Shown: positions 1-64,000 of the stretch, in pieces
How the letters are laid out: the number at the start of each line of letters is the position of its first letter
How positions within the stretch are numbered: the stretch's first letter is position 1
DNA from: Anniella stebbinsi
Lineage: Eukaryota > Chordata > Lepidosauria > Squamata > Anniellidae
Direction of reading: 5' to 3'
Length of the DNA stretch: 64,000 bases
NCBI GenBank assembly: GCA_029215795.1
Contig: JARDYH010000007.1
Coordinates: 74,721,763 to 74,785,762, forward strand
Position numbers and translations under genes: made by a program
Notes under the pieces: model-generated
Databases searched by the model: none
What the model saw: only the letters and a program-made list of their open reading frames with translations
Told to the model about the DNA's origin: nothing

Positions 1-330
1 TCTGCATAATTTAAGTAGTGCATAGTTAAATTACAGATTTCCCTACCTACATTATGTAGTGATGGCCACCAATATGGATGGCTCTAAAAGGAGGTTGGAT
101 AAATTCCTTGAGGGGAAGACAATCAATGGCTTCTAGCCCTGATGGTTATGTGCTACCTCCAGTATCCGAGGCAGTAAGTTTGTGTGCACCAGTTGCTGGG
201 GAACATGGATGGCAGGGTGTTGTTGCACCATGTCCTGCTTTGTTGGTCCCTGGTCGAAAGCTGGTTGGCCACTCTGTGAACAGAGTGCTGGACTAGATGG
301 ATCCTCAGTCTCATCCAGCAGAGCTCTTCT
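1..330 (+). repeat. CR1-like LINE 3' end, copy 1
   Basis: The sequence resembles the end of CR1 ORF2 and its 3'UTR (GATGGCCACCAAT, CTGGACTAGATGGA). The same family occurs at 3,154-3,490 and 55,455-55,765. Its first 70 bases match those of the 3,154 copy almost exactly. Confidence 0.6.
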
Positions 331-618
331 GATGTTCTAATGTCCCCCCAACCATTTATTGGCCAGAGAAATTGAGGCCATGGATACCTGGTATGAAAAT
401 GGCCTCCCAAGATTCTTCTCCCTATTCGAGAGCAGAACCATTGGGGTGGCCATTTTGACAAACGTTCTCTGGTGGAAAGAGATAGAATTCTCCCAGAGTC
501 CGGAAAGAATATTCTTAGAACATTTTGGCTTAGTGAATACAATTTACTGGTTCACCTGAATTTGATTCAAACTCCATTCTATGTTTATTTGTGTGAAGTA
601 TTGGTTTTTGTCTTTCAG

Positions 619-642
619 AAACTAGAAGAAGTACCTGAACTG
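619..642 (+). CDS. 24-nt exon, KLEEVPEL
   Basis: The acceptor is GTCTTTCAG and the donor GTAAGA. Eight codons in phase 0. It lies about 0.6 kb after a CR1 fragment, as does the next exon. Confidence 0.6.
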
Positions 643-3600
643 GTAAGAACTGGGGGTCTCTGGGGCTATAGCATCCTATGAGTTCCATCCTTTTTGTTGT
701 AAGCATGGCAGACCCTCTCCCAGCTTCAGAGTTCTTGGAAAAATGTTCACCTGCATGCTGTGTTCAGAGGCATTCATGGCCATTAAACACCTGGATGCAG
801 GCTAAACTGAACAAATGTTGAGTTTCTGTTTCTGCCTCCTTCCTTGCATACCAGCTATAAGTAGAGTCCTGTTCTCCCTCCCAGAATCCCCTTTCTAGTA
901 TAAATCTGTGACAATTGACCCCTAGGCATTCTGAAAGACTGGCCTGAATTATTAGTACCACCACTAGTGTATCACTGACAAAATAAGAATAAGAATAAAA
1001 TAACCCAATTTGTGATAATAAAGGGCCCCCAAACCCCCCAACAAAATAACAACAGCAACAAAGAAAAACTTAACCAAAACAAAACAAAAATCAATATAAG
1101 AAAAACAAAAAAAAGTTTTGCCTTTTGTTTGGACCAACATGTAACTGAAGTCCTCCACAAGATCCCTCCCATATGCATGATATGAATACAAAACAAGAGT
1201 ACAAACAAACAGACTTTACGAGCAAGAAAGAAGGGGGGAACCCACACTTTTTAAAAAAAGAATTAAGAATCAATGGGTATTTAAAGTAGCCATTTAAAAT
1301 ATGAGCTACTAGAAATAATTATTGCTATGGTACATATAGCCAGTGTTTAATAACAAAAGTACATAAATGTAATATGAAAATTATATATAGTTATTGTGCA
1401 AGTTGGTAAATTGAACGAGAAAAAGAAGGAAATAATAAGGGGAGAAAAGAAAGAAAAGAAAGAAAAGAAAAAAGAGAATAGAAGCAGAAACACAAAATAA
1501 AGAGGTCTGGAATGACACCCAGACTTCTTATCAAAAATGGCTGAGAATAAATGAAAACAAACTCGGAGGCTCTGGCTAGCAACCAAGTAAATAAAAACAG
1601 ACTGGAGAACTTTGGCTAGCAAACACATACTAGCTGATCAAGTTCAGGTTGAAGATTGATCGTTGGTTTTAATTTTAATACCAGTGAGAAATGACTCTGC
1701 TGCATCAGGACTCTGAAATCTCTTCATCTGACCTTCAAAGGAAATACAAACAATGGCAGGATATCTTATATACTATTGAATTCCAGGAATCTGCCTTGCT
1801 AGGCTCCTCATCTTGGTAAACTGCCTTCTTCTGTCACTGGCTTCCTTGGTGTAATCAGGAAATATCAATATCTTCTCATTGGTGGGACCCCACCGTAAGT
1901 CTCTTCTTTGTCTAGCTGTGTGAAGCAGATCATCTTTGGTAGAAGTCCGTAGAAACTGAACTATGACTGGTCCTGCTCTAGCACCCCACATAGAGCCAGG
2001 GACATGATATGCACGCTCAATATCAAGTAGGAAATCAGAAGGCAATGCCAGTAACTCACACAGGAATTTTTCCATAAACTCAGCCAGGCGAAGATCTGTC
2101 GGGAGGTCTTTAAGACCCAGAATATGCAGATTAGCCCTTCGATTGAAAGCTTCTAGCTGTACAACCCATGTTAATAGTATACTATGTGAGGCATTCATAC
2201 TAGTTTCATGGGCAGAGACCCGATCTTCAAGTGCATGTGCTTTAGACTCCATCTTTTGAAAACAAACATGAATCAAGTCCACAGACCCATGGAGACTGTT
2301 TATAGACTCCTGAAACAGTTTCACCTGTTCTAGCTGTTTTGATTGAGCAGATAGCTGTAAATTAATGTTTTTTATCAAAGTAAGTAGCTCCTCTCCCTCC
2401 TCCGCAACTTTAGAAACTTTAGAAACCTTTGAGGGAGGGCGGTTCGGTGGCGTAGGTGGTGTCCTGGTGATTTCCTTTCCCTTCATTGTCGACATGGCCA
2501 AAACCCACCTCCAAAACACAACAAGTATATAAAATATGGAAAAGCAGAAATAGAAGCTCAGACAAAGTTAATAGTAAATACCCTGATAACAAGACTGTCT
2601 CCTGGAAGTTTTCTTAAAGCTGAAACTTGGGAGAGACGCAGTGGAGATCCGATCATGCTGCCATCTCCAACCGGAAGCCATGGCTACTAGCCCTGATGGT
2701 TGGCACAAGCCAAGTTCAATAGGAGCCAAACAAATTCATCTCTTGAACCGGGCCATAATGAGAACCTTGGGTGCCATCTCTAACTGCTGTGTACATCTGT
2801 GTACAGAGCATGCGTTCCTCCTCTGGGGATCTCCCCTATATACGAGCCTCTTCCATAAATCCTAATCCCAATGATAGGTATTATATTAGTAATAATAATA
2901 CCTCTCCCTGTGGGGGAGGGAAGACAGAAATAAAATGGAAGGAAGGAAGGAAGGAAGGAAGGAAGGAAGGAAGGAAGGAAGGAAGGAATCTGGGATTTTA
3001 AGATGTGAATTTTCCAATCAGAATGTCCTGGATATATCTATGTTTCTTACACACAGGTAAACGGGGAACTCCCTGTGCTCAATCCACTTGATCCTAACCT
3101 TAGTGACGTAAGTGTTCCACTGGAATATTGTCCTTTACATAGACTTGTTTTCTTCTGCATAATTTAAGTAGTGCATAGTTAAATTACAGATTTCCCTACC
3201 TACATTATGTAGTGATGGCCACCAATTTGGATGGCTCTAAAAGGGGGTTGGATAAATTCCTTGAGGGGAAGACAATCAATGGCTACTAGCCCTGATGGTT
3301 ATGTGCTACCTCCTGTATCTGAGGCAGAGGCAGTCAGCCTATATACACCAGTTGCTGGGGAACATGGGTGAGATGGTGCTGTTGCACTGTGTCCTGCTTG
3401 AGGGTTCCTGATTGACAGCTGGTTGGCCACTGCGTGAACAGAGTTCTGGACTAGATGGACCCTTGGTCTGATCCAGCATGGGTCTTCTTATGTTCATGTC
3501 CTTTAATACAGCAGTGACCATTTTAACTGAGGCAATCCACAGAAAGGTGCTGGGGGGTGGGGGTGGGGTGGGGGTGGGGGGTGGCAGCAGCAATAGCATC

Positions 3601-6539
3601 CCCCTGGTCATTCCTCCTGATCCTTGCAGACCCTCATGGCCAGCACTCTACATCTGCCATTAGGGGATGAGAAAAGTCATGAGTAATGTCTGTTTTTCTC
3701 CCCCCCCCCTTCCTTTGCACAGCTCTCTGTACCTGAAAATGTGCCGGTAAGTATTGCAAATGATCTACTGATACTGGTGCACCATATCCCTTAGCACAGG
3801 GCTGATGAACTTCTTCCAAGTCAGGGGCCAGATTAACCCCTGCTGCCCCTTCCATGGGCTAGTTGGTATCAGGAACTTGTGCCACCCAGGTTTGCGGTGG
3901 CTGCAGACACCCATGAGCCTGAAAGCCAGTCCACCTGAGGGGCAGGGTGGAGCGGCATTTCTCCCATGGGCTCCAGGGTTATCTCAGCCATCCGAAGTTA
4001 CAGGGTGAGTGCTTCTTCCCACTAGTCTCCGTGGGACAGGGCTGGAGGATGAACAAAACGCCTCCACATGCCAGATTTAGGGAGGTAGAGATTTGTAAAA
4101 TCCGTTCCATCTGCATTTGACAAATTGTCCAGTGCCTTTAGTTTCATTGTCCACTCAGTGATGGAATCCGATTCCCCAATTTCCCAGATTTGCTAAAATC
4201 CGCATTTGAGCAAATCTGCATTTGCACAAATTAGCAGTTGCAAAAATGCACCAATCCCTTCCCCAAATGTGCAAAACTCCCCAAAATGCTTTAGTTCATG
4301 GGGAAAATGTGCATTTTTGGCAATATATGTATATATATATATATATATTGCTATGACTAAATTTGCATAAAATTCCAGAATGTTTTAAAAAACAAAACAG
4401 TTTGTCTGTCCACTGTGGAATCCATGAGTTGGGTTCATAGAAATACAAATTCATTCAATTCCATTACAGGTTTCTCTGACATCCCTAAACCAGATGGGGA
4501 ACATCTGTGGACTAAATTAGGGCCACAGGCCTGAGGTTCCCCATTGCTGCCTGGACAGGAAGTCTTTGAAGTAGGTCAGGTGCCAGCACCATTGGGCAGC
4601 TGCTGGAGCCACAGCTCCCAGGCCAGGCCTACTGGCCCTCATGTCTGCGCTAATATCGGGGTGTCAGGGTTTTAATTTCCCACAATGCCCTGGATGTAAT
4701 GCCACTCCATTGCTTCCTGGTAAACCCACCTAAAGTAGAAAATGGCCCAACAGAGAGACCTGTGCCAAGGGCTGAGTCAAAACCAGAGTCGGCCCTCATC
4801 TCAAGCTTTGTCTGCAGCATAGCAGTTGAGATAACGAAGCCCTTGGAATGAGATTTCCATGCTCGCTGACTCTAAGGAACTGCCAACAGATAGTCATTCC
4901 TATTTCAGTGACTAGAGATGGGATAGGCGAATCCAGTAACCATACTTCATTGTTTGTCCTTCTTCAGGCTTCACTCCCTGGTGTTGCCCTCCCAGAACAT
5001 CATCTGGTGAAAAGAGTTGTCGTGAGTATGCCCTAACGTGCCACATTGGCGAATGACATGAACCCCACACCTTCTCAAGGGCAGCAGTTGGAGATCGAAA
5101 GAGATATGGGTAGCATCTGGGCTTCTGTTTCATTGTCATGGCATCCTGTGGGCAGCGCAAGGCTCAGGCATCAAAGATCACTAGCAACCGGTGTCATCAG
5201 ACCAGCACCAATGGCATCCCCTAAAAGAGGGTCTCAAGCATTGTCTGTAAATGCAGACTCCCCCAACTGGTGCCTTCCAGGTATTTTGTGCTACAATGCC
5301 CATAATCCCTGCCCATTGGCCATGCTTATGGGAATTGGAGTTCAAAAATTCAGGAGAGCATCAGGTTAGGGAAAGCTGGTAGAGTGGCAGAGAGAGAGAG
5401 AGAGAGAGGGAGGGAGAGAGATAGTCATGAACCATAAGTCCCACATTCAAATCTCAGGGCAGGTTTGAACCTATAGGATGTTTTTTTGAAAGCCTCCCAC
5501 TCTCCTCCCTACTCATCTGTAATATAGGGCTCATGCTGTGGGCCAACCTCACAAGGATGTTGTAAGGATTTCTTTTGGGTTGAGACAAAACCAGGGGTGG
5601 TATTTTCTTGGAAAACGTGTTGCCCAGTGTGGAAAAGGGCTGATTGTCAAGTGATCTTAAGCGGGGTACACAAAGAGCGATGAAGAAACTTGCTTCCTTT
5701 GAGGTGACAATTGTCGGCAGAGGAGATGTGCGGCACAATCCCCTTCCCTCTGTGCACGCACAGGTTCTCTTCTATACAATTAAAATAGGAGTTGCAAAAC
5801 TCAGACTACTCAAACAAAGTTCCCCTCCTCTCTCTCTCCCTCCCTCTCTCCCTCCCTCTTTTAATGACAAATGTTGCTAATTTTCCAATTAAAAAGACAA
5901 ACAAATAAAGAAAATGTACCAAATTTAAACCTAGTCACAGAAAATACATTTCCAACCCACCCCTTTTACTTTCCAGAAACATATGTTGATGGAATTCATT
6001 GGCTGCTTTGTGGTTTCCTTTATAGTCATTCATACTAACAAATTACATCTGGGCAGGATCTACACGTTGTCCTCGATGTGCCCTCCCTGCGCCACAAGCC
6101 GCTTCGGAGCGCTGCATTTCATCTAGTGTGGCTCAAGCCTCGGAGGCTCTGCCCGTGCCGGCGCCGGCGCCACGGCCACCACCCTTTCATCCAGGCTGGT
6201 CCAGGAAGGGAGGAGGGAGGGTTGTAAACAAAAGCCAGTGATTGGGAGAGGGATTTCCAATTGCTAGCTTTTGTTTACAACCTTCCCTCCTCCCTCCCTG
6301 GGACCTGCCGGGATGAAAGGGTGGCGGCGGCGGCGAGAGTGTGAGCAGAGCCTCCGAGGCTTGAGCCACACTAGACGAAATGCAGCGTTCCAAAGCGGCT
6401 TATGGCGCAGGGAGGGCACATCGAGGACGACGTGTAGATCCGGCCTTAGTCTCATTTCCATAAACTGAGGAAAGGCTTGGACAAATATTGCTGTGTATGT
6501 CCCTGACTTGCATATGAAATAAAATCATCCCATTATATC

Positions 6540-6576
<37 letters not shown>

Positions 6577-9208
6577 CAGATATGTTGATTTTGCTTTAGC
6601 AAATTTTGCTTTATTTATTTTTTATTTATTTATTTAATACATTTCTATACCATGCAATAGCCAAAGCTTTCTGAGTGGTTCATAACATTTCAGTTAGCGC
6701 ACCATTTTGTTCACAACCCCTTGTGCCAAGACTTCAGTGTTAGATATCCTGCAGTTTTTTCAAAGCTTTTCTGCTACTGATGCAGCTCTTTTTAGATGAC
6801 TTGTGCTCTTTTGCAAATTAAGATAGACTTTGCTGAACCTGAGTAAGCAAATATCTTAGGTCAGGGAAGCTCCTGTCAGTAATCAATATAGGGGAAGGGC
6901 CACTTAGTCATGGTCCATCTCTCACAATGGTCTGCTATCCAATCCCATTCCATAGATGTCTACTCATTCCCACCTCTCAGAAGGTCCATTTTAAACCTCA
7001 AACTTCCTTCTCCCCCTGCTCTGTTTTGGCTATCACACTATCTTTCTTTTGGCCCCTGGACAAGCAAGAGGACTGCTTCACATGAGAGCCAGAATCAAGA
7101 TGCCAGAGCCATCTTGGAGGGTAGCTGGCAGGGAAAGTATTCTTCAGGGGTGTGGAGAGCTAGTGGGATGAGAGGAAGGGAGGCTGTACTAATTTTGGAG
7201 CCTCTGATTGGTGTGTTTCTGACTGTTCCCCCCCCTTTTTTTTTAAAAAAAAAGCTCTGATTATTTCCAAGTGAATCCAAATGGAGTGGGGGAAAGCGAT
7301 GGACTCCACTGTACAATAAAAGAACAGAACAGAGGGAATTTGGTCATCCTGAATAAGGATGTATGAGTGGGTGATTTCAGATGTTTGCTGCCCCTTAACT
7401 GCCTTTTAAGAGCCGTTGGACACACAATGGCCCAATGGGGACATGCCAAACTTAAACTTGTTTAACCAGTTTTGGCCTCCCACTAATCCAGATACATTTA
7501 GAGCGACTAGGCCCATCTTCTGCAACCCGGTATCCTCCCATCATTTCCAGCCAGTGTGGTGTAGTGGATAGAGTGTTGGACTGGGAGTCAGGAGACCGGG
7601 TTCTAGTCCTCACTTAGCCATGGAAACTCACTGGGTGACTTTGGGCCAGTTACAGACTCTCAGCCCAACCTACCTCGCAGGGTTGTTGTTGTGAGGATGA
7701 AATGGAGAGGGAAAGGAGGAGGATTATGTATGCCGCTTTGGGTTCCTTGGAGGAAAAAAGGTGGGATATAAATGTAATAAATAAATAAATAAATGCCAGG
7801 TTGTGGAAGGCTGCACCAGGCTCTAAGGCAGCCTTTCTTAACCTCTGGATGTCCTGGACTCTGACATGCCCAAGGGAGCTGACGTCCAACACATCTGGAG
7901 GTTAACCAGTTTGGAGAAGGATGCTGTGAAGGGAACCCCTGTAAGGTAATTTAGACCAGCTTGAAATTCCGTGACAATCACATGGTAACGTTTCTTTGCT
8001 TTTCAGGACGACCTACCGGAAGTTGCAGGTGGAAAAGGAGGCAAGGGGAAAGGCAAAGGCAAGGGGAAAGGCAAAGGCAAGGGGAAAGGCAAAGGCAAGG
8101 GGAAAGGCAAAGGCAAGGGGAATAACCAGGTAAGAGAGGAGGATACATTCCCAATGGTCTCCCCATTCCGTCTGTCATTCTGATGCTCGACCGTTTACCC
8201 AATTCAACCTGGGTGGCAGTCATAATGCTGCATAATGCTACAACCTGTGGCCCAAGGTCCCCATTGAAGAACATCTCCCAATGCATTTTCCCACATGTCT
8301 TGCCATCTCTCGCTTCCTGTAAGTTCTCTCCAGCTTGACCCTTTGTCTTAAATTTATATTTGTGTATGCATTTTCTGTTGGGAAATCTCAGAATGGGGAA
8401 GGGCATATCTCTCTACACTGAGGCCAAGGCTTCCTTGCAGCAGGCCCTCCTTCCCCTGACCATCATCAGAGGACTGGACCCAATTCTAGGCAGCATCTAA
8501 AGCAGGGGTGGTGGCCTCCAGGTGTTGTTGGATTACTACTACCCCATCACCTGCAATCATTAGCCACATTGGCTGGGGCTGATGGGAGTTGCATCCCAAG
8601 GACATCTGAGGGGCCATAGGTAGCTATAGCTTCAAGAAGATTGGGCTTCAATGGATTTTGGTTGAACATGAGAAGAAATGCCTTGACAGTGAGGGCAGTC
8701 TTTGGGGGAAATTTGTGCAAGTTTTTGGATTTTTGCACAACTTTCAGATTTGATAGCTTTTCAATTTGCACAATTTTGTTCTTCAAATGAAACACACTGC
8801 ACTTGCAAATGCGAGTGCAAATCAAGGAGAGTCGAGCAGCTGTGCAAAAAACTTGGACTGCACCCTTTCAAACCCTACTTTGGAAAGTTCCCCTTTGTTA
8901 CTAAAAGAAAGAAAGAACCCTTAGAAAGCTAAGCACAATGGGGAGAAAATTTATGTCCCAGCCCTTTTCCTGTTTGCTGGCTTGTGGGTAGCAGGAAGGC
9001 ATTCAAAAATGTGGTTGTGGTTCTGGTGCGGGGGAGGGGGGACACACAAGAATTGGGGCACATTTGTGTTGCCCACCCCTGTATTAGGCCCTTCAATGAA
9101 CTATTAGTTAGGCTGTTATGAAATGTCAACTTTGTCTGACTACTGATAAGGATCGGGATGTACTAAACCCTGTGTCCATTCTAGGGGGCGCCAGAAGACG
9201 TAGAGTAA
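619..9208 (+). CDS. 3' part of a convergent microexon gene with a Lys-Gly repeat (coding span)
   Basis: Five coding exons are visible on the plus strand: 619-642, 3,723-3,746, 4,968-5,021, 8,007-8,129 and 9,185-9,208 (stop). All keep phase 0. Joined, they give a 106-residue C-terminal part, low in complexity, with repeated VPE/LPE motifs, one KR dibasic pair and a (KG)13 tract, ending GAPEDVE. The start and any leader lie left of the window. The last exon is non-coding. Short phase-0 exons with the stop in the penultimate exon match SCPP-type gene design, yet no SCPP sequence signature is visible. It lies tail-to-tail with the array gene, so the two may form one cluster; that is inference. 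Confidence 0.62.
643..1772. other. Intron, AT-rich, no gene seen
   Basis: No exon or clear mobile element is visible. About 970-1,500 is strongly A-rich on the plus strand, with GAAA-type low-complexity runs near 1,440-1,480. Confidence 0.4.
1773..2519 (-). mobile_element. L1-type LINE ORF1p copy (248 codons, open)
   Basis: An uninterrupted 248-codon frame on the minus strand. It has a basic, Pro-rich N-terminus (TPPTPPNRPP), a Leu/Gln-rich region at about residues 45-105 that looks like coiled coil, then FNRRANLHILGL at the start of an RRM-like part, and a C-terminal part with IERAYHVPG and DYTKEASDRRR. This order matches the L1 ORF1p (Transposase_22) family, an RNA-binding chaperone. It seems short at the C-terminus and no ORF2 follows. 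It sits in an intron of the plus-strand gene. Confidence 0.7.
2938..2988. repeat. (GGAA)n microsatellite
   Basis: About twelve perfect GGAA units in the intron. Confidence 0.95.
3154..3490 (+). repeat. CR1-like LINE 3' end, copy 2
   Basis: Near-identical to window positions 1-330, including non-CR1-like flank at its left edge. Its exon neighbour (3,723) matches the exon neighbour of copy 1 (619) in length and spacing. Confidence 0.6.
3723..3746 (+). CDS. 24-nt exon, LSVPENVP
   Basis: A long pyrimidine tract precedes GCACAG, and the donor is GTAAGT. Same length and phase as the previous exon and a similar core (VPE), so the two are probably duplicates. Confidence 0.65.
3747..4967. other. Intron of the plus-strand gene
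   Basis: No exon seen. It holds a short (AT)n near 4,325-4,350 and a TTTGCACAAAT-like AT-rich dispersed repeat at about 4,110-4,490, related in style to stretches near 8,700 and 10,080. Confidence 0.4.
4968..5021 (+). CDS. 54-nt exon with a dibasic site
   Basis: The acceptor is CCTTCTTCAG and the donor GTGAGT. Eighteen codons: ASLPGVALPEHHLVKRVV. The KR pair could be a proprotein-convertase site; that is inference. Confidence 0.6.
5022..6050. other. Intron of the plus-strand gene
   Basis: No exon seen. It contains a GA-rich run at about 5,390-5,420 and a CT-rich run at about 5,825-5,862. Confidence 0.4.
6052..6445. mobile_element. GC-rich palindromic MITE-like element
   Basis: The left edge (GGATCTACACG) is the reverse complement of the right edge (CGTGTAGATCC). 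The arms pair over most of their length, for example GTTGTAAACAAAAGC with GCTTTTGTTTACAAC around the centre near 6,250. The arms are GC-rich in an AT-rich intron. I could not define a target duplication. Confidence 0.65.
6541..6577. repeat. (GATA)n microsatellite
   Basis: Nine perfect TAGA/GATA units. Confidence 0.95.
6600..6720 (-). repeat. LINE 3' end remnant
   Basis: A (TTTA)n run is followed by CATTTCTATACCATGCAATAG and AAGCTTTCTGAGTGGTT. This matches the L2-like 3' tails at 15,050 and 58,620 in opposite-strand reading. Confidence 0.4.
6721..7548. other. Intron, nothing recognised
   Basis: No exon or clear element seen; a poly-T/poly-A stretch lies near 7,230-7,250. Confidence 0.35.
7549..7794 (+). 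mobile_element. tRNA-derived squamate SINE
   Basis: The head GTGTGGTGTAGTGGATAGAG carries an A-box-like site and GTTCTAGTCC about 30 nt later is B-box-like. The body has the CTCACTGGGTGACTTTGGGCC motif, then CCTACCTCGCAGGG, and the tail is (AATA)n. This layout matches Sauria-type SINEs of lizards and snakes. It looks full length. Confidence 0.75.
8007..8129 (+). CDS. 123-nt exon with a (Lys-Gly)13 tract
   Basis: The acceptor is TTTGCTTTTCAG and the donor GTAAGA. Forty-one codons start DDLPEVAGGKGG, run through thirteen Lys-Gly pairs, and end NNQ. The tract is built of an 18-nt unit (six codons) repeated four times plus a part unit. It is strongly cationic while both neighbouring exons contain acidic residues. 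Codon use inside the unit is fixed (AAG GGG AAA GGC AAA GGC), which points to recent expansion by slippage or unequal exchange. Confidence 0.72.
8497..8610 (-). repeat. Dispersed squamate repeat fragment
   Basis: Contains the common motif GGCTGGGGCTGATGGGAGTT. Related pieces occur near 5,270-5,350. No ends could be set. Confidence 0.35.
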
Positions 9209-9229
9209 GCAATAAGGATCTCACCATTG
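9185..9229 (+). CDS. Exon with C-terminus and stop
   Basis: After CCATTCTAG the exon reads GAPEDVE then TAA at 9,206-9,208, followed by 21 nt of 3'UTR and the donor GTAAGT. The stop is less than 50 nt from the last junction, so nonsense-mediated decay is not expected. A second GTAAGC at 9,205 could act as a donor but would break the phase-0 pattern. Confidence 0.55.
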
Positions 9230-9429
9230 GTAAGTTCTCTAATGCAGGAGATCAATTTCTAAATATGTTAGGCTTGTAGTCTTCAACTTTTTCCAAGTCA
9301 GAGTCCAACTTTAACACCAAGCTGCAACATGGGCAGTGTAAGTTCCTGGTTTTGGGAGCGGGACTCTTGGTCAAGGTGCTGTCAGTGGACTCCTTCCTGG
9401 AATGGATTGACCTCTTTTATGGTCCTACC

Positions 9430-9749
9430 TAGGCTGACCATATGAAAAGGAGGACAGGGCTCATGCAACTTTAACAGTTGTAGAGAAAAGGGAATTTCAG
9501 CTGGTGTCATTTTTATGCAATTAGTACCTAGTGAAATTCCCTCTTCATCACAACAGTTAAAGGTGCATGCACTATACTACAGTGACCATATACAAAAGAA
9601 GGCAGGGCCCCTGCAACTTTAGCTGTTGTGATGAAGGGGGAATTTCACCATGCACTAATTGCATACAAATGACACTGGCTGAAATTCCCTTTTCTCTACA
9701 ACTGTTAAAGTTACATGAGCCCTGTCCTCCTTTTCATATGGTCAGCCTA
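9430..9749. mobile_element. hAT-like MITE, family 1, copy a
   Basis: Terminal inverted repeats TAGGCTGACCATATGAAAAG and its complement bound about 320 bp. The flanks GTCCTACC (9,422-9,429 and 9,750-9,757) form a perfect 8-bp target duplication, the size used by hAT transposases. It lies between the stop exon and 3'UTR exon of the plus-strand gene. Confidence 0.85.
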
Positions 9750-10186
9750 GTCCTACCACCATGGCCCTTCACTTTAGCCCTTTGGGCCCAATCTGCACAG
9801 CCACTCAGAGAGGTGAGCAGTAGCAGCTGCTTCTTTTCCTTGTTCGAATCATTGTTCACTATGAGGGACAGGTGAAGAGCAGAGAAACGAGAAGGAGGAA
9901 CGCCAGGGGCACAGGAGGTTGGTAGTGGGATAATTGGCTAGGGACATGGGAGGAATCCATTTGTGTGGGTGGAGCTCGGCATGTTTTCACCAGCACAGCC
10001 CTCCGTACTCCAGCTCACTCATCTGTGAATTGCCCCAACTCAGCATGTGATGAGCCAGGCCAGCTCACAGATTTTTCGAGGTTTTTGAAATTTGCGCAAA
10101 TCATGATTTGCACAAAACCGCAGCTGAAAGTAGCATGATTTGCACAAAATGCAGGTGTTGGGGTGGCTTTTTTTGTGCAAATTGCA

Positions 10187-10215
10187 CCATATATATATAT
10201 ATATATATATATATA
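10187..10215. repeat. (AT)n microsatellite
   Basis: A run of alternating AT preceded by a TTTGCACAAAAT-rich AT repeat (10,075-10,190). Confidence 0.9.
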
Positions 10216-10465
10216 AATGATAATGTTCCCAAGTTCAGGAACTAACCCATGGCTCATCTTGCAAATGCAAGCTAAGTCGAAGGTGCTGTGGGGATCCGTT
10301 GGACCCAATGAGGGGGAGAAAGGGGCATTCCTGTGGTCAGGGAGGGGAGGAGACTTGAGAGGCCAGGATATTATTCATGTTCACCACCTTTTGGAGATTC
10401 ACTGTAATGTATATAGATTCACATTTGTTTACACCTCTCCCAATTTGTCCTTCTCTTCTTTCCAG

Positions 10466-10660
10466 ACTTCACCTAAATTCTACTGATGTCTGAAGCAAGA
10501 CCTGGCAACTAGACAATATCTCCTGTACCCTTCTAATCAGAGACAACAAATGATGAAATAACCAGAGCTTTGGTGGTGGTGTTTCGTGGTTCCTAGTGAA
10601 AGATTCAAATTCTGCTCCTGTTCAGAAAGCTTCATGACAATAAAAGAATATAGCACCTTC
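10466..10660 (+). other. Non-coding last exon (3'UTR) of the plus-strand gene
   Basis: A strong acceptor (CTTCTCTTCTTTCCAG) opens the exon at 10,466. AATAAA lies at 10,639-10,644; the end is set about 15 nt past it by estimate. Confidence 0.55.
10639..10644 (+). terminator. Polyadenylation signal of the plus-strand gene
   Basis: AATAAA at the end of the inferred 3'UTR exon. It is about 1.3 kb from the opposing signal at 11,953. Confidence 0.5.
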
Positions 10661-11707
10661 TCTTCTAATTTCATATTTCCAAGCAGTGAGTTGGAGGGCC
10701 ATAGAAATTACTAGTCCTCAGTAACTACTACAGCAAGAAAAGCCTGGCACCACCATCGGGCATGCTGGGACATTTGTCGAGGCTCACCTACTACGGCAGG
10801 GCCCACCTACTCACCCCCTGCAGTGGTGCTGCTGAAACCACCCGCCTCCTGGTCACTTGGTTGCTTGCATGCTTGCCCAGAGGCACTGTTGGGAGTATGA
10901 GGCTGGCACTGGCCCCTCCCCTCCCCCTTGCACACTTCCTTTTGGGACCACTGAATGTCAGCAGCTACTCAGCTCCCAAACCATTCCAGAACTGCTGCTA
11001 CAACTGAATAAAATGACTCCCTCATGAGAGGAAGAGGGGAAGGGGCGGACATCTGCTGAAGCAACACCACTATCAGAGAGCTCGGCTTGTGGTGGGCACA
11101 TAGGGTGTGGGGGAGGTTGTGCTGAGTGGCCAGTGAAGACAGCCTGCCCAAGCCCCCCCCCCCCAAAAAAAGCAAATGGATCTGGCTCTGCTGCCTTCTC
11201 AAATACACCCATGCTAGTCATTTGTGAAACACAGAAGCTGGGGGGGGGGGGGGGAAGGATGGTGGGAGAACCAACTCACTTTCAATTTATTTACAATTCC
11301 CTTGCCTGGAAGTCTTGTTGGATAAACTTTTTTCCCCCACGTTGGAACCTCCAGATCCACCAGCCACAGCCAGGGGTAACAGATATCATCAAATGAAAGT
11401 ACAGGGAGCCTCTGAGCAAATATCCTGAGTCCTTTCGCACGAAGTCCACTCGTTCCAATCACTCTAAGGTTTCAGCAGCCTAATTGAGGTGGGGGGGAAA
11501 TTGCATTGCGTTCTGCTCTTCTTAAACCACTGGGAGGCAGAAAGATTTGCTGATCTGCTGCAAAGCACCCAGGGATCCAACAGAAGTTGCCAATCTATGT
11601 TCTGGCCACGCCTGTTTTAGATTATAAACCTTATGTCAGGGACGCATCTACCACTGACCCGTGTATCTTGCTTTGAAAGGTGTTTTTTTCCAGTCAAGAA
11701 GTGGGGC

Positions 11708-11710
<3 letters not shown>

Positions 11711-11747
<37 letters not shown>
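11711..11747. repeat. (AT)n microsatellite
   Basis: About 18 AT units in the gap between the convergent genes. Confidence 0.95.
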
Positions 11748-11749
<2 letters not shown>

Positions 11750-11849
11750 TGAGATGTACATGGCAGTTATGCCCAGTATTCACTCCAATCTCTGGCCTTG
11801 TAAAGCTTGGAGCATCTAGCATCTCCTCCGTGCTATTAGGCCAGAAAGT

Positions 11850-11880
11850 CACACACACACTCTCTCTCACACACACACAC

Positions 11881-11922
<42 letters not shown>
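11850..11922. repeat. Compound (CA)n/(GA)n microsatellite
   Basis: CA and CT runs followed by a GA run, ending about 30 nt past the AATAAA of the minus-strand gene. Confidence 0.95.
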
Positions 11923-11925
<3 letters not shown>

Positions 11926-11934
11926 TTTTGTTTT

Positions 11935-12093
11935 TTTGAGAAGTCAGGTTTCTTTATTTGCAAAAGGGGTGATGTGGCAAAAAACTGCAGTGCAGATGGG
12001 CTTATCTTCTGCAAAAGTCACTCAAGAAATCATGACAGAACCCTGGTGAATAGCATCTGGGCAGCTTAGTGGTGGACCTTTCAGAGTCTAATA
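11935..12093 (-). CDS. Terminal exon: one codon, stop and 3'UTR
   Basis: After the acceptor TTCTACAG at 12,094 the exon reads TAT TAG, so it adds one Tyr and stops at 12,088-12,090. About 150 nt of 3'UTR follow, with AATAAA at 11,953-11,958. The left end is an estimate, 10-25 nt past that signal. A stop placed at the very start of the last exon is normal for nonsense-mediated-decay rules. Confidence 0.62.
11953..11958 (-). terminator. Polyadenylation signal of the microexon-array gene
   Basis: AATAAA on the minus strand, about 130 nt after the stop codon. A GA/CA microsatellite lies just beyond it, in the gap between the two convergent genes. Confidence 0.6.
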
Positions 12094-15000
12094 CTGTAGA
12101 AGGAGAAAAGAAACACGGGTAAGATTTCAAACCATAAAGAGCTGCAATGGGACATTTTTTTTAAAAAAAGCTTAGTTTTTAGATCTGGCATTGAGATAAA
12201 AGCTCATTTTAAGGAAGGAAGAAGAACCAAGCGGAACTGACGACAGCAGTTGAAGTTCTATATTTACATTGCTACATGATGCTAAATTCATGGCCCCTAC
12301 GCCAGTGGTATTGCCTGCACTTAAGCCCTAAGGATGAATTCCTGATCTTTCCCAAGCTATTAGCTGTGGTCACTAAATGGAGCTTCCATATACAGTGATA
12401 GTATACACAGTATGTCGAACCCCTTTTCAGCTTGAGGGCTGGATTCAATTTCGAAGAAGCTGTTGGAGGCGGCATTCCTTTGTCTTGAAACCCTGGGAAA
12501 CCTTCCTGCCTGAAACCCTGGGAAACCATGCCAGTCAGTGTCAACAATACTGGGCTAGATGAACCAATGGTCTGACTCAGTATAAGGCAGCTTCCTATGT
12601 TCCTAATAGCTGCCTGGCAGACAAGTATTACCACTTCCATGCTGGAAATAGCTATGGGAGAAGCAAAATGAGAGATCTACCCATCCCTATTAGATGGAGC
12701 TGTGGTCTATTTTAGCCAGGCAAGTATCACGTATCACATTGCCACACCAGCCCCTGCTGAGAAGACTGAGGGCTTCTCTTAACTAGCTATTTATAGTGTG
12801 CTTGTGACTGGCCACTCAAGGAATTTTCTGGATGGATTATATGATGCTGTAAACCTCCAGTATCTCTCTCGTTCTTTGGAAGAATTTCTGTGGCTTAATT
12901 TGAAACAGAAAAGCACCCCACCTAGTAACAAAAAGACACCCTCCCTTTCAGTTTCAGCATGTAAAGAGGAAATCGCGATATAAGAAGAGGTAGACTACAT
13001 CGCCATCTTGTGGCTGTATAAATGAAACATATAGAACTGCTAGTTAAAGGGGAAAAGATGCAGTAAAGTTGTGGGATATTCCCTGGCAAAATGCTCTGAA
13101 ACAATATGTCATTTTTATCTTATTATTATGTTGAAAAGTAACTCTATATGATATCACCAATGTCCGGGTAGCAGCTGACTTTCCCCAGTGAGGTAGTCTC
13201 AGTATCTTTTTGCCCTTAAACTCTGTAACTGAGTGAAGGTTCAAACAAAGAGTTACTAATGCTCACCCTGATATCGATATCATCCTTATCACTCTGTAAG
13301 GCAGAACAAAACAAAACAAGAGTGTTATTCCTGCAAATACCAGATTCAAATCCATGATCTCTTAGTTGTAGCACAGACCCCTTTGGCTTGAAGAATGCTC
13401 AAGCATTTATCACGAATTGTTCCCACTTTATACTGACTCAAGAGGAAAGTTTTTTAAAAAAAAAACAAATAAATAAATCAGATATTCTTTAAAATGTCTG
13501 CATGAAACCCCTCAAGTCATCACTATTTGATAATCGTCACTATATTATTTATACAGCAGCATGATTTGCCATGGCAGCTAGATAATTAAGATCAATGTTG
13601 TTAATCCAAAGTCCTTCATACTTTAGATAGCTCCAGTAGAGTTCTGATTGGTTCTGACTGAAACCCAAAGTGGACTCACCACCCCACTGACATCAGAGCC
13701 ACCAGCATCCACTGGTTGGAGGTTTGCTTCTGCCATGGGCTATGGGTTACATCCATCAATTCAGCATCAGTATTACAATCTCCTGTCTTTGGGGACAACG
13801 GCTTGGATCCAGACATAGTCATATTTCAACCAGACCCATTCAAATCAATGATAATTAATTCAGTCATGACTCAGTGAAGTCCCATTCATTTCGTTTGATC
13901 TACTCTAAGAGTGACTTTGTCTAGATCGCACACAGTAAGTATGATTCAAGGTATATGTTACCCTATAAAGCCCTAAACAACTTGGGACCAGCATGCCTAG
14001 CAGACCGCCTTCCCTTATATAAACCCAGATGACATTTACGATCTTAAGAGGAAGTCCTGCTGGCCATTCTGAAACGAATGGAATGCCGCCACGAGGAACC
14101 ACAGCGGCAGGCCTTCTTGGTAGTGGCACCCAGCCTTTGGAAAACCCTCCCTCATGCAGTTCGGGAGGTGGAAAATGTAATAACTTTTAAACGCCTCCTA
14201 AAAACGTACTTCTTCACCCAGCCTTTTGCAACGTTTTAAATTCATTGTGTACTTGTTGTATTTTTATGGTTTTAATTGTGCACTGACTGGGGAGCCTCAG
14301 CTATCAGGCAGTATAAAAATGTAATAAATAAATAAATCATAGCAGTATGTATCTGAAAGGAATTTCAAGAAGAGGGGAGCTTTAAAACTTAACAAGAGTG
14401 TGCTGCACTTGGAATTGTTATGGAACGAGAACTCATTGGGGTCATTGGTGTGTGGCAGGAGAATTCTGGGGCAGAGAGAATCCATGGATGCTAAATTCGA
14501 TTGGGGCACGAAGAGGAAAACAACTGCATGCTCTTAAAGAACTGAACGTTTCCAATCCTGTTGCGTTCTTGGGAATGGTCCCAGAGGAACTGTTTGCAAT
14601 GTGTCCTGTCCAGTTTCTGGGGAAGCGATCCAGCACGTAGCTCCAAAGATATCAAATGGATTCCGTGGAAGTATTTTGTTGGGAATTGAAGGGAACGATA
14701 GGGGTGACTATGACCTTCCCATAGCTGCTGGATCCCCAGAAATAGCTGTAGAGCAGGGATGGGCAGCTTCAGACAGTTCTGGTGCCAATTTCCCCACTGG
14801 ACCCACTGTGGGCTGCAGTCTTACTACTGCTGCTATGTCCAATAGGAGGGGGAGGTCACATTCTAAGCTTAGGATGGACAACTATAGCTTAAGCCAGATT
14901 TCTCCAATCAAAGCCTCCATAGCAGTTTGCTGCTGAATTTCACTCTTTTTTTCCCTCTTGGGGAAAAAAAAATGAATAGGGCAATGAGGGGCAATGGGGA

Positions 15001-16190
15001 ATAGTGAGGGCTGTCCTGGGGGTTTGGCACAGAAATACCAATCAATAATATTCATTATTATTTATTGTATTTCTATACCCACCCCCATAGCTGAGGTGGT
15101 TTACTGGGTGATTTACAAATCAGACAGGCCAAGATACTACCTCTGTCCTTGTTGAGTTACATCATCGTCTACAGCAGGAGTGGGGAACATCAGGCCAGGG
15201 GCCAAATACGGCCTTTGGGATTCCCTCTTGGGTTGTCCAGAAGGACACATACTTTCCCCTGGCTCCACTCCCTTTGAGCTCAGACCAATCAGAGCCTATC
15301 CCATCTGTGGAATCTCCAAGACTCAAGGGGTACCTGTCATTGGAAGGCTTTGTACATAACAAACATAACAAAATCCCCGACGGAGCTTAAGGCTTTTTTC
15401 CCTTTAACCACTAGATGGCAGGAAAATACTATGAGATCAGGGTTGCTGTTGCAGTGGCCAGAGCAACTGTGATAATCAAAGGGATACATTTGGCATCTGC
15501 TGCAACCTGGTAATGAAACCCTAAGAAGTACAGAGGACTCATCCGATCTTCAATCTGGTAGCCCAATGCGGGACACAACAATTCAGGGTACGTTGATTTT
15601 ATGTTGATTTCGCTAGCTGGGAAGGTAAGACATAATAATTCCAAGATGTGGTAGAACCCAGAACCATTTGCCTTAGGTAGCACTGAATGAAGTGTCCTCT
15701 AACAAGTTCAGAAAACCCCAGAAGACCCTTTCCTAATACCATCCATACCCCATGTTCCTTCTACATGAATCTGAAACAAACCTGTTGGGGACTGTGTCCA
15801 AATGTCAATTTCCTTAAAATGTTGTGGCCACCTTTCCAACCCAAATGAATGCCCAACACAGTTTCCCTTCTGGGAGTGCTTGGCCTGTCATGAATGAAGA
15901 CTTTGGGATTTTTTTTTTTATTAATCAAACACAGGGAGTAAGTAGCGACAATAAATATTACAAGGTGATAGATTAAAAATGAATCACAAGCTCTTGAGGA
16001 TACTCACTCCTGGAGCAGCAGCATAGACGTTCTGCAATTTTAAAAAATAAATAAAAGGTGGGGACAGTTAAGAATATTCACAAATCTCAAAGCACGGTGT
16101 CCTCTGATTTTGAGTTTTAAGCAGTGATGAACAACAATTATATTTCCACTGCAAAGATACTCTGTCCTACAAAATTCAGTTCGTGAAGGT

Positions 16191-16234
<44 letters not shown>

Positions 16235-19200
16235 AAACACACACACACACACTCTGATGTAATATAATATATAATTATCTTAGCCATCATGTAAGGGTGT
16301 CCTTTTAAATAAACACTGCAAATAATACTGTCTTTTCTCCCTTTCTATTCCATCTATCTGGAGCTACTTCCCAAAATACTATTGTGCTGCAACCTTTCTC
16401 CTTCTCCACCCTTTGAGGTTCTTCCTAAACCCCCTCCACATTTCTATAAACCTTTCGTATCCCCTAATGAAACTAAGCCCATGGATGCAGAACTAAATTG
16501 AATGTTCATTCTTGCCATTTCTCCACACCTATATACTCATCTTCCTCCCTCCCTTGTATTGGAGTTTTTAGGTAGTAAACTCCATGAGGCAGAGACCTGT
16601 CTTATTCTTAACACTCGCTTATCCACTGTGCACTCTGGCATTCCTACAGAATGTCTCAAAGAGAAGGAAGCAGAACCAATTCCAAAGTCTCTTGAAGTGG
16701 TAAGGAGAGACCATCTCTCTACTGAGAATGGGGCAATTGGCATCAGCTTCAAAATGCTGAGGAACTCTGGGTACCACTACTTACATTGTTGCCATTGCCT
16801 CCTACACCATTGTTGCCAAATGTGTTAGTTTGATCAACGTTGCCTCCATTCTGGAAAGAAGAAGGGAAAACATCTTGTTAGGTGGATGAATGATGGTGGA
16901 AGGGGAAAGCACCTAAACTCCCTGCAGTGAAGTCCATGTCAGAGGATGTGAGCAGCATCTACTGGAATTTAAAAGATCCCCCCCCCCCCCAGCCACACAA
17001 AGATCACTATCCTGATCGGTCTACCTATCGTTACTCTAGGGTAAAAAATGAAATAGGATGTAGCTGCTAGATATGGATTTAAAGTTATATCTCATTGGCC
17101 CTTATAAGCACAGAGGCCTTGTCCTATTTTTAGTACAGCAGTTCTGTTTGGGGCATGGAATTTGGAGTAGGATGAATTAAAATTGAGGCTGAATTGTGGC
17201 AATTCCAGGGGCGGGAGGTAGACCTGATAGACCATTGCATACATGGCCTAATTAAAGTGTCCTCCCCCGAACCACACATCACTGGCTGTCCCTTAAAGAC
17301 ACTTCAATACTCTGCTCATAAAAACGTGTTACCACATGAACCCCAGATCAATTTACCAAGGGTGCTGTGAACTAAAAACTTCTCTTACAAATAAACAAAT
17401 CCTTGAAGGTCTGATAAAGAGCCTTCTGCTGTCATTCATTCCGCATGTGACCTCATTAATCCCAAATAAATAAGTCAGGTACATTGTCCACATGTTGACT
17501 TCTTTAAGCGCTTTAGACCACTTTTCCACCCCAAGGAATGCCAACAAAGTTGTCCATAAACTAGTTCTGTGGATGTCATAGACCTTGGGGTTATCAGGCT
17601 ATTAGAACCCAGAATCTAGGAAATTATATTAAATATTTGAAGGCAATGGTCTTGGATCACTTGTACTAATGGATACTTACTCCTGGAGCAGCTGCATAGA
17701 CATTCTGCAATTAAAAACAGAAATGAAAAGTGAGAACAGTTAAAAATGTTCACACATATCAAAATACAGTGTCCTCTGGTTTTGATTTTTAAGCAGTGAT
17801 GAACTACAATTATTTCAACTGCAAAAATGCTCTGTCCAACGAGATTCAGTTCATGAAGGTGGGATAATGTCTATATATTCTGATGTAATATAAATGTCTG
17901 TGTTATCTTGTCAGGGCCCCCTTTGAAATAAACACTTCAAATGATATTGTGTTTTCTCCATTTCTCATCCTTCTATCTCGAGCTACTTCCCCAAATACTT
18001 TTATGGTACAACCTTTCTCCTTCTCCACCCATTGAGGTTCTTTCTCAACCCCTCTCTATTTCAACAAACCTTTGATATCCCCTAATGGGACAAGCCCCAA
18101 TGTTCATTCTTGCAATTTCTCCACACATATTTATTCTTCTTCCCTCAACTATTGTATTGATGTTTTTAGCTGGTCAACTCCATGAGGGAGAGACATTTCT
18201 TCACTCAGTTGAACATTGAGCATTCTGGCATTCCGATAAAATGTCTCAAAGATAAGGAAACAGAAACATTCCCAATGTCTCTTGCAATGTTAAGGAGAGA
18301 ACATTTCTCTCCTGAGTATGGGGCAATTGGCATCAGCTTCAAAATGCAGAGGAATTCTGGGTACCGCTACTTACGCCATTGCCATTGCCTCCAACACCAT
18401 TGTTGCCAAATGTGTCAGTTTGTTTTACGTTGCCTCCATTCTGCAAAGAAGAAGGAAAAGCATCTTTTTAGGTGGATGAATGACCGTGGATAGGGAAAAC
18501 AACCTAACGCCCTGCAGGGAAGTCCATGTCAGAGGATGTGAGCAGCATCTACTGGAATTTAAATGCTCCCCTACTGGCCACACAAAGATCACAATCCTGT
18601 TTAGTTTCCCTATCCTTACTCTAGGATTAAAAATGAAAAAGGATGTAGCTGCTAGATATGGATTTAAAGTTATATTCTCATTGGCCCTTAGAAGCACAGA
18701 GGCCTGGTACTGTTTTCAGTACAGTAGTCCTGTATGGGACATAGAATTTAGAGTAGGGTGATTTAAAGATGAGGCTGAATTGTGGCAATTCCAGGGGCAG
18801 GAGGTCGACCTGATAGACCATTGCCAACATGGCCTAATTAAAGTGTCCTCCCCCAGCTCACATATCCCAGGCTGTCCCTCAAAGACCCTTCCATACTCTT
18901 CTCATGCAGACATGTTACCACATGAACCCCAGATCAATTTACCTGGGTGCTGTAAACTGAAAACTTGTCTTACAAATAAACAAGTCCTTGAAGATTTGAT
19001 AAAGAGCCTTCTGCCCTCTGCTCATTATGCATGCAACCACATTAATCCCGAATGCTGAAGCTGGGAACATTGTCCACATGTTGACTTCTTTAAGAGACTT
19101 AGACCACCTTTCTACCCCAAGGAATGCCAACAAAGTTGTCATTAAACTAGTTCTGTGGATATCATAGACCTTGGCGTTAACAGGCTGTTAGAACCCAGGA

Positions 19201-22200
19201 TATAGAAAGACATATGAAATATTTGAAGGCAATGGTCTTGGATCTCTTGTACTATTGGATACTTACTCCTGGAGCAGCTGCATAGACATTCTGTAATTTA
19301 AAAAATAAATAAAACGTGGGGACAGTTAAGAATGTTCACAACTATCAAAGCACAGAGTCCTCTGATTTTGAGTTTTAAACGGTGATGAACAACAATTATA
19401 TTTCCACTGCAAAGATACTCTGTCCTACAAGATTCAGTTCATGAAGGTGGGATAATGTATATTAGGGATGTGCACGGCCAGAATCGGAATTGGATCGGAA
19501 TTTCCGATATTAAAAATATCGGATTCGATCATATTGGGGGTACCCGTATTTGATCGGATCCAATATCTGATAAATATCAGAAGTTCCAATCCTATTACAG
19601 AAAAACATTTGTGGTGTTTTTCCCATGGGCTTGTATTGGAGGAAAGAAAGCTTTCCCCCTATGAAAGTCTATGGGGAAAAACACTGGGCCAGCCCTCCCT
19701 CCCTCCCTCCCTCCCCACACTCGTGCTCCCTCCCCCCACATGCACTCCTTACCTGCCGCTGCTGTCGTCATCCAGCGTTGCCGCCCACCTGGTCCGTAGT
19801 ACTGATAAACAGGCTTTCCAGCCTGTTCCTCAGTACAGAGACGCACTGACTAATGATATCAATACTCGGAATGTCTCTGTACTAAGGAAGAGGCCGGAAA
19901 GCCTGTTTATCAGTACTACAGACCAAGCGGGTGGCAGCAGGGAAGGCTGCAGGTAAGGAGTGTGAGGGAGGAGGGGGGAGAGATCCCCCCTTACCTATGG
20001 CCTCCCCACTACTGCCCGCTTGGTCTGTCATACTGATAAATAGGCTTTCCAGCCTGTTCCTCAGTACAGAGACGTGCCGAGTGATGACATCATTACTCAG
20101 CGCGACTCTGTATTGATGAACAGGCCGGAAAGCCTGTTTATCAGTACAACTGAGCCAGCGGACGGCAGTGCAGGATGGCAGTGGTGACGGCAGCAGGTAA
20201 GGAGAGTTAGTGGTGGAGGGAGGGAGTGCTGGCCCAGTGTTTTCGCCATAGATTTGCATTGGGGAAAAGCTTTCTTTCCCCCAGTGCAAGTCTATGGCGA
20301 AAACACCTAAACTGGCAGTCCGAAAATCCGATATATCCGATAGTTATTGGATATATGGATATTGGATCTGTTCAGATAAGGCCTCCTTAGGAAATAATCT
20401 TTATTGGGCATCAGACCCGATATGATACACATCCCTAATGTATGTATATTCTGATGTAATATAATTGTCTGAGCCATTGTGTCAGGGCCCCTTTGAAATA
20501 AGCACTTCAAATGATACAGACTTTTCTCCCTTTCTAATCTATCTATCTAGAGCTACCTACCCAAATACTTTTGTGGTGCAACCTTTCTCATTCTCCACCC
20601 ATTGAGGTTTCTCCTCAACCGCCTCCCCATTTTTATAAATCTTTGATATCCCCTACCGAAACTTAGCGCAAGGATGTAGAACTCAACTGCATGTTCATTC
20701 TTGCCATTTCTCCACATCTATCTATATTTTTTCCTGCCTCCCATGAACTTATGTTTTTAGATGGTCAACTGCATGTGGCAGAGACCTTACTTCTTCTTAC
20801 CACTCACTTATGCACTGTGTACTCTGGCATTCCTATGAATGTCTCAAAGAGAAGGAACCAGAATCAATCCCCAAGTCTCTTGTTATGGTAAAGAGAGACC
20901 ATTTCTCTCCTGTGGATGGGGCAGTAGCCATCAGCTTCAAAATACAGAGGAACTCTGGGTACCACTACTTACATTGTTGCCGTTGCCTCCTACACCATTG
21001 TTGCCAAACGTGTCAGTTTGATCAACGTTGCCTCCATTCTGGATAGAAGAAGGAACAATATCTTGTTAGGTGGATGAATGATGGTGGATGGGGAAAACAA
21101 CATGTCAAAGGATGTGAGCAGCAACTAGTGGAATTTTAAAGCTCCCCTACTGGCCACACAAAGATCACAATCCTGATCAATCTACCTATCCTTATTCTAG
21201 GATTAAAAATGAAAAAGGATGTAGCTGCTAGATATGGATTTCAAGTTATCTCTGACTGGCCTTTAGAAGCACAGAGGCCTTGTCCTTTTTTCAGTACAGT
21301 AGTCATGTATAGGGCATCGAATCCAGAGTAGGATGATTTAAATTAAGGCTGAATAGTGGCAATTCCAGGGTCAGGAGGCAGACCTAATAGACCATTGCCT
21401 ACATGGCCTAATTAAAGTGTCCTCCCCCAATCCATACATCCCTGGATGTCCCTCAAGGACCATTCCATACTCTGCTCATACAGATGTTTTACCACATTAA
21501 CCCCAGATCAAGTTACCCTGGGTGCTGTGAACTGAAAACATGTCTTTCAAATAAACAAATCCTTGAAGGTCTGATAAAGAGCCTTCTGCACTCCACTCAT
21601 TCCACATGCAGCCACAATTATCCCGAATGCTCAAGTTGGGAACATTGTCCACATGTTGACTTCTTTAAGAGCGTTGACCACATTTCTATCACAAGGAACG
21701 CCAACAAAGTTGTCATTAAAATGGTTCTGTGGATATCATAGACCATGGCGTTAGCAAGCTGTTAGAACCCACGATATAGGAAGACATATGAAATATTTGA
21801 AGGCAATGGTCTTGGATCACTTGTACTATTGGATACTTACTCCTGGAGCAGCTGCATAGACGTTCTGCAATAAAAAAAATAAAAATAAAAGGTAGGGACA
21901 GTTAAGAATGTTCACAAATGTCAAAGCACAGAGTCCTTTGATTCTCCCTTTCTGATCCATCTATCTGGAGCTGCCAAACAAATACTTTTGTGGTGCAACC
22001 TTTCTCCTTCCCCAGCCTTTGAGGTTCCTCCTCAACCCCCTCCATATTTCTATAAACCTTTGATATCCCCTCATGGAACTAAGCCCACAGATGTAGTACT
22101 AAACTGGATGATAATTCTTGCCATCTCTCCACACCTATATATTTTTCTTCCTCCCTCCCTTGTATTGAAGTTTTTAGATGGTCAACTTTGTGAGGCAGAG

Positions 22201-25200
22201 ACCTTTCTTCTTAAAAGTAGGGATGTGCACTGACCCCCCGGATCGGATCGGATAGCGGATCGGAATCGGACCTGGGGGGTCGGATCGGATCGGATCGGAT
22301 CGGAGGCTGGTCGGATCGGATCGGACCAGATGTCCGATCCGGATCGGACGCCATTTTGAATGCTTTTTCCCATAGCCAAGTATTGTTTTACAAAAATGCC
22401 TATAACTTTTTCATTTTTAAAGATAGAAGGATGAAACTTGGGCACATTGTAGACTGGTTAGGGGTAGTTATCTGTGAGAAATTTCAGAAAGATTGGTGCA
22501 TGCATTTTGTGGCAATTAATTTTTTAATAAATACCCAGGAATGCCTATAACTTTGTCATTTTTAAAGTTACACACATGAAACTTTGCCACATTGTAGGGG
22601 GTACCTTGGGACCTATGTGTGTGAAATTTCAGAAACGTAGGTGCTTGTCTTGTGTGGCAATTAATTTTTAGAAAAATGGGTAGTAGTGGGGTAAATACAG
22701 TTACGCCTCCCATTTTTTTATTTTTGAAGATACAAACAGGAAACTTGGGCACATTACAGGTACCACTTGCCTTGAAATGTGTGTGAAATTTCAGAAACAT
22801 TGGAGCTTTCCTTGTGTGGCAATTAATTTTTGAAACAATGAGGAAAGAAACACCTATAACTTTGTCATTTTTAAAGTTACACACATGAAACTTTGCCACA
22901 TTGTAGGTGGTACCTTGGGACCCATGTGTGTGAAATTTCGGAAACGTAGGTGCTTGCCTTGTGTGGCAATTAATTTTTTAATAAATACCCAGGAATGCCT
23001 ATAACTTTGTCATTTTTAAAGTTACACACATGAAACTTTGCCACATTGTAGGCGGTACCTTGGGACCTATGTGTGTGAAATTTCGGAAACGTAGGTGCTT
23101 GCCTTGTGTGGCAATTAATTTTAGAAAAATGGGTAGTGGTGGGGTAAATACAGTTACGCCTCCCACTTTTTTATTTTTGAAGATACAAACAGGAAACATG
23201 GGCACATTACAGGTACCACTTGGCTTGATATGTGTGTAAAATTTCAGACAGCTGGGTCCAGGCATGTGGTGGCAAGGTATTTTTGAAACAATGAGGAAAG
23301 AAACGCCTATAACTTTTTTATTTTAAAAGTTAGAAGTCTGAACATTGCTCACTTTGTAGATGGGTTAGGGGTAGATATGTGTCAGAAATTTCAGAATGAT
23401 AGGTCCAGGCATTTGATGGCTATGGAATTTTTAAATTACATGTTTCAAAAAAATTTCTACAGAGGCCAGGTCTTCCCCTCCCGCTTCCCGCGAAGAAAAG
23501 GAAACACTCTCTCGTCTCGATCCCTTTGAAGTTGCTAGTAGTATCCATTACAGGGCTCGTGTTTCCTTTCCTCCTTTCACTTTTCAAGCAGAACGGCTGA
23601 GCCTAGCTGAGTTTTGCAGCCATGCGTGCAAGGAAGGATCACTCTGGTCTCGATCCCTTTGATCCTTGGTAGTATCCATTACAGGGCTCGTGTCTGCTTT
23701 CACTTTGTACTCAAGCAGACACGAGCCCTGTAATGGATACTACTAGCAAGGATCAAAGGGATCGAGACGAGAGAGTGTTTCCTTTTCTTCGCGGGAAGCG
23801 GGAGGGGAAGACCTGGCCTCTGTAGAAATTTTTTTGAAACATGTAATTTAAAAATTCCATAGCCATCAAATGCCTGGACCTATCATTCTGAAATTTCTGA
23901 CACATATCTACCCCTAACCCATCTACAAAGTGAGCAATGTTCAGACTTCTAACTTTTAAAATAAAAAAGTTATAGGCGTTTCTTTCCTCATTGTTTCAAA
24001 AATACCTTGCCACCACATGCCTGGACCCAGCTGTCTGAAATTTTACACACATATCAAGCCAAGTGGTACCTGTAATGTGCCCATGTTTCCTGTTTGTATC
24101 TTCAAAAATAAAAAAGTGGGAGGCGTAACTGTATTTACCCCACCACTACCCATTTTTCTAAAATTAATTGCCACACAAGGCAAGCACCTACGTTTCCGAA
24201 ATTTCACACACATGGGTCCCAAGGTACCACCTACAATGTGGCAAAGTTTCATGTGTGTAACTTTAAAAATGACAAAGTTATAGGTGTTTCTTTCCTCATT
24301 GTTTCAAAAATTAATTGCCACACAAGGAAAGCTCCAATGTTTCTGAAATTTCACACACATATCAAGGCAAGTGGTACCTGTAATGTGCCCAAGTTTCCTG
24401 TTTGTATCTTCAAAAATAAAAAATGGGAGGCGTAACTGTATTTACCCCACTACTACCCATTTTTCTAAAAATTAATTGCCACACAAGACAAGCACCTACG
24501 TTTCTGAAATTTCACACACATAGGTCCCAAGGTACCCCCTACAATGTGGCAAAGTTTCATGTGTGTAACTTTAAAAATGACAAAGTTATAGGCATTCCTG
24601 GGTATTTATTAAAAAATTAATTGCCACAAAATGCATGCACCAATCTTTCTGAAATTTCTCACAGATAACTACCCCTAACCAGTCTACAATGTGCCCAAGT
24701 TTCATCCTTCTATCTTTAAAAATGAAAAAGTTATAGGCGTTTTTGTAAAACAATACTTGGCTATGGGAAAAAGCATTCAAAATGGCGTCCGATCCGGATC
24801 GGACCTCATCGGATCGGATCGGATCGGAGGTTGTCCGGATCGGATCGGATCGGATCGGATTTTCCCGATTTTGGGTCGGATCGGATTCGGATCGTGGATC
24901 GGATCCGATCCGATGCACACCCCTACTTAAAAGCACTCACTTGAACAATATGCACTCTGGCATTACTATAGAATGTCTCAAAGAGAAGGAAGCAGAAACA
25001 ATCCCAAAGTCTCTTGCAATGGTAAGGAGAGACCATTTCTCTATTGAGGATGGGGCAAGTGGCATCCACTTCAAAATGCAGAGGAACTCTGGGTACCATT
25101 ACTTACGCCATTGCCATTGCCTCCTACGCCATTGTTGCCAAACGTGTTAGTTTGATCAACGTTGCCTCCATTCTGGAAAGAGGAAAAGCATCTTGTTAGG

Positions 25201-28200
25201 TAGATGAATGATGGTAGATGGGGAAAGCAACTTAAAACCCTTCAGTGAAGTCCATGTCAGAGGATGGGAGCAGGATATACTGGAATTTAAAAGCTCCCTT
25301 GCTTGCCAAACGAAGATCACAATACTGTTCAGTCTACCTATCCTTACTCTAGGGTAAAAACATGAAAAAGAATGTAGCTGCTAGGTATGGATTTAAAGTT
25401 ATCTGATTGGCCTTTAGAAGCACAGAGGCCTGGTACTGTTTTCAGTTCAGCGGTCCTGTATGGGACATAGAATTTGGAGTAGGATGATTTTGGAGTGGGA
25501 TGATTTAAAATTGAGGCTGAATTGTGGCAATTCCAGGGGCGGGAGGTAGACCTGATAGACCATTGCATACATGGCTTAATTAAAGAGTCGTCCCCCAATC
25601 CACACATCCCTGGATGTCCCTCAAAGACCCTTCCGTACTCTGCTCATACACACCTGTTACCCCATTAACATCAGATCAGTTTACCTTGGGTACCATATAC
25701 TGAAAACTTGTCTTAAAAATAAACAAATTCTTGAAGGTCTGATAAAGAGCCTACTGCAATCACTCATTCCGCATGTGACCACATTAATCCCAAATGAATA
25801 CATCTTGTACACTGTCCACACAGTGACTTCTTTAAGAGCTTTAGACCATGTTTCTGCCCCAAGGAATGCCAACAAAGTTGTCCTTAAACTAATTCTGTGG
25901 ATATTATAGACCTTGGGGTTAGAAGGCTGTTAGAACCCAGAATCTAGGAAATTATATTAAATATTTGAAGGCAATGGTCTTGGATCAATTGTACTATTGG
26001 ATACTTACTCCTGGAGCAGCTGCATAGACGTTCTGCAATTAAAAATAAAAATAAAAGGTAGGGACAGTTAAGAATGTTCACAAATATCAAACCACAGAGT
26101 CCTCTGATTTTGAGTTTTAAGTGGTCAGGAACAACAATTATATTTCCACTGCAAAGATATTCTGCCCTACAAAATTCAGTTCATGAAGGTGCGATAATGT
26201 ATATACTGATGTAATATAATTGTCTGAGCCATCTTGTCAGGGCCCCTTTAAAATAACCACTTCAAATAATACTGTCTATTCTCCCTTTCTAATTAGTCTA
26301 CCTGGAGCTACCTACTCAAGTACTTCTGTGGTGCAACCTTTCTCATTCTCCACCCATTGAGGTTCCTCCTCAACCCCCTCCCCATTCCTATAAATCTTTG
26401 ATATCCGCTACCAAAACTTAGCCAAAGGATGTAGATCTCAACTGAATGTTCATTCTTGCCATTTCACTACATCTATATATTATTCTTCCATCCTCCCTTG
26501 TATTGATGTCTTTAGATGGTCAACTCCATGAGGCAGTGACCATTCTTCTTATTACCACTCACTTATGCACTGTGCACTCTGGCATTCCTATATAATGTCT
26601 CAAGGGGAAACAATCCCAAAGTATCTTGCAATGGTAAAGAGAGACCATTCCTCTACTGAGGATGGGGCAGTGGCCATCAGCTTCAAAATGCAGAGGAATT
26701 CTGGGTACCACTACTTACGCCATTGCCATTGCCTCCTACACCATTGTTGCCAAATGTGTCAGTTTGATCAATGTTGCCTCCATTCTGGATAGAGGAAGGA
26801 ACAATATCTTGTTAGGTGGCTGAATGATGGTGGATGGGGAAAACACCTTAACGCCCTGCAGTGAAGTCCATGACAGAGGATGTGAGCAGCATCTACTGGG
26901 ATTTAAAAGCTCTCCTACTCAACACACAAAGATCACAATCCTGATCCATCTACCTATCCTTACTCTAGGGTAAAAAACTGAAAAAGACTGTAGCTGCTAG
27001 ATATAGATTTCAAATGATGTTCCTTTGACCCTTGGAAGCACAGAGGCCTGGTCCTATTTTCAGTACAGCAGTCCTGTATGGGTCATAGAATTTGGAGTAG
27101 GATGATTTAAAATTGAGGCTGAATTGTGGCAATTCCAGGGGTGGTAGACCTGATAAACCATTGCCTACATGGCCTAACTAAAGTGTCCTCCCCCAATCCA
27201 CACATCCCTGGCTGTCCCTCAAGGTTCTTCCATACTCTGCTCATACAGATGTGTTACCACATTAACCCCAGATCAAGTTAGCCTGGATGCCGTAATCTGA
27301 AAACCTGTCTTACAAATAAACAAATCCTTGAAGGTCTGATGAAGAGCCTTCTGCATTTCACTTATTCTGCATGCGACCACATTAATCCCAAATGAATATG
27401 TATTGTACATTGTCCACATGTTGACTACTTTAAGTGCTTTAGACCACCATTCCACCCCAAGGAATGGCAACACAGTTGTCCTCAAACTAGTTCTATGGAT
27501 GTCATATACCCTGGGGTTAGCAGGCTGTTAGAACCCAGGATTTAGGAAGTTATGTTAAAGAACTGAAGGCAATGGTCTTGGATCACTCGTACTGTAGGAT
27601 ACTTACTCCTGGAGCAGCTGCATAGACGTTCTGCAATTAAAAAAATAAATAAAAGGTGAGGACAGTTAAAAACTTTCACACATATCAAGGCACAGTGCCC
27701 TCTTATTTTAATTTTTAAGCAGTGATGAACAACAATTATATTTTCACTGCAAAGATACACTGTCCTGCAAGATTCAGTTAATGAAGTTGGGTTAATGTAT
27801 TTATATTCTGATGTAATAGCATTGTCTGAGCCTTCTTGTCAGGACTCCGTTTAAATAAAAACCTCAGATAATACTGTCTTTTGTCCTTTTCTAATCCTTC
27901 TATCTGGAGCTACCTCCCCAAATACGTTTGGGGTGCAACCGTTCTCCTTCTCCGCCCTTTGAAGTTCCTCCTCAGCCCCCTCCCCATTTATATAAACCTT
28001 TGATATCCCCTAATGAAACTAAGCCCATGGATGTAGAACTCAACCGAATGTTGATTCTTGCCATTTCCAAACATCTATGTATTCTTCTCCCTCCCTGTTA
28101 TTAATTTTTTTAGATGGTCAACCCCATGAGGAAGAGACTTTTCTTCTTATTAGCCCTCACTAATGCACTGTGCACTCTGGCATTCCTATAGAATGTCTCA

Positions 28201-31200
28201 AAGAGAAGGAAGCAGAAACAATCCCAAAATCTCTTACGATGTTAAAGAGAGACCATTTCTCTACTGAGGATTGGGCAATAGCCATCAACTTCAAAATGCA
28301 GAGGAACTCTGGGTACCACTACTTACATTGTTGCCATTGCCTCCTACACCGTTGTTGCCAAACGTGTTAGTTTGATCAATGTTGCCTCCATTCTGGAAAT
28401 AAGAATGAAAAGCGTCTTGTTAGATGGATGAATGATGCTGGATGGGGAAAGCAACTTAACACGCTGCAATGAAATCCATGTCAGAGGATGTGAGCAGCAT
28501 CTACTGGAATTGAAATGATCCCCTACCGGCCACACAAAGATCACAATCCTGATCAGTCTACCTATCCTTACTCTAGGATAAAAAATGAAAAAGGATGTAG
28601 CTGGTTAAAGTTATGTCTCAATGGCCCTTAGAAGGATAGAGGCCTTGTCCTATTTTTAGTACAGCTGTCCTGTATGGGACATAGAATTCGGAGTACAATG
28701 ATTTAAAATTGGGCTGAATTGTGATAGACCATTGCCTACATGGCCTAATTAAAGTGTCCTCCCCAATCCACGCATCTCTTGCTGTCCATCAAAGACCCTT
28801 CCAAACTCTGCTCATACAGACGTGTCACCACATTAACCCCAGATCAAGTTACCCTGGGTGCCGTGAACTGAAAACCTTCCTTACAAATAAAGAAATCCTT
28901 GAAGGTCTGATAAAGAGCCTTCTGCACTCCACTCATTCCGCATGTGACCACATTAATCCCAAATGAACAAGTTGGGAACATTGTCCACATGTTGACTTCT
29001 TTAAGAGCTTTAGACCACCTTTCCACCAAAAGCAATACCAACAACATTGTCCTTCAACTAGTCCTGTGCTTGGGGTTAGCAGGCTGTTAGAAACAAGGAT
29101 CTAGGTAGTTATATTAAATATTTGAAGGCAATGGTCTTGGATCACTTGTACTGTTGGATACTTACTCCTGGAGCAGCTGCATAGACGTTCTGCAATAAAA
29201 AAATTAAAAAAAACGTAGGGACAGATAAGAATGTTCATAAATATCAAAGCACAGAGTCCTCTGATTTTGAGTTTTAAGCAGTGATGAACAACAATTATAT
29301 TTCCACTGCTAAGAAACTGTGTCCAACAAGATTCAATTCATGAAGGTGGGATAATGTCTATACATTCTAATGTAATATAAGTGCCTGAGCCATCTTGTGA
29401 GGACCCTCTTTTAAATAAACACTTCAAATAAAACTGTCCCTTCTCCCATTATAATCCTTCTATCTGGAGCTACCTCCCGAAATATATTTTCCTTCTTCAC
29501 CCAGAGAGTCTTCCTCAACTCCTCTCTTTTTCTACAAACCTTTGTCATCCACTAATGGAACTAACCCCAAGGATGTAGAACTAAACTGAATGATCATTCT
29601 TGCCATTTCTCCACACCTACATATTTTCTTCCTTCCTCCCTTGTATTGAAGTTTTTCGATGGTCAACTCCGTGAGGCAGAGACCTTTCTTCTTATTAGCA
29701 CTCGCTTCAACACTGTTCACTCTGGCATTCCTATAGAATGTCTCAAAGAGAAGGAAGCAGAAACAATCCCAAAGTCTCTTGCAACGTTAAGGAGAGACTA
29801 TTCCTCTACTAAGGATGGAGCAAATGGCATCAGCTTCACAATGCAGAGGAACTCTGGGTACCACTACTTACGCCATTGCCATTGCCTCCTACACCATTGT
29901 TGCCAAATGTGTCAGTTTGATCAACGTTGCCTCCATTCTGGATAGAAGAAGGAAGAATATCTTGTTAGGTGGATGAATGATGATGGATGGGGAAAACAAC
30001 TTAACACCCTGCTGTGAAGTCCATGTCAGAGGATGTGTGCAGCATCTACTGGAATTTAAAAGCTCCTCTGCTGGCTACACAAAGATCACAATCCTGATCA
30101 GTCTACATATCTTTATTCTAGGATTAAAAATGAAAAAGGATGTAGCTGCTAGAAATGGATTTAAAGTTATCTGATTGGCCCTTACTAGCACAGAGGCCTC
30201 ACCCTATTTTCAGTGCAGCAGTCCTGTATGGGGCACAGAATTTGGAGTAGGATGTTTTAAAAATGAGGGTGCATAGTGGCAATTCCAGGGGCAGGAGGTA
30301 GACCTGATAGACCATTGCATACATGGCCAAATTAAAGTGTCCTCCCCCAATCCACACATCCCTGGATATCCCTCAAAGACCCTTCAATACTCTGCTCATA
30401 CAGACGTGTTACCACATTAACCCCAGATCAAGTTACCCTGGGTGCTGTAAACTGAAAATTTGTCTTATAAATAAACAAGTCCTTGACGGTGTGATAAAGA
30501 GCATTCTGCACTCCACTCATTCTGCATGTGACCACATTAACCCCAAATTAACATGTTGGGTACATTGTCCACATGTTGACTTCTTTAAGAGCTTTAGACC
30601 ACCTTTCCACCACAGGGAATGCCAACGAATTTGTCCTTAAACTAGTTCAGTGGATATCGTAGACCTTGGGGTAGCAGGCTGTTACAATCCAGGTTCTAGG
30701 TAGTTACATTAAATATTTGAAGGCAATGGTCTTGGGTCTCTTGTACTAATGGATACTTACTCCTGGAGCAGCTGCATAGACGTTCTGCAATTAAAAATAA
30801 AAATAAAAGGTGGGGACAGTTAAGAAAGTTCAGAAATATCAAAGCACAGAGTCCTCTGATTTGAGTTTTAAGCAGTGATGAACAACAATTATATTTCCAC
30901 TGCAAAGATATTCTGTCCTACAAAATTCAGTTCATGAAGGTGGGACAATGTATATATATTCCAATGTAATATAATTGTCCGAGCCATCTTGTCAGGGCCC
31001 CTTTGAAATAAGCACTTCAAATAATACTGTATTTTCTCCCTTTCTAATCCATCAATATGTAGCTACCTACCCAAATACTTTTGTGGTGCAACCTTTCTCC
31101 TTCTCCTCCCTTTGAGGTTCTTCCTTAACCCCATTTCTATAAACCTTTAACGTCCCCCACGGATGTAGAACTAAACTGGATGTTCATTTTTGCTATTTCT

Positions 31201-34200
31201 CCACACCTATATATTTTTCTTCCTTCCTCACTTGTATTGATGTTTTTAGATGAACAACTCCATGAGGCAGAGACCTTTCTTCTTATTAATTCTCACTTCA
31301 ACACTGTTCACTCTGGCATTCCTATAGAATGTCTCAAAGTGAAGGAAGCAGAAGCAATCCCATAGTCTGTTGCAATGTTAAGGAGAGACTATTCCTCTAC
31401 TGAGGATGGAGCAAATGGTATCAGCTTCACAATGCAGAGGAACTCTGGGTACCGCTACTTACGCCATTGCCATTGCCTCCTACTGCGTTGTTGCCATGTG
31501 TGTTAGTTTGATCAATGTTGCCTCCATTCTGGAATGAGAAGAAGAATATGTTGTTAGGTGGATGAATTATGGTGGATGGGGGAAAATAACTTAACACCCT
31601 GCAGTGAAGTCCATGTCAAGGTATGTGAGCATCATCTACTGGAATTTAAAAGCTCCCCGACTCGCCATACAAAGATCACCATCCTGATCACTATACTTAT
31701 CATTACTCTTGGAAAAAAATGAAAATGAATGTAGCTGTTAGATATGGATTTAAAGTTATGTCTGATTGGCCCTTAGAAGCACAGGAGCTTTGTCATTTTT
31801 TCAGTACAGAAGTCCTGAATAGGGCATAGAATTCAGAGCAAGGATGTGCACAGCCATGAAAATCGTATCGGAATTGGAATCAGGACTTCTGATTTTGACC
31901 TGAATCGTATCAGGTAAAATTGGACTCCCCTCAAATCACTTCAGATCCGATTCTGATATGAAAATCAGACCTCTGATTTCAGAATCGGACGCCATTTTGA
32001 ATTATTTTCCCCATAGCATAGTATTGTGTTAAAAAAAATGCCTATAACTTTTTTTATTTTAAAAGATAGAATCATGAAACTTGGCCGCATTGCAGATGGG
32101 TTTGAGGTATGTATGTGTGAGAAATTTAGGAAACATAAGTGCAAGCATTTTGAGGCTGTGACGTTTCAAAAAACGAACCAGGAATGCCAAGTTTCATGCT
32201 TCTATCTTTAAAAATAAAATAGTTAAATGTGTTTCTTTCCTCATTGTTCCAAAAATAACTTGCCACTACACGTTTGAACCTATGTTTCTGAAATTTCTCA
32301 CACATGACTACCTCCATTCCTTCTCCAATGTGGCCAAGTTTCATTCTTCAGTCTTTTAAAATAAGAAAATCTAAAGATGTGACTGTCTTTCCCCCAATGC
32401 AACCCATTCTTCAAAAATTCCTTGCCACTACACGCCTGCACCTATGTTTCTGAAATTTCACACACATAAGTACCAAGATACCATCTGCAACATGGCCAAG
32501 TTTCCTGTGTGTTTCTTTAAAAATAAAGACGTTATATAGGCATTCCTGGTACATTTTTCAAAATGCCATAGCCACAAAATGCCTGCACTTAAGTTTCCTA
32601 AATTTCTCACACATAAATACCTCAAACCCATCTGCAATGTGGCCATATTTCCTGCTTTTATCTTTCAAAATAAAATGTTATAAGCATTTTTGTACCACAA
32701 TACTAGGCTATGGAGAAAATCATTTAAAATGGTGTCCGATTCTCCGATTTTATCTGATCAAAATTGGACGGAAAAATAATCGGATCAGATAAAATCAGAG
32801 CTCCTTGAAACAACATCAGAATCGGAAATTGGATGTCCAATTTAGCTTGAATCGTATCAGAATTTGACATCGGATCCAATTCAATGCACATTCCTAATTC
32901 AGAGTAGGATGATTTTAAATTGAGGCTGAACTGTGGCAGTTCCAGGAGCAGGAGGTAGACCTGATAGACCATTGCCTACATGGCCTAAAGTGTCCTCCCC
33001 CAATCCACACATCCCGGGCAGGTCCCTCAAATATACTTCCATACTCTTCTCATACACATGTGTTACCACATTTACCCCAGATCAATTTACCCTGTGTGCC
33101 ATAAACTGAAAACATGTCTTACAAATAAACAAGTCCTTGACGGTCTGGTAAAGAACCTTCTGCACTCCACTCATTCCACATGCGGTCACATTAATCCGAA
33201 ATGAACACGTTAGGTACATTGTCCACATGTTGACTTCTTTAAGAGCTTTAGACCACCGTTCCACCCCAAGGAATGCCAACAAAGTTGTCCTTAAACTAGT
33301 TCAGTGTCAGAACCCAGGTTCTAGGTAGTTATATTAAATGGTTGATCGCAATGGTCATGGATCATTTGTACTACCGGATACTTACTCCTGGAGCAGCTGC
33401 ATACACGTTCTGCAATTAAAAATAAAAATAAAAGGTAGGGACAGTTAAGAATGTTCACAAATATCAAACCACAGAGTCCTCTGATTTTGAGTTCTAAGCA
33501 GTGATACACAACAATTATATTTCCACTGCAAAGATACACTGTCCTATGAGATTCAGTTCATGAAGGTGGGATAATGTATATCTATATTCTGATGCAATAT
33601 AATTGTCTGAACCATCTTGTAAGGGCCCTCTTTTCAATAAACACTTCAAATAAAACTGGCCCTTCTCCCTTTCTAATCCTTTTATTTGTAGCTACCTCCC
33701 CAAATACTGTTGTGGTACAACCTTTGTCCTTCTCTATCCTTTGAGGTTCTTCCTCAACCCCCTCCCCATTTCTATCAGCCTATGATATCCCCTAATGAAA
33801 TTAAGCCCGAGGATGTAGAACTAAACTGAATGTTCATTCTTGCTATTTCTCCACACCTATATATTTTTCTTCCTCCCTCCCTAGTATTGAAGTTTTTAGA
33901 TGGTCAACTCTAGGCTGACCATATGAAAAGGAGGACAGGGCTCATGTAACTTTAACAGTTGTAGAGAAAAGGGAATTTCAGCCAGTGTCATTTGTATGCA
34001 ATTAGTCCCTGGTGAAATTCCCTCTTCATCACAACAGTTAAAGTTGCAGGCACTATACTAGAGTGACCAGATACAAAAGAAGGCAGGGCCCCTGCAACTT
34101 TAACTGGTGTGATGAAGAGGGAATTTCACCAGGAACTAATTGCATACAAATGACACTGGCTGAAATCTCCATTTCTCTACAACTGTTAAAGTTACATGAG

Positions 34201-37200
34201 CCCTGTCCTCCTTTTCATATGGTCAGCCTAGTCAACTCCATGAGGCAGAGACCATTCTTATTACCACTCGCTTATGCACTGTGCACTCTGACATTCCTAT
34301 AGAATGTATCAAAGAAGCAGAAACAATCCCAAAGTCTCTTGCAATGGTAAGGAGAGATCATCTCTCTACTGAGGATGGGGCAGAAACCATCAGCTTCAAA
34401 ACGCAGAGGAACTCTGGGTACCGCTACTTACACCATTGCCATTGCCTCCTACTGCGTTGTTGCCATGTGTGTTAGTTTGATCAATGTTGCCTCCATTCTG
34501 GAATGAAGAAGGAACAATATCTTGTTAGGTGGATGAATGATGGTGGATGGGGAAAACAACTTAACACCCTGCAGTGAAGTCCATGTCAGAGGATGTGAGC
34601 AGCATCTACTGGAACTTAAAAGTAGGGGTGTGCATCGGATCGGATCCGATCCACGATCCGAATCCGATCCGACCCAAAATCGGGAAAATCCGATCCGATC
34701 CGATCCGATCCGACCAACCTCCGATCCGATCCGATCCGATCCGACGAGGTCCGATCCGGATCGGACGCCATTTTGAATGCTTTTTCCCATAGCCAAGTAT
34801 TGTTTTACAAAAACGCCTATAACTTTTTCATTTTTAAAGATAAAAGGATGAAACTTGGGCACATTGTAGACTGGTTGGGGATAGTTATCTGTGAGAAATT
34901 TCAGAAAGATTGGTGCATGCGTTTTGTGGCAATTAATTTTTTAATAAATACCCAGGAATGCTTATAACTTTGTCATTTTTAAAGTTACAAACATGAAACT
35001 TTGCCACATTGTAGGAGGTACCTTGGGACCTATGTGTGTGAAATTTCAGAAACATAGGTGCTTGCCTTGTGTGGCAATTAATTTTAGAAAAATGGGTAGT
35101 AGTGGGGTAAATACAGTTATGCCTCCCATTTTTTTATTTTTAAAGATACAAACAGGAAACCTGGGCACATTACAGGTACCACTTGCCTTGATATGTGAGT
35201 GAAATTTCAGAAACATTGGAGCTTGCCTTGTGTGGCAATTAAGTTTTGAAACAATGAGGAAAGAAACACCTATAACTTTGTCATTTTTAAAGTTACACAC
35301 ATGAAACTTTGCCACATTGTAGGTGGTACCTTGGGACCTATGTGTGTGAAATTTCAGAAACATAGGTGCTTGCCTTGTGTGGCAATTAATTTTAGAAAAA
35401 TGGGTAGTAGTGGGGTAAATACAGTTATGCCTCCCATTTTTTTAGTTTTGAAGATACAAACAGGAAACTTGGGCACATTACAGGGAACACTTCGCTTGAT
35501 ATGTGTGTAAAATTTCAGAAACATTGGTGCTTGCCTGGTGTGGCAATTAATTTTTGAAACAATGAGGGATTCATTGGACAGCACTTGCCCATAGGGATTC
35601 ATTGGAGAGTACTTGTCCATAGGGAATCATTGGAAAGCACTTTCCCATAGGGAATCATTGCATTGCACTTTCCCACTGAGAAATGCAGTTATGCCTCCCA
35701 CATTTTTATTTTTGAAGATACAAACAGGAAACTTGGGCACATTGTAGACTGGTTAGGGATAGTTATCTGTGAGAAATTTCAGAAAGATTGGTGCATGCAT
35801 TTTGTGGCAATTAATTTTTTAATAAATACGCAGGAATGCCTATAACTTTGTCATTTTTAAAGTTACACACATGAAACTTTGCCACATTGTAGGTGGTACC
35901 TTGGGACCTATGTGTGTGAAATTTCAAAAACGTAGGTGCTTGCCTTGTGTGGCAATTAATTTTAGAAAAATGGGTAGTAGTGGGGTAAATACAGTGACGC
36001 CTCCCATTTTTTTATTTTTTAAGATACAAACAGGAAACATGGGCACATTACAGGGAACACTTCACTTGATATGTGTGTAAAATTTCAGAAACATTGGAGC
36101 TTGCCTTGTGTGGCAATTAATTTTTGAAACAATGAGGAAAGAAACGCCTATAACCTTTTTATTTTAAAAGTTAGAAGTCTGAACATTGCTCACTTTGTAG
36201 ATGGGTTAGGGGTAGATATGTGTCAGAAATTTCAGAATGATAGGTCCAGGCATTTGATCGCTATGGAATTTTTAGATAAAATGTTTCAAAAAATTTTCCA
36301 CAGAGGCCCGGTCTTCCCCTCTTCCCCCTCCCGCTTCCCGCGAAGAAAAGGAAACACTCTCTCGTCTCGATCCCTTTGATCCTGTTGCTAGTATCCATTA
36401 CAGGGCTCGTGTCTGCTTTCACTTTTTACTCAAGCAGAACGGCTGAGCCTAGCTGAGTTTTGCAGCCATGCGTGCAAGGAAGGATCTCTCTCATCTCGAT
36501 CCCTTTGATCCTGTTGCTAGTATCCATTACAGGGCTCGTGTCTGCTTTCACTTTTTACTCAAGCAGAACGGCTGAACCTAGCTCAGTTTTGCAGCCATGC
36601 GTGCAAGGAAGGATCACTCTCTCTCGATCTCTTTGATCCTTTGTTCCTCCCCTTCTCCTCCCCCTCGCCGGCGTTGTGTGTGCGCCCCGCCGGTGCCCTC
36701 GCGTGCGGGCCGGTTCCTGGGCAGCAGAGGCTCTGCCTGGCTGCTGTGAGGCTCCTGAAGGGCTTGCCTAATGCGGGCTGTTGTGCTCCGCTGGGCCGCG
36801 GGGGTAGGTTGATGATGAACAGGATGATGGGGAGGGCGTTCAATGGCCCCTCCGCTCACCAACTGACAGCGCGTGCTCCGCTCCAGACACCCGGCCTCGG
36901 CAGCCAGGAGGATACGCTGCCAAGCCCGCCGCCGCCGCCCGCGCGCGCACACACACCACCCGTCCATTATCATTTGGGCAGCCCTAATTAAGGAGCGCTC
37001 AAAAAATGGCAAAACCCCCTCTCCTTTTTTCTTAATTCCTTGCAGCTCCCACGATTTAACCCTTTCCTATCAGCTACAATTAATTAATAGTAGGATGACC
37101 AGTACCAGGAGACTGGTGTGTACAAATGTTTTTTTTTTTTAGGCTTGAGATCATAAAGAGGCAAATATTCTACCTACCGTATTGGAAGCAGTATGTATTA

Positions 37201-40200
37201 TTACTTTTTTAAAAAATGTAATTAGTAGGATGACCATATGAAAAGGAATACAGGGCTTTAACAGTGGAATAGAAAAGGGAATTTCAGCAGGTGTCATTTG
37301 TATCCATGCGGCACCTGGTGAAATTCCCTCTTCATCACAAAAGTTAAAATTGCAGGAGCTCTGCTCTCTTTTGTATCTGGTCACTCTAGTATAGCTCCTG
37401 CAGCTTTAACTGTCATATGGTCACCCTTGTTTCCCAACATACTGCTTCCAATACTGTAGGTAGAATATTTGCCTCTTTATGATCTCAAGCCTAAAAAAAA
37501 AAAAACATTTGTACACACCAGTCTCCTGGTACTGGTCATCCTACTATTAATTAATTGTAGCTGATAGGAAAGGGTTAAATCGTGGGAGCTGCAAGGAATT
37601 AAGAAAAAAGGAGAGGGGGTTTTGCCATTTTTTGAGCGCTCCTTAATTAGGGCTGCCCAAATGATAATGGACGGGTGGTGTGTGTGCGCGCGCGGGCGGC
37701 GGCGGCGGGCTTGGCAGCGTATCCTCCTGGCTGCCGAGGCCGGGTGTCTGGAGCGGAGCACGCGCTGTCAGTTGGTGAGCGGAGGGGCCATTGAACGCCC
37801 TCCCCATCATCCTCTTCATCATCAACCTACCCCCGCGGCCCAGCGGAGCACAACAGCCCGCATTAGGCAAGCCCTTCAGGAGCCTCACAGCAGCCAGGCA
37901 GAGCCTCTGCTGCCCAGGAACCGGCCCGCACGCGAGGGCACCGGCGGGGCGCACACACAACGCCGGCGAGGGGGAGGAGAAGGGGAGGAACAAAGGATCA
38001 AAGAGATCGAGAGAGAGTGATCCTTCCTTGCACGCATGGCTGCAAAACTGAGCTAGGTTCAGCCGTTCTGCTTGAGTAAAAAGTGAAAGCAGACACGAGC
38101 CCTGTAATGGATACTAGCAACAGGATCAAAGGGATCGAGATGAGAGAGATCCTTCCTTGCACGCATGGCTGCAAAACTCAGCTAGGCTCAGCCGTTCTGC
38201 TTGAGTAAAAAGTGAAAGCAGACACGAGCCCTGTAATGGATACTAGCAACAGGATCAAAGGGATCGAGACGAGAGAGTGTTTCCTTTTCTTCGCGGGAAG
38301 CGGGAGGGGGAAGAGGGGAAGACCGGGCCTCTGTGGAAAATTTTTTGAAACATTTTATCTAAAAATTCCATAGCGATCAAATGCCTGGACCTATCATTCT
38401 GAAATTTCTGACACATATCTACCCCTAACCCATCTACAAAGTGAGCAATGTTCAGACTTCTAACTTTTAAAATAAAAAGGTTATAGGCGTTTCTTTCCTC
38501 ATTGTTTCAAAAATTAATTGCCACACAAGGCAAGCTCCAATGTTTCTGAAATTTTACACACATATCAAGTGAAGTGTTCCCTGTAATGTGCCCATGTTTC
38601 CTGTTTGTGTCTTAAAAAATAAAAAAATGGGAGGCGTCACTGTATTTACCCCACTACTACCCATTTTTCTAAAATTAATTGCCACACAAGGCAAGCACCT
38701 ACGTTTTTGAAATTTCACACACATAGGTCCCAAGGTACCACCTACAATGTGGCAAAGTTTCATGTGTGTAACTTTAAAAATGACAAAGTTATAGGCATTC
38801 CTGCGTATTTATTAAAAAATTAATTGCCACAAAATGCATGCACCAATCTTTCTGAAATTTCTCACAGATAACTATCCCTAACCAGTCTACAATGTGCCCA
38901 AGTTTCCTGTTTGTATCTTCAAAAATAAAAATGTGGGAGGCATAACTGCATTTCTCAGTGGGAAAGTGCAATGCAATGATTCCCTATGGGAAAGTGCTTT
39001 CCAATGATTCCCTATGGACAAGTACTCTCCAATGAATCCCTATGGGCAAGTGCTGTCCAATGAATCCCTCATTGTTTCAAAAATTAATTGCCACACCAGG
39101 CAAGCACCAATGTTTCTGAAATTTTACACACATATCAAGCGAAGTGTTCCCTGTAATGTGCCCAAGTTTCCTGTTTGTATCTTCAAAACTAAAAAAATGG
39201 GAGGCATAACTGTATTTACCCCACTACTACCCATTTTTCTAAAATTAATTGCCACACAAGGCAAGCACCTATGTTTCTGAAATTTCACACACATAGGTCC
39301 CAAGGTACCACCTACAATGTGGCAAAGTTTCATGTGTGTAACTTTAAAAATGACAAAGTTATAGGTGTTTCTTTCCTCATTGTTTCAAAACTTAATTGCC
39401 ACACAAGGCAAGCTCCAATGTTTCTGAAATTTCACTCACATATCAAGGCAAGTGGTACCTGTAATGTGCCCATGTTTCCTGTTTGTATCTTTAAAAATAA
39501 AAAAATGGGAGGCGTAACTGTATTTACCCCACTACTACCCATTTTTCTAAAATTAATTGCCACACAAGGCAAGCACCTATGTTTCTGAAATTTCACACAC
39601 ATAGGTCCCAAGGTACCTCCTACAATGTGGCAAAGTTTCATGTTTGTAACTTTAAAAATGACAAAGTTATAAGCATTCCTGGGTATTTATTAAAAAATTA
39701 ATTGCCACAAAACGCATGCACCAATCTTTCTGAAATTTCTCACAGATAACTATCCCTAACCAGTCTACAATGTGCCCAAGTTTCATCCTTCTATCTTTAA
39801 AAATGAAAAAGTTATAGGCGTTTTTGTAAAACAATACTTGGCTATGAGAAAAAGCATTCAAAATGGCGTCCGATCCGGATCGGACATCTGGTCCGATCCG
39901 ATCCGACCAGCCTCCGATCCGATCCGATCCGACCCCCCAGGTCCGATTCCGATCCGCTATCCGATCCGATCCGGGGGGTCAGTGCACATCCCTACTTAAA
40001 AGCTCCCCTACTGGCTACACAAAGATCACAATCCTGATCTGTCTACTTATCCTCTCTCTCTCTTTCTGTTTATTGTTTGTAGCCAATGGCTATCCCAATA
40101 CAAGCACAAATCACAAATATAAAGCAAAAACATTTGGTACAATAAAACAATAGTACAGATAAAACAGTCTAAAATTTAGAAACATTCCTTCTGTTTAGCC

Positions 40201-43200
40201 CCTTAGAATTTGACAGTGGTATGGTTTAGAAAGGCTGCTCTTATCTGTCTTGCAGCTAGCGCAAATACAGCTATCCTACAGCTGATGGATTTATCAACAT
40301 CAGCCAACCACCATCTGATTTTAGAATCATCTGTACGGCCTTCTAAGGTGGTCTGAAAAGGGAGAATAAATTTAGCCCTGGGCGAATTGTATAATGGACA
40401 ATACAATATATAATGTACAAGATCTTCAATATGTCCTGAGTCACATATGCAAAAATGCTCTTTTCCAGGTCTATTGGAAAATCTTCCAGCCAGATACTGA
40501 GTGGGCATCATTTGAAATCTGAGCTGGGTAAAAAACCATGTCTAACAGGGAAAAAAAATAATTCTTGCAAGTAAATAGCCCCTTTATGATCTATTTTAAT
40601 TTTGGTATACCAAGTAGCACGTTTGCAGTTTTTTTTATAGATTCAGAATCTCTTTTGGCATCTTCACCAAAGACAATATCTCGAATCTTGCGATCAGATA
40701 CATCCTGCATTGTTGTTGTTAAGCAGGTTGAGTAGCTCAACATCAGGCATCTACAAGATGGTGCCCATCCTTCTCTATTCTGCAAATCCAAAAAGCAGAA
40801 TTTTGCTATATGTTGTTCTGACAGCGATTGTAATTTTTTTCCAATACAATAGTGTGCTTTTGTGTATACGTGCTTTTAGGGAAGGAAGACCTACTTCAGT
40901 CCTTAATAATTCACCAGGCATACTGTGCGACACTACCAAGAGTGTACGCCAAAACTTCTTTTGAATAACATCAAGTTCATCTTTGCAGTGGCTGCCCCAG
41001 ATTGATGCACTGTATAAGAGATGGGACACAACCTTAGCTACAAAACCTTTAGTGTTGGTTCTACTAGATGGTGGCCCTCTGTGCAATACAATTTCTTTAT
41101 GGGCCTTAACTGGCAGGCCGCTGAAGATGTAATTGCCTACAAATGGGTATGCCAAAGGGTATTTTCAGAGAAGTTAAGCCCTAAATATTTAAATGAATGG
41201 CATTGTGCAATGCTATGGCCATCCAGAGTCCATTTGTGCTGCTCATGCCTTTTGGCAAACACGGCCACTTTTGTTTGATTATAGTTAATGGATAGGCCTT
41301 CCTGCTTACAGTAGTTTCCAAATTTAGTAAGTAATCTTCTCATACCAGTTTGAGTTAATGAAATAAGTGCCATATCAACCGCATAAAGCAGAACTGGGAT
41401 TTTCTGTTTCCCAACTGCAGGGGGAAAGTAGGCAGCAGAAGAAAGCTCCTGGGTTCTGTCGTTTATATAAAGGTTAAATAAGAGCGGTGCCAGGATACAG
41501 CCTTGTTTGACTCCCCTCACTGTTGGCATTGATTCAGAAAGAGAACCCGCCATGCCAACTCGAATTCTGATATTAGTGTTAGAATAGAGTTGCTACACAA
41601 GGAACAGCAGATGTTTGTTATGGATACTTACTCCTGGAGCAGCTGCATAGACATTCTGCAAAAGAAAGAGAGGGAAGATGTGTAAGAACATCCACCGATA
41701 CCCAAGCTTTTTCACCCTGATTTATTGTTTTTATAGCAGTAAGGAAAAACAATTATATCCTCCACAGAAAAAAGACTCTGTTTCTAAAGATACCATCAAT
41801 GAAGATGGAATCATGCACTACAGCCACTAGGGCAGGACAAGCATAAGCATAGATCCCCTACTCTCTCAAATGACTCAACAATTTCTCCCCTTTTTCCTGG
41901 AAACATCTCCCTAAACACATTTGTGATTAACAATGGGCTCATCTATACCTGCAGCCCTTTGGGGAGTGGGGAGGGACGGTCACGGTGTTTTCCACTTCCA
42001 GAATCATCTTTCAGGGGCCAGACGCCTGCAAATCATCCTGGAAGTAAAGAGGGATGTTCCAGGATGCAATTGTGTGTTGTTGTTTTTTAAAAAAGAGGAG
42101 ACATTTGCACAATTGTGCAGGCGCAATCCTGCATGGAGCATTTTTTTTAAAAAAACAAATACAACAAGATGCCAAGCCCCATCCCAAAGACGGCAAAAAT
42201 GCTCTCCTCCTCACCCCCAATGCCCACGGACTCCCCCGCACAGTTCCATGCCTGTTTTCTGAGCCCCAATACTCATGGGGAAGAGGGAGGAAACTGGGAG
42301 GGAGAGCCACACTGCCTGTGCAGCTCAGGATGGTCCCGAGACAGTGGGAAGCTGGGGAAAATGCAATCCCAGCTATCCCTAGAGAACTGAGTACTTGTCC
42401 CCAGTTCACCCCAGGATCAGCTGTGCATCATTTGGACTCGCAGGGATGACTTTGTGGCCACCCTGGGATAAATGGCAGGTGTAGACAAGCCCATTCTCTC
42501 TCCCCTTTGCTTCCAATCACTCAACATCTCCCCTTTCCCATAAACCCTTGGCGTCCCCTAGTGAAGAAAAGTCCAAGAACATAGAACTCTAAATTATAGG
42601 CATACTCTTGTGCTTCACCTTCATCTACATCCTTTACCCCTAACACCATTTTCTGAAATCTTGACAGTAAATTCCCCAAGTCAAGGGGATTTCTTCTTAT
42701 CATTACTCAGTGAAGTGCAATGCATGATGATATGACTACAGAATATGAAGAGAAAGAATACAAAATCAACTGGCAAAAATGTGACAACTGTAAGGCGAAA
42801 TCATTGTTCTATGAGGGTAGCATAATACTGATCAGCTCATACTGCAGAGGAATTCTGGGTACCAATACTTACACCATCGCCGTTGCCTCCGACTTTATTG
42901 CCACCCCATATATTAGTCTGATCAATATCACCTCCTTTCTATAAAGAAAAAGAAAGATTATCTTAGGAGGAAAGGCAACAAAACTACCTGGAGTCTGGGT
43001 AGAATTTGGACTGAAGTAACAGTGGTGGATAAGATTTTTTTTTTTGTCTTATAAAGTTCCAGATGTGCTTTCAGAACATATCAGAATATAGTAATTGATA
43101 TGTGCAAAATAAAATCCACGAAACTTGGATTTCTTGGATTGAGAACTTCCAGGTCAATGGTTGTAGCTATGAGATAAAGTTCAGACCTAAGAAGTTTCTT

Positions 43201-46200
43201 TTTAGGAAATAATTGCTGCGTACATTTCCTGGTAAATGTAGGCTTGTAACATCTAGACTAAAAAGTGGGAGATGCAACAAAAAATTGAAGCGTGGTTTAT
43301 TATTTTGACCAATGTCACCTCCGTTCTACAATGGAGCAGAAAGAGCGTCTTATGAGAAAAAAACAACAAAACATCCTTGAATCTCGGGAGAATTTGGACA
43401 GATGAAACCAAGGTAGATAAGACATTTCTGCCTTTTATAGTGCCAGATTAGGACATGGTATATGTAAAATAAAATGCATAAAACCAAACCTGGGCTTCTT
43501 GAATTATGGGCTTCCAGGTTAATAGGTGAGGCTACTTGAAAGGGTGGTGCCCTAACATATTCCTGCTTGGAAAACGATAGGTCTAACTCTCTGTAAAAAC
43601 TCTTTATAACAGCTAGACTAACAGAGGGGATTCACAACTTGACCTTGCAATGTGGAGTATTCTTACTTGGAGTTCCAGCCAGCCAGCCAGCCACCCAAAA
43701 TTGCTAGCTGCGGTCCACAACAATTTCAAAATTGCTAGCTGTGGAGGACACAGCACACGGCAAGTTTTACAGAACAATTTCAAATCCAAAATTCAAATTT
43801 TTAATAGTTAATAAAATAAATAAATTCTAGGATACTCCATTCTATACCCTCTCCCCATTTTCACCCTCCCCCATCCAGCACTCAGTCATTGACTAACTCA
43901 GTCTGCAGTGGGCTGTTTAGGGGTCTCCTGTCCCACCCCCACCCCACACACTTAGGGTTTGCTTTGGGGTTTGTTTGTATTGTTTTGGAACTTCTACAAA
44001 CCTTGGGGACTCCATGATTCTCCGGAGACAGCTGTCTTGCACACGGATCATACTGTTTGGGCAATACAACAATCCATATGGACAGTATGAGTTTGCTATT
44101 TGCATATATGATTTTTTTAAAAAAAAATTGTATAAGAGATATGAGAATAATTTAAGCAAAAACCTTCTACTAGCTACCAAAAGCCATTAAAGAAGCCCCT
44201 TTACTTATCAGCAAAAGCAAAGCCGAGGGATTCTATCTCTTCAATAGATACAATAGCATTCCTATTACATTTTTATTTAATATAAATAAAGGACCTAAAG
44301 ACCCTCGATGAGTCAAACTGGAACCCCACTAAGATATGCAGGTGAAGAGGCCATGCTTGCTAATGTTGAATATAGTGTTCAATAGAGCCAGGTTTGAACC
44401 ACAGAAGATACTTGTCCAAAGTTTTGCCATTCCAACTAGCCCAAATGCAGGTAGAATCGTTTTCGAACCCAGCTCTCCAGCTCATGTGCTTTTTGAGTTG
44501 GCTTTAGTTGAGCCAAATGCAACCAGAGCATTCAGTGCAATCATATACATCCTTGGTCAAAAGGAAGCCCCATTAAATTCAGTGGGGCTTACTCCCAGTT
44601 AAGGGATTTCAGCCATTTCCCCTCTGTGGAATCGCCAAGGCTCAGCAGGTATCTATCTATCTATGGACCATGGCCGGGGACCAATAATAGAGTCTTTAAA
44701 TATCATGCACCCACGGCACTCTGAGATCAAGGATACTGCCTTGAATGGTTTATCAAACATCAGAGCACCTGCTGAAACCAGATAGTAACTCTGAGAAGCA
44801 CAAAAGCCTTGTCCCGTCTTCACTCTGACAACCCAATATGGGTAGACTGACCATATGAAAAGGAGGACAGGGCTTCTATATCTTTAACAGTTGTAGAGAA
44901 AAAGGAATTTGAACAGGTGTCATTCGTATGCATGCAGCACCTCTTCATCACAACAGTTAAAGCTGCAAGAGTTGTACTAGAGTAACCAGGTACAAAAGAG
45001 GGCAGGGCTCTTTTTAGGAAACAACATTATGTAGCTTTCTTGGTAAATATAGACTTGTAATCTCTCAACTGGGACTTGCAACAAAAAGATGCAGCATGGT
45101 GTGCTCCTGTTCAGGCTTCCAGACAGTCATGCCCACCTCTGGCTTATTCCATTCCATTCCCCCACTGAATTCCTTGCTCACTAAACACACTCATGCCTCA
45201 GTGGTGTTTTTCTTCAAAGATTTCCCCCCTCTACTTGATATAGAGTGTTCTGTTCCAATTAGTTATCGGTAGTCTGGGTAGGAAGCGCAAATACCTTGCT
45301 GTTCCTACATACCTGCAAATATGCAATACCTCCCTTTTGTGCATGGTCGATACCCTTTTGACTACAGAAAGACTCACCTTTAATGAGTGAGTTTGCTATT
45401 AGTATATAGGATACACAGCTCAGGACAGAATCTACACTACTGCTTTAAAATGGTTTATAGCAGTAGTGACAACTGTTGGAGGCCAGGACACACTCTAAAT
45501 ACAGTTTTCAAAATGTTTTCAAAGTGTCATATCCTGCTTGGTGTAGATCTGGCCCTGGTTTCTGTTTCCAGTGGTACTCTAGTAGGCTGACAATATGAAA
45601 AGGAGGACAGGGCTCATGTAACTTTAAACAGTTGTAGAGAAAAGGGAATTTCAGCCAGTGTCATTCGTATGCAATTAGTTCCTGGTGAAATTCCCTCTTC
45701 ATCACAACAGTTAAAGGTGCAAGCACTATACTAGAGTGACCATATACAAAAGAAGGCAGGGCCCCTGCAACTTTAACTGTTGTGGTGAAGAGGGAATTTC
45801 ATCAGGAACTAATTGCATACAAATGACACTGGCTGAAATTCCCTTTTCTCTACAACTGTTAAAGTTACATGAGCCCTGACCTCCTTTTCAGATGGTCAGC
45901 CTAACTCTCCTCTCCTCCTCCCCCCCTCCATTGGGCAGAAGTGAGAGTTACCAATATAAATCAATGGAGAAAAATATGAAGTATTAATCATAGGCGTGCA
46001 CAGCCCATTTCATTAGGTGGTGCCCCAGGTAATTTTTTTTAAGGTAAACATTGACTATACAATCCTAAAGGACATTGGGACTGGCGTTCTAATCTATTTT
46101 TTGGAATATCACAGACCGGGTCATTCAATGAAATGTTTGATGGCTTTGAATAGGAACTACACTGACGTGAACTAACAGACAAAGTCTGTTTCTGTTGTTG

Positions 46201-49200
46201 GTCAGTACTCAGTTCATTGTACACAGTAGAACTGGTGGAAGCATTAACTTCATATAAGTTCTTAACTGAGGAGTCAGAGGTATTTGCACTACTATCAGCA
46301 CATTCATTATAATACAATTTGCCTGCTCCTTTCCTTATCTTAATAACAAACTGTTCCATACTCCACAATTAGGTGTAGGGGGTGGCTTCATGGCCACTGA
46401 ATAATATTCTACAGCCTTCTTGTAACGTTCTATTTTATCTTTGGTCCTGGACTGGGGAGGAACCAGAGGAAAAAGGGAAGATGAGATAAGGGTGGAGAAT
46501 GGAGTGCAGCCATCTGCCATGACCCACAACAACAGCAATGGGTTTCAGTGTGGAAAATTCCCCACTATAGGGGGCTGCGTGAACTGCCAACTCTATTCCC
46601 AAGCCAACTACCTGACAGGCACTTACTTGGGAGTAAATTCCATTGAACCCTCCCCCTTCCCCCCCCCTCTGTATCTAAACATAATTGATCTGGCTGAGGG
46701 ACAAACCCCTCCTGCGCTCTCTGATCTGATTTCAAACTAAATTTCACACAAGAGCAAATTCTTCACACACATGGGTATTGGAAGAAATATTACCAAACGC
46801 TGCTAATAGAGAATAGTAAACAAACATGCTTCAAAAAGGGTGGGTGGGGAATATAGCAGGGCTCAGGAAAGAACATCTTATCATGAAGAGAGTCACTGTG
46901 TACAAAGGCGAAGGGGGGGAATGTTCTGGCTCATGTTAAAAATGACATAAATTAAAATTAAAAATAATTACAAACAGAAAATGTCATAAGAAACACCAGC
47001 GGCTTACTGGAAAAGCGGGCAGGCAGACGTGTTGGGAGAGATTCCCTTCCTCTGCGTTTGCCTGCGATTGCTCTTTTACAAGCCGCCACCACCAGCTAAA
47101 CTAATGCTTACGGTTGTGGAGTTGGTGATGCTGGTGGAGGGGAAATCTGAAAATTAATCCCTGCACAAAGGAAGAGAAGAACGTGCATGCAGCCAACGAG
47201 CTAAAGCAAGGAGCTGGAGATTTTTGCGGGCAGGAACCGGAAACCAGGAAGTCTCATGGGGCTCCAGCAGTGCTAGCTCAGACAGCAGCTAAATGTCAAA
47301 TCAACATTCTTTCCCCACCCCTCCTTCTCCAAGATCCTGGGATTCTATTAAGGCAACATCAGCCCAGGTCCACTCAATGGCTCGAGCACCATGGAGGGGC
47401 GAGGAGGTGGGGCTCAGTCATGTCCTTTTGTAACGCAGGCGGATGCTCCTGTGTCGGCGCATGAGCTGAGGGCCTCGAAGGTATTAGCTGGTGCCTGTGC
47501 ACCAGGTGAACCAGCCCTGAGTACGCCAATGGTATTAATGTAGCTTTGATTGGGCACCAGCAGATCATATCAATCCCACCACACCCACAAATAATAACAT
47601 GAAAGACAGGATTTGTTGCTCTTTGTTACCCAAATTGTTTATGTGGAAATGTTAATGCTATGGGTTTTGTTGTTGTTGCTTTGTTTTTTAGACATCTAAA
47701 AGTGTGATTCACCAGGAGGTGAATGAGGCACAAGGCGTCTGCATGCAAATGGGTGCTGGATTTGGACTGGGAGTAGAGATGGGGGGAAATTTTGATTGCA
47801 TTTTTAAGTGAACTGATCAGATGTGCACTTCCCAGACTATTGATAACTACTTGGAGGAGTTTGGATTATTATTATTATTTTCCTGGTCAGTTGGTACTCC
47901 AGGTTTGAATGCCTACACCTGCATGCGAAAGCCCTCTCCATAAGGAAAGGCAGCATCTCAAGTAGAATGTTTGATTATCTCATCTTTCTCTGATATGCTA
48001 GCTTTCCATTTGCAGAGAAGTTTCACCACTGCCACGGCGTCCAAATAGTAATGAGTTCCTGGTTACATTTTCCATTAAGAGAGATCATGGTTCAGTGGGA
48101 GAACATATGCTTTGCATGCAAAAGATCTCCAGCAAGAAGAATCAGGCGGCACTTTCATGGGAAAGACTTCCACCTGAGAGCCACTGCAAATCACTGTAGA
48201 CTAAATTAAGCTAGAGAGACACAAAGTGTCCACTTTCCTTTTTATTTGAGCAGTTGAGCATTTTCCTTTGTTTGTCTAGCATAGGTTGACCGTATGAAAA
48301 GGAGGACAGGGCTCATGTAACTTTAACAGTTGTAGAGAAAAGGGAATTTCAGCCAGTGTTATTTGTATGCAATTAGTTCCTGGTGAAATTCCTTCTTCAT
48401 CAAAACAGTTAAAGTTGCAGGCACTATACTAGAGTGACCATATACAAAAGAAGGCAGGGCCCCTGCAACTTTAACTGTTGTGATGAAGAGGGAATTTCAC
48501 CAGGAACTAATTTCATTTCATTTCATTTATTTCATTTCTAACCCGCCTCTCCATCTAGATCGAGACGGGGAACAACACTAAATATAAATATAAAAACAAT
48601 AAAATAGATAAACCATTAAAACAGATAAAAACAAATACATTATTAAAAACTTCTTAAAATTAAACTGGATAGGCCTGCCGGAAGAGAGCAGTCTTCACGG
48701 CTTTCTTAAATTCCAGAAGACTGCTAATTTGTCGAATCTCCTCCGGCAGGCCATTCCACAGCCTGGGAGCGGCAGAAGAGAAGGTCCTCTGGGTAACACT
48801 CGTCAGCCTAGTTCTGGCTGACTGGAGTAAATTCTTCCCAGAGGACCTGAGTGTGCGGGGCGGATTATACGGGAGAAGGCGATCCCGCAGGTAACCTGGA
48901 CCCAAACCATGTAGGGCTTTAAAAGTAATAACCAACACTTTATACGTCGCCCATTTTCTCTACAACTGTTAAAGTTACATGAGCCCTGTCCTCCTTTTCA
49001 CATGGTCAGCCTAGTCTAGCACATTTCCACTTAGGTGGTCAGGTGTCCTCTTTGCAGTCCTCTATCCTAACTTGAAGCAGGGCTGCCAAGAGTGGGTTCA
49101 GCCCTGGTGGGAAAAAAATCTGGACCCCACCCCAGCAAGGATGATCCCTGTAATGTTATAAGATCAAGAAACAATCAACGCAAGTAGGAAGAGTCTTGGA

Positions 49201-50778
49201 AAGAATTGAGAAAGGCAACAGGAGGAGCGTGTACATTTTCTCTCAGAGAGATCCTAAGGTTTTGATGTCTGTTCCAGTGTTTTTGGGGAACACATTGTGG
49301 GCAGGCGGGAAGGATGCACACGGAGATCTGTTAGACTGAAAAGAAACAGCTCCTTCCCACTCAGTTGTCCCCCTGGTGGTTTCTACAGCCTTCCATGCGG
49401 ATCGTTTCAATCGAGTAGCTCTTTGCAATGACAAGCAACGACGCATATGCCCGCTGCAAAATATTTTGTTGGTTGATATACTGGCCAATAACTGGCAGAA
49501 TTTTGTATATCATTATTATGTTCTTTGAAATCCACTGATTTTACAACGGATGTCAAAAACAATAAACAAATAATGATACTACCGAGAAAGGCAAAAACAT
49601 ATGCAACATAGTCAGGCCCCAGGCCCCCTTCCGGACCGCCGGGCCCCGGTAATTTGTACTGGCTCCCCCCCTCTCGTCGACCCTAACTTGAAGCACCATT
49701 TTTCTTGGTAGAAAGGAGGGTACAAATCAAAGGAAGAAGGAAGGAAACAAGGAAGGAAGGAAAATCAAAACAACTGTTTTCTATCAATAGTTAGCACCCG
49801 GACAGCAGACAGTACAAGCAGGCACACTGGTCATGTACTCATAGACTTCTGCACTATGGTTAGATGTACTGCATTTCTATTTAAATTCTATGAATAATTC
49901 CTAAATTTACAGCTATACATATAAATCAGCATATGCAAATTTTATATAAATCAGCATCCTGTTTTGCCCCATTTTTTGGCGATTTGTAAGTGATCACTCT
50001 ATTACCACTAAAGCTAAAATGATTACAGGGCTGCGGGTAACGGCCCAATCTTAAAGACACCTTCCTAGTTCAAATTTTCTTACAACCATTGAAAATTATA
50101 TCCATCTATGTTCCACCTAATATTCCTGCTCAGTTATGGACCCTGTTAATCCAGGAAAAGAATGAGCAAACACATCACAGCACAGAGTTTGTCAAGACAA
50201 TATTTAACGCGATTGCCAAGACCTGTCAAAACATTTTGCTGCATGAGCCAAAATGCCCCACCTCTGCCATTCCATGCATGTAAGCTAAACTGGATTAGCA
50301 GTTGAATCTTAGTACAATACTTGTGACATGACAGCATCCTCCACCACACCTGAGGGCCAGAAGGGTGCATGACAGGCTGCATGATAGATGCAGCTCAGTC
50401 CTTCAACATCCCACCCTGTCTTCCCATCATACACTGCCGAAGGCAGCTGCCTGGCCCTGCTTAACAGTAGGGCCGGTCCTCATGGTTGCCTTAAACTATT
50501 TTGATACACAGCTTAAGATGATGTTTCCTATAGGTGTCACTGCACCCCACTTAGAAAACACCTGGAAAGCTTTGGACTTTGAGAACTCAGACTTGATATC
50601 CGAAATTTGGCCAGATTTCAATGTATGCGAAATTGAATTTTGTCTTAAAGCAGCCCGCCTCGTGGCTGCTGTCCATCACCCAGTAAGCCATGTTCATCCT
50701 TACCGCAGGTGCAGCTCTGGTGCTCTGCAGGTAGAGCAGACAGGTGGCAAGGAAAGCAACCACCACGTGCATCTTCAT
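12088..50778 (-). CDS. Tandem-microexon gene for a secreted Gly/Asn-rich repeat protein (whole coding span)
   Basis: The coding span runs on the minus strand from the ATG at 50,778 to the TAG at 12,088-12,090. I see a 25-codon signal-peptide exon, ten 66-nt A exons alternating with ten 24-nt B exons, a 27-nt acidic exon, and a terminal exon coding one Tyr then stop. Every exon has AG and GT borders and a length divisible by three, so all introns are phase 0. The product would be about 335 residues: a cleaved leader, then repeats of a Gly/Asn-rich 22-residue block and an eight-residue NVYAAAPG block, then SDKDDIDIR-Y. No domain, cysteine pattern or catalytic motif is visible in the repeats. 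The design suggests a structural or matrix-type secreted protein; that is inference. Serial phase-0 microexons resemble SCPP genes, but SCPP genes usually have a non-coding first exon, which is not seen here. Further exons may be missed, especially between 42,938 and 50,704. Confidence 0.72.
12440..12605 (+). repeat. SINE 3' part (tRNA-type squamate family)
   Basis: It contains GCCAGTCAGTGTCAACAATACTG-like sequence, a GGGCTAGATGAACC stretch and GTCTGACTCAGTATAAGGCA. These are typical of the 3' region of a common squamate SINE. The 5' tRNA-like head is missing. Confidence 0.5.
13267..13293 (-). CDS. Acidic 27-nt exon near the C-terminus
   Basis: Twenty-seven nt between CCTTACAG and GTGAGC, encoding SDKDDIDIR. 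Phase 0 on both sides lets it join B1 and the terminal exon in frame. Four of nine residues are Asp, unlike the neutral repeats, so it gives the protein an acidic tail. The call rests on splice motifs and frame only. Confidence 0.6.
13294..13937 (-). other. Intron, nothing recognised
   Basis: Lies between the acidic exon and an L2-like fragment. No further phase-0 exon with good borders was found. Confidence 0.35.
13938..14338 (+). mobile_element. L2-like LINE 3' end
   Basis: Broken plus-strand frames encode pieces such as LGPACLADRLP and VAPSLWKTLPHAVREV, typical of the C-terminal part of L2/CR1-clade ORF2. The end is GTATAAAAATG then (AATA)n. It is truncated and carries frameshifts. Confidence 0.6.
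14339..15999 (-). other. Intron between exon B1 and the acidic exon
   Basis: No exon seen. A LINE 3' tail remnant lies at about 15,040-15,125 (TATTTATTGTATTTCTATACC). The part from about 15,480 to 15,560 still resembles array intron sequence, so the array once reached at least this far. Confidence 0.4.
16008..16031 (-). CDS. Exon B1 (last B exon of the array)
   Basis: Twenty-four nt encoding NVYAAAPG. Its donor is GTGAGT instead of the GTAAGT used by the other nine B exons. No further array unit is visible downstream in the transcript. Confidence 0.82.
16195..16252. repeat. (AT)n then (CA)n microsatellite
   Basis: About 17 AT units followed by nine CA units, within the array. Confidence 0.95.
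16785..16850 (-). CDS. Exon A1 (last A exon of the array)
   Basis: Sixty-six nt, acceptor TTTCCAG, donor GTAAGT. It starts NGGNVDQTNTFG and ends VGGNGNN. Confidence 0.83.
17357..17371 (-). CDS. Candidate 15-nt exon C1
   Basis: Fifteen nt between ...TTTTTAG and GTAAAT, translating to FTAPL. It sits between exons B2 and A1. Phase 0 would be kept. The acceptor is weaker than in other units because CAG has become TAG. Confidence 0.3.
17681..17704 (-). CDS. Exon B2
   Basis: Twenty-four nt encoding NVYAAAPG, acceptor ATTGCAG, donor GTAAGT. It is 1,586 bp from B3. Confidence 0.83.
18375..18440 (-). CDS. Exon A2
   Basis: Sixty-six nt, acceptor TTTGCAG, donor GTAAGT. It starts NGGNVKQTDTFG and ends VGGNGNG. 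Lys-6 replaces the Asp found in every other A exon. Confidence 0.82.
18943..18956 (-). pseudogene. Decayed C block (C2), 14 nt
   Basis: The same block as C1 with one base deleted next to the donor, so inclusion would shift the frame. It keeps TTTTCAG and GTAAAT borders. If C is a true exon, this copy must be skipped. Confidence 0.3.
19267..19290 (-). CDS. Exon B3
   Basis: Twenty-four nt encoding NVYAAAPG. The acceptor is ATTACAG rather than ATTGCAG; the donor is GTAAGT. Confidence 0.82.
19463..20437. mobile_element. hAT-like fold-back element (975 bp) in the array
   Basis: Ends TAGGGATGTGCAC and ATACACATCCCTA are near-complementary. Flanks ATGTATAT and ATGTATGT agree at seven of eight bases. 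Inner segments around AGGCTTTCCAGCCTGTTCC and its complement recur as two inverted pairs (about 19,800-19,925 and 20,025-20,155). It splits the intron between A3 and B3. Confidence 0.75.
20973..21038 (-). CDS. Exon A3
   Basis: Sixty-six nt, acceptor CTATCCAG, donor GTAAGT. It starts NGGNVDQTDTFG and ends VGGNGNN. The intron to B3 contains a 975-bp fold-back element. Confidence 0.83.
21517..21531 (-). CDS. Candidate 15-nt exon C3
   Basis: Fifteen nt between TTTTCAG and GTAACT, encoding FTAPR, between B4 and A3. This is the commonest form of the block. Confidence 0.35.
21841..21864 (-). CDS. Exon B4
   Basis: Twenty-four nt encoding NVYAAAPG, acceptor TTGCAG, donor GTAAGT. Confidence 0.83.
22218..24925. 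mobile_element. hAT-like fold-back element (2.7 kb palindrome)
   Basis: Ends TAGGGATGTGCAC and TGCACACCCCTA, flanked by a perfect 8-bp duplication CTTAAAAG (22,210-22,217 and 24,926-24,933). Both ends carry runs of GGATC-type pentamers. Long arms mirror around about 23,570. The interior is AT-rich with repeated CCTATAACTTT blocks. No transposase frame is seen, so it is non-autonomous. It lies in the intron between A4 and B4. Confidence 0.82.
25107..25172 (-). CDS. Exon A4
   Basis: Sixty-six nt, acceptor TTTCCAG, donor GTAAGT. It starts NGGNVDQTNTFG and ends VGGNGNG. A 2.7-kb fold-back element follows about 180 nt downstream in the intron. Confidence 0.83.
25685..25699 (-). CDS. Candidate 15-nt exon C4 (divergent)
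   Basis: Fifteen nt between TTTTCAG and GTAAAC, encoding YMVPK. Borders and length hold, but four of five residues differ from FTAPR, so there is little sign of protein-level constraint. Confidence 0.28.
26009..26032 (-). CDS. Exon B5
   Basis: Twenty-four nt encoding NVYAAAPG, acceptor ATTGCAG, donor GTAAGT. Confidence 0.83.
26719..26784 (-). CDS. Exon A5
   Basis: Sixty-six nt, acceptor CTATCCAG, donor GTAAGT. It starts NGGNIDQTDTFG and ends VGGNGNG. Confidence 0.83.
27282..27296 (-). pseudogene. C block with lost donor (C5)
   Basis: The block is present, but the donor GTAACT reads CTAACT, so splicing at this site should fail. Confidence 0.3.
27607..27630 (-). CDS. Exon B6
   Basis: Twenty-four nt encoding NVYAAAPG, normal GT-AG borders. 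It is 1,598 bp from B5. Confidence 0.83.
28327..28392 (-). CDS. Exon A6
   Basis: Sixty-six nt with TTTCCAG acceptor and GTAAGT donor. It starts NGGNIDQTNTFG and ends VGGNGNN; the last residue is Asn as in A1 and A3. Confidence 0.83.
28853..28867 (-). CDS. Candidate 15-nt exon C6
   Basis: Fifteen nt between TTTTCAG and GTAACT encoding FTAPR, placed between B7 and A6. Confidence 0.35.
29166..29189 (-). CDS. Exon B7
   Basis: Twenty-four nt encoding NVYAAAPG with a TTGCAG acceptor and GTAAGT donor. It is 1,559 bp from B6. Confidence 0.83.
29872..29937 (-). CDS. Exon A7
   Basis: Sixty-six nt, acceptor CTATCCAG, donor GTAAGT. The block starts NGGNVDQTDTFG and ends VGGNGNG, the commonest form of exon A in this array. 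Confidence 0.83.
30437..30451 (-). CDS. Candidate 15-nt exon C7
   Basis: Fifteen nt between TTTTCAG and GTAACT encoding FTAPR, placed between B8 and A7. Confidence 0.35.
30761..30784 (-). CDS. Exon B8
   Basis: Twenty-four nt encoding NVYAAAPG, acceptor ATTGCAG, donor GTAAGT. It lies 1,595 bp from B7, one array period. Confidence 0.83.
31463..31528 (-). CDS. Exon A8
   Basis: Sixty-six nt, acceptor ATTCCAG, donor GTAAGT. It starts NGGNIDQTNTHG and ends AVGGNGNG, the same protein sequence as A9. A 1,058-bp fold-back element separates it from the C-like block upstream. Confidence 0.82.
31839..32896. mobile_element. hAT-like fold-back element (1.06 kb), diverged
   Basis: Ends CAAGGATGTGCAC and TGCACATTCCTA, flanked by a perfect ATTCAGAG duplication (31,831-31,838 and 32,897-32,904). 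Sister units lack the insert at this point. Internal blocks resemble those of the 2.7-kb and 5.4-kb elements but are more diverged, so this is an older relative. Confidence 0.78.
33091..33105 (-). CDS. Candidate 15-nt exon C8
   Basis: Fifteen nt between TTTTCAG and GTAAAT, encoding FMAHR, between B9 and A8. A fold-back element now lies between it and A8. Confidence 0.3.
33386..33409 (-). CDS. Exon B9
   Basis: Twenty-four nt encoding NVYAAAPG with AG and GTAAGT borders. The valine-tyrosine codons read GTGTAT rather than GTCTAT, a silent difference from the other copies. A hAT-like MITE lies between A9 and this exon. Confidence 0.82.
33911..34230. mobile_element. hAT-like MITE, family 1, copy b
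   Basis: TAGGCTGACC to GGTCAGCCTA, flanked by GTCAACTC on both sides (33,903-33,910 and 34,231-34,238). Sister units read GGTCAACTCCATGAGG without the insert, proving the duplication. Confidence 0.9.
34432..34497 (-). CDS. Exon A9
   Basis: Sixty-six nt with acceptor ATTCCAG and donor GTAAGT. The block starts NGGNIDQTNTHG and ends AVGGNGNG. It shares the unusual His-11 and Ala-15 with A8, which points to a recent duplication of these two units. The intron upstream of it is expanded by a 5.4-kb fold-back element and a LINE. Confidence 0.82.
36640..37010 (+). other. GC-rich segment in the left arm of the 5.4-kb palindrome
   Basis: About 370 bp rich in GC and CpG (GCCGGCG, GCGCGCGC) inside an AT-rich element. 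It is mirrored at 37,622-37,993. Several frames are open across it but none resembles a known protein. It may be a captured piece of host DNA such as a promoter or first exon; that is inference. Confidence 0.5.
37225..37426. mobile_element. Family-1-like MITE in the loop of the palindrome
   Basis: GATGACCATATGAAAAGG at the left and GTCATATGGTCA at the right bound about 200 bp with the GGAATTTCAGCAGGTG core of the family. Ends are diverged. Confidence 0.6.
37622..37993 (-). other. GC-rich segment in the right arm of the 5.4-kb palindrome
   Basis: Mirror copy of 36,640-37,010. The only difference I noticed is one base in the ATGATGAACAGG stretch. Confidence 0.5.
40046..41600 (-). mobile_element. 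5'-truncated LINE with broken reverse transcriptase
   Basis: Four successive minus-strand frames give RT pieces: VRGVKQGCILAPLLFNLYIN at 41,490-41,550, then LLYAVDMALI where YADD is expected, KYLGLNF, and a C-terminal part with FCICDSGHIEDLVHYI followed by CPLYNSPRAKF, a zinc-knuckle-like end. The YADD to YAVD change and the frameshifts make it inactive. It is a non-LTR element; the clade is not assigned. It sits just beside exon B10 and has replaced or removed the array sequence there. Confidence 0.7.
41632..41655 (-). CDS. Exon B10
   Basis: Twenty-four nt between ...TTTTGCAG and GTAAGTA, encoding NVYAAAPG. It is 1.2 kb downstream of A10 in the transcript. A truncated LINE ends about 30 nt away on its 3' side. 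Confidence 0.8.
41935..42492. mobile_element. MITE-like inverted-repeat element
   Basis: GGGCTCATCTATACCTGC at the left is near-complementary to GCAGGTGTAGACAAGCCC at the right. It lies in the intron between A10 and B10. No target duplication could be set. Confidence 0.55.
42873..42938 (-). CDS. Exon A10 (first array A exon, divergent)
   Basis: Sixty-six nt between ...TTATAG and GTAAGT. It encodes 22 residues that start KGGDIDQTNIW and end KVGGNGDG. It is the most divergent A exon (Lys at position 1, Trp at 11, acidic substitutions) but keeps length, frame and splice sites. It is the first A exon met in transcription, 7.8 kb after the signal exon. A broken relative lies upstream near 43,310. 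Confidence 0.75.
43290..43330 (-). pseudogene. Degenerate A-exon remnant upstream of A10
   Basis: On the minus strand, after ATTGTAG, the sequence reads AACGGAGGTGACATTGG, matching the start of exon A (NGGDIGQ). The match then fades and no donor is seen where exon A should end. Flanking intron sequence on both sides also resembles the A10 flank, so this is a broken older array unit. Confidence 0.5.
43340..45075 (-). other. Intron with diverged array-derived segments
   Basis: Segments at about 43,195-43,290 and 45,005-45,075 resemble each other (a stretch reading TTCTTGGTAAAT or similar, then CTTGTAA). The stretches near 44,075-44,110 and 45,380-45,415 share GAGTTTGCTATT. They look like remnants of duplicated intron. 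One 18-nt stretch at 45,376-45,393 has AG and GTGAGT borders and phase 0 (QTHSLK), but its acceptor tract is poor. Confidence 0.3.
44842..45010. mobile_element. Partial family-1 MITE
   Basis: TAGACTGACCATATGAAAAG starts a copy of the family, which ends early after ACAAAAGAGGGCAGGGCTC. Confidence 0.55.
45423..45556. mobile_element. Small inverted-repeat element (MITE)
   Basis: CAGAATCTACACTACTGC at the left and GTGTAGATCTGGCC at the right. A related copy lies at about 51,745-51,885. Confidence 0.5.
45593..45903. mobile_element. hAT-like MITE, family 1, copy d
   Basis: Starts TAGGCTGACAATATG and ends GGTCAGCCTA. The flanks match only in part, so the duplication has decayed. Confidence 0.8.
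45991..46540 (-). mobile_element. Degenerate transposase-like fragment, possibly hAT
   Basis: Two overlapping minus-strand frames read KIERYKKAVEYYSVAM, then after a frameshift KPSNISLNDPVCDIP. Ser/Thr-rich sequence before a PSNISLNDP-like motif recalls the start of some hAT transposases. The edge near 45,991 reads TAGGCGTGCACAGCC, similar to hAT ends in this window. The assignment is weak. Confidence 0.35.
46541..48080. other. Intron, no exon called
   Basis: A minus-strand Pro-rich stretch at 47,111-47,145 (ISPPPASPTPQP) has AG and GTAAGC borders but is 35 nt long, which breaks phase 0, so it is not called. Other parts show nothing recognised. Confidence 0.35.
48085..48215 (+). repeat. Diverged tRNA-derived SINE
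   Basis: GGTTCAGTGGGAGAACATAT, GCTTTGCATGCAAAAGAT and the GAAAGACTTCCACCTGAGAG block match a common squamate tRNA-related SINE. The B-box region is lost. Confidence 0.5.
48292..49013. mobile_element. hAT-like MITE, family 1, copy e, split by a LINE
   Basis: TAGGTTGACC to GGTCAGCCTA with a perfect GTCTAGCA duplication (48,284-48,291 and 49,014-49,021). The middle is replaced by a LINE fragment at about 48,513-48,945; roughly 30 bp of the MITE are missing at the join. Confidence 0.85.
48513..48948 (-). mobile_element. LINE 3' end nested in the MITE (L2/CR1 clade)
   Basis: A 92-codon open frame contains HGLGPGYLRDRLLPYNPPR and PRLWNGLPEEIRQISSLLEF, the C-terminal part of an L2/CR1-clade ORF2. 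Its 3' tail gives the TTTCATTTCATTT run at the left edge. The same family recurs at the right end of the window. Confidence 0.7.
49022..50703. other. Intron 1, 3' flank of the signal exon
   Basis: No exon called. About 49,785-49,970 is a dispersed repeat that recurs at 53,505-53,670 (GACAGCAGACA, GCACACTGGTCATG-like and ATGCAAATTTTAT blocks). A GGAA-rich run lies near 49,735-49,765. Confidence 0.4.
50704..50778 (-). CDS. Exon 1: signal peptide
   Basis: Twenty-five codons begin MKMHVVVAFLATCLLYLQ and end STRAAPA, followed by the donor GTAAGG. The basic start, hydrophobic core of about 14 residues and small residues around TRA-AP form a typical secretory leader, with likely cleavage after TRA. 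The first ATG was chosen because it follows the 5'UTR directly; a second in-frame ATG lies two codons later and would give almost the same leader. The exon keeps phase 0 at its donor, matching all downstream exons. Confidence 0.8.
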
Positions 50779-50849
50779 CTTTGGCTGGCTGTGCTTCTTA
50801 GTCCCTTTCACTCTCAGGTTGTACTGGAATGACCGTACACTGGAGGGAT

Positions 50850-50858
50850 CTATTTATA
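50850..50858 (-). promoter_or_regulatory. TATA box of the microexon-array gene
   Basis: Read on the minus strand this is TATAAATAG, preceded by CAG. It lies 72 nt upstream of the ATG at 50,778. A start site about 25-30 nt downstream would fall near 50,825 and leave a 5'UTR of about 45-50 nt with no upstream ATG. The position fits a TATA-driven, tissue-restricted secretory gene. Confidence 0.75.
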
Positions 50859-50859
50859 C

Positions 50860-52080
50860 TGGTTGCTATCATGGGCAGGGCTGAACCTTGTGGACCAAGC
50901 CTGGTGACTCACCCTTAGAAGGACCAAATGCCTGCTTCACCCAGCCCTTTCAATCCAGGGTCCCCACCCTCTCACCTTTCCCAGGCTCCTTTCTTCTGTG
51001 CTTCATCTAACTCTTCTTACCCATCAGTGTTCTGCAGTGTTTCTGTTTTTGCAGAGCATTAAAACCCAAGCTGTGGAGAGAAATCCTGGTTTGTATGTTT
51101 GTTTCTGCCATTCCTTTTTCTAGCCTTTCCATGGGAAACTCAGTGGCCCTGTTTAAATTTAAGAAGGGAACAGCTTTATATCCATTTGTTCACTATTTTG
51201 CTTTTTAATTTGGGTTTTGCTTTATGCAAACACATCCTAGTCACATTTTTTGCCACAGGTGAGTTCCCAACGGTGCTGTATCATAGGCCTTGTAGTTTGA
51301 AGATTGCATAAATCACTCGGCATATTTCACTCCGTTTGGCACAAAAGTATTAGCATTCTGAGAGACGGCAGGTGGTTTGGGCTTGAAGAAGCTGGAATAG
51401 CAATGCAAATGCTATCATAATAAATCACGCTAAGTGCTTGTAAATATATAAACCATAGGTGGATCTGTCAAAAACATGGCAAATTACGGAACAATCAAAT
51501 CTGAATGTTCCAATTAGGGCTTGTGCCAGAATTGACATATTTCACCTAAATTCAGTTAGGTAATTTCAGGTCTTGAATTTATTGAACTTAGCCTTACTGG
51601 CACAGACACGCTTTGGATGATGATGTGTATTACTTCACTTGCTTCATACTGTGGTTAACTAGCCCGCTGTATTTGTGGGAGCTCCTGCTCATTCTGCTTC
51701 ATGGGGCTGTGGTCTTCTGTTCTCAAATCCTGCCCTGACAGTGAGACTATCTACACTACTGCTTTAAAATGGTTTAAAACGGTTTATAACAGTTTTGAGA
51801 ACTGTTGGGGCCCAGGACACACTCCATATACAGTTTTCAAAATGTTTTCAAAGTGTTTTATCCTGTGTGTATAGATAGGCTCATTACCTCTGTCTTCATG
51901 GCTGTCTGTTGGGAAAGTTTACCCTGCCCTTAGCTGCATGGTTTGAAGCTAAAGATGTCTGCATCCTAGTGCATGGCTCTGGGTTGTCTGGATCCAATCT
52001 CCCTCTCCCCACCTTCTCTCTCTGTCACATACACACACAATATGGTATGTTGCAAGAGCTAGATGGCTCATTTAGGGTGA
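50860..52080. other. Upstream flank of the array gene
   Basis: No gene recognised. A small inverted-repeat element lies at about 51,745-51,885 (ATCTACACTACTGC and GTGTATAGAT). No obvious CpG island. Confidence 0.4.
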
Positions 52081-52088
52081 CCCTATTG

Positions 52089-52408
52089 TAGGCTGACCAT
52101 ATGGAAAGGAGGACAGGGCTCATGTAACTTTAACAGTTGTAGAGAAAAGGGAATTTCAGCCAGTGTCATTTGTATGCAATTAGTTCCTGGTGAAATTCCC
52201 TCTTCATCACAACAGTTAAAGTTGCAGGCACTATACTAGAGTGACCATATACAAAAGAAGGCAGGGCCCCTGCAACTTTAACTGTTGTGATGAAGAGGGA
52301 ATTTCATCAGGAACTAATTGCATACAAATGATATTGGCTGAAATTCCCCTTTCTCTACAACTGTTAAAGTTACATGAGCCCTGTCCTCCTTTTCATATGG
52401 TCAGCCTA
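52089..52408. mobile_element. hAT-like MITE, family 1, copy f
   Basis: TAGGCTGACC to GGTCAGCCTA, flanked by CCCTATTG at 52,081-52,088 and 52,409-52,416. Confidence 0.88.
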
Positions 52409-52416
52409 CCCTATTG

Positions 52417-52739
52417 TGACCATATGGAAAGGAGGACAGGGCTCCTGTATCTGTAACATTTGTATTGAAAAGGGAATTTCAGCAGGTGTCATTTGCATGC
52501 AGCAGCTGGTGTAATTCCCTCTTCATCACAACAGTTAAAGCTGCAGGAGCCCTGCTCTCTTCACCAGATACAAAAGAGGGTAAGGCTCCTACAGCTTTAA
52601 CAGTTATGATGAAGAAGGAATTTCACCAGGAATTTCACCAGGTGTTTCATACATACAAATGACACCTGCTGAAATTCCCTTTTCAATACAGCTGTTAAAG
52701 ATACAGGAGCCCTGTCCTCCTTTTCATATGGTCAACCTA
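52417..52739. mobile_element. hAT-like MITE, subfamily copy g
   Basis: Begins TGACCATATGGAAAGGAGG directly after the target copy of element f and ends ATATGGTCAACCTA. The core GGAATTTCAGCAGGTGTC differs from the GCCAGTGTC core of copies a, b, d and f, so it belongs to a second subfamily. Confidence 0.7.
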
Positions 52740-55450
52740 TCTCATTTCCTTCCTTCATATATGTTTCGTTTTATTTATGTTTATTTGTTACACCTTCTAC
52801 AAAGAGCTCAAAGCAGTGGATGTGGTTCCCTCTTCTGTTTCTCCTCACAAGAACCCTTTGAGGTAGGCTTAGAGAAAGGTGGGGTGGGGTGGAGAGAGAG
52901 AGAGAGACTGACCTAGTCAGCCAATGTGCTTCATGTCTGAGTGAGGACTTGAACACATCTCCCTGATCTGGCTCTCTAACTGCTACAGCATCCTGGCTTT
53001 CTTATTTGCTTATGTACCTCATGTTTGCTTAAGGTGGACAGAAAGTTGGTTTGCGTAAATTGGGCTAAGGCCCACTGAGGCCTCAGGGAACTCAGTTCAG
53101 AGATAAAGGCCTGTGGGAGAGGTGAAAAACACTTTTGGGAAGGCGTCGGCATATCCACCGATAAGCTGGGATTTGCTTGAGTGTTGATAAGATGCATTGT
53201 CAACATGATTAACTGGAAAGGTAAGCGAGGGAAAGAAGCAGAGAGAAGATGCAGACTTCTTTCATTCACTTGAACATTATGGGGAATCCAGGAGGCCAGA
53301 GAGAATTTGCCTCAGTCCTCAGAGACTTGGAAGAAGCTAGACTCTAGAGGGGAAGATTTTCTCCTGCCTTCTCCTGGCTCTAGGACAGCCTGATGTCCCC
53401 TTTTACAGAGGACTTCTATTTGAAGGCTTTCTCTACTTGAAAGTCTGTCTGGTCCATTTCCAATATAAAGATAATGAACTAAAAGAACATATTACCCATC
53501 TACACTTAGCATATGGACAGCAGACATAACAGGTAGGCACACATGCCATGTGGTCACAGGCTTCCATAGTATGATGAGATGTACTGTATTTTTATTTAAA
53601 TTTTAATAATTTCAAAATGTTCATCATATCAATTAGCATGTGCAAATTTTATGCAAATTGCTATCTTGTTCTTTCTTTTTTGGGTGATGGCATTTCATCT
53701 TCTTTCTTTTTTTCTTGGGTTGTTTTTTTTGTGGGGGGGGCAATTCATAAGGAGCCACCCTACTAGCTCCATAGGAGAAAGTAGTCATTAAAAACTACAT
53801 AAACTAAATAATGAAAACCCACCAGACAAAATGTGCACTTCCTTCATAAGCTAAAGCATGAAAGGCACATTTGCGGGGGGTGGGGAGAATTTGTCCATTT
53901 TGCAATCGCAAATTTGCATAAATGTGATTTGTACAAATTCAGGAAATTGGAAAAAAAAAACCTTATTCTGCCAATAAATAGACAATGGAATGAAAGGCAC
54001 CTGAGAATCCGTGAAATGCAGATAGAAAGGATTTTACAAAATCTATAAATCTGTACATCCCTAGATACATACATAGACACAACCACGCAGTGGCCAGGAA
54101 GTTCTAGGAGCTAAGATCACACACGAACACACATCAATTTGGCTGGGATTCTTGTTTGCCTAAGGTGGATGGTGTGTACATACTACAAGTCCTAGGAACT
54201 TGATTTGAAGATAAAGCCCTACCAAAGGGGCAGGAAAAGATTGTGGGACAGGGTCAACAAATGCACTGGTAAGTTCCTTTCTTGTGACATTTTTTACAAG
54301 TTTAAATGGGAACCTCAATGAAGGGGGAAACATGTGGATGCTATGCACATGTCCTCCTATGGTACAAGTGAAAAAATGCTGTGTGTTTCACATGGTTGGT
54401 GGCCCATCTCTTTGGTAGGACTCCAAATGGTCGATAGGGGAAAATAAAAGGGGAGGTGTCAGAAGTGGCCACCAAAGTCAGTTCTTTTGCTTCTGGCAAT
54501 GCTCCACACCCCACTCAAAAGAACAAAAAGGGGGAAGAGGGACCACCATTCACAATAACCATGAAAACAAAGGTAACTACTGAAATGTCTCTGATCAGCA
54601 TTGATCAGCAAGGATAGGCATGGTTGGCCACCTGCTGAAAGACCACACCCCAACAGAGGTACACTGACCGGAAATCCCTGGACCCGCTCCTCTACTTCAC
54701 CATGGTGAATTTGGTTGTTCACCTGCCTCTCAGTCTGGCCCAGACAACTGCAGTGGTGAGAAGAGAAAGCAGTAGGTCTTGCTGCCCACTTGCTCACTGG
54801 CCGGTTGCCTGTCAAGGAAGCAAATGATAGCCAGGTGAGAAAGAAGAGGAGGAGCAAGAGCAGCTGGTAACCATGGTGGCGAGAAGTTAGACTCACTGAG
54901 GAAGAGAGCCTGTGGAGGGTGCCCTCCCCAGGGCCCTCAAAAATTGGGGGGCAGTACTGATTCCGTTGTAATGAATAAATGACAAAAAAGAAGGAATGTC
55001 TTCAATAACAACGGTGAATGTAATACCAAACTGGGATGTAGGTGGGGGTACCCCCCACTCCGAAACACCTACCGACTGATTTGACTTGGCTCGAATTCAG
55101 CTCACTTTGGCTTGATCCCATTCTGAGCCACGGCCTGCTTATGCTCCCAATGATGTCACCGGGAGTCAGATGGGGCCAGGAGTCCTCCTACTTTGTGCCT
55201 GTATAACCCTAAAGGAAGGATCGGCAGATAAGATGTTTCTGTCAGGATGGGGATTTCTTCTGAGAAGAGAGCTACGTCAATGAGAGAGGTGAGTACCACA
55301 CCAGGAACCCTGTTCCCGCCAGAGCTAGAGAGGGAAATCTGTTTTCTGCCATTGAGGGCCACACCACCTCAAAGGAAATCTCCTTGGGGACTACCTGCTG
55401 GTGGTGGGCAGGGCTAAATCCAGCAGTGGGCAGGGCCACAGCCATGCCAC
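52740..55450. other. Intergenic, no gene recognised
   Basis: Open frames here (for example minus strand 54,459-54,896) show no domain and no codon-level sign of coding. It contains GA runs near 52,895, the repeat at 53,505-53,670 and an AT-rich TTTGCATAAATG-type repeat at about 53,880-54,062. Confidence 0.4.
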
Positions 55451-55454
55451 TCTC

Positions 55455-55765
55455 TTTCTTCACAGGAAGTACTTTTTCCACACAGCTCTAGTTAAGCTAT
55501 GGAATTCACTCCCACGAGTTATAGTGAGGGCCACCAATTTGGATGGCTTTAAATCCCTGGAAGAGAAGGCTATCGATGGCCACTAGTCCTGATGGCTCTG
55601 TGCTACCTCCGGTGTTGGAGGCAGTAAGCCTATGTATATCAGTTGCTGGGGAACATGTTGCACCTGTATCTTGCTTGTGGGTCCCTGGTCCAAAGCTGGT
55701 TGGCCACTGTGTGAACAGAATGTTGGACTAGATGGACCCTTGGCTCTTTTGATGTTCTGATGTCT
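55455..55765 (+). mobile_element. CR1-like LINE 3' end, copy 3
   Basis: The frame KYFFHTALVKLWNSLP followed by NLDGFKSLEEKA is the C-terminal end of a CR1 ORF2, then the 3'UTR seen at positions 1-330. This copy confirms the family assignment of the other two. Confidence 0.7.
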
Positions 55766-55954
55766 GCAAAGGAAAGCCTCCTCCATCCATGGAAACTGGA
55801 CTAGATGCTCTTGGTCTGATCCAGCATGGTTCTTCTTACATTCTCATGTTTTTTCTCTCATCAAACCCCCACAGCTTTTTGTACCCTTTCTCTCTTAACA
55901 CTCTCAAAAGAGAGAGAGAGGGTGGTCATGATCTTGAAATTAAAATCATCAGCA

Positions 55955-55955
<1 letters not shown>

Positions 55956-56006
<51 letters not shown>

Positions 56007-56007
56007 T
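55956..56007. repeat. (CT)n then (CA)n microsatellite
   Basis: About 14 CT units followed by about 11 CA units. Confidence 0.95.
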
Positions 56008-58330
56008 CACCCCTATCAATCCGTTCGCACCCACATTCACACCCACCATTCATTAGTGAACACGAATCCATTCATACACACAAACACACTCAGGAAACGA
56101 ACAGGAGCGTGGACAGCAAGACTGCAATTGTACTAATGATAGCCTTACAATTGTTTCTCAATACAATAAAATGGGATCATTTCAGCCCTCAATTTCAAAC
56201 AAAAGAACAATCAGGTGTTTGGGGGCAGGAGCCTGTGAAATGCTGAAGGCCAGAAGGTAAATGGGCCTTTGCTGCCAAACACGTATAAAACTGCCATCAA
56301 TTTCATTTAGCTAAATGGCGAATCCATCAAAATACGATCATTATGACTCCAGGCGTCTTGGAACAAGTAAGAAAAATAGTCTCATTATGAGAGCTTGATG
56401 GTTCTGATTGTAACCCAACAGGACAAGAATAATAAGCTGCAAAGGAGAGAGAAATTGCAAGGGGTCCATATTGAGGACTAAATGTTCTCACTGTGGATTG
56501 TAAGAGTGCTGCATTTAGCATTGTTCTTTTGCAATTGGGTGGAAGGAGGCAAGGATAAAAGGTACATTTCCAGTCCATGCCAGTTTTACGGGAAGGGACC
56601 AGCAATGCCCAGAAATCTAGAGTCATGGTCACAGATGCCCCCTTTGCAATGTATAACATCTTTCACAATAAGTTCCCCAAGTTTGGGACTGCCCTCCCTA
56701 TCCCATGCCCAAACTCCCATACAAGGGGAGGCGAACAAAAATACACACTCTGGTTAGAATTGTTTAGACGGGAGGGGGAGTGATCGACCACAGCTCCATG
56801 AATATACTAGACCCCAGAGCTGTAGCCTCCAGGGGTACATTGGAGGGAGGTGCTGTGGGGGTCTTGCAGCCTGGACGAGGTGGGACAAGTAAACAGAAAA
56901 TATCCTTAAGCCAAATCAGATGTTCTTGGATACTCTGTGCGAAGGAGATGGAATTAGCACTGTTAGGGTGGTGGGCCTTTAATGGGGGGGGCTGGAAAAA
57001 GCCCAACCTTAACCACCCTCTGGAGCCAGGCCTGCATTCTGCTCAACCCCATTGCTTGCTGGTGCCAGAGGGACAGAAAGATTGAGCAGATGGCAATAGC
57101 AAGAGGAGCAGCGACAAGGCCAGGGGTCTTTGACAGTCAGAAGCGGGGGGGGGGGGGGCTGCCCAACCGTGCCAACCCCTGATGCTGCCCCTGCTCTGTG
57201 GTAGAGAGTGCCACAGATGAGTTGATGTGTTGAGTTGTTGTGTGTGTATTGTAATTCTTTTCTGTCCGTCACCCACAAATGCACGGATGACCTGGTAACC
57301 AACAAATAGGTAAACAGTTGATCACGATAAGGAGCAACAGAGGGCATGGTGAAGGTCTAATGGCAAATGTTTTGCATCCCCACCCTGTTGGAATTATTCA
57401 AGGGAGGAAACTAAAAAGGGCAAAGAGATATGGCCTATTTGGGCTCCCACGTCACCCAAGATAAGGTCCTTTGCAGAGGAGTTTGACAAAGCTTATCCCA
57501 GGGTGAGTTATCGAGAGCTATCAAGGGATATAAGTGAAGGCAGCATTAGGTATGAAAGGCAAATTTCTAGATAGAGAGATCTTTAGAAAGGAGGCCTCCT
57601 GCACCCACCATGGGAAATACTTAGGACAAAAGAGGAGACCGGTTTGCATAAAATGCACATATGCTTATGTAGGTGGAGAGATACAAATGTCAAAATCATT
57701 ACATTTATGTAAATAAAAATACAAGACATCTCACCATAGTGGGGAAAGCTGCGCCCAGGTGAATTGCATGCTTGCTGCTCAGTTTGCTGCTCAGTTGCTA
57801 ACTGTTCAGTGGGGGGGGGGGTCTTTGAGGTCCCTGCTGCTTTCCTTCCTCAGGACTCTTTTTCTTGCAACCAGACTTGGTGGGCAGCCTTCAGATAAGG
57901 GCACCTCCAACTAGAGGACTGCCCTCTCTAGATAGAACATAGGGCCAACCTAGAAATACTAGAAAAGGCAATGAAGAAATGAGATCCCCTTTAGCTCCGA
58001 AGCAAATTTAGTAAGTTGTTATTTTCAGTCAGAGATAACAACTTGGATTCCTCCATGGCGTGGGGCTTGGAGGCAAAGCCCCGCCCACTGGAGGAACCCA
58101 AAGAAAGTTTATAGGCCAGATGGGGAACCTCCATGGGCCAGATTAGGCAAAAGATTCCTCTCCTTGACTTAAGGCCTAATGTGTCAGCTTTTCAGCCACC
58201 CATTTCTTGGAACACAGATTGCTAGGTCAGGGTTCAATTGACCTGGTGGTAAAATCTGGAAACAATGTATCGAGTTAGGAATAGTAGGATTGCCAAATTG
58301 CATGGGATGGGAGTATCTGGCTTGCTCCTG
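56008..58330. other. Intergenic, no gene recognised
   Basis: No exon chain or domain seen. G-runs occur near 57,147 and 57,812. Confidence 0.35.
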
Positions 58331-58333
58331 AAC

Positions 58334-58500
58334 TTATTTATTTATTTATTATCCAACCTTTCCTCTATTATGGAACTCAAAGTGGCTACCAATGGTTCCC
58401 AGTTGGTCTCCCCTCCAAGCACTGACCAGACCCAGACCTGCTCAGCTTCAGCAAGGTGGCTGCCTCTTGTGCTTTCAGGCCATGCTTTGGTCTGAAGGCA
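58334..58500 (-). mobile_element. 5S-rRNA-derived SINE
   Basis: On the minus strand, GCTGAGCAGGTCTGGGTCTG, CAGTGCTTGGAGGGGAGACC and AACTGGGAACC follow the 3' half of vertebrate 5S rRNA, including the internal promoter region. A LINE-like tail with (AATA)n follows. This combination is the 5S-Sauria type SINE layout. The 5' half of the 5S part is missing or diverged. Confidence 0.65.
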
Positions 58501-58572
58501 CATCAGGGAGACGATGAGCTTCAAAAATCAGCAGGGCCAATTCAGCCTTATGAATTGATGATGGGGTCATGA

Positions 58573-58574
<2 letters not shown>

Positions 58575-58621
<47 letters not shown>
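58575..58621. repeat. (ATT)n microsatellite, L2 tail
   Basis: About 15 ATT units at the 3' end of the minus-strand L2 element. Confidence 0.9.
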
Positions 58622-59830
58622 TACACTTATATACCACCCCATAGCCGAAGCTCTCTGGGCGGTTTACAAAAATTAAAAAGATTGAGCATTAAAAAGACAA
58701 TATACAAAATTTAAAACCATAAACATAAAACAGCTATCATTAAAACATTTTAAAACATTTTAACTGTTAAGCCTGGCCATAATGTCAATCAAACTTCAAC
58801 TTGAGCTGTTAAAATGCCTGGGAGAAAAGAAAAGTTTTGACCTGGTGCCGAAAAGATAACAGTGTTGGTGCCAGGTGGGCCTCATCGGGGAGATCATTCC
58901 ATAATTGAGGGGCCACCACAGAGGAGGCCCTCTCCCTTGTTGCCGTCCTCCGAGCTTCCCTCGGAGTAGGCACCCGGAGGAGGACCTTTGATGTTGAGCG
59001 TAGTGAACGGGTAGGTTCATGTCAGGAGAGGCGTTCCAACCTGCTCTTTCAGGGGGAGTGCAACCCCATCCAGAACAGGTTGAACACCCTCCATCCAGTC
59101 AGAGGAACCCCCCACCAACAGCATCTCAGTCTTGTCTGGATTAAGTTTCAGTTTATTAGCTCTCATCCAGTCCATTGTCGCAGCCAAGCACTGGTTCAAC
59201 ACATCCACAGCCTCACCTGATGAAGATGAAAAGGAGAAATAGAGTTGCGTGTCATCAGCGTACTGATGACAATGCACTCCAAAACTCCGGATGACCGCAT
59301 CCAACGGTTTCATGTAGATGTTGAACAGCATGGGGTACAAAACCGACCCCTGCGGAACCCCATACTGGAGAATCCACGGGGCCGAGCAATGTCTCCCCAG
59401 CACCACCTTCTGGAGCCGACCTGTCAAATAGGAGCAGAACCACTGCAATGCAGTGCCTCCTACTCCCAACTCAGCCAGTCGTGCCAGAAGGATACCATAG
59501 TCGATGGTATCGAAAGCTGCTGAGAGATCAAGGAGACTCAACAGAGTCACACTCCCCCTGTCCCTCTCCCGACATAGGTCATCATACAGGGCAACCAAGG
59601 CTGTTTCTGTGCCAAAACCAGGCCTGAAACCCGACTGAAATGGATCCAGATAATCAGTCTCATCCAAGAGTGTCTGGAGCTGGCCAGCAACCACCCGCTC
59701 AAGGACCTTGCCCAGGAATGGAACGTTTGCCACCTGCTTTTGTTTCCATCCCACAGCTCTCGCCTTCCACCCACCGACCGACCCCAATCATTTCCCTGCA
59801 GCTCCAAACTGAGCCAAAGTCAGGATAGAC
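58622..59830 (-). mobile_element. L2-clade LINE, reverse transcriptase region
   Basis: A 256-codon frame (59,017-59,787) shows RT blocks: FLGKVLERVVAGQL, DPFQSGFRPGFGTETAL, LDLSAAFDTIDYGIL, GVPQGSVLYPMLFN and YADDTQLYFS, with the catalytic YADD intact. A frameshift near 59,020 separates it from the rest of the 3' part, which ends in a tail of ATT units. The 5' part is missing. Confidence 0.8.
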
Positions 59831-60143
59831 CTTTCTTCCCAGAACTGATTGCATCCACCCTGCTTCTGTGAGGCTTATATGATATCACTTTGGACTCGAG
59901 CTGAGGTCTTCCCAGCAAGATTGTAACAGACCCCACTGGGATCTGAGGTCTCCAGCCTCCTCTATCTACCTAATCCTGACCAGAGGGTAGAGCTGAGCAC
60001 CCATGAAACTGTTAGGTCTTCAGTGCTCTTATGGTGAGAAGATGCAGAGAAAAAAGACGGCAGGTTGTGGATGTACACAGAGTTCAGAGATAAACTGAAA
60101 TCATTTCTCAGAGGTGGGAGAGAAGGGGCAGTGCTGCTGCATA

Positions 60144-60185
60144 TTATTATTATTATTATTATTACTATTATCATCATTATTATTA
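60144..60185. repeat. (ATT)n microsatellite
   Basis: Interrupted ATT run. Confidence 0.85.
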
Positions 60186-60639
60186 CAGTGAGGAGAAGAA
60201 GTTCTTGCTGCCCTCCATAGCTTCTCCAAAATGGAATCCAGCCCTCAGATTGAAAGAGGTTCTACACCCCTGGCTTTAACAGATATGACACACAGCAGTT
60301 CAAGGCTGAACCATCTCCTAGCATAGAGATGCAGCGATGGGGAAAGGTTTTCTGCTAATGGCAGGGGAGCCCAACCAGGAATAAAAATCTGATGATCTTT
60401 GAAGCATTGAATGAGTTTTCTACTCTAATAAACCATAGACCCCCCTCCACACACACACACAGCTTCCAGAGCTCTAGCATCAGGCCAACCTACCCCCTTC
60501 AGTGACTGAAGTTTTGAACCTGCTAGAGATTGGGGTAGTTTTTCTCATCACAATTGGCATTCTCAAACCAGATATGGGGAAAAAAACCTCTCACTCCCTG
60601 TGACAAAACCTTATTTTAAGACTTGGTTGATTTTAATAA

Positions 60640-60736
60640 TGCATTAATTTTATATGTTTTTAATCAGTTTTATATATTTTACATTGTTGTATTGATGTTG
60701 TTCCCCACCTTGATCCGGAGGGAGAGGCAGGTAAGA

Positions 60737-60777
<41 letters not shown>
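60640..60777 (+). repeat. LINE 3' end with (AAT)n tail
   Basis: TTGTTCCCCACCTTGATCCG followed by GAGGCAGGTAAGAAATAAT is the plus-strand counterpart of the tail seen at 63,336-63,420. (AAT)n covers 60,738-60,777. Confidence 0.6.
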
Positions 60778-60778
<1 letters not shown>

Positions 60779-63333
60779 TTCTGTAGGTCCACACTGCCCT
60801 CTAGAGAATCTGGTCAGTTGGCACCCTGCTGGGCAACCTGAACAGTTTTATGTAATCTTATGTCACTTTTTTGTCCTCCAAAATGCGAACAAAACTTTAA
60901 TCCATTTTCTTGAATTGGCTGGCTGGTTCCAGCCACCTTGGGCTTTTGAGACGTAAGTTACAGTCATTAAGACTGACTTTTTGATGTTATTTGGAAGTCT
61001 ATGTATGTGTGTGATTGTTGCCTTCTCTGTTCCCCCTCCCCCCAAAAACTCTCTTTTTTAAAATATTTGGACATTTGGCCAAGTTGTTTTACAGGGGGTT
61101 CTCACTGAGCTCTTCCCACATGATAGATCACATGGATACAAAGCTACCATATGCATTTTAACATATTAAAGGGTTTTTTGGGGGGGTTGTTGTTGTTAAC
61201 TTCTCTGTTTCTGGGCTTTGGAAAGGAACCTTTCTATTTATTTATTTATTTATTTATTTTTCCTAGGCCTGATCTGAAGGGAGGAGTTCTTGACAATAGA
61301 GCTCAGAAATAGTTTGGGAGGCAGAAAATGTGGCATGTTTCAAATGCCTCATGAAAACCGAGGCTTTCCTTGGCTTGTAATTCAATTAATCATGCTGGTC
61401 TAACTTAGTGTTCCTTGCATTGCTCTGTACTATTGTTGTATCTGGAATTGTTTTTAATAACATATTTTAAATGTTATTTCAAGATGTATAGGTGAAGTGC
61501 TTAGGGATTTTATGATATTAACCAATATAGAAGTATTACAAATAAAGAAATGGAGAAATAATTAATTTTAAAGGTGTGACACAGCTCCGCATTTTGACCT
61601 AGGATTGCTAACTGACCAGAGGGGGTGGGGAAACCTGGCTTGGCTTGCTCTTATGCTTTGAAGAGCAACTTGCTGTGGACAATTCAGGAGTATGAAAACA
61701 GACACAACCAGCCGCCAATGTCTGCCAATCAAGCTCCTGCAAAAGGCACAGCTACACTGGATGCTAAAAAGAAGGGAAGAGGACAAATTCCTGGGAGTTG
61801 TTATTTTTCTTTCTCCCCGCATCCTCTCACTCCCTCTATTTCATCATAATTCTTGTTCAATTTGCTTTCTGCTTTGTTCATCCGAGCTAAAAATATTCTT
61901 ATCAGGCCTGGATAACTGCTTAATATGTCTCCAGCCAATTCTCGAGACTGGATCCCTGCCAGATGAACTGGGATTCCTTGTTCCTGCTAAATCATTGATG
62001 TGATGATCTCCCCTTTTCCTCAAAATGTGCAAAACACTTTTCTCGTCATTATCCAGCAACCCCTCCACTGGAGGACCCAATTACAGTCAAACGTGGCATA
62101 TCAGGAACTAACGTTCCAAGTTCATGGTGGACATGAGATTTCTAGAGATGTCACCATGGTTTGCATTCCCTGGCTCACAAATGCAAACCTTCGCAGCTCA
62201 TGATGTTCATTTAATGTCTTGGCCAAGCATGACAGTCCCTAAATGAGTGTCTAGGATGTGGACAGCAAAAAAACAAATGACATTTTGAACCCAGATCTAG
62301 TACAATGCAACCAACTCTACCGGTAAATTTAGGGCTCTCTGGCTAGTGGTGGTAGGGAGACTTTCCTAAGAGTTCTCTAATTATACATATAATTAATTAG
62401 TTGCCCATTCTGAATCAAGCAAAGGAGCATTCATCTATCAGAGCCTTCCCCAATCTGGTAACCCCCAGATGTGTTGAATAGCAACTCCTATCTGTCCTGT
62501 TCAGCTCTGTGCTATGCAAACACACACAGCAGTTAATTGTAATGGAGGAGTCAACTAAACCTGCCAAGAGAGAAGCAGAGTTTTTACCGGCAAACAAGGG
62601 TTATCGAGAGATAAGTCAGGGACATAGGATCAAATGCACGGGACAACAGGGAAGTTTAATCAGAATACAGAGAGAGTGTCAGTCAGAGGACAATAATACA
62701 GAGATCCAAACATGAGTTAAGGCCTGGCTACAAGAAGCTGCAGCTGAGAACCACTGCTGTTTTCAGCAAAGTCCAGACAGAAAATACAGGATTATATTAC
62801 CCAGAGCCTCCTGAGCCATACCCACAGCTCAACTTCTGTATATTATAATCCTTACTCCTGTAAAGATTTTCTTGACCTGAGTTTTCCTACTTAATATAGT
62901 GATATCATGAGGGGTATACATAGACAGGGAGGAGGTTGGAGGAGCTTATTAGTAGAGCATAGGGAAGAGATAGTTTATGGGGTGCAAGGAAGGTTAAGGG
63001 AAAGAGAGGGGCATATTGAAGGGGCTGAAGAGATAGTACTTATAAGTGGGGTAATGCTCTAAGGTTCAAGGGGGAAGTAGGAAAACAAATACATTACATC
63101 AGAAGCTTATTGGAAGCAATACATATGTGGATAAGAAATGTTTTGTTGGTTTTTAGTTGTGTGAGTCCTTATGGACAGCTCCTTTAGAGTTCTGGCTGGT
63201 TCTGACCACAGACCACTTCATCAGATGCACTGTAAGGTCAGATGATTGTAATCTCTTTTCATGGGGTCTGTGCCTTTGTACTATGGAAAGCGCTGTGTGC
63301 TCATTGATGGCATTGTACAACAGATCCCAAACT

Positions 63334-63335
<2 letters not shown>
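60778..63335. other. Intergenic, no gene recognised
   Basis: A (TTTA)n run lies at about 61,228-61,260 beside weak LINE-like sequence (61,320-61,560). No exon chain or domain is seen. Confidence 0.35.

Positions 63336-63336
<1 letters not shown>

Positions 63337-63371
<35 letters not shown>
63337..63371. repeat. (AAT)n microsatellite, LINE tail
   Basis: About 12 AAT units at the 3' end of the minus-strand LINE. Confidence 0.95.
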
Positions 63372-64000
63372 TTATTTCTTACTCGCCTCTCTGTCTGGAT
63401 CGAGGCGGGGAACAACAACATGATAAAATACATAAAACTGATTAAAACATGACACATATTATTAAAACTGCATTAAAAAATCCTAAAACATCCTAAAAAC
63501 ATCCTTAAAACATTCTAAACTTCCACTGGATATGCCTGCCGGAAGAGAACAGTCTTTATAGCTTTCTTAAATTCTAAAAGACTGTTAAGTTGACGAGTCT
63601 CCTCCGGCAGGTCATTCCACAGTCTGGGAGCGGCAGAAGAGAAGGTCCTCTGGGTAACGGTTGTCAGCCTAGTCTTGGCCGACTGCAGTAAGTTCTTCCC
63701 AGAGGACCTGAGCGTGCGAGGCGGATTGTATGGGAGAAGGCAATCCCGCAGGTAACCTGGACCCAAACCATGTAGGGCTTTAAAGGTAATAACCAACACT
63801 TTATACTTCGCCCGGAAACTAATTGGCAGCCAGTGGAGCGATTTTAAAGCTGGCGTAATATGGTCACCCCTAGATGTACCGGTGACCAACCTGGCTGCCA
63901 TATTTTGAACTAGTTGAAGTTTCCGGACTAGGCATAGAGGTAGCCCTATGTACAGCGCATTGCAAAAGTCGAGCTTCAAAGTTACCAGCGCGTGCACTAC
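63372..64000 (-). mobile_element. LINE ORF2 C-terminal part (L2/CR1 clade), runs off the window
   Basis: A 160-codon open frame (63,515-63,997) contains LDFCNALYIGLP, ALKSLHWLPISFRAKYKV, HGLGPGYLRDCLLPYNPPR and PRLWNDLPEETRQLNSLLEF. This is the region after the RT domain. It is close to the fragment at 48,513, so both come from one young family. The 5' part lies beyond the right edge. Confidence 0.78.

Follow-up and report, generated by a model that had tools for sequence, protein, structure and literature searches.

In elastin, the fibrillar collagens and the frog skin repeat proteins the protein repeats match in-phase exons, and the SCPP genes have a non-coding first exon and carry the signal peptide in exon 2. 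The genes of the epidermal differentiation complex (EDC), a different locus from the one described here, keep their repeat within one exon. According to PMC11431283, the squamate EDC consists of clustered genes for compositionally biased proteins of cornified surface cells. The micro-exon genes (MEGs) of Schistosoma, as characterised in part of PMC10526429, encode secreted proteins with a signal peptide and are built from 10–20 very short exons and long introns. A further group of interest is the mammalian SSC (suprabasin, dermokine and Krtdap), for which an excerpt of PMC12847941 gives the mouse order Tmem147, Gapdhs, Sbsn, Dmkn, Krtdap, Ffar2, Ffar3, Ffar1, Cd22, Mag, Hamp2, Hamp. Dermokine has many splice isoforms (PMC2394760, in part), and in the relevant part of PMC7831088 an orthologue of suprabasin is listed for 0 of 19 sauropsids and the gene is called likely mammal-specific.

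Here we analyzed a stretch of 64,000 nucleotides of the Anniella stebbinsi genome (the window, C7:74721763-74785762; the genome as searched comprises 1.89 Gb in 91 contigs). Its minus strand carries a gene, in the following called the window gene, with 20 microexons from position 42938 down to 16008, of which ten have 66 nt (A) and ten have 24 nt (B) in strict A/B order. All 20 are open and in phase 0, and each is preceded by AG and followed by GT. The A exons are flanked by AG and GTAAGT in 10/10 cases, and all ten B exons encode NVYAAAPG with the donor GTAAGT in nine and GTGAGT in one. Upstream, a TATAAA stands 80 nt 5' of the ATG of a hydrophobic N-terminal exon, and at the other end an exon with a tyrosine codon and a stop is followed by an AATAAA that begins 130 nt past the stop. 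Together with the additional 27-nt exon there are 21 internal exons of 24–66 nt, and the introns span 0.67–7.8 kb. The features of the window gene are:

50853..50858, minus strand: TATA box TATAAA (from the sequence)
50704..50778, minus strand: coding part of exon 1, 75 nt, putative signal peptide MKMHVVVAFLATCLLYLQSTRAAPA, phase-0 end at GTAAGG (from the sequence)
42873..42938, minus strand: A1 exon, KGGDIDQTNIWGGNKVGGNGDG, the most diverged copy
41632..41655, minus strand: B1 exon, NVYAAAPG
34432..34497, minus strand: A2 exon
33386..33409, minus strand: B2 exon
31463..31528, minus strand: A3 exon
30761..30784, minus strand: B3 exon
29872..29937, minus strand: A4 exon
29166..29189, minus strand: B4 exon
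28327..28392, minus strand: A5 exon
27607..27630, minus strand: B5 exon
26719..26784, minus strand: A6 exon
26009..26032, minus strand: B6 exon
25107..25172, minus strand: A7 exon
21841..21864, minus strand: B7 exon
20973..21038, minus strand: A8 exon
19267..19290, minus strand: B8 exon
18375..18440, minus strand: A9 exon
17681..17704, minus strand: B9 exon
16785..16850, minus strand: A10 exon
16008..16031, minus strand: B10 exon
13267..13293, minus strand: candidate 27-nt exon SDKDDIDIR, single copy, phase 0 (splice sites TTACAG and GTGAGC)
12088..12093, minus strand: start of the last exon, tyrosine codon and TAG stop
11953..11958, minus strand: polyadenylation signal AATAAA

The initial annotation had already described the alternating open phase-0 exons with GT-AG borders, the ten identical B peptides, the TATA box with a signal-peptide exon at one end and the stop exon with AATAAA at the other, all of which we found again; its inventory of repeated, first and stop exons holds as well, with the 27-nt exon to be added to it. 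It had also called the introns broken by transposons, and they do contain a reverse-transcriptase fragment, two apparent fold-back elements and smaller inserts. The reverse-transcriptase fragments of retrotransposons (PF00078) are found on the minus strand at 41137-41592, in an intron of the window gene, and at 59017-59787. The apparent fold-back elements, which are large (22221-24936 and 34626-39978), have CGGAT-type short repeats at their ends and contain 145- and 161-nt units in arrays, which are found again on the opposite strand. A tRNA-Phe called by ARAGORN inside an intron (19483-19572, plus strand) is probably spurious. The tandem duplication units measure about 1.6 kb, some of them being lengthened by inserts.

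With its putative signal peptide, very short internal exons and long introns the window gene resembles the MEGs, whereas it belongs to a vertebrate, its exons form a strictly alternating and nearly uniform pair in tandem, and two of its introns are longer than the 5 kb stated for MEGs in PMC10526429. The first-exon layout of the SCPP genes differs from that of the window gene as judged from the sequence, since a first intron would hardly fit into the short distance between TATA box and ATG. Elastin, the fibrillar collagens and the frog skin proteins are not known to be related to it in sequence, exon sizes or cluster.

The joined frame predicts a protein of 335 aa with 30-residue repeats. Its mature part of 313 aa (start taken at residue 23) contains 85 Gly, 75 Asn and 11 Tyr, no Cys and no Glu, and has a pI of 4.05; neither an N-glycosylation sequon nor a dibasic site was found in it. 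The product would be secreted and could reach 335 aa, a repeat protein that is acidic, free of cysteine and rich in Asn and Gly. As each repeat holds one Tyr and one Gln amid Asn and Gly, the composition suggests a disordered, cross-linkable component of an epithelial coat or gel. In the initial annotation a matrix, gel or adhesive role had been put forward tentatively, and it stays a conjecture here.

In order to judge whether the exons are coding we used the dN/dS between copies, a check that the initial annotation had proposed for the A copies. For the A and B exons of copies 2–10 pS is 0.190 and pN 0.054, giving a dN/dS of 0.26, and the A-to-B introns of the same copies show a p of 0.158 (six of ten introns, those below 1 kb). 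The B exons have no nonsynonymous difference across all ten copies. A neutral simulation was run on a tree from the intron flanks of copies 2–10, and 0/5000 runs had amino-acid differences as few as observed and 0/5000 kept all nine B peptides identical; these flanks (K 0.22) are more diverged than the compared introns, which makes the neutral test somewhat liberal, and no run was available for a comparison at matched nucleotide divergence. As 19.5% of the neutral runs were stop-free, the open frames alone are a weak argument and it is the amino-acid conservation that carries the coding case.

A dead or decaying gene, with exons conserved through the youth of the copies or through gene conversion, would fit with the fact that every copy lies in repeated units, with the transposons inside the introns and with a broken eleventh A-like exon (NGGDIGQNN...) at about 43322 on the minus strand, upstream of A1, which runs into unrelated sequence. 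Against this stands that the six compared introns differ by 12–18% between copies while frame, splice sites and amino acids are retained in the exons, that conversion would homogenise the flanks as well, and that no neutral run matched the observed conservation, so we regard decay as very improbable. Copy 1 points in the same direction: its B exon is 0.93–0.99 identical to the others (nine of ten B copies used), the sequence beside its exons is mostly 0.3–0.7 identical, with one stretch at 0.81–0.89, and portions of its introns align in BLAST at 62–70%. Judged by these values copy 1 is old, and an exon-only gene conversion that spares flanks only a few bases away is not a likely cause of the conservation. 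The purifying selection, the 20/20 splice sites and the similar neighbouring genes described below support the claim of the initial annotation that the exons are used as coding sequence, and the window gene appears to be a secreted, protein-coding tandem-microexon gene whose exons are presumably joined in an mRNA.

The 36 nt following the A donor inward into the intron are also conserved, with identities of 0.89, 0.94 and 0.81 per 12 nt between copy 1 and the others, whereas the A exon itself reaches 0.54–0.71 per 12 nt; between old and young copies this block is more alike than exon A or the nearby intron. Two examples are:

42837-42872, minus strand: 36-nt conserved intronic block
26683-26718, minus strand: 36-nt conserved intronic block

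Reading through the A donor in frame leads to a TGA after 11 codons in 10/10 copies, and a splicing enhancer or an alternative protein end would explain the block. Long duplexes between the block after A and the block before B were predicted, without a shuffle control, and by eye copy 1 has no counterpart on one side; we make no claim of such pairing.

A search of the genome with the A+B repeat gave at least six matches at E<=1e-3 (ten candidates scored), all six inside the window. The initial annotation had proposed a comparison with squamate proteomes, and a word-seeded search of 5.77 billion proteins, vertebrates included, which needs shared five-residue words and limits candidate length, matched no relative: for the 335-aa protein none of 176 word-sharing candidates reached E<=1e-3, and for a 95-aa version none of two candidates reached E<=10. 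At these thresholds no protein came up that would point to shared ancestry with the schistosome MEGs. Vertebrate annotation is present in this database, as a gastrokine query gave mammals, turtles, tuatara, lizards and snakes. No match was obtained in PDB and Rfam, and among the Pfam models only BBP1_N appeared for the predicted protein, below the cut-off (E 0.093).

A gastrokine derivative, in which the A+B unit is the linker before a BRICHOS domain and the linker was amplified after loss of the domain, was considered because NGGNVDQTNTFGN resembles the GKN2 linker NGGNVQETVTIDN. The mean score was reached by 1/500 column permutations and 0/500 linker shuffles (at most 12 linkers, selected from 108); in a comparison with gastrokine sequences 4/1000 shuffles did as well for GKN2 and 147/1000 for GKN1. 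However, the comparison was chosen post hoc, A1 as the most diverged copy gave poor alignments (scores of 18–23 in three of them), the scores of the Anolis and tuatara linkers were 30 and 31 compared to 42 for an ape, and Pfam finds no BRICHOS domain in the predicted protein. As the resemblance is suggestive but post hoc and copy A1 does not share it, we rejected it as the main reading and give it very little probability.

To the neighbourhood of the window gene we applied splice-site scans covering C7:74605000-74855762 (250.8 kb including the window). The threshold of these scans was loosened after a stricter one had missed known exons, and individual exons of the neighbour models may be wrong. 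Similar exon-like pairs were found 50 times in the 250.8 kb compared to none in any of 5 block shuffles, a count in which two pairs read as antisense or satellite duplicates and for which ordinary duplicated DNA is not accounted for by the shuffles; in the 70 kb to the right of the window the same scan gave no similar pairs. To the left of the window gene, five further first exons with a TATA-like box, a putative signal peptide and a phase-0 donor are present along with further arrays of phase-0 microexons. The predicted cluster comprises at least six genes on both strands, one of them (g4) being known only from its first exon. The locus drawn by the initial annotation stands for the window gene, but the neighbouring genes were missed, including one on the plus strand that reaches into the window from the left. 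This gene 2 (g2) has the putative signal peptide MTMLPLVATLFLVVSVHSL with a TATAAA 84 nt upstream, the exon lying 4.4 kb left of the window, and then exons of 51, 24, 51 and 24 nt, three of which are inside the window (1-3746). The 51-nt exons sit in an 809-bp duplication of 88.8% identity, and a 3' end of gene 2 was not found by the splice-site scan. Its exons in the window are:

619..642, plus strand: gene 2 exon KLEEVPEL, 24 nt (splice-site scan)
3057..3107, plus strand: gene 2 exon VNGELPVLNPLDPNLSD, 51 nt, duplicate of the exon just left of the window
3723..3746, plus strand: gene 2 exon LSVPENVP, 24 nt (splice-site scan)

Gene 3 (g3), on the minus strand, starts with the putative signal peptide MQFIFVAALLFVVPAQSW, has by eye a TATTAAA in place of the TATA box, and shows Gly-rich, acidic microexons, three kinds of which (78, 75 and 30 nt) are present twice. 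The remaining three first exons are on the plus strand and carry the putative signal peptides MTFQVVAAVLLVSVLCPKESAS (P2), MKLQVMAAVLLISLLCAKESSS (P3) and MFLHLVIPVLLTFVFCPKESIS (g4), each with a box 77 nt upstream, which reads TATAAA in P2 and P3 and CATAAA in g4. Behind P3, exons of 27 nt (NFLGGGLPS) alternate with exons of 21 nt (GALPPMP or GAFPPMP), one copy (74659957) having CT instead of the donor GT, and behind P2 there are exons of the LPFLGGGG- and LLGGGGG-like types; from order and strand these arrays would belong to P3 and P2. Another five exons of 21 nt each form a run at 74606288-74607447 with a spacing of about 288 nt. In C7:74618149-74631284, minus strand, recurrent exon-like stretches of 18 nt (GGHKIQ, ALVFTK) and a repeated one of 75 nt look like satellite rather than exons. 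Three sets of joined neighbour exons gave no match in Pfam.

The first exons were compared over the signal-peptide exon and the 100 nt upstream of the ATG, in 15 pairs with 2000 block shuffles each, and 10/15 pairs were alike beyond the shuffles. P2, P3 and g4 are plainly homologous to each other (z 28–57, 0/2000 shuffles). Four of the five neighbours resemble the window gene in first exon and promoter, namely P3 (z 7.6, 0/2000), g3 (2/2000), g2 (3/2000) and P2 (5/2000), and likeness was also found for g2 with P2 (0/2000) and g3 (1/2000) and for g3 with P2 (8/2000). It was weak or absent for the window gene with g4 (75 of 2000 shuffles), g2 with P3 (61) and g4 (248) and g3 with P3 (1032) and g4 (1412). 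In an earlier run with four genes the pairs window gene–g2, window gene–g3 and g2–g3 each gave 0/1000 shuffles, but scores as high as those of these pairs were also obtained with 2–5 of 167 control stretches that contain a TATA, a set in which the genes under study may be present. It is therefore likely that the first exons derive from one ancestor, though this is not proven for every gene.

The position of the cluster was determined with TMEM147 and HAMP, the only two markers placed, which had been named before the search as expected neighbours of the SSC, a locus suggested by the build and the predicted products of the cluster. The profile PF09767 (DUF2053), which we take to be TMEM147, has three matches in the genome, all at C7:75227464-75233291 to the right of the cluster, and hepcidin (HAMP) has a single match at C7:74427733 to the left. 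By these two markers the cluster lies in the interval that holds the SSC in mammals; relative to the cluster axis, however, each of the two markers points in the direction opposite to that in mouse, which means agreement in order and disagreement in strand. Given this interval, we most likely see in the cluster a positional counterpart of the SSC in sauropsids that has expanded by duplication of exon pairs, and the two may share common descent. Both have secreted, low-complexity products, predicted ones in the case of the cluster, whereas no sequence similarity was found in the comparisons with KRTDAP and dermokine given below and the cluster has exon-pair arrays and at least six genes on both strands compared to the three genes of the SSC.

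A real tandem-microexon cluster could also have arisen as a lineage-specific invention in the same interval, unrelated by descent to SBSN, DMKN and KRTDAP. This would agree with the strands of the flanking markers and with the missing matches: a human dermokine stretch did no better than shuffles (932/1000 reached its score), the large protein database gave no relative, and the KRTDAP model PF15200 matched neither the genome nor any of 14 controls (0/14), which makes the latter result uninformative. Regular expressions for KRTDAP-like motifs gave chance-like matches only. Such repeats lose similarity fast, however, which makes a missing match weak evidence, and the shared interval and the same general kind of product speak against an independent invention, which we consider rather unlikely. 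Our literature searches gave no description of NVYAAAPG, of squamate microexon or repetitive secreted genes or of tandem-exon mucins, and for dermokine and suprabasin in sauropsids none of such a cluster among the best 10 and 15 of many matches; judged by these searches alone, the cluster is unpublished.

Taking the evidence as a whole, the window gene is probably a working gene for a secreted repeat protein, belonging to a cluster, with six genes or more, that is the positional counterpart of the SSC and makes products of an epithelial surface. Its transcript would join the signal-peptide exon, ten copies of the duplicated 66 + 24 nt pair and the short tail exons. As all exons are in phase 0, the reading frame survives the skipping, gain or loss of any exon or pair, and the number of repeats would change in the DNA by duplication of the roughly 1.6-kb unit and by unequal exchange and might vary further by exon skipping in the RNA. 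The products of the cluster would most likely serve as a coating or filling at the surface of an epithelium, either stratified or mucous.

It is conceivable, although we put this forward tentatively, that sauropsids possess a micro-exon gene system of duplicated phase-0 pairs with variable repeats and isoforms that stands in the place of the SSC. If this is true, the SSC would be an amniote locus evolving by exon-pair amplification and not a mammalian novelty. Tandem-microexon genes may escape gene finders, as no relative of the window protein was found despite the squamate annotation in the database. If the cluster is expressed, it would add a set of secreted proteins and give the SSC a pre-mammalian history, and it would provide vertebrate proteins built by in-phase duplication of exon pairs, from two pairs in gene 2 to ten in the window gene.
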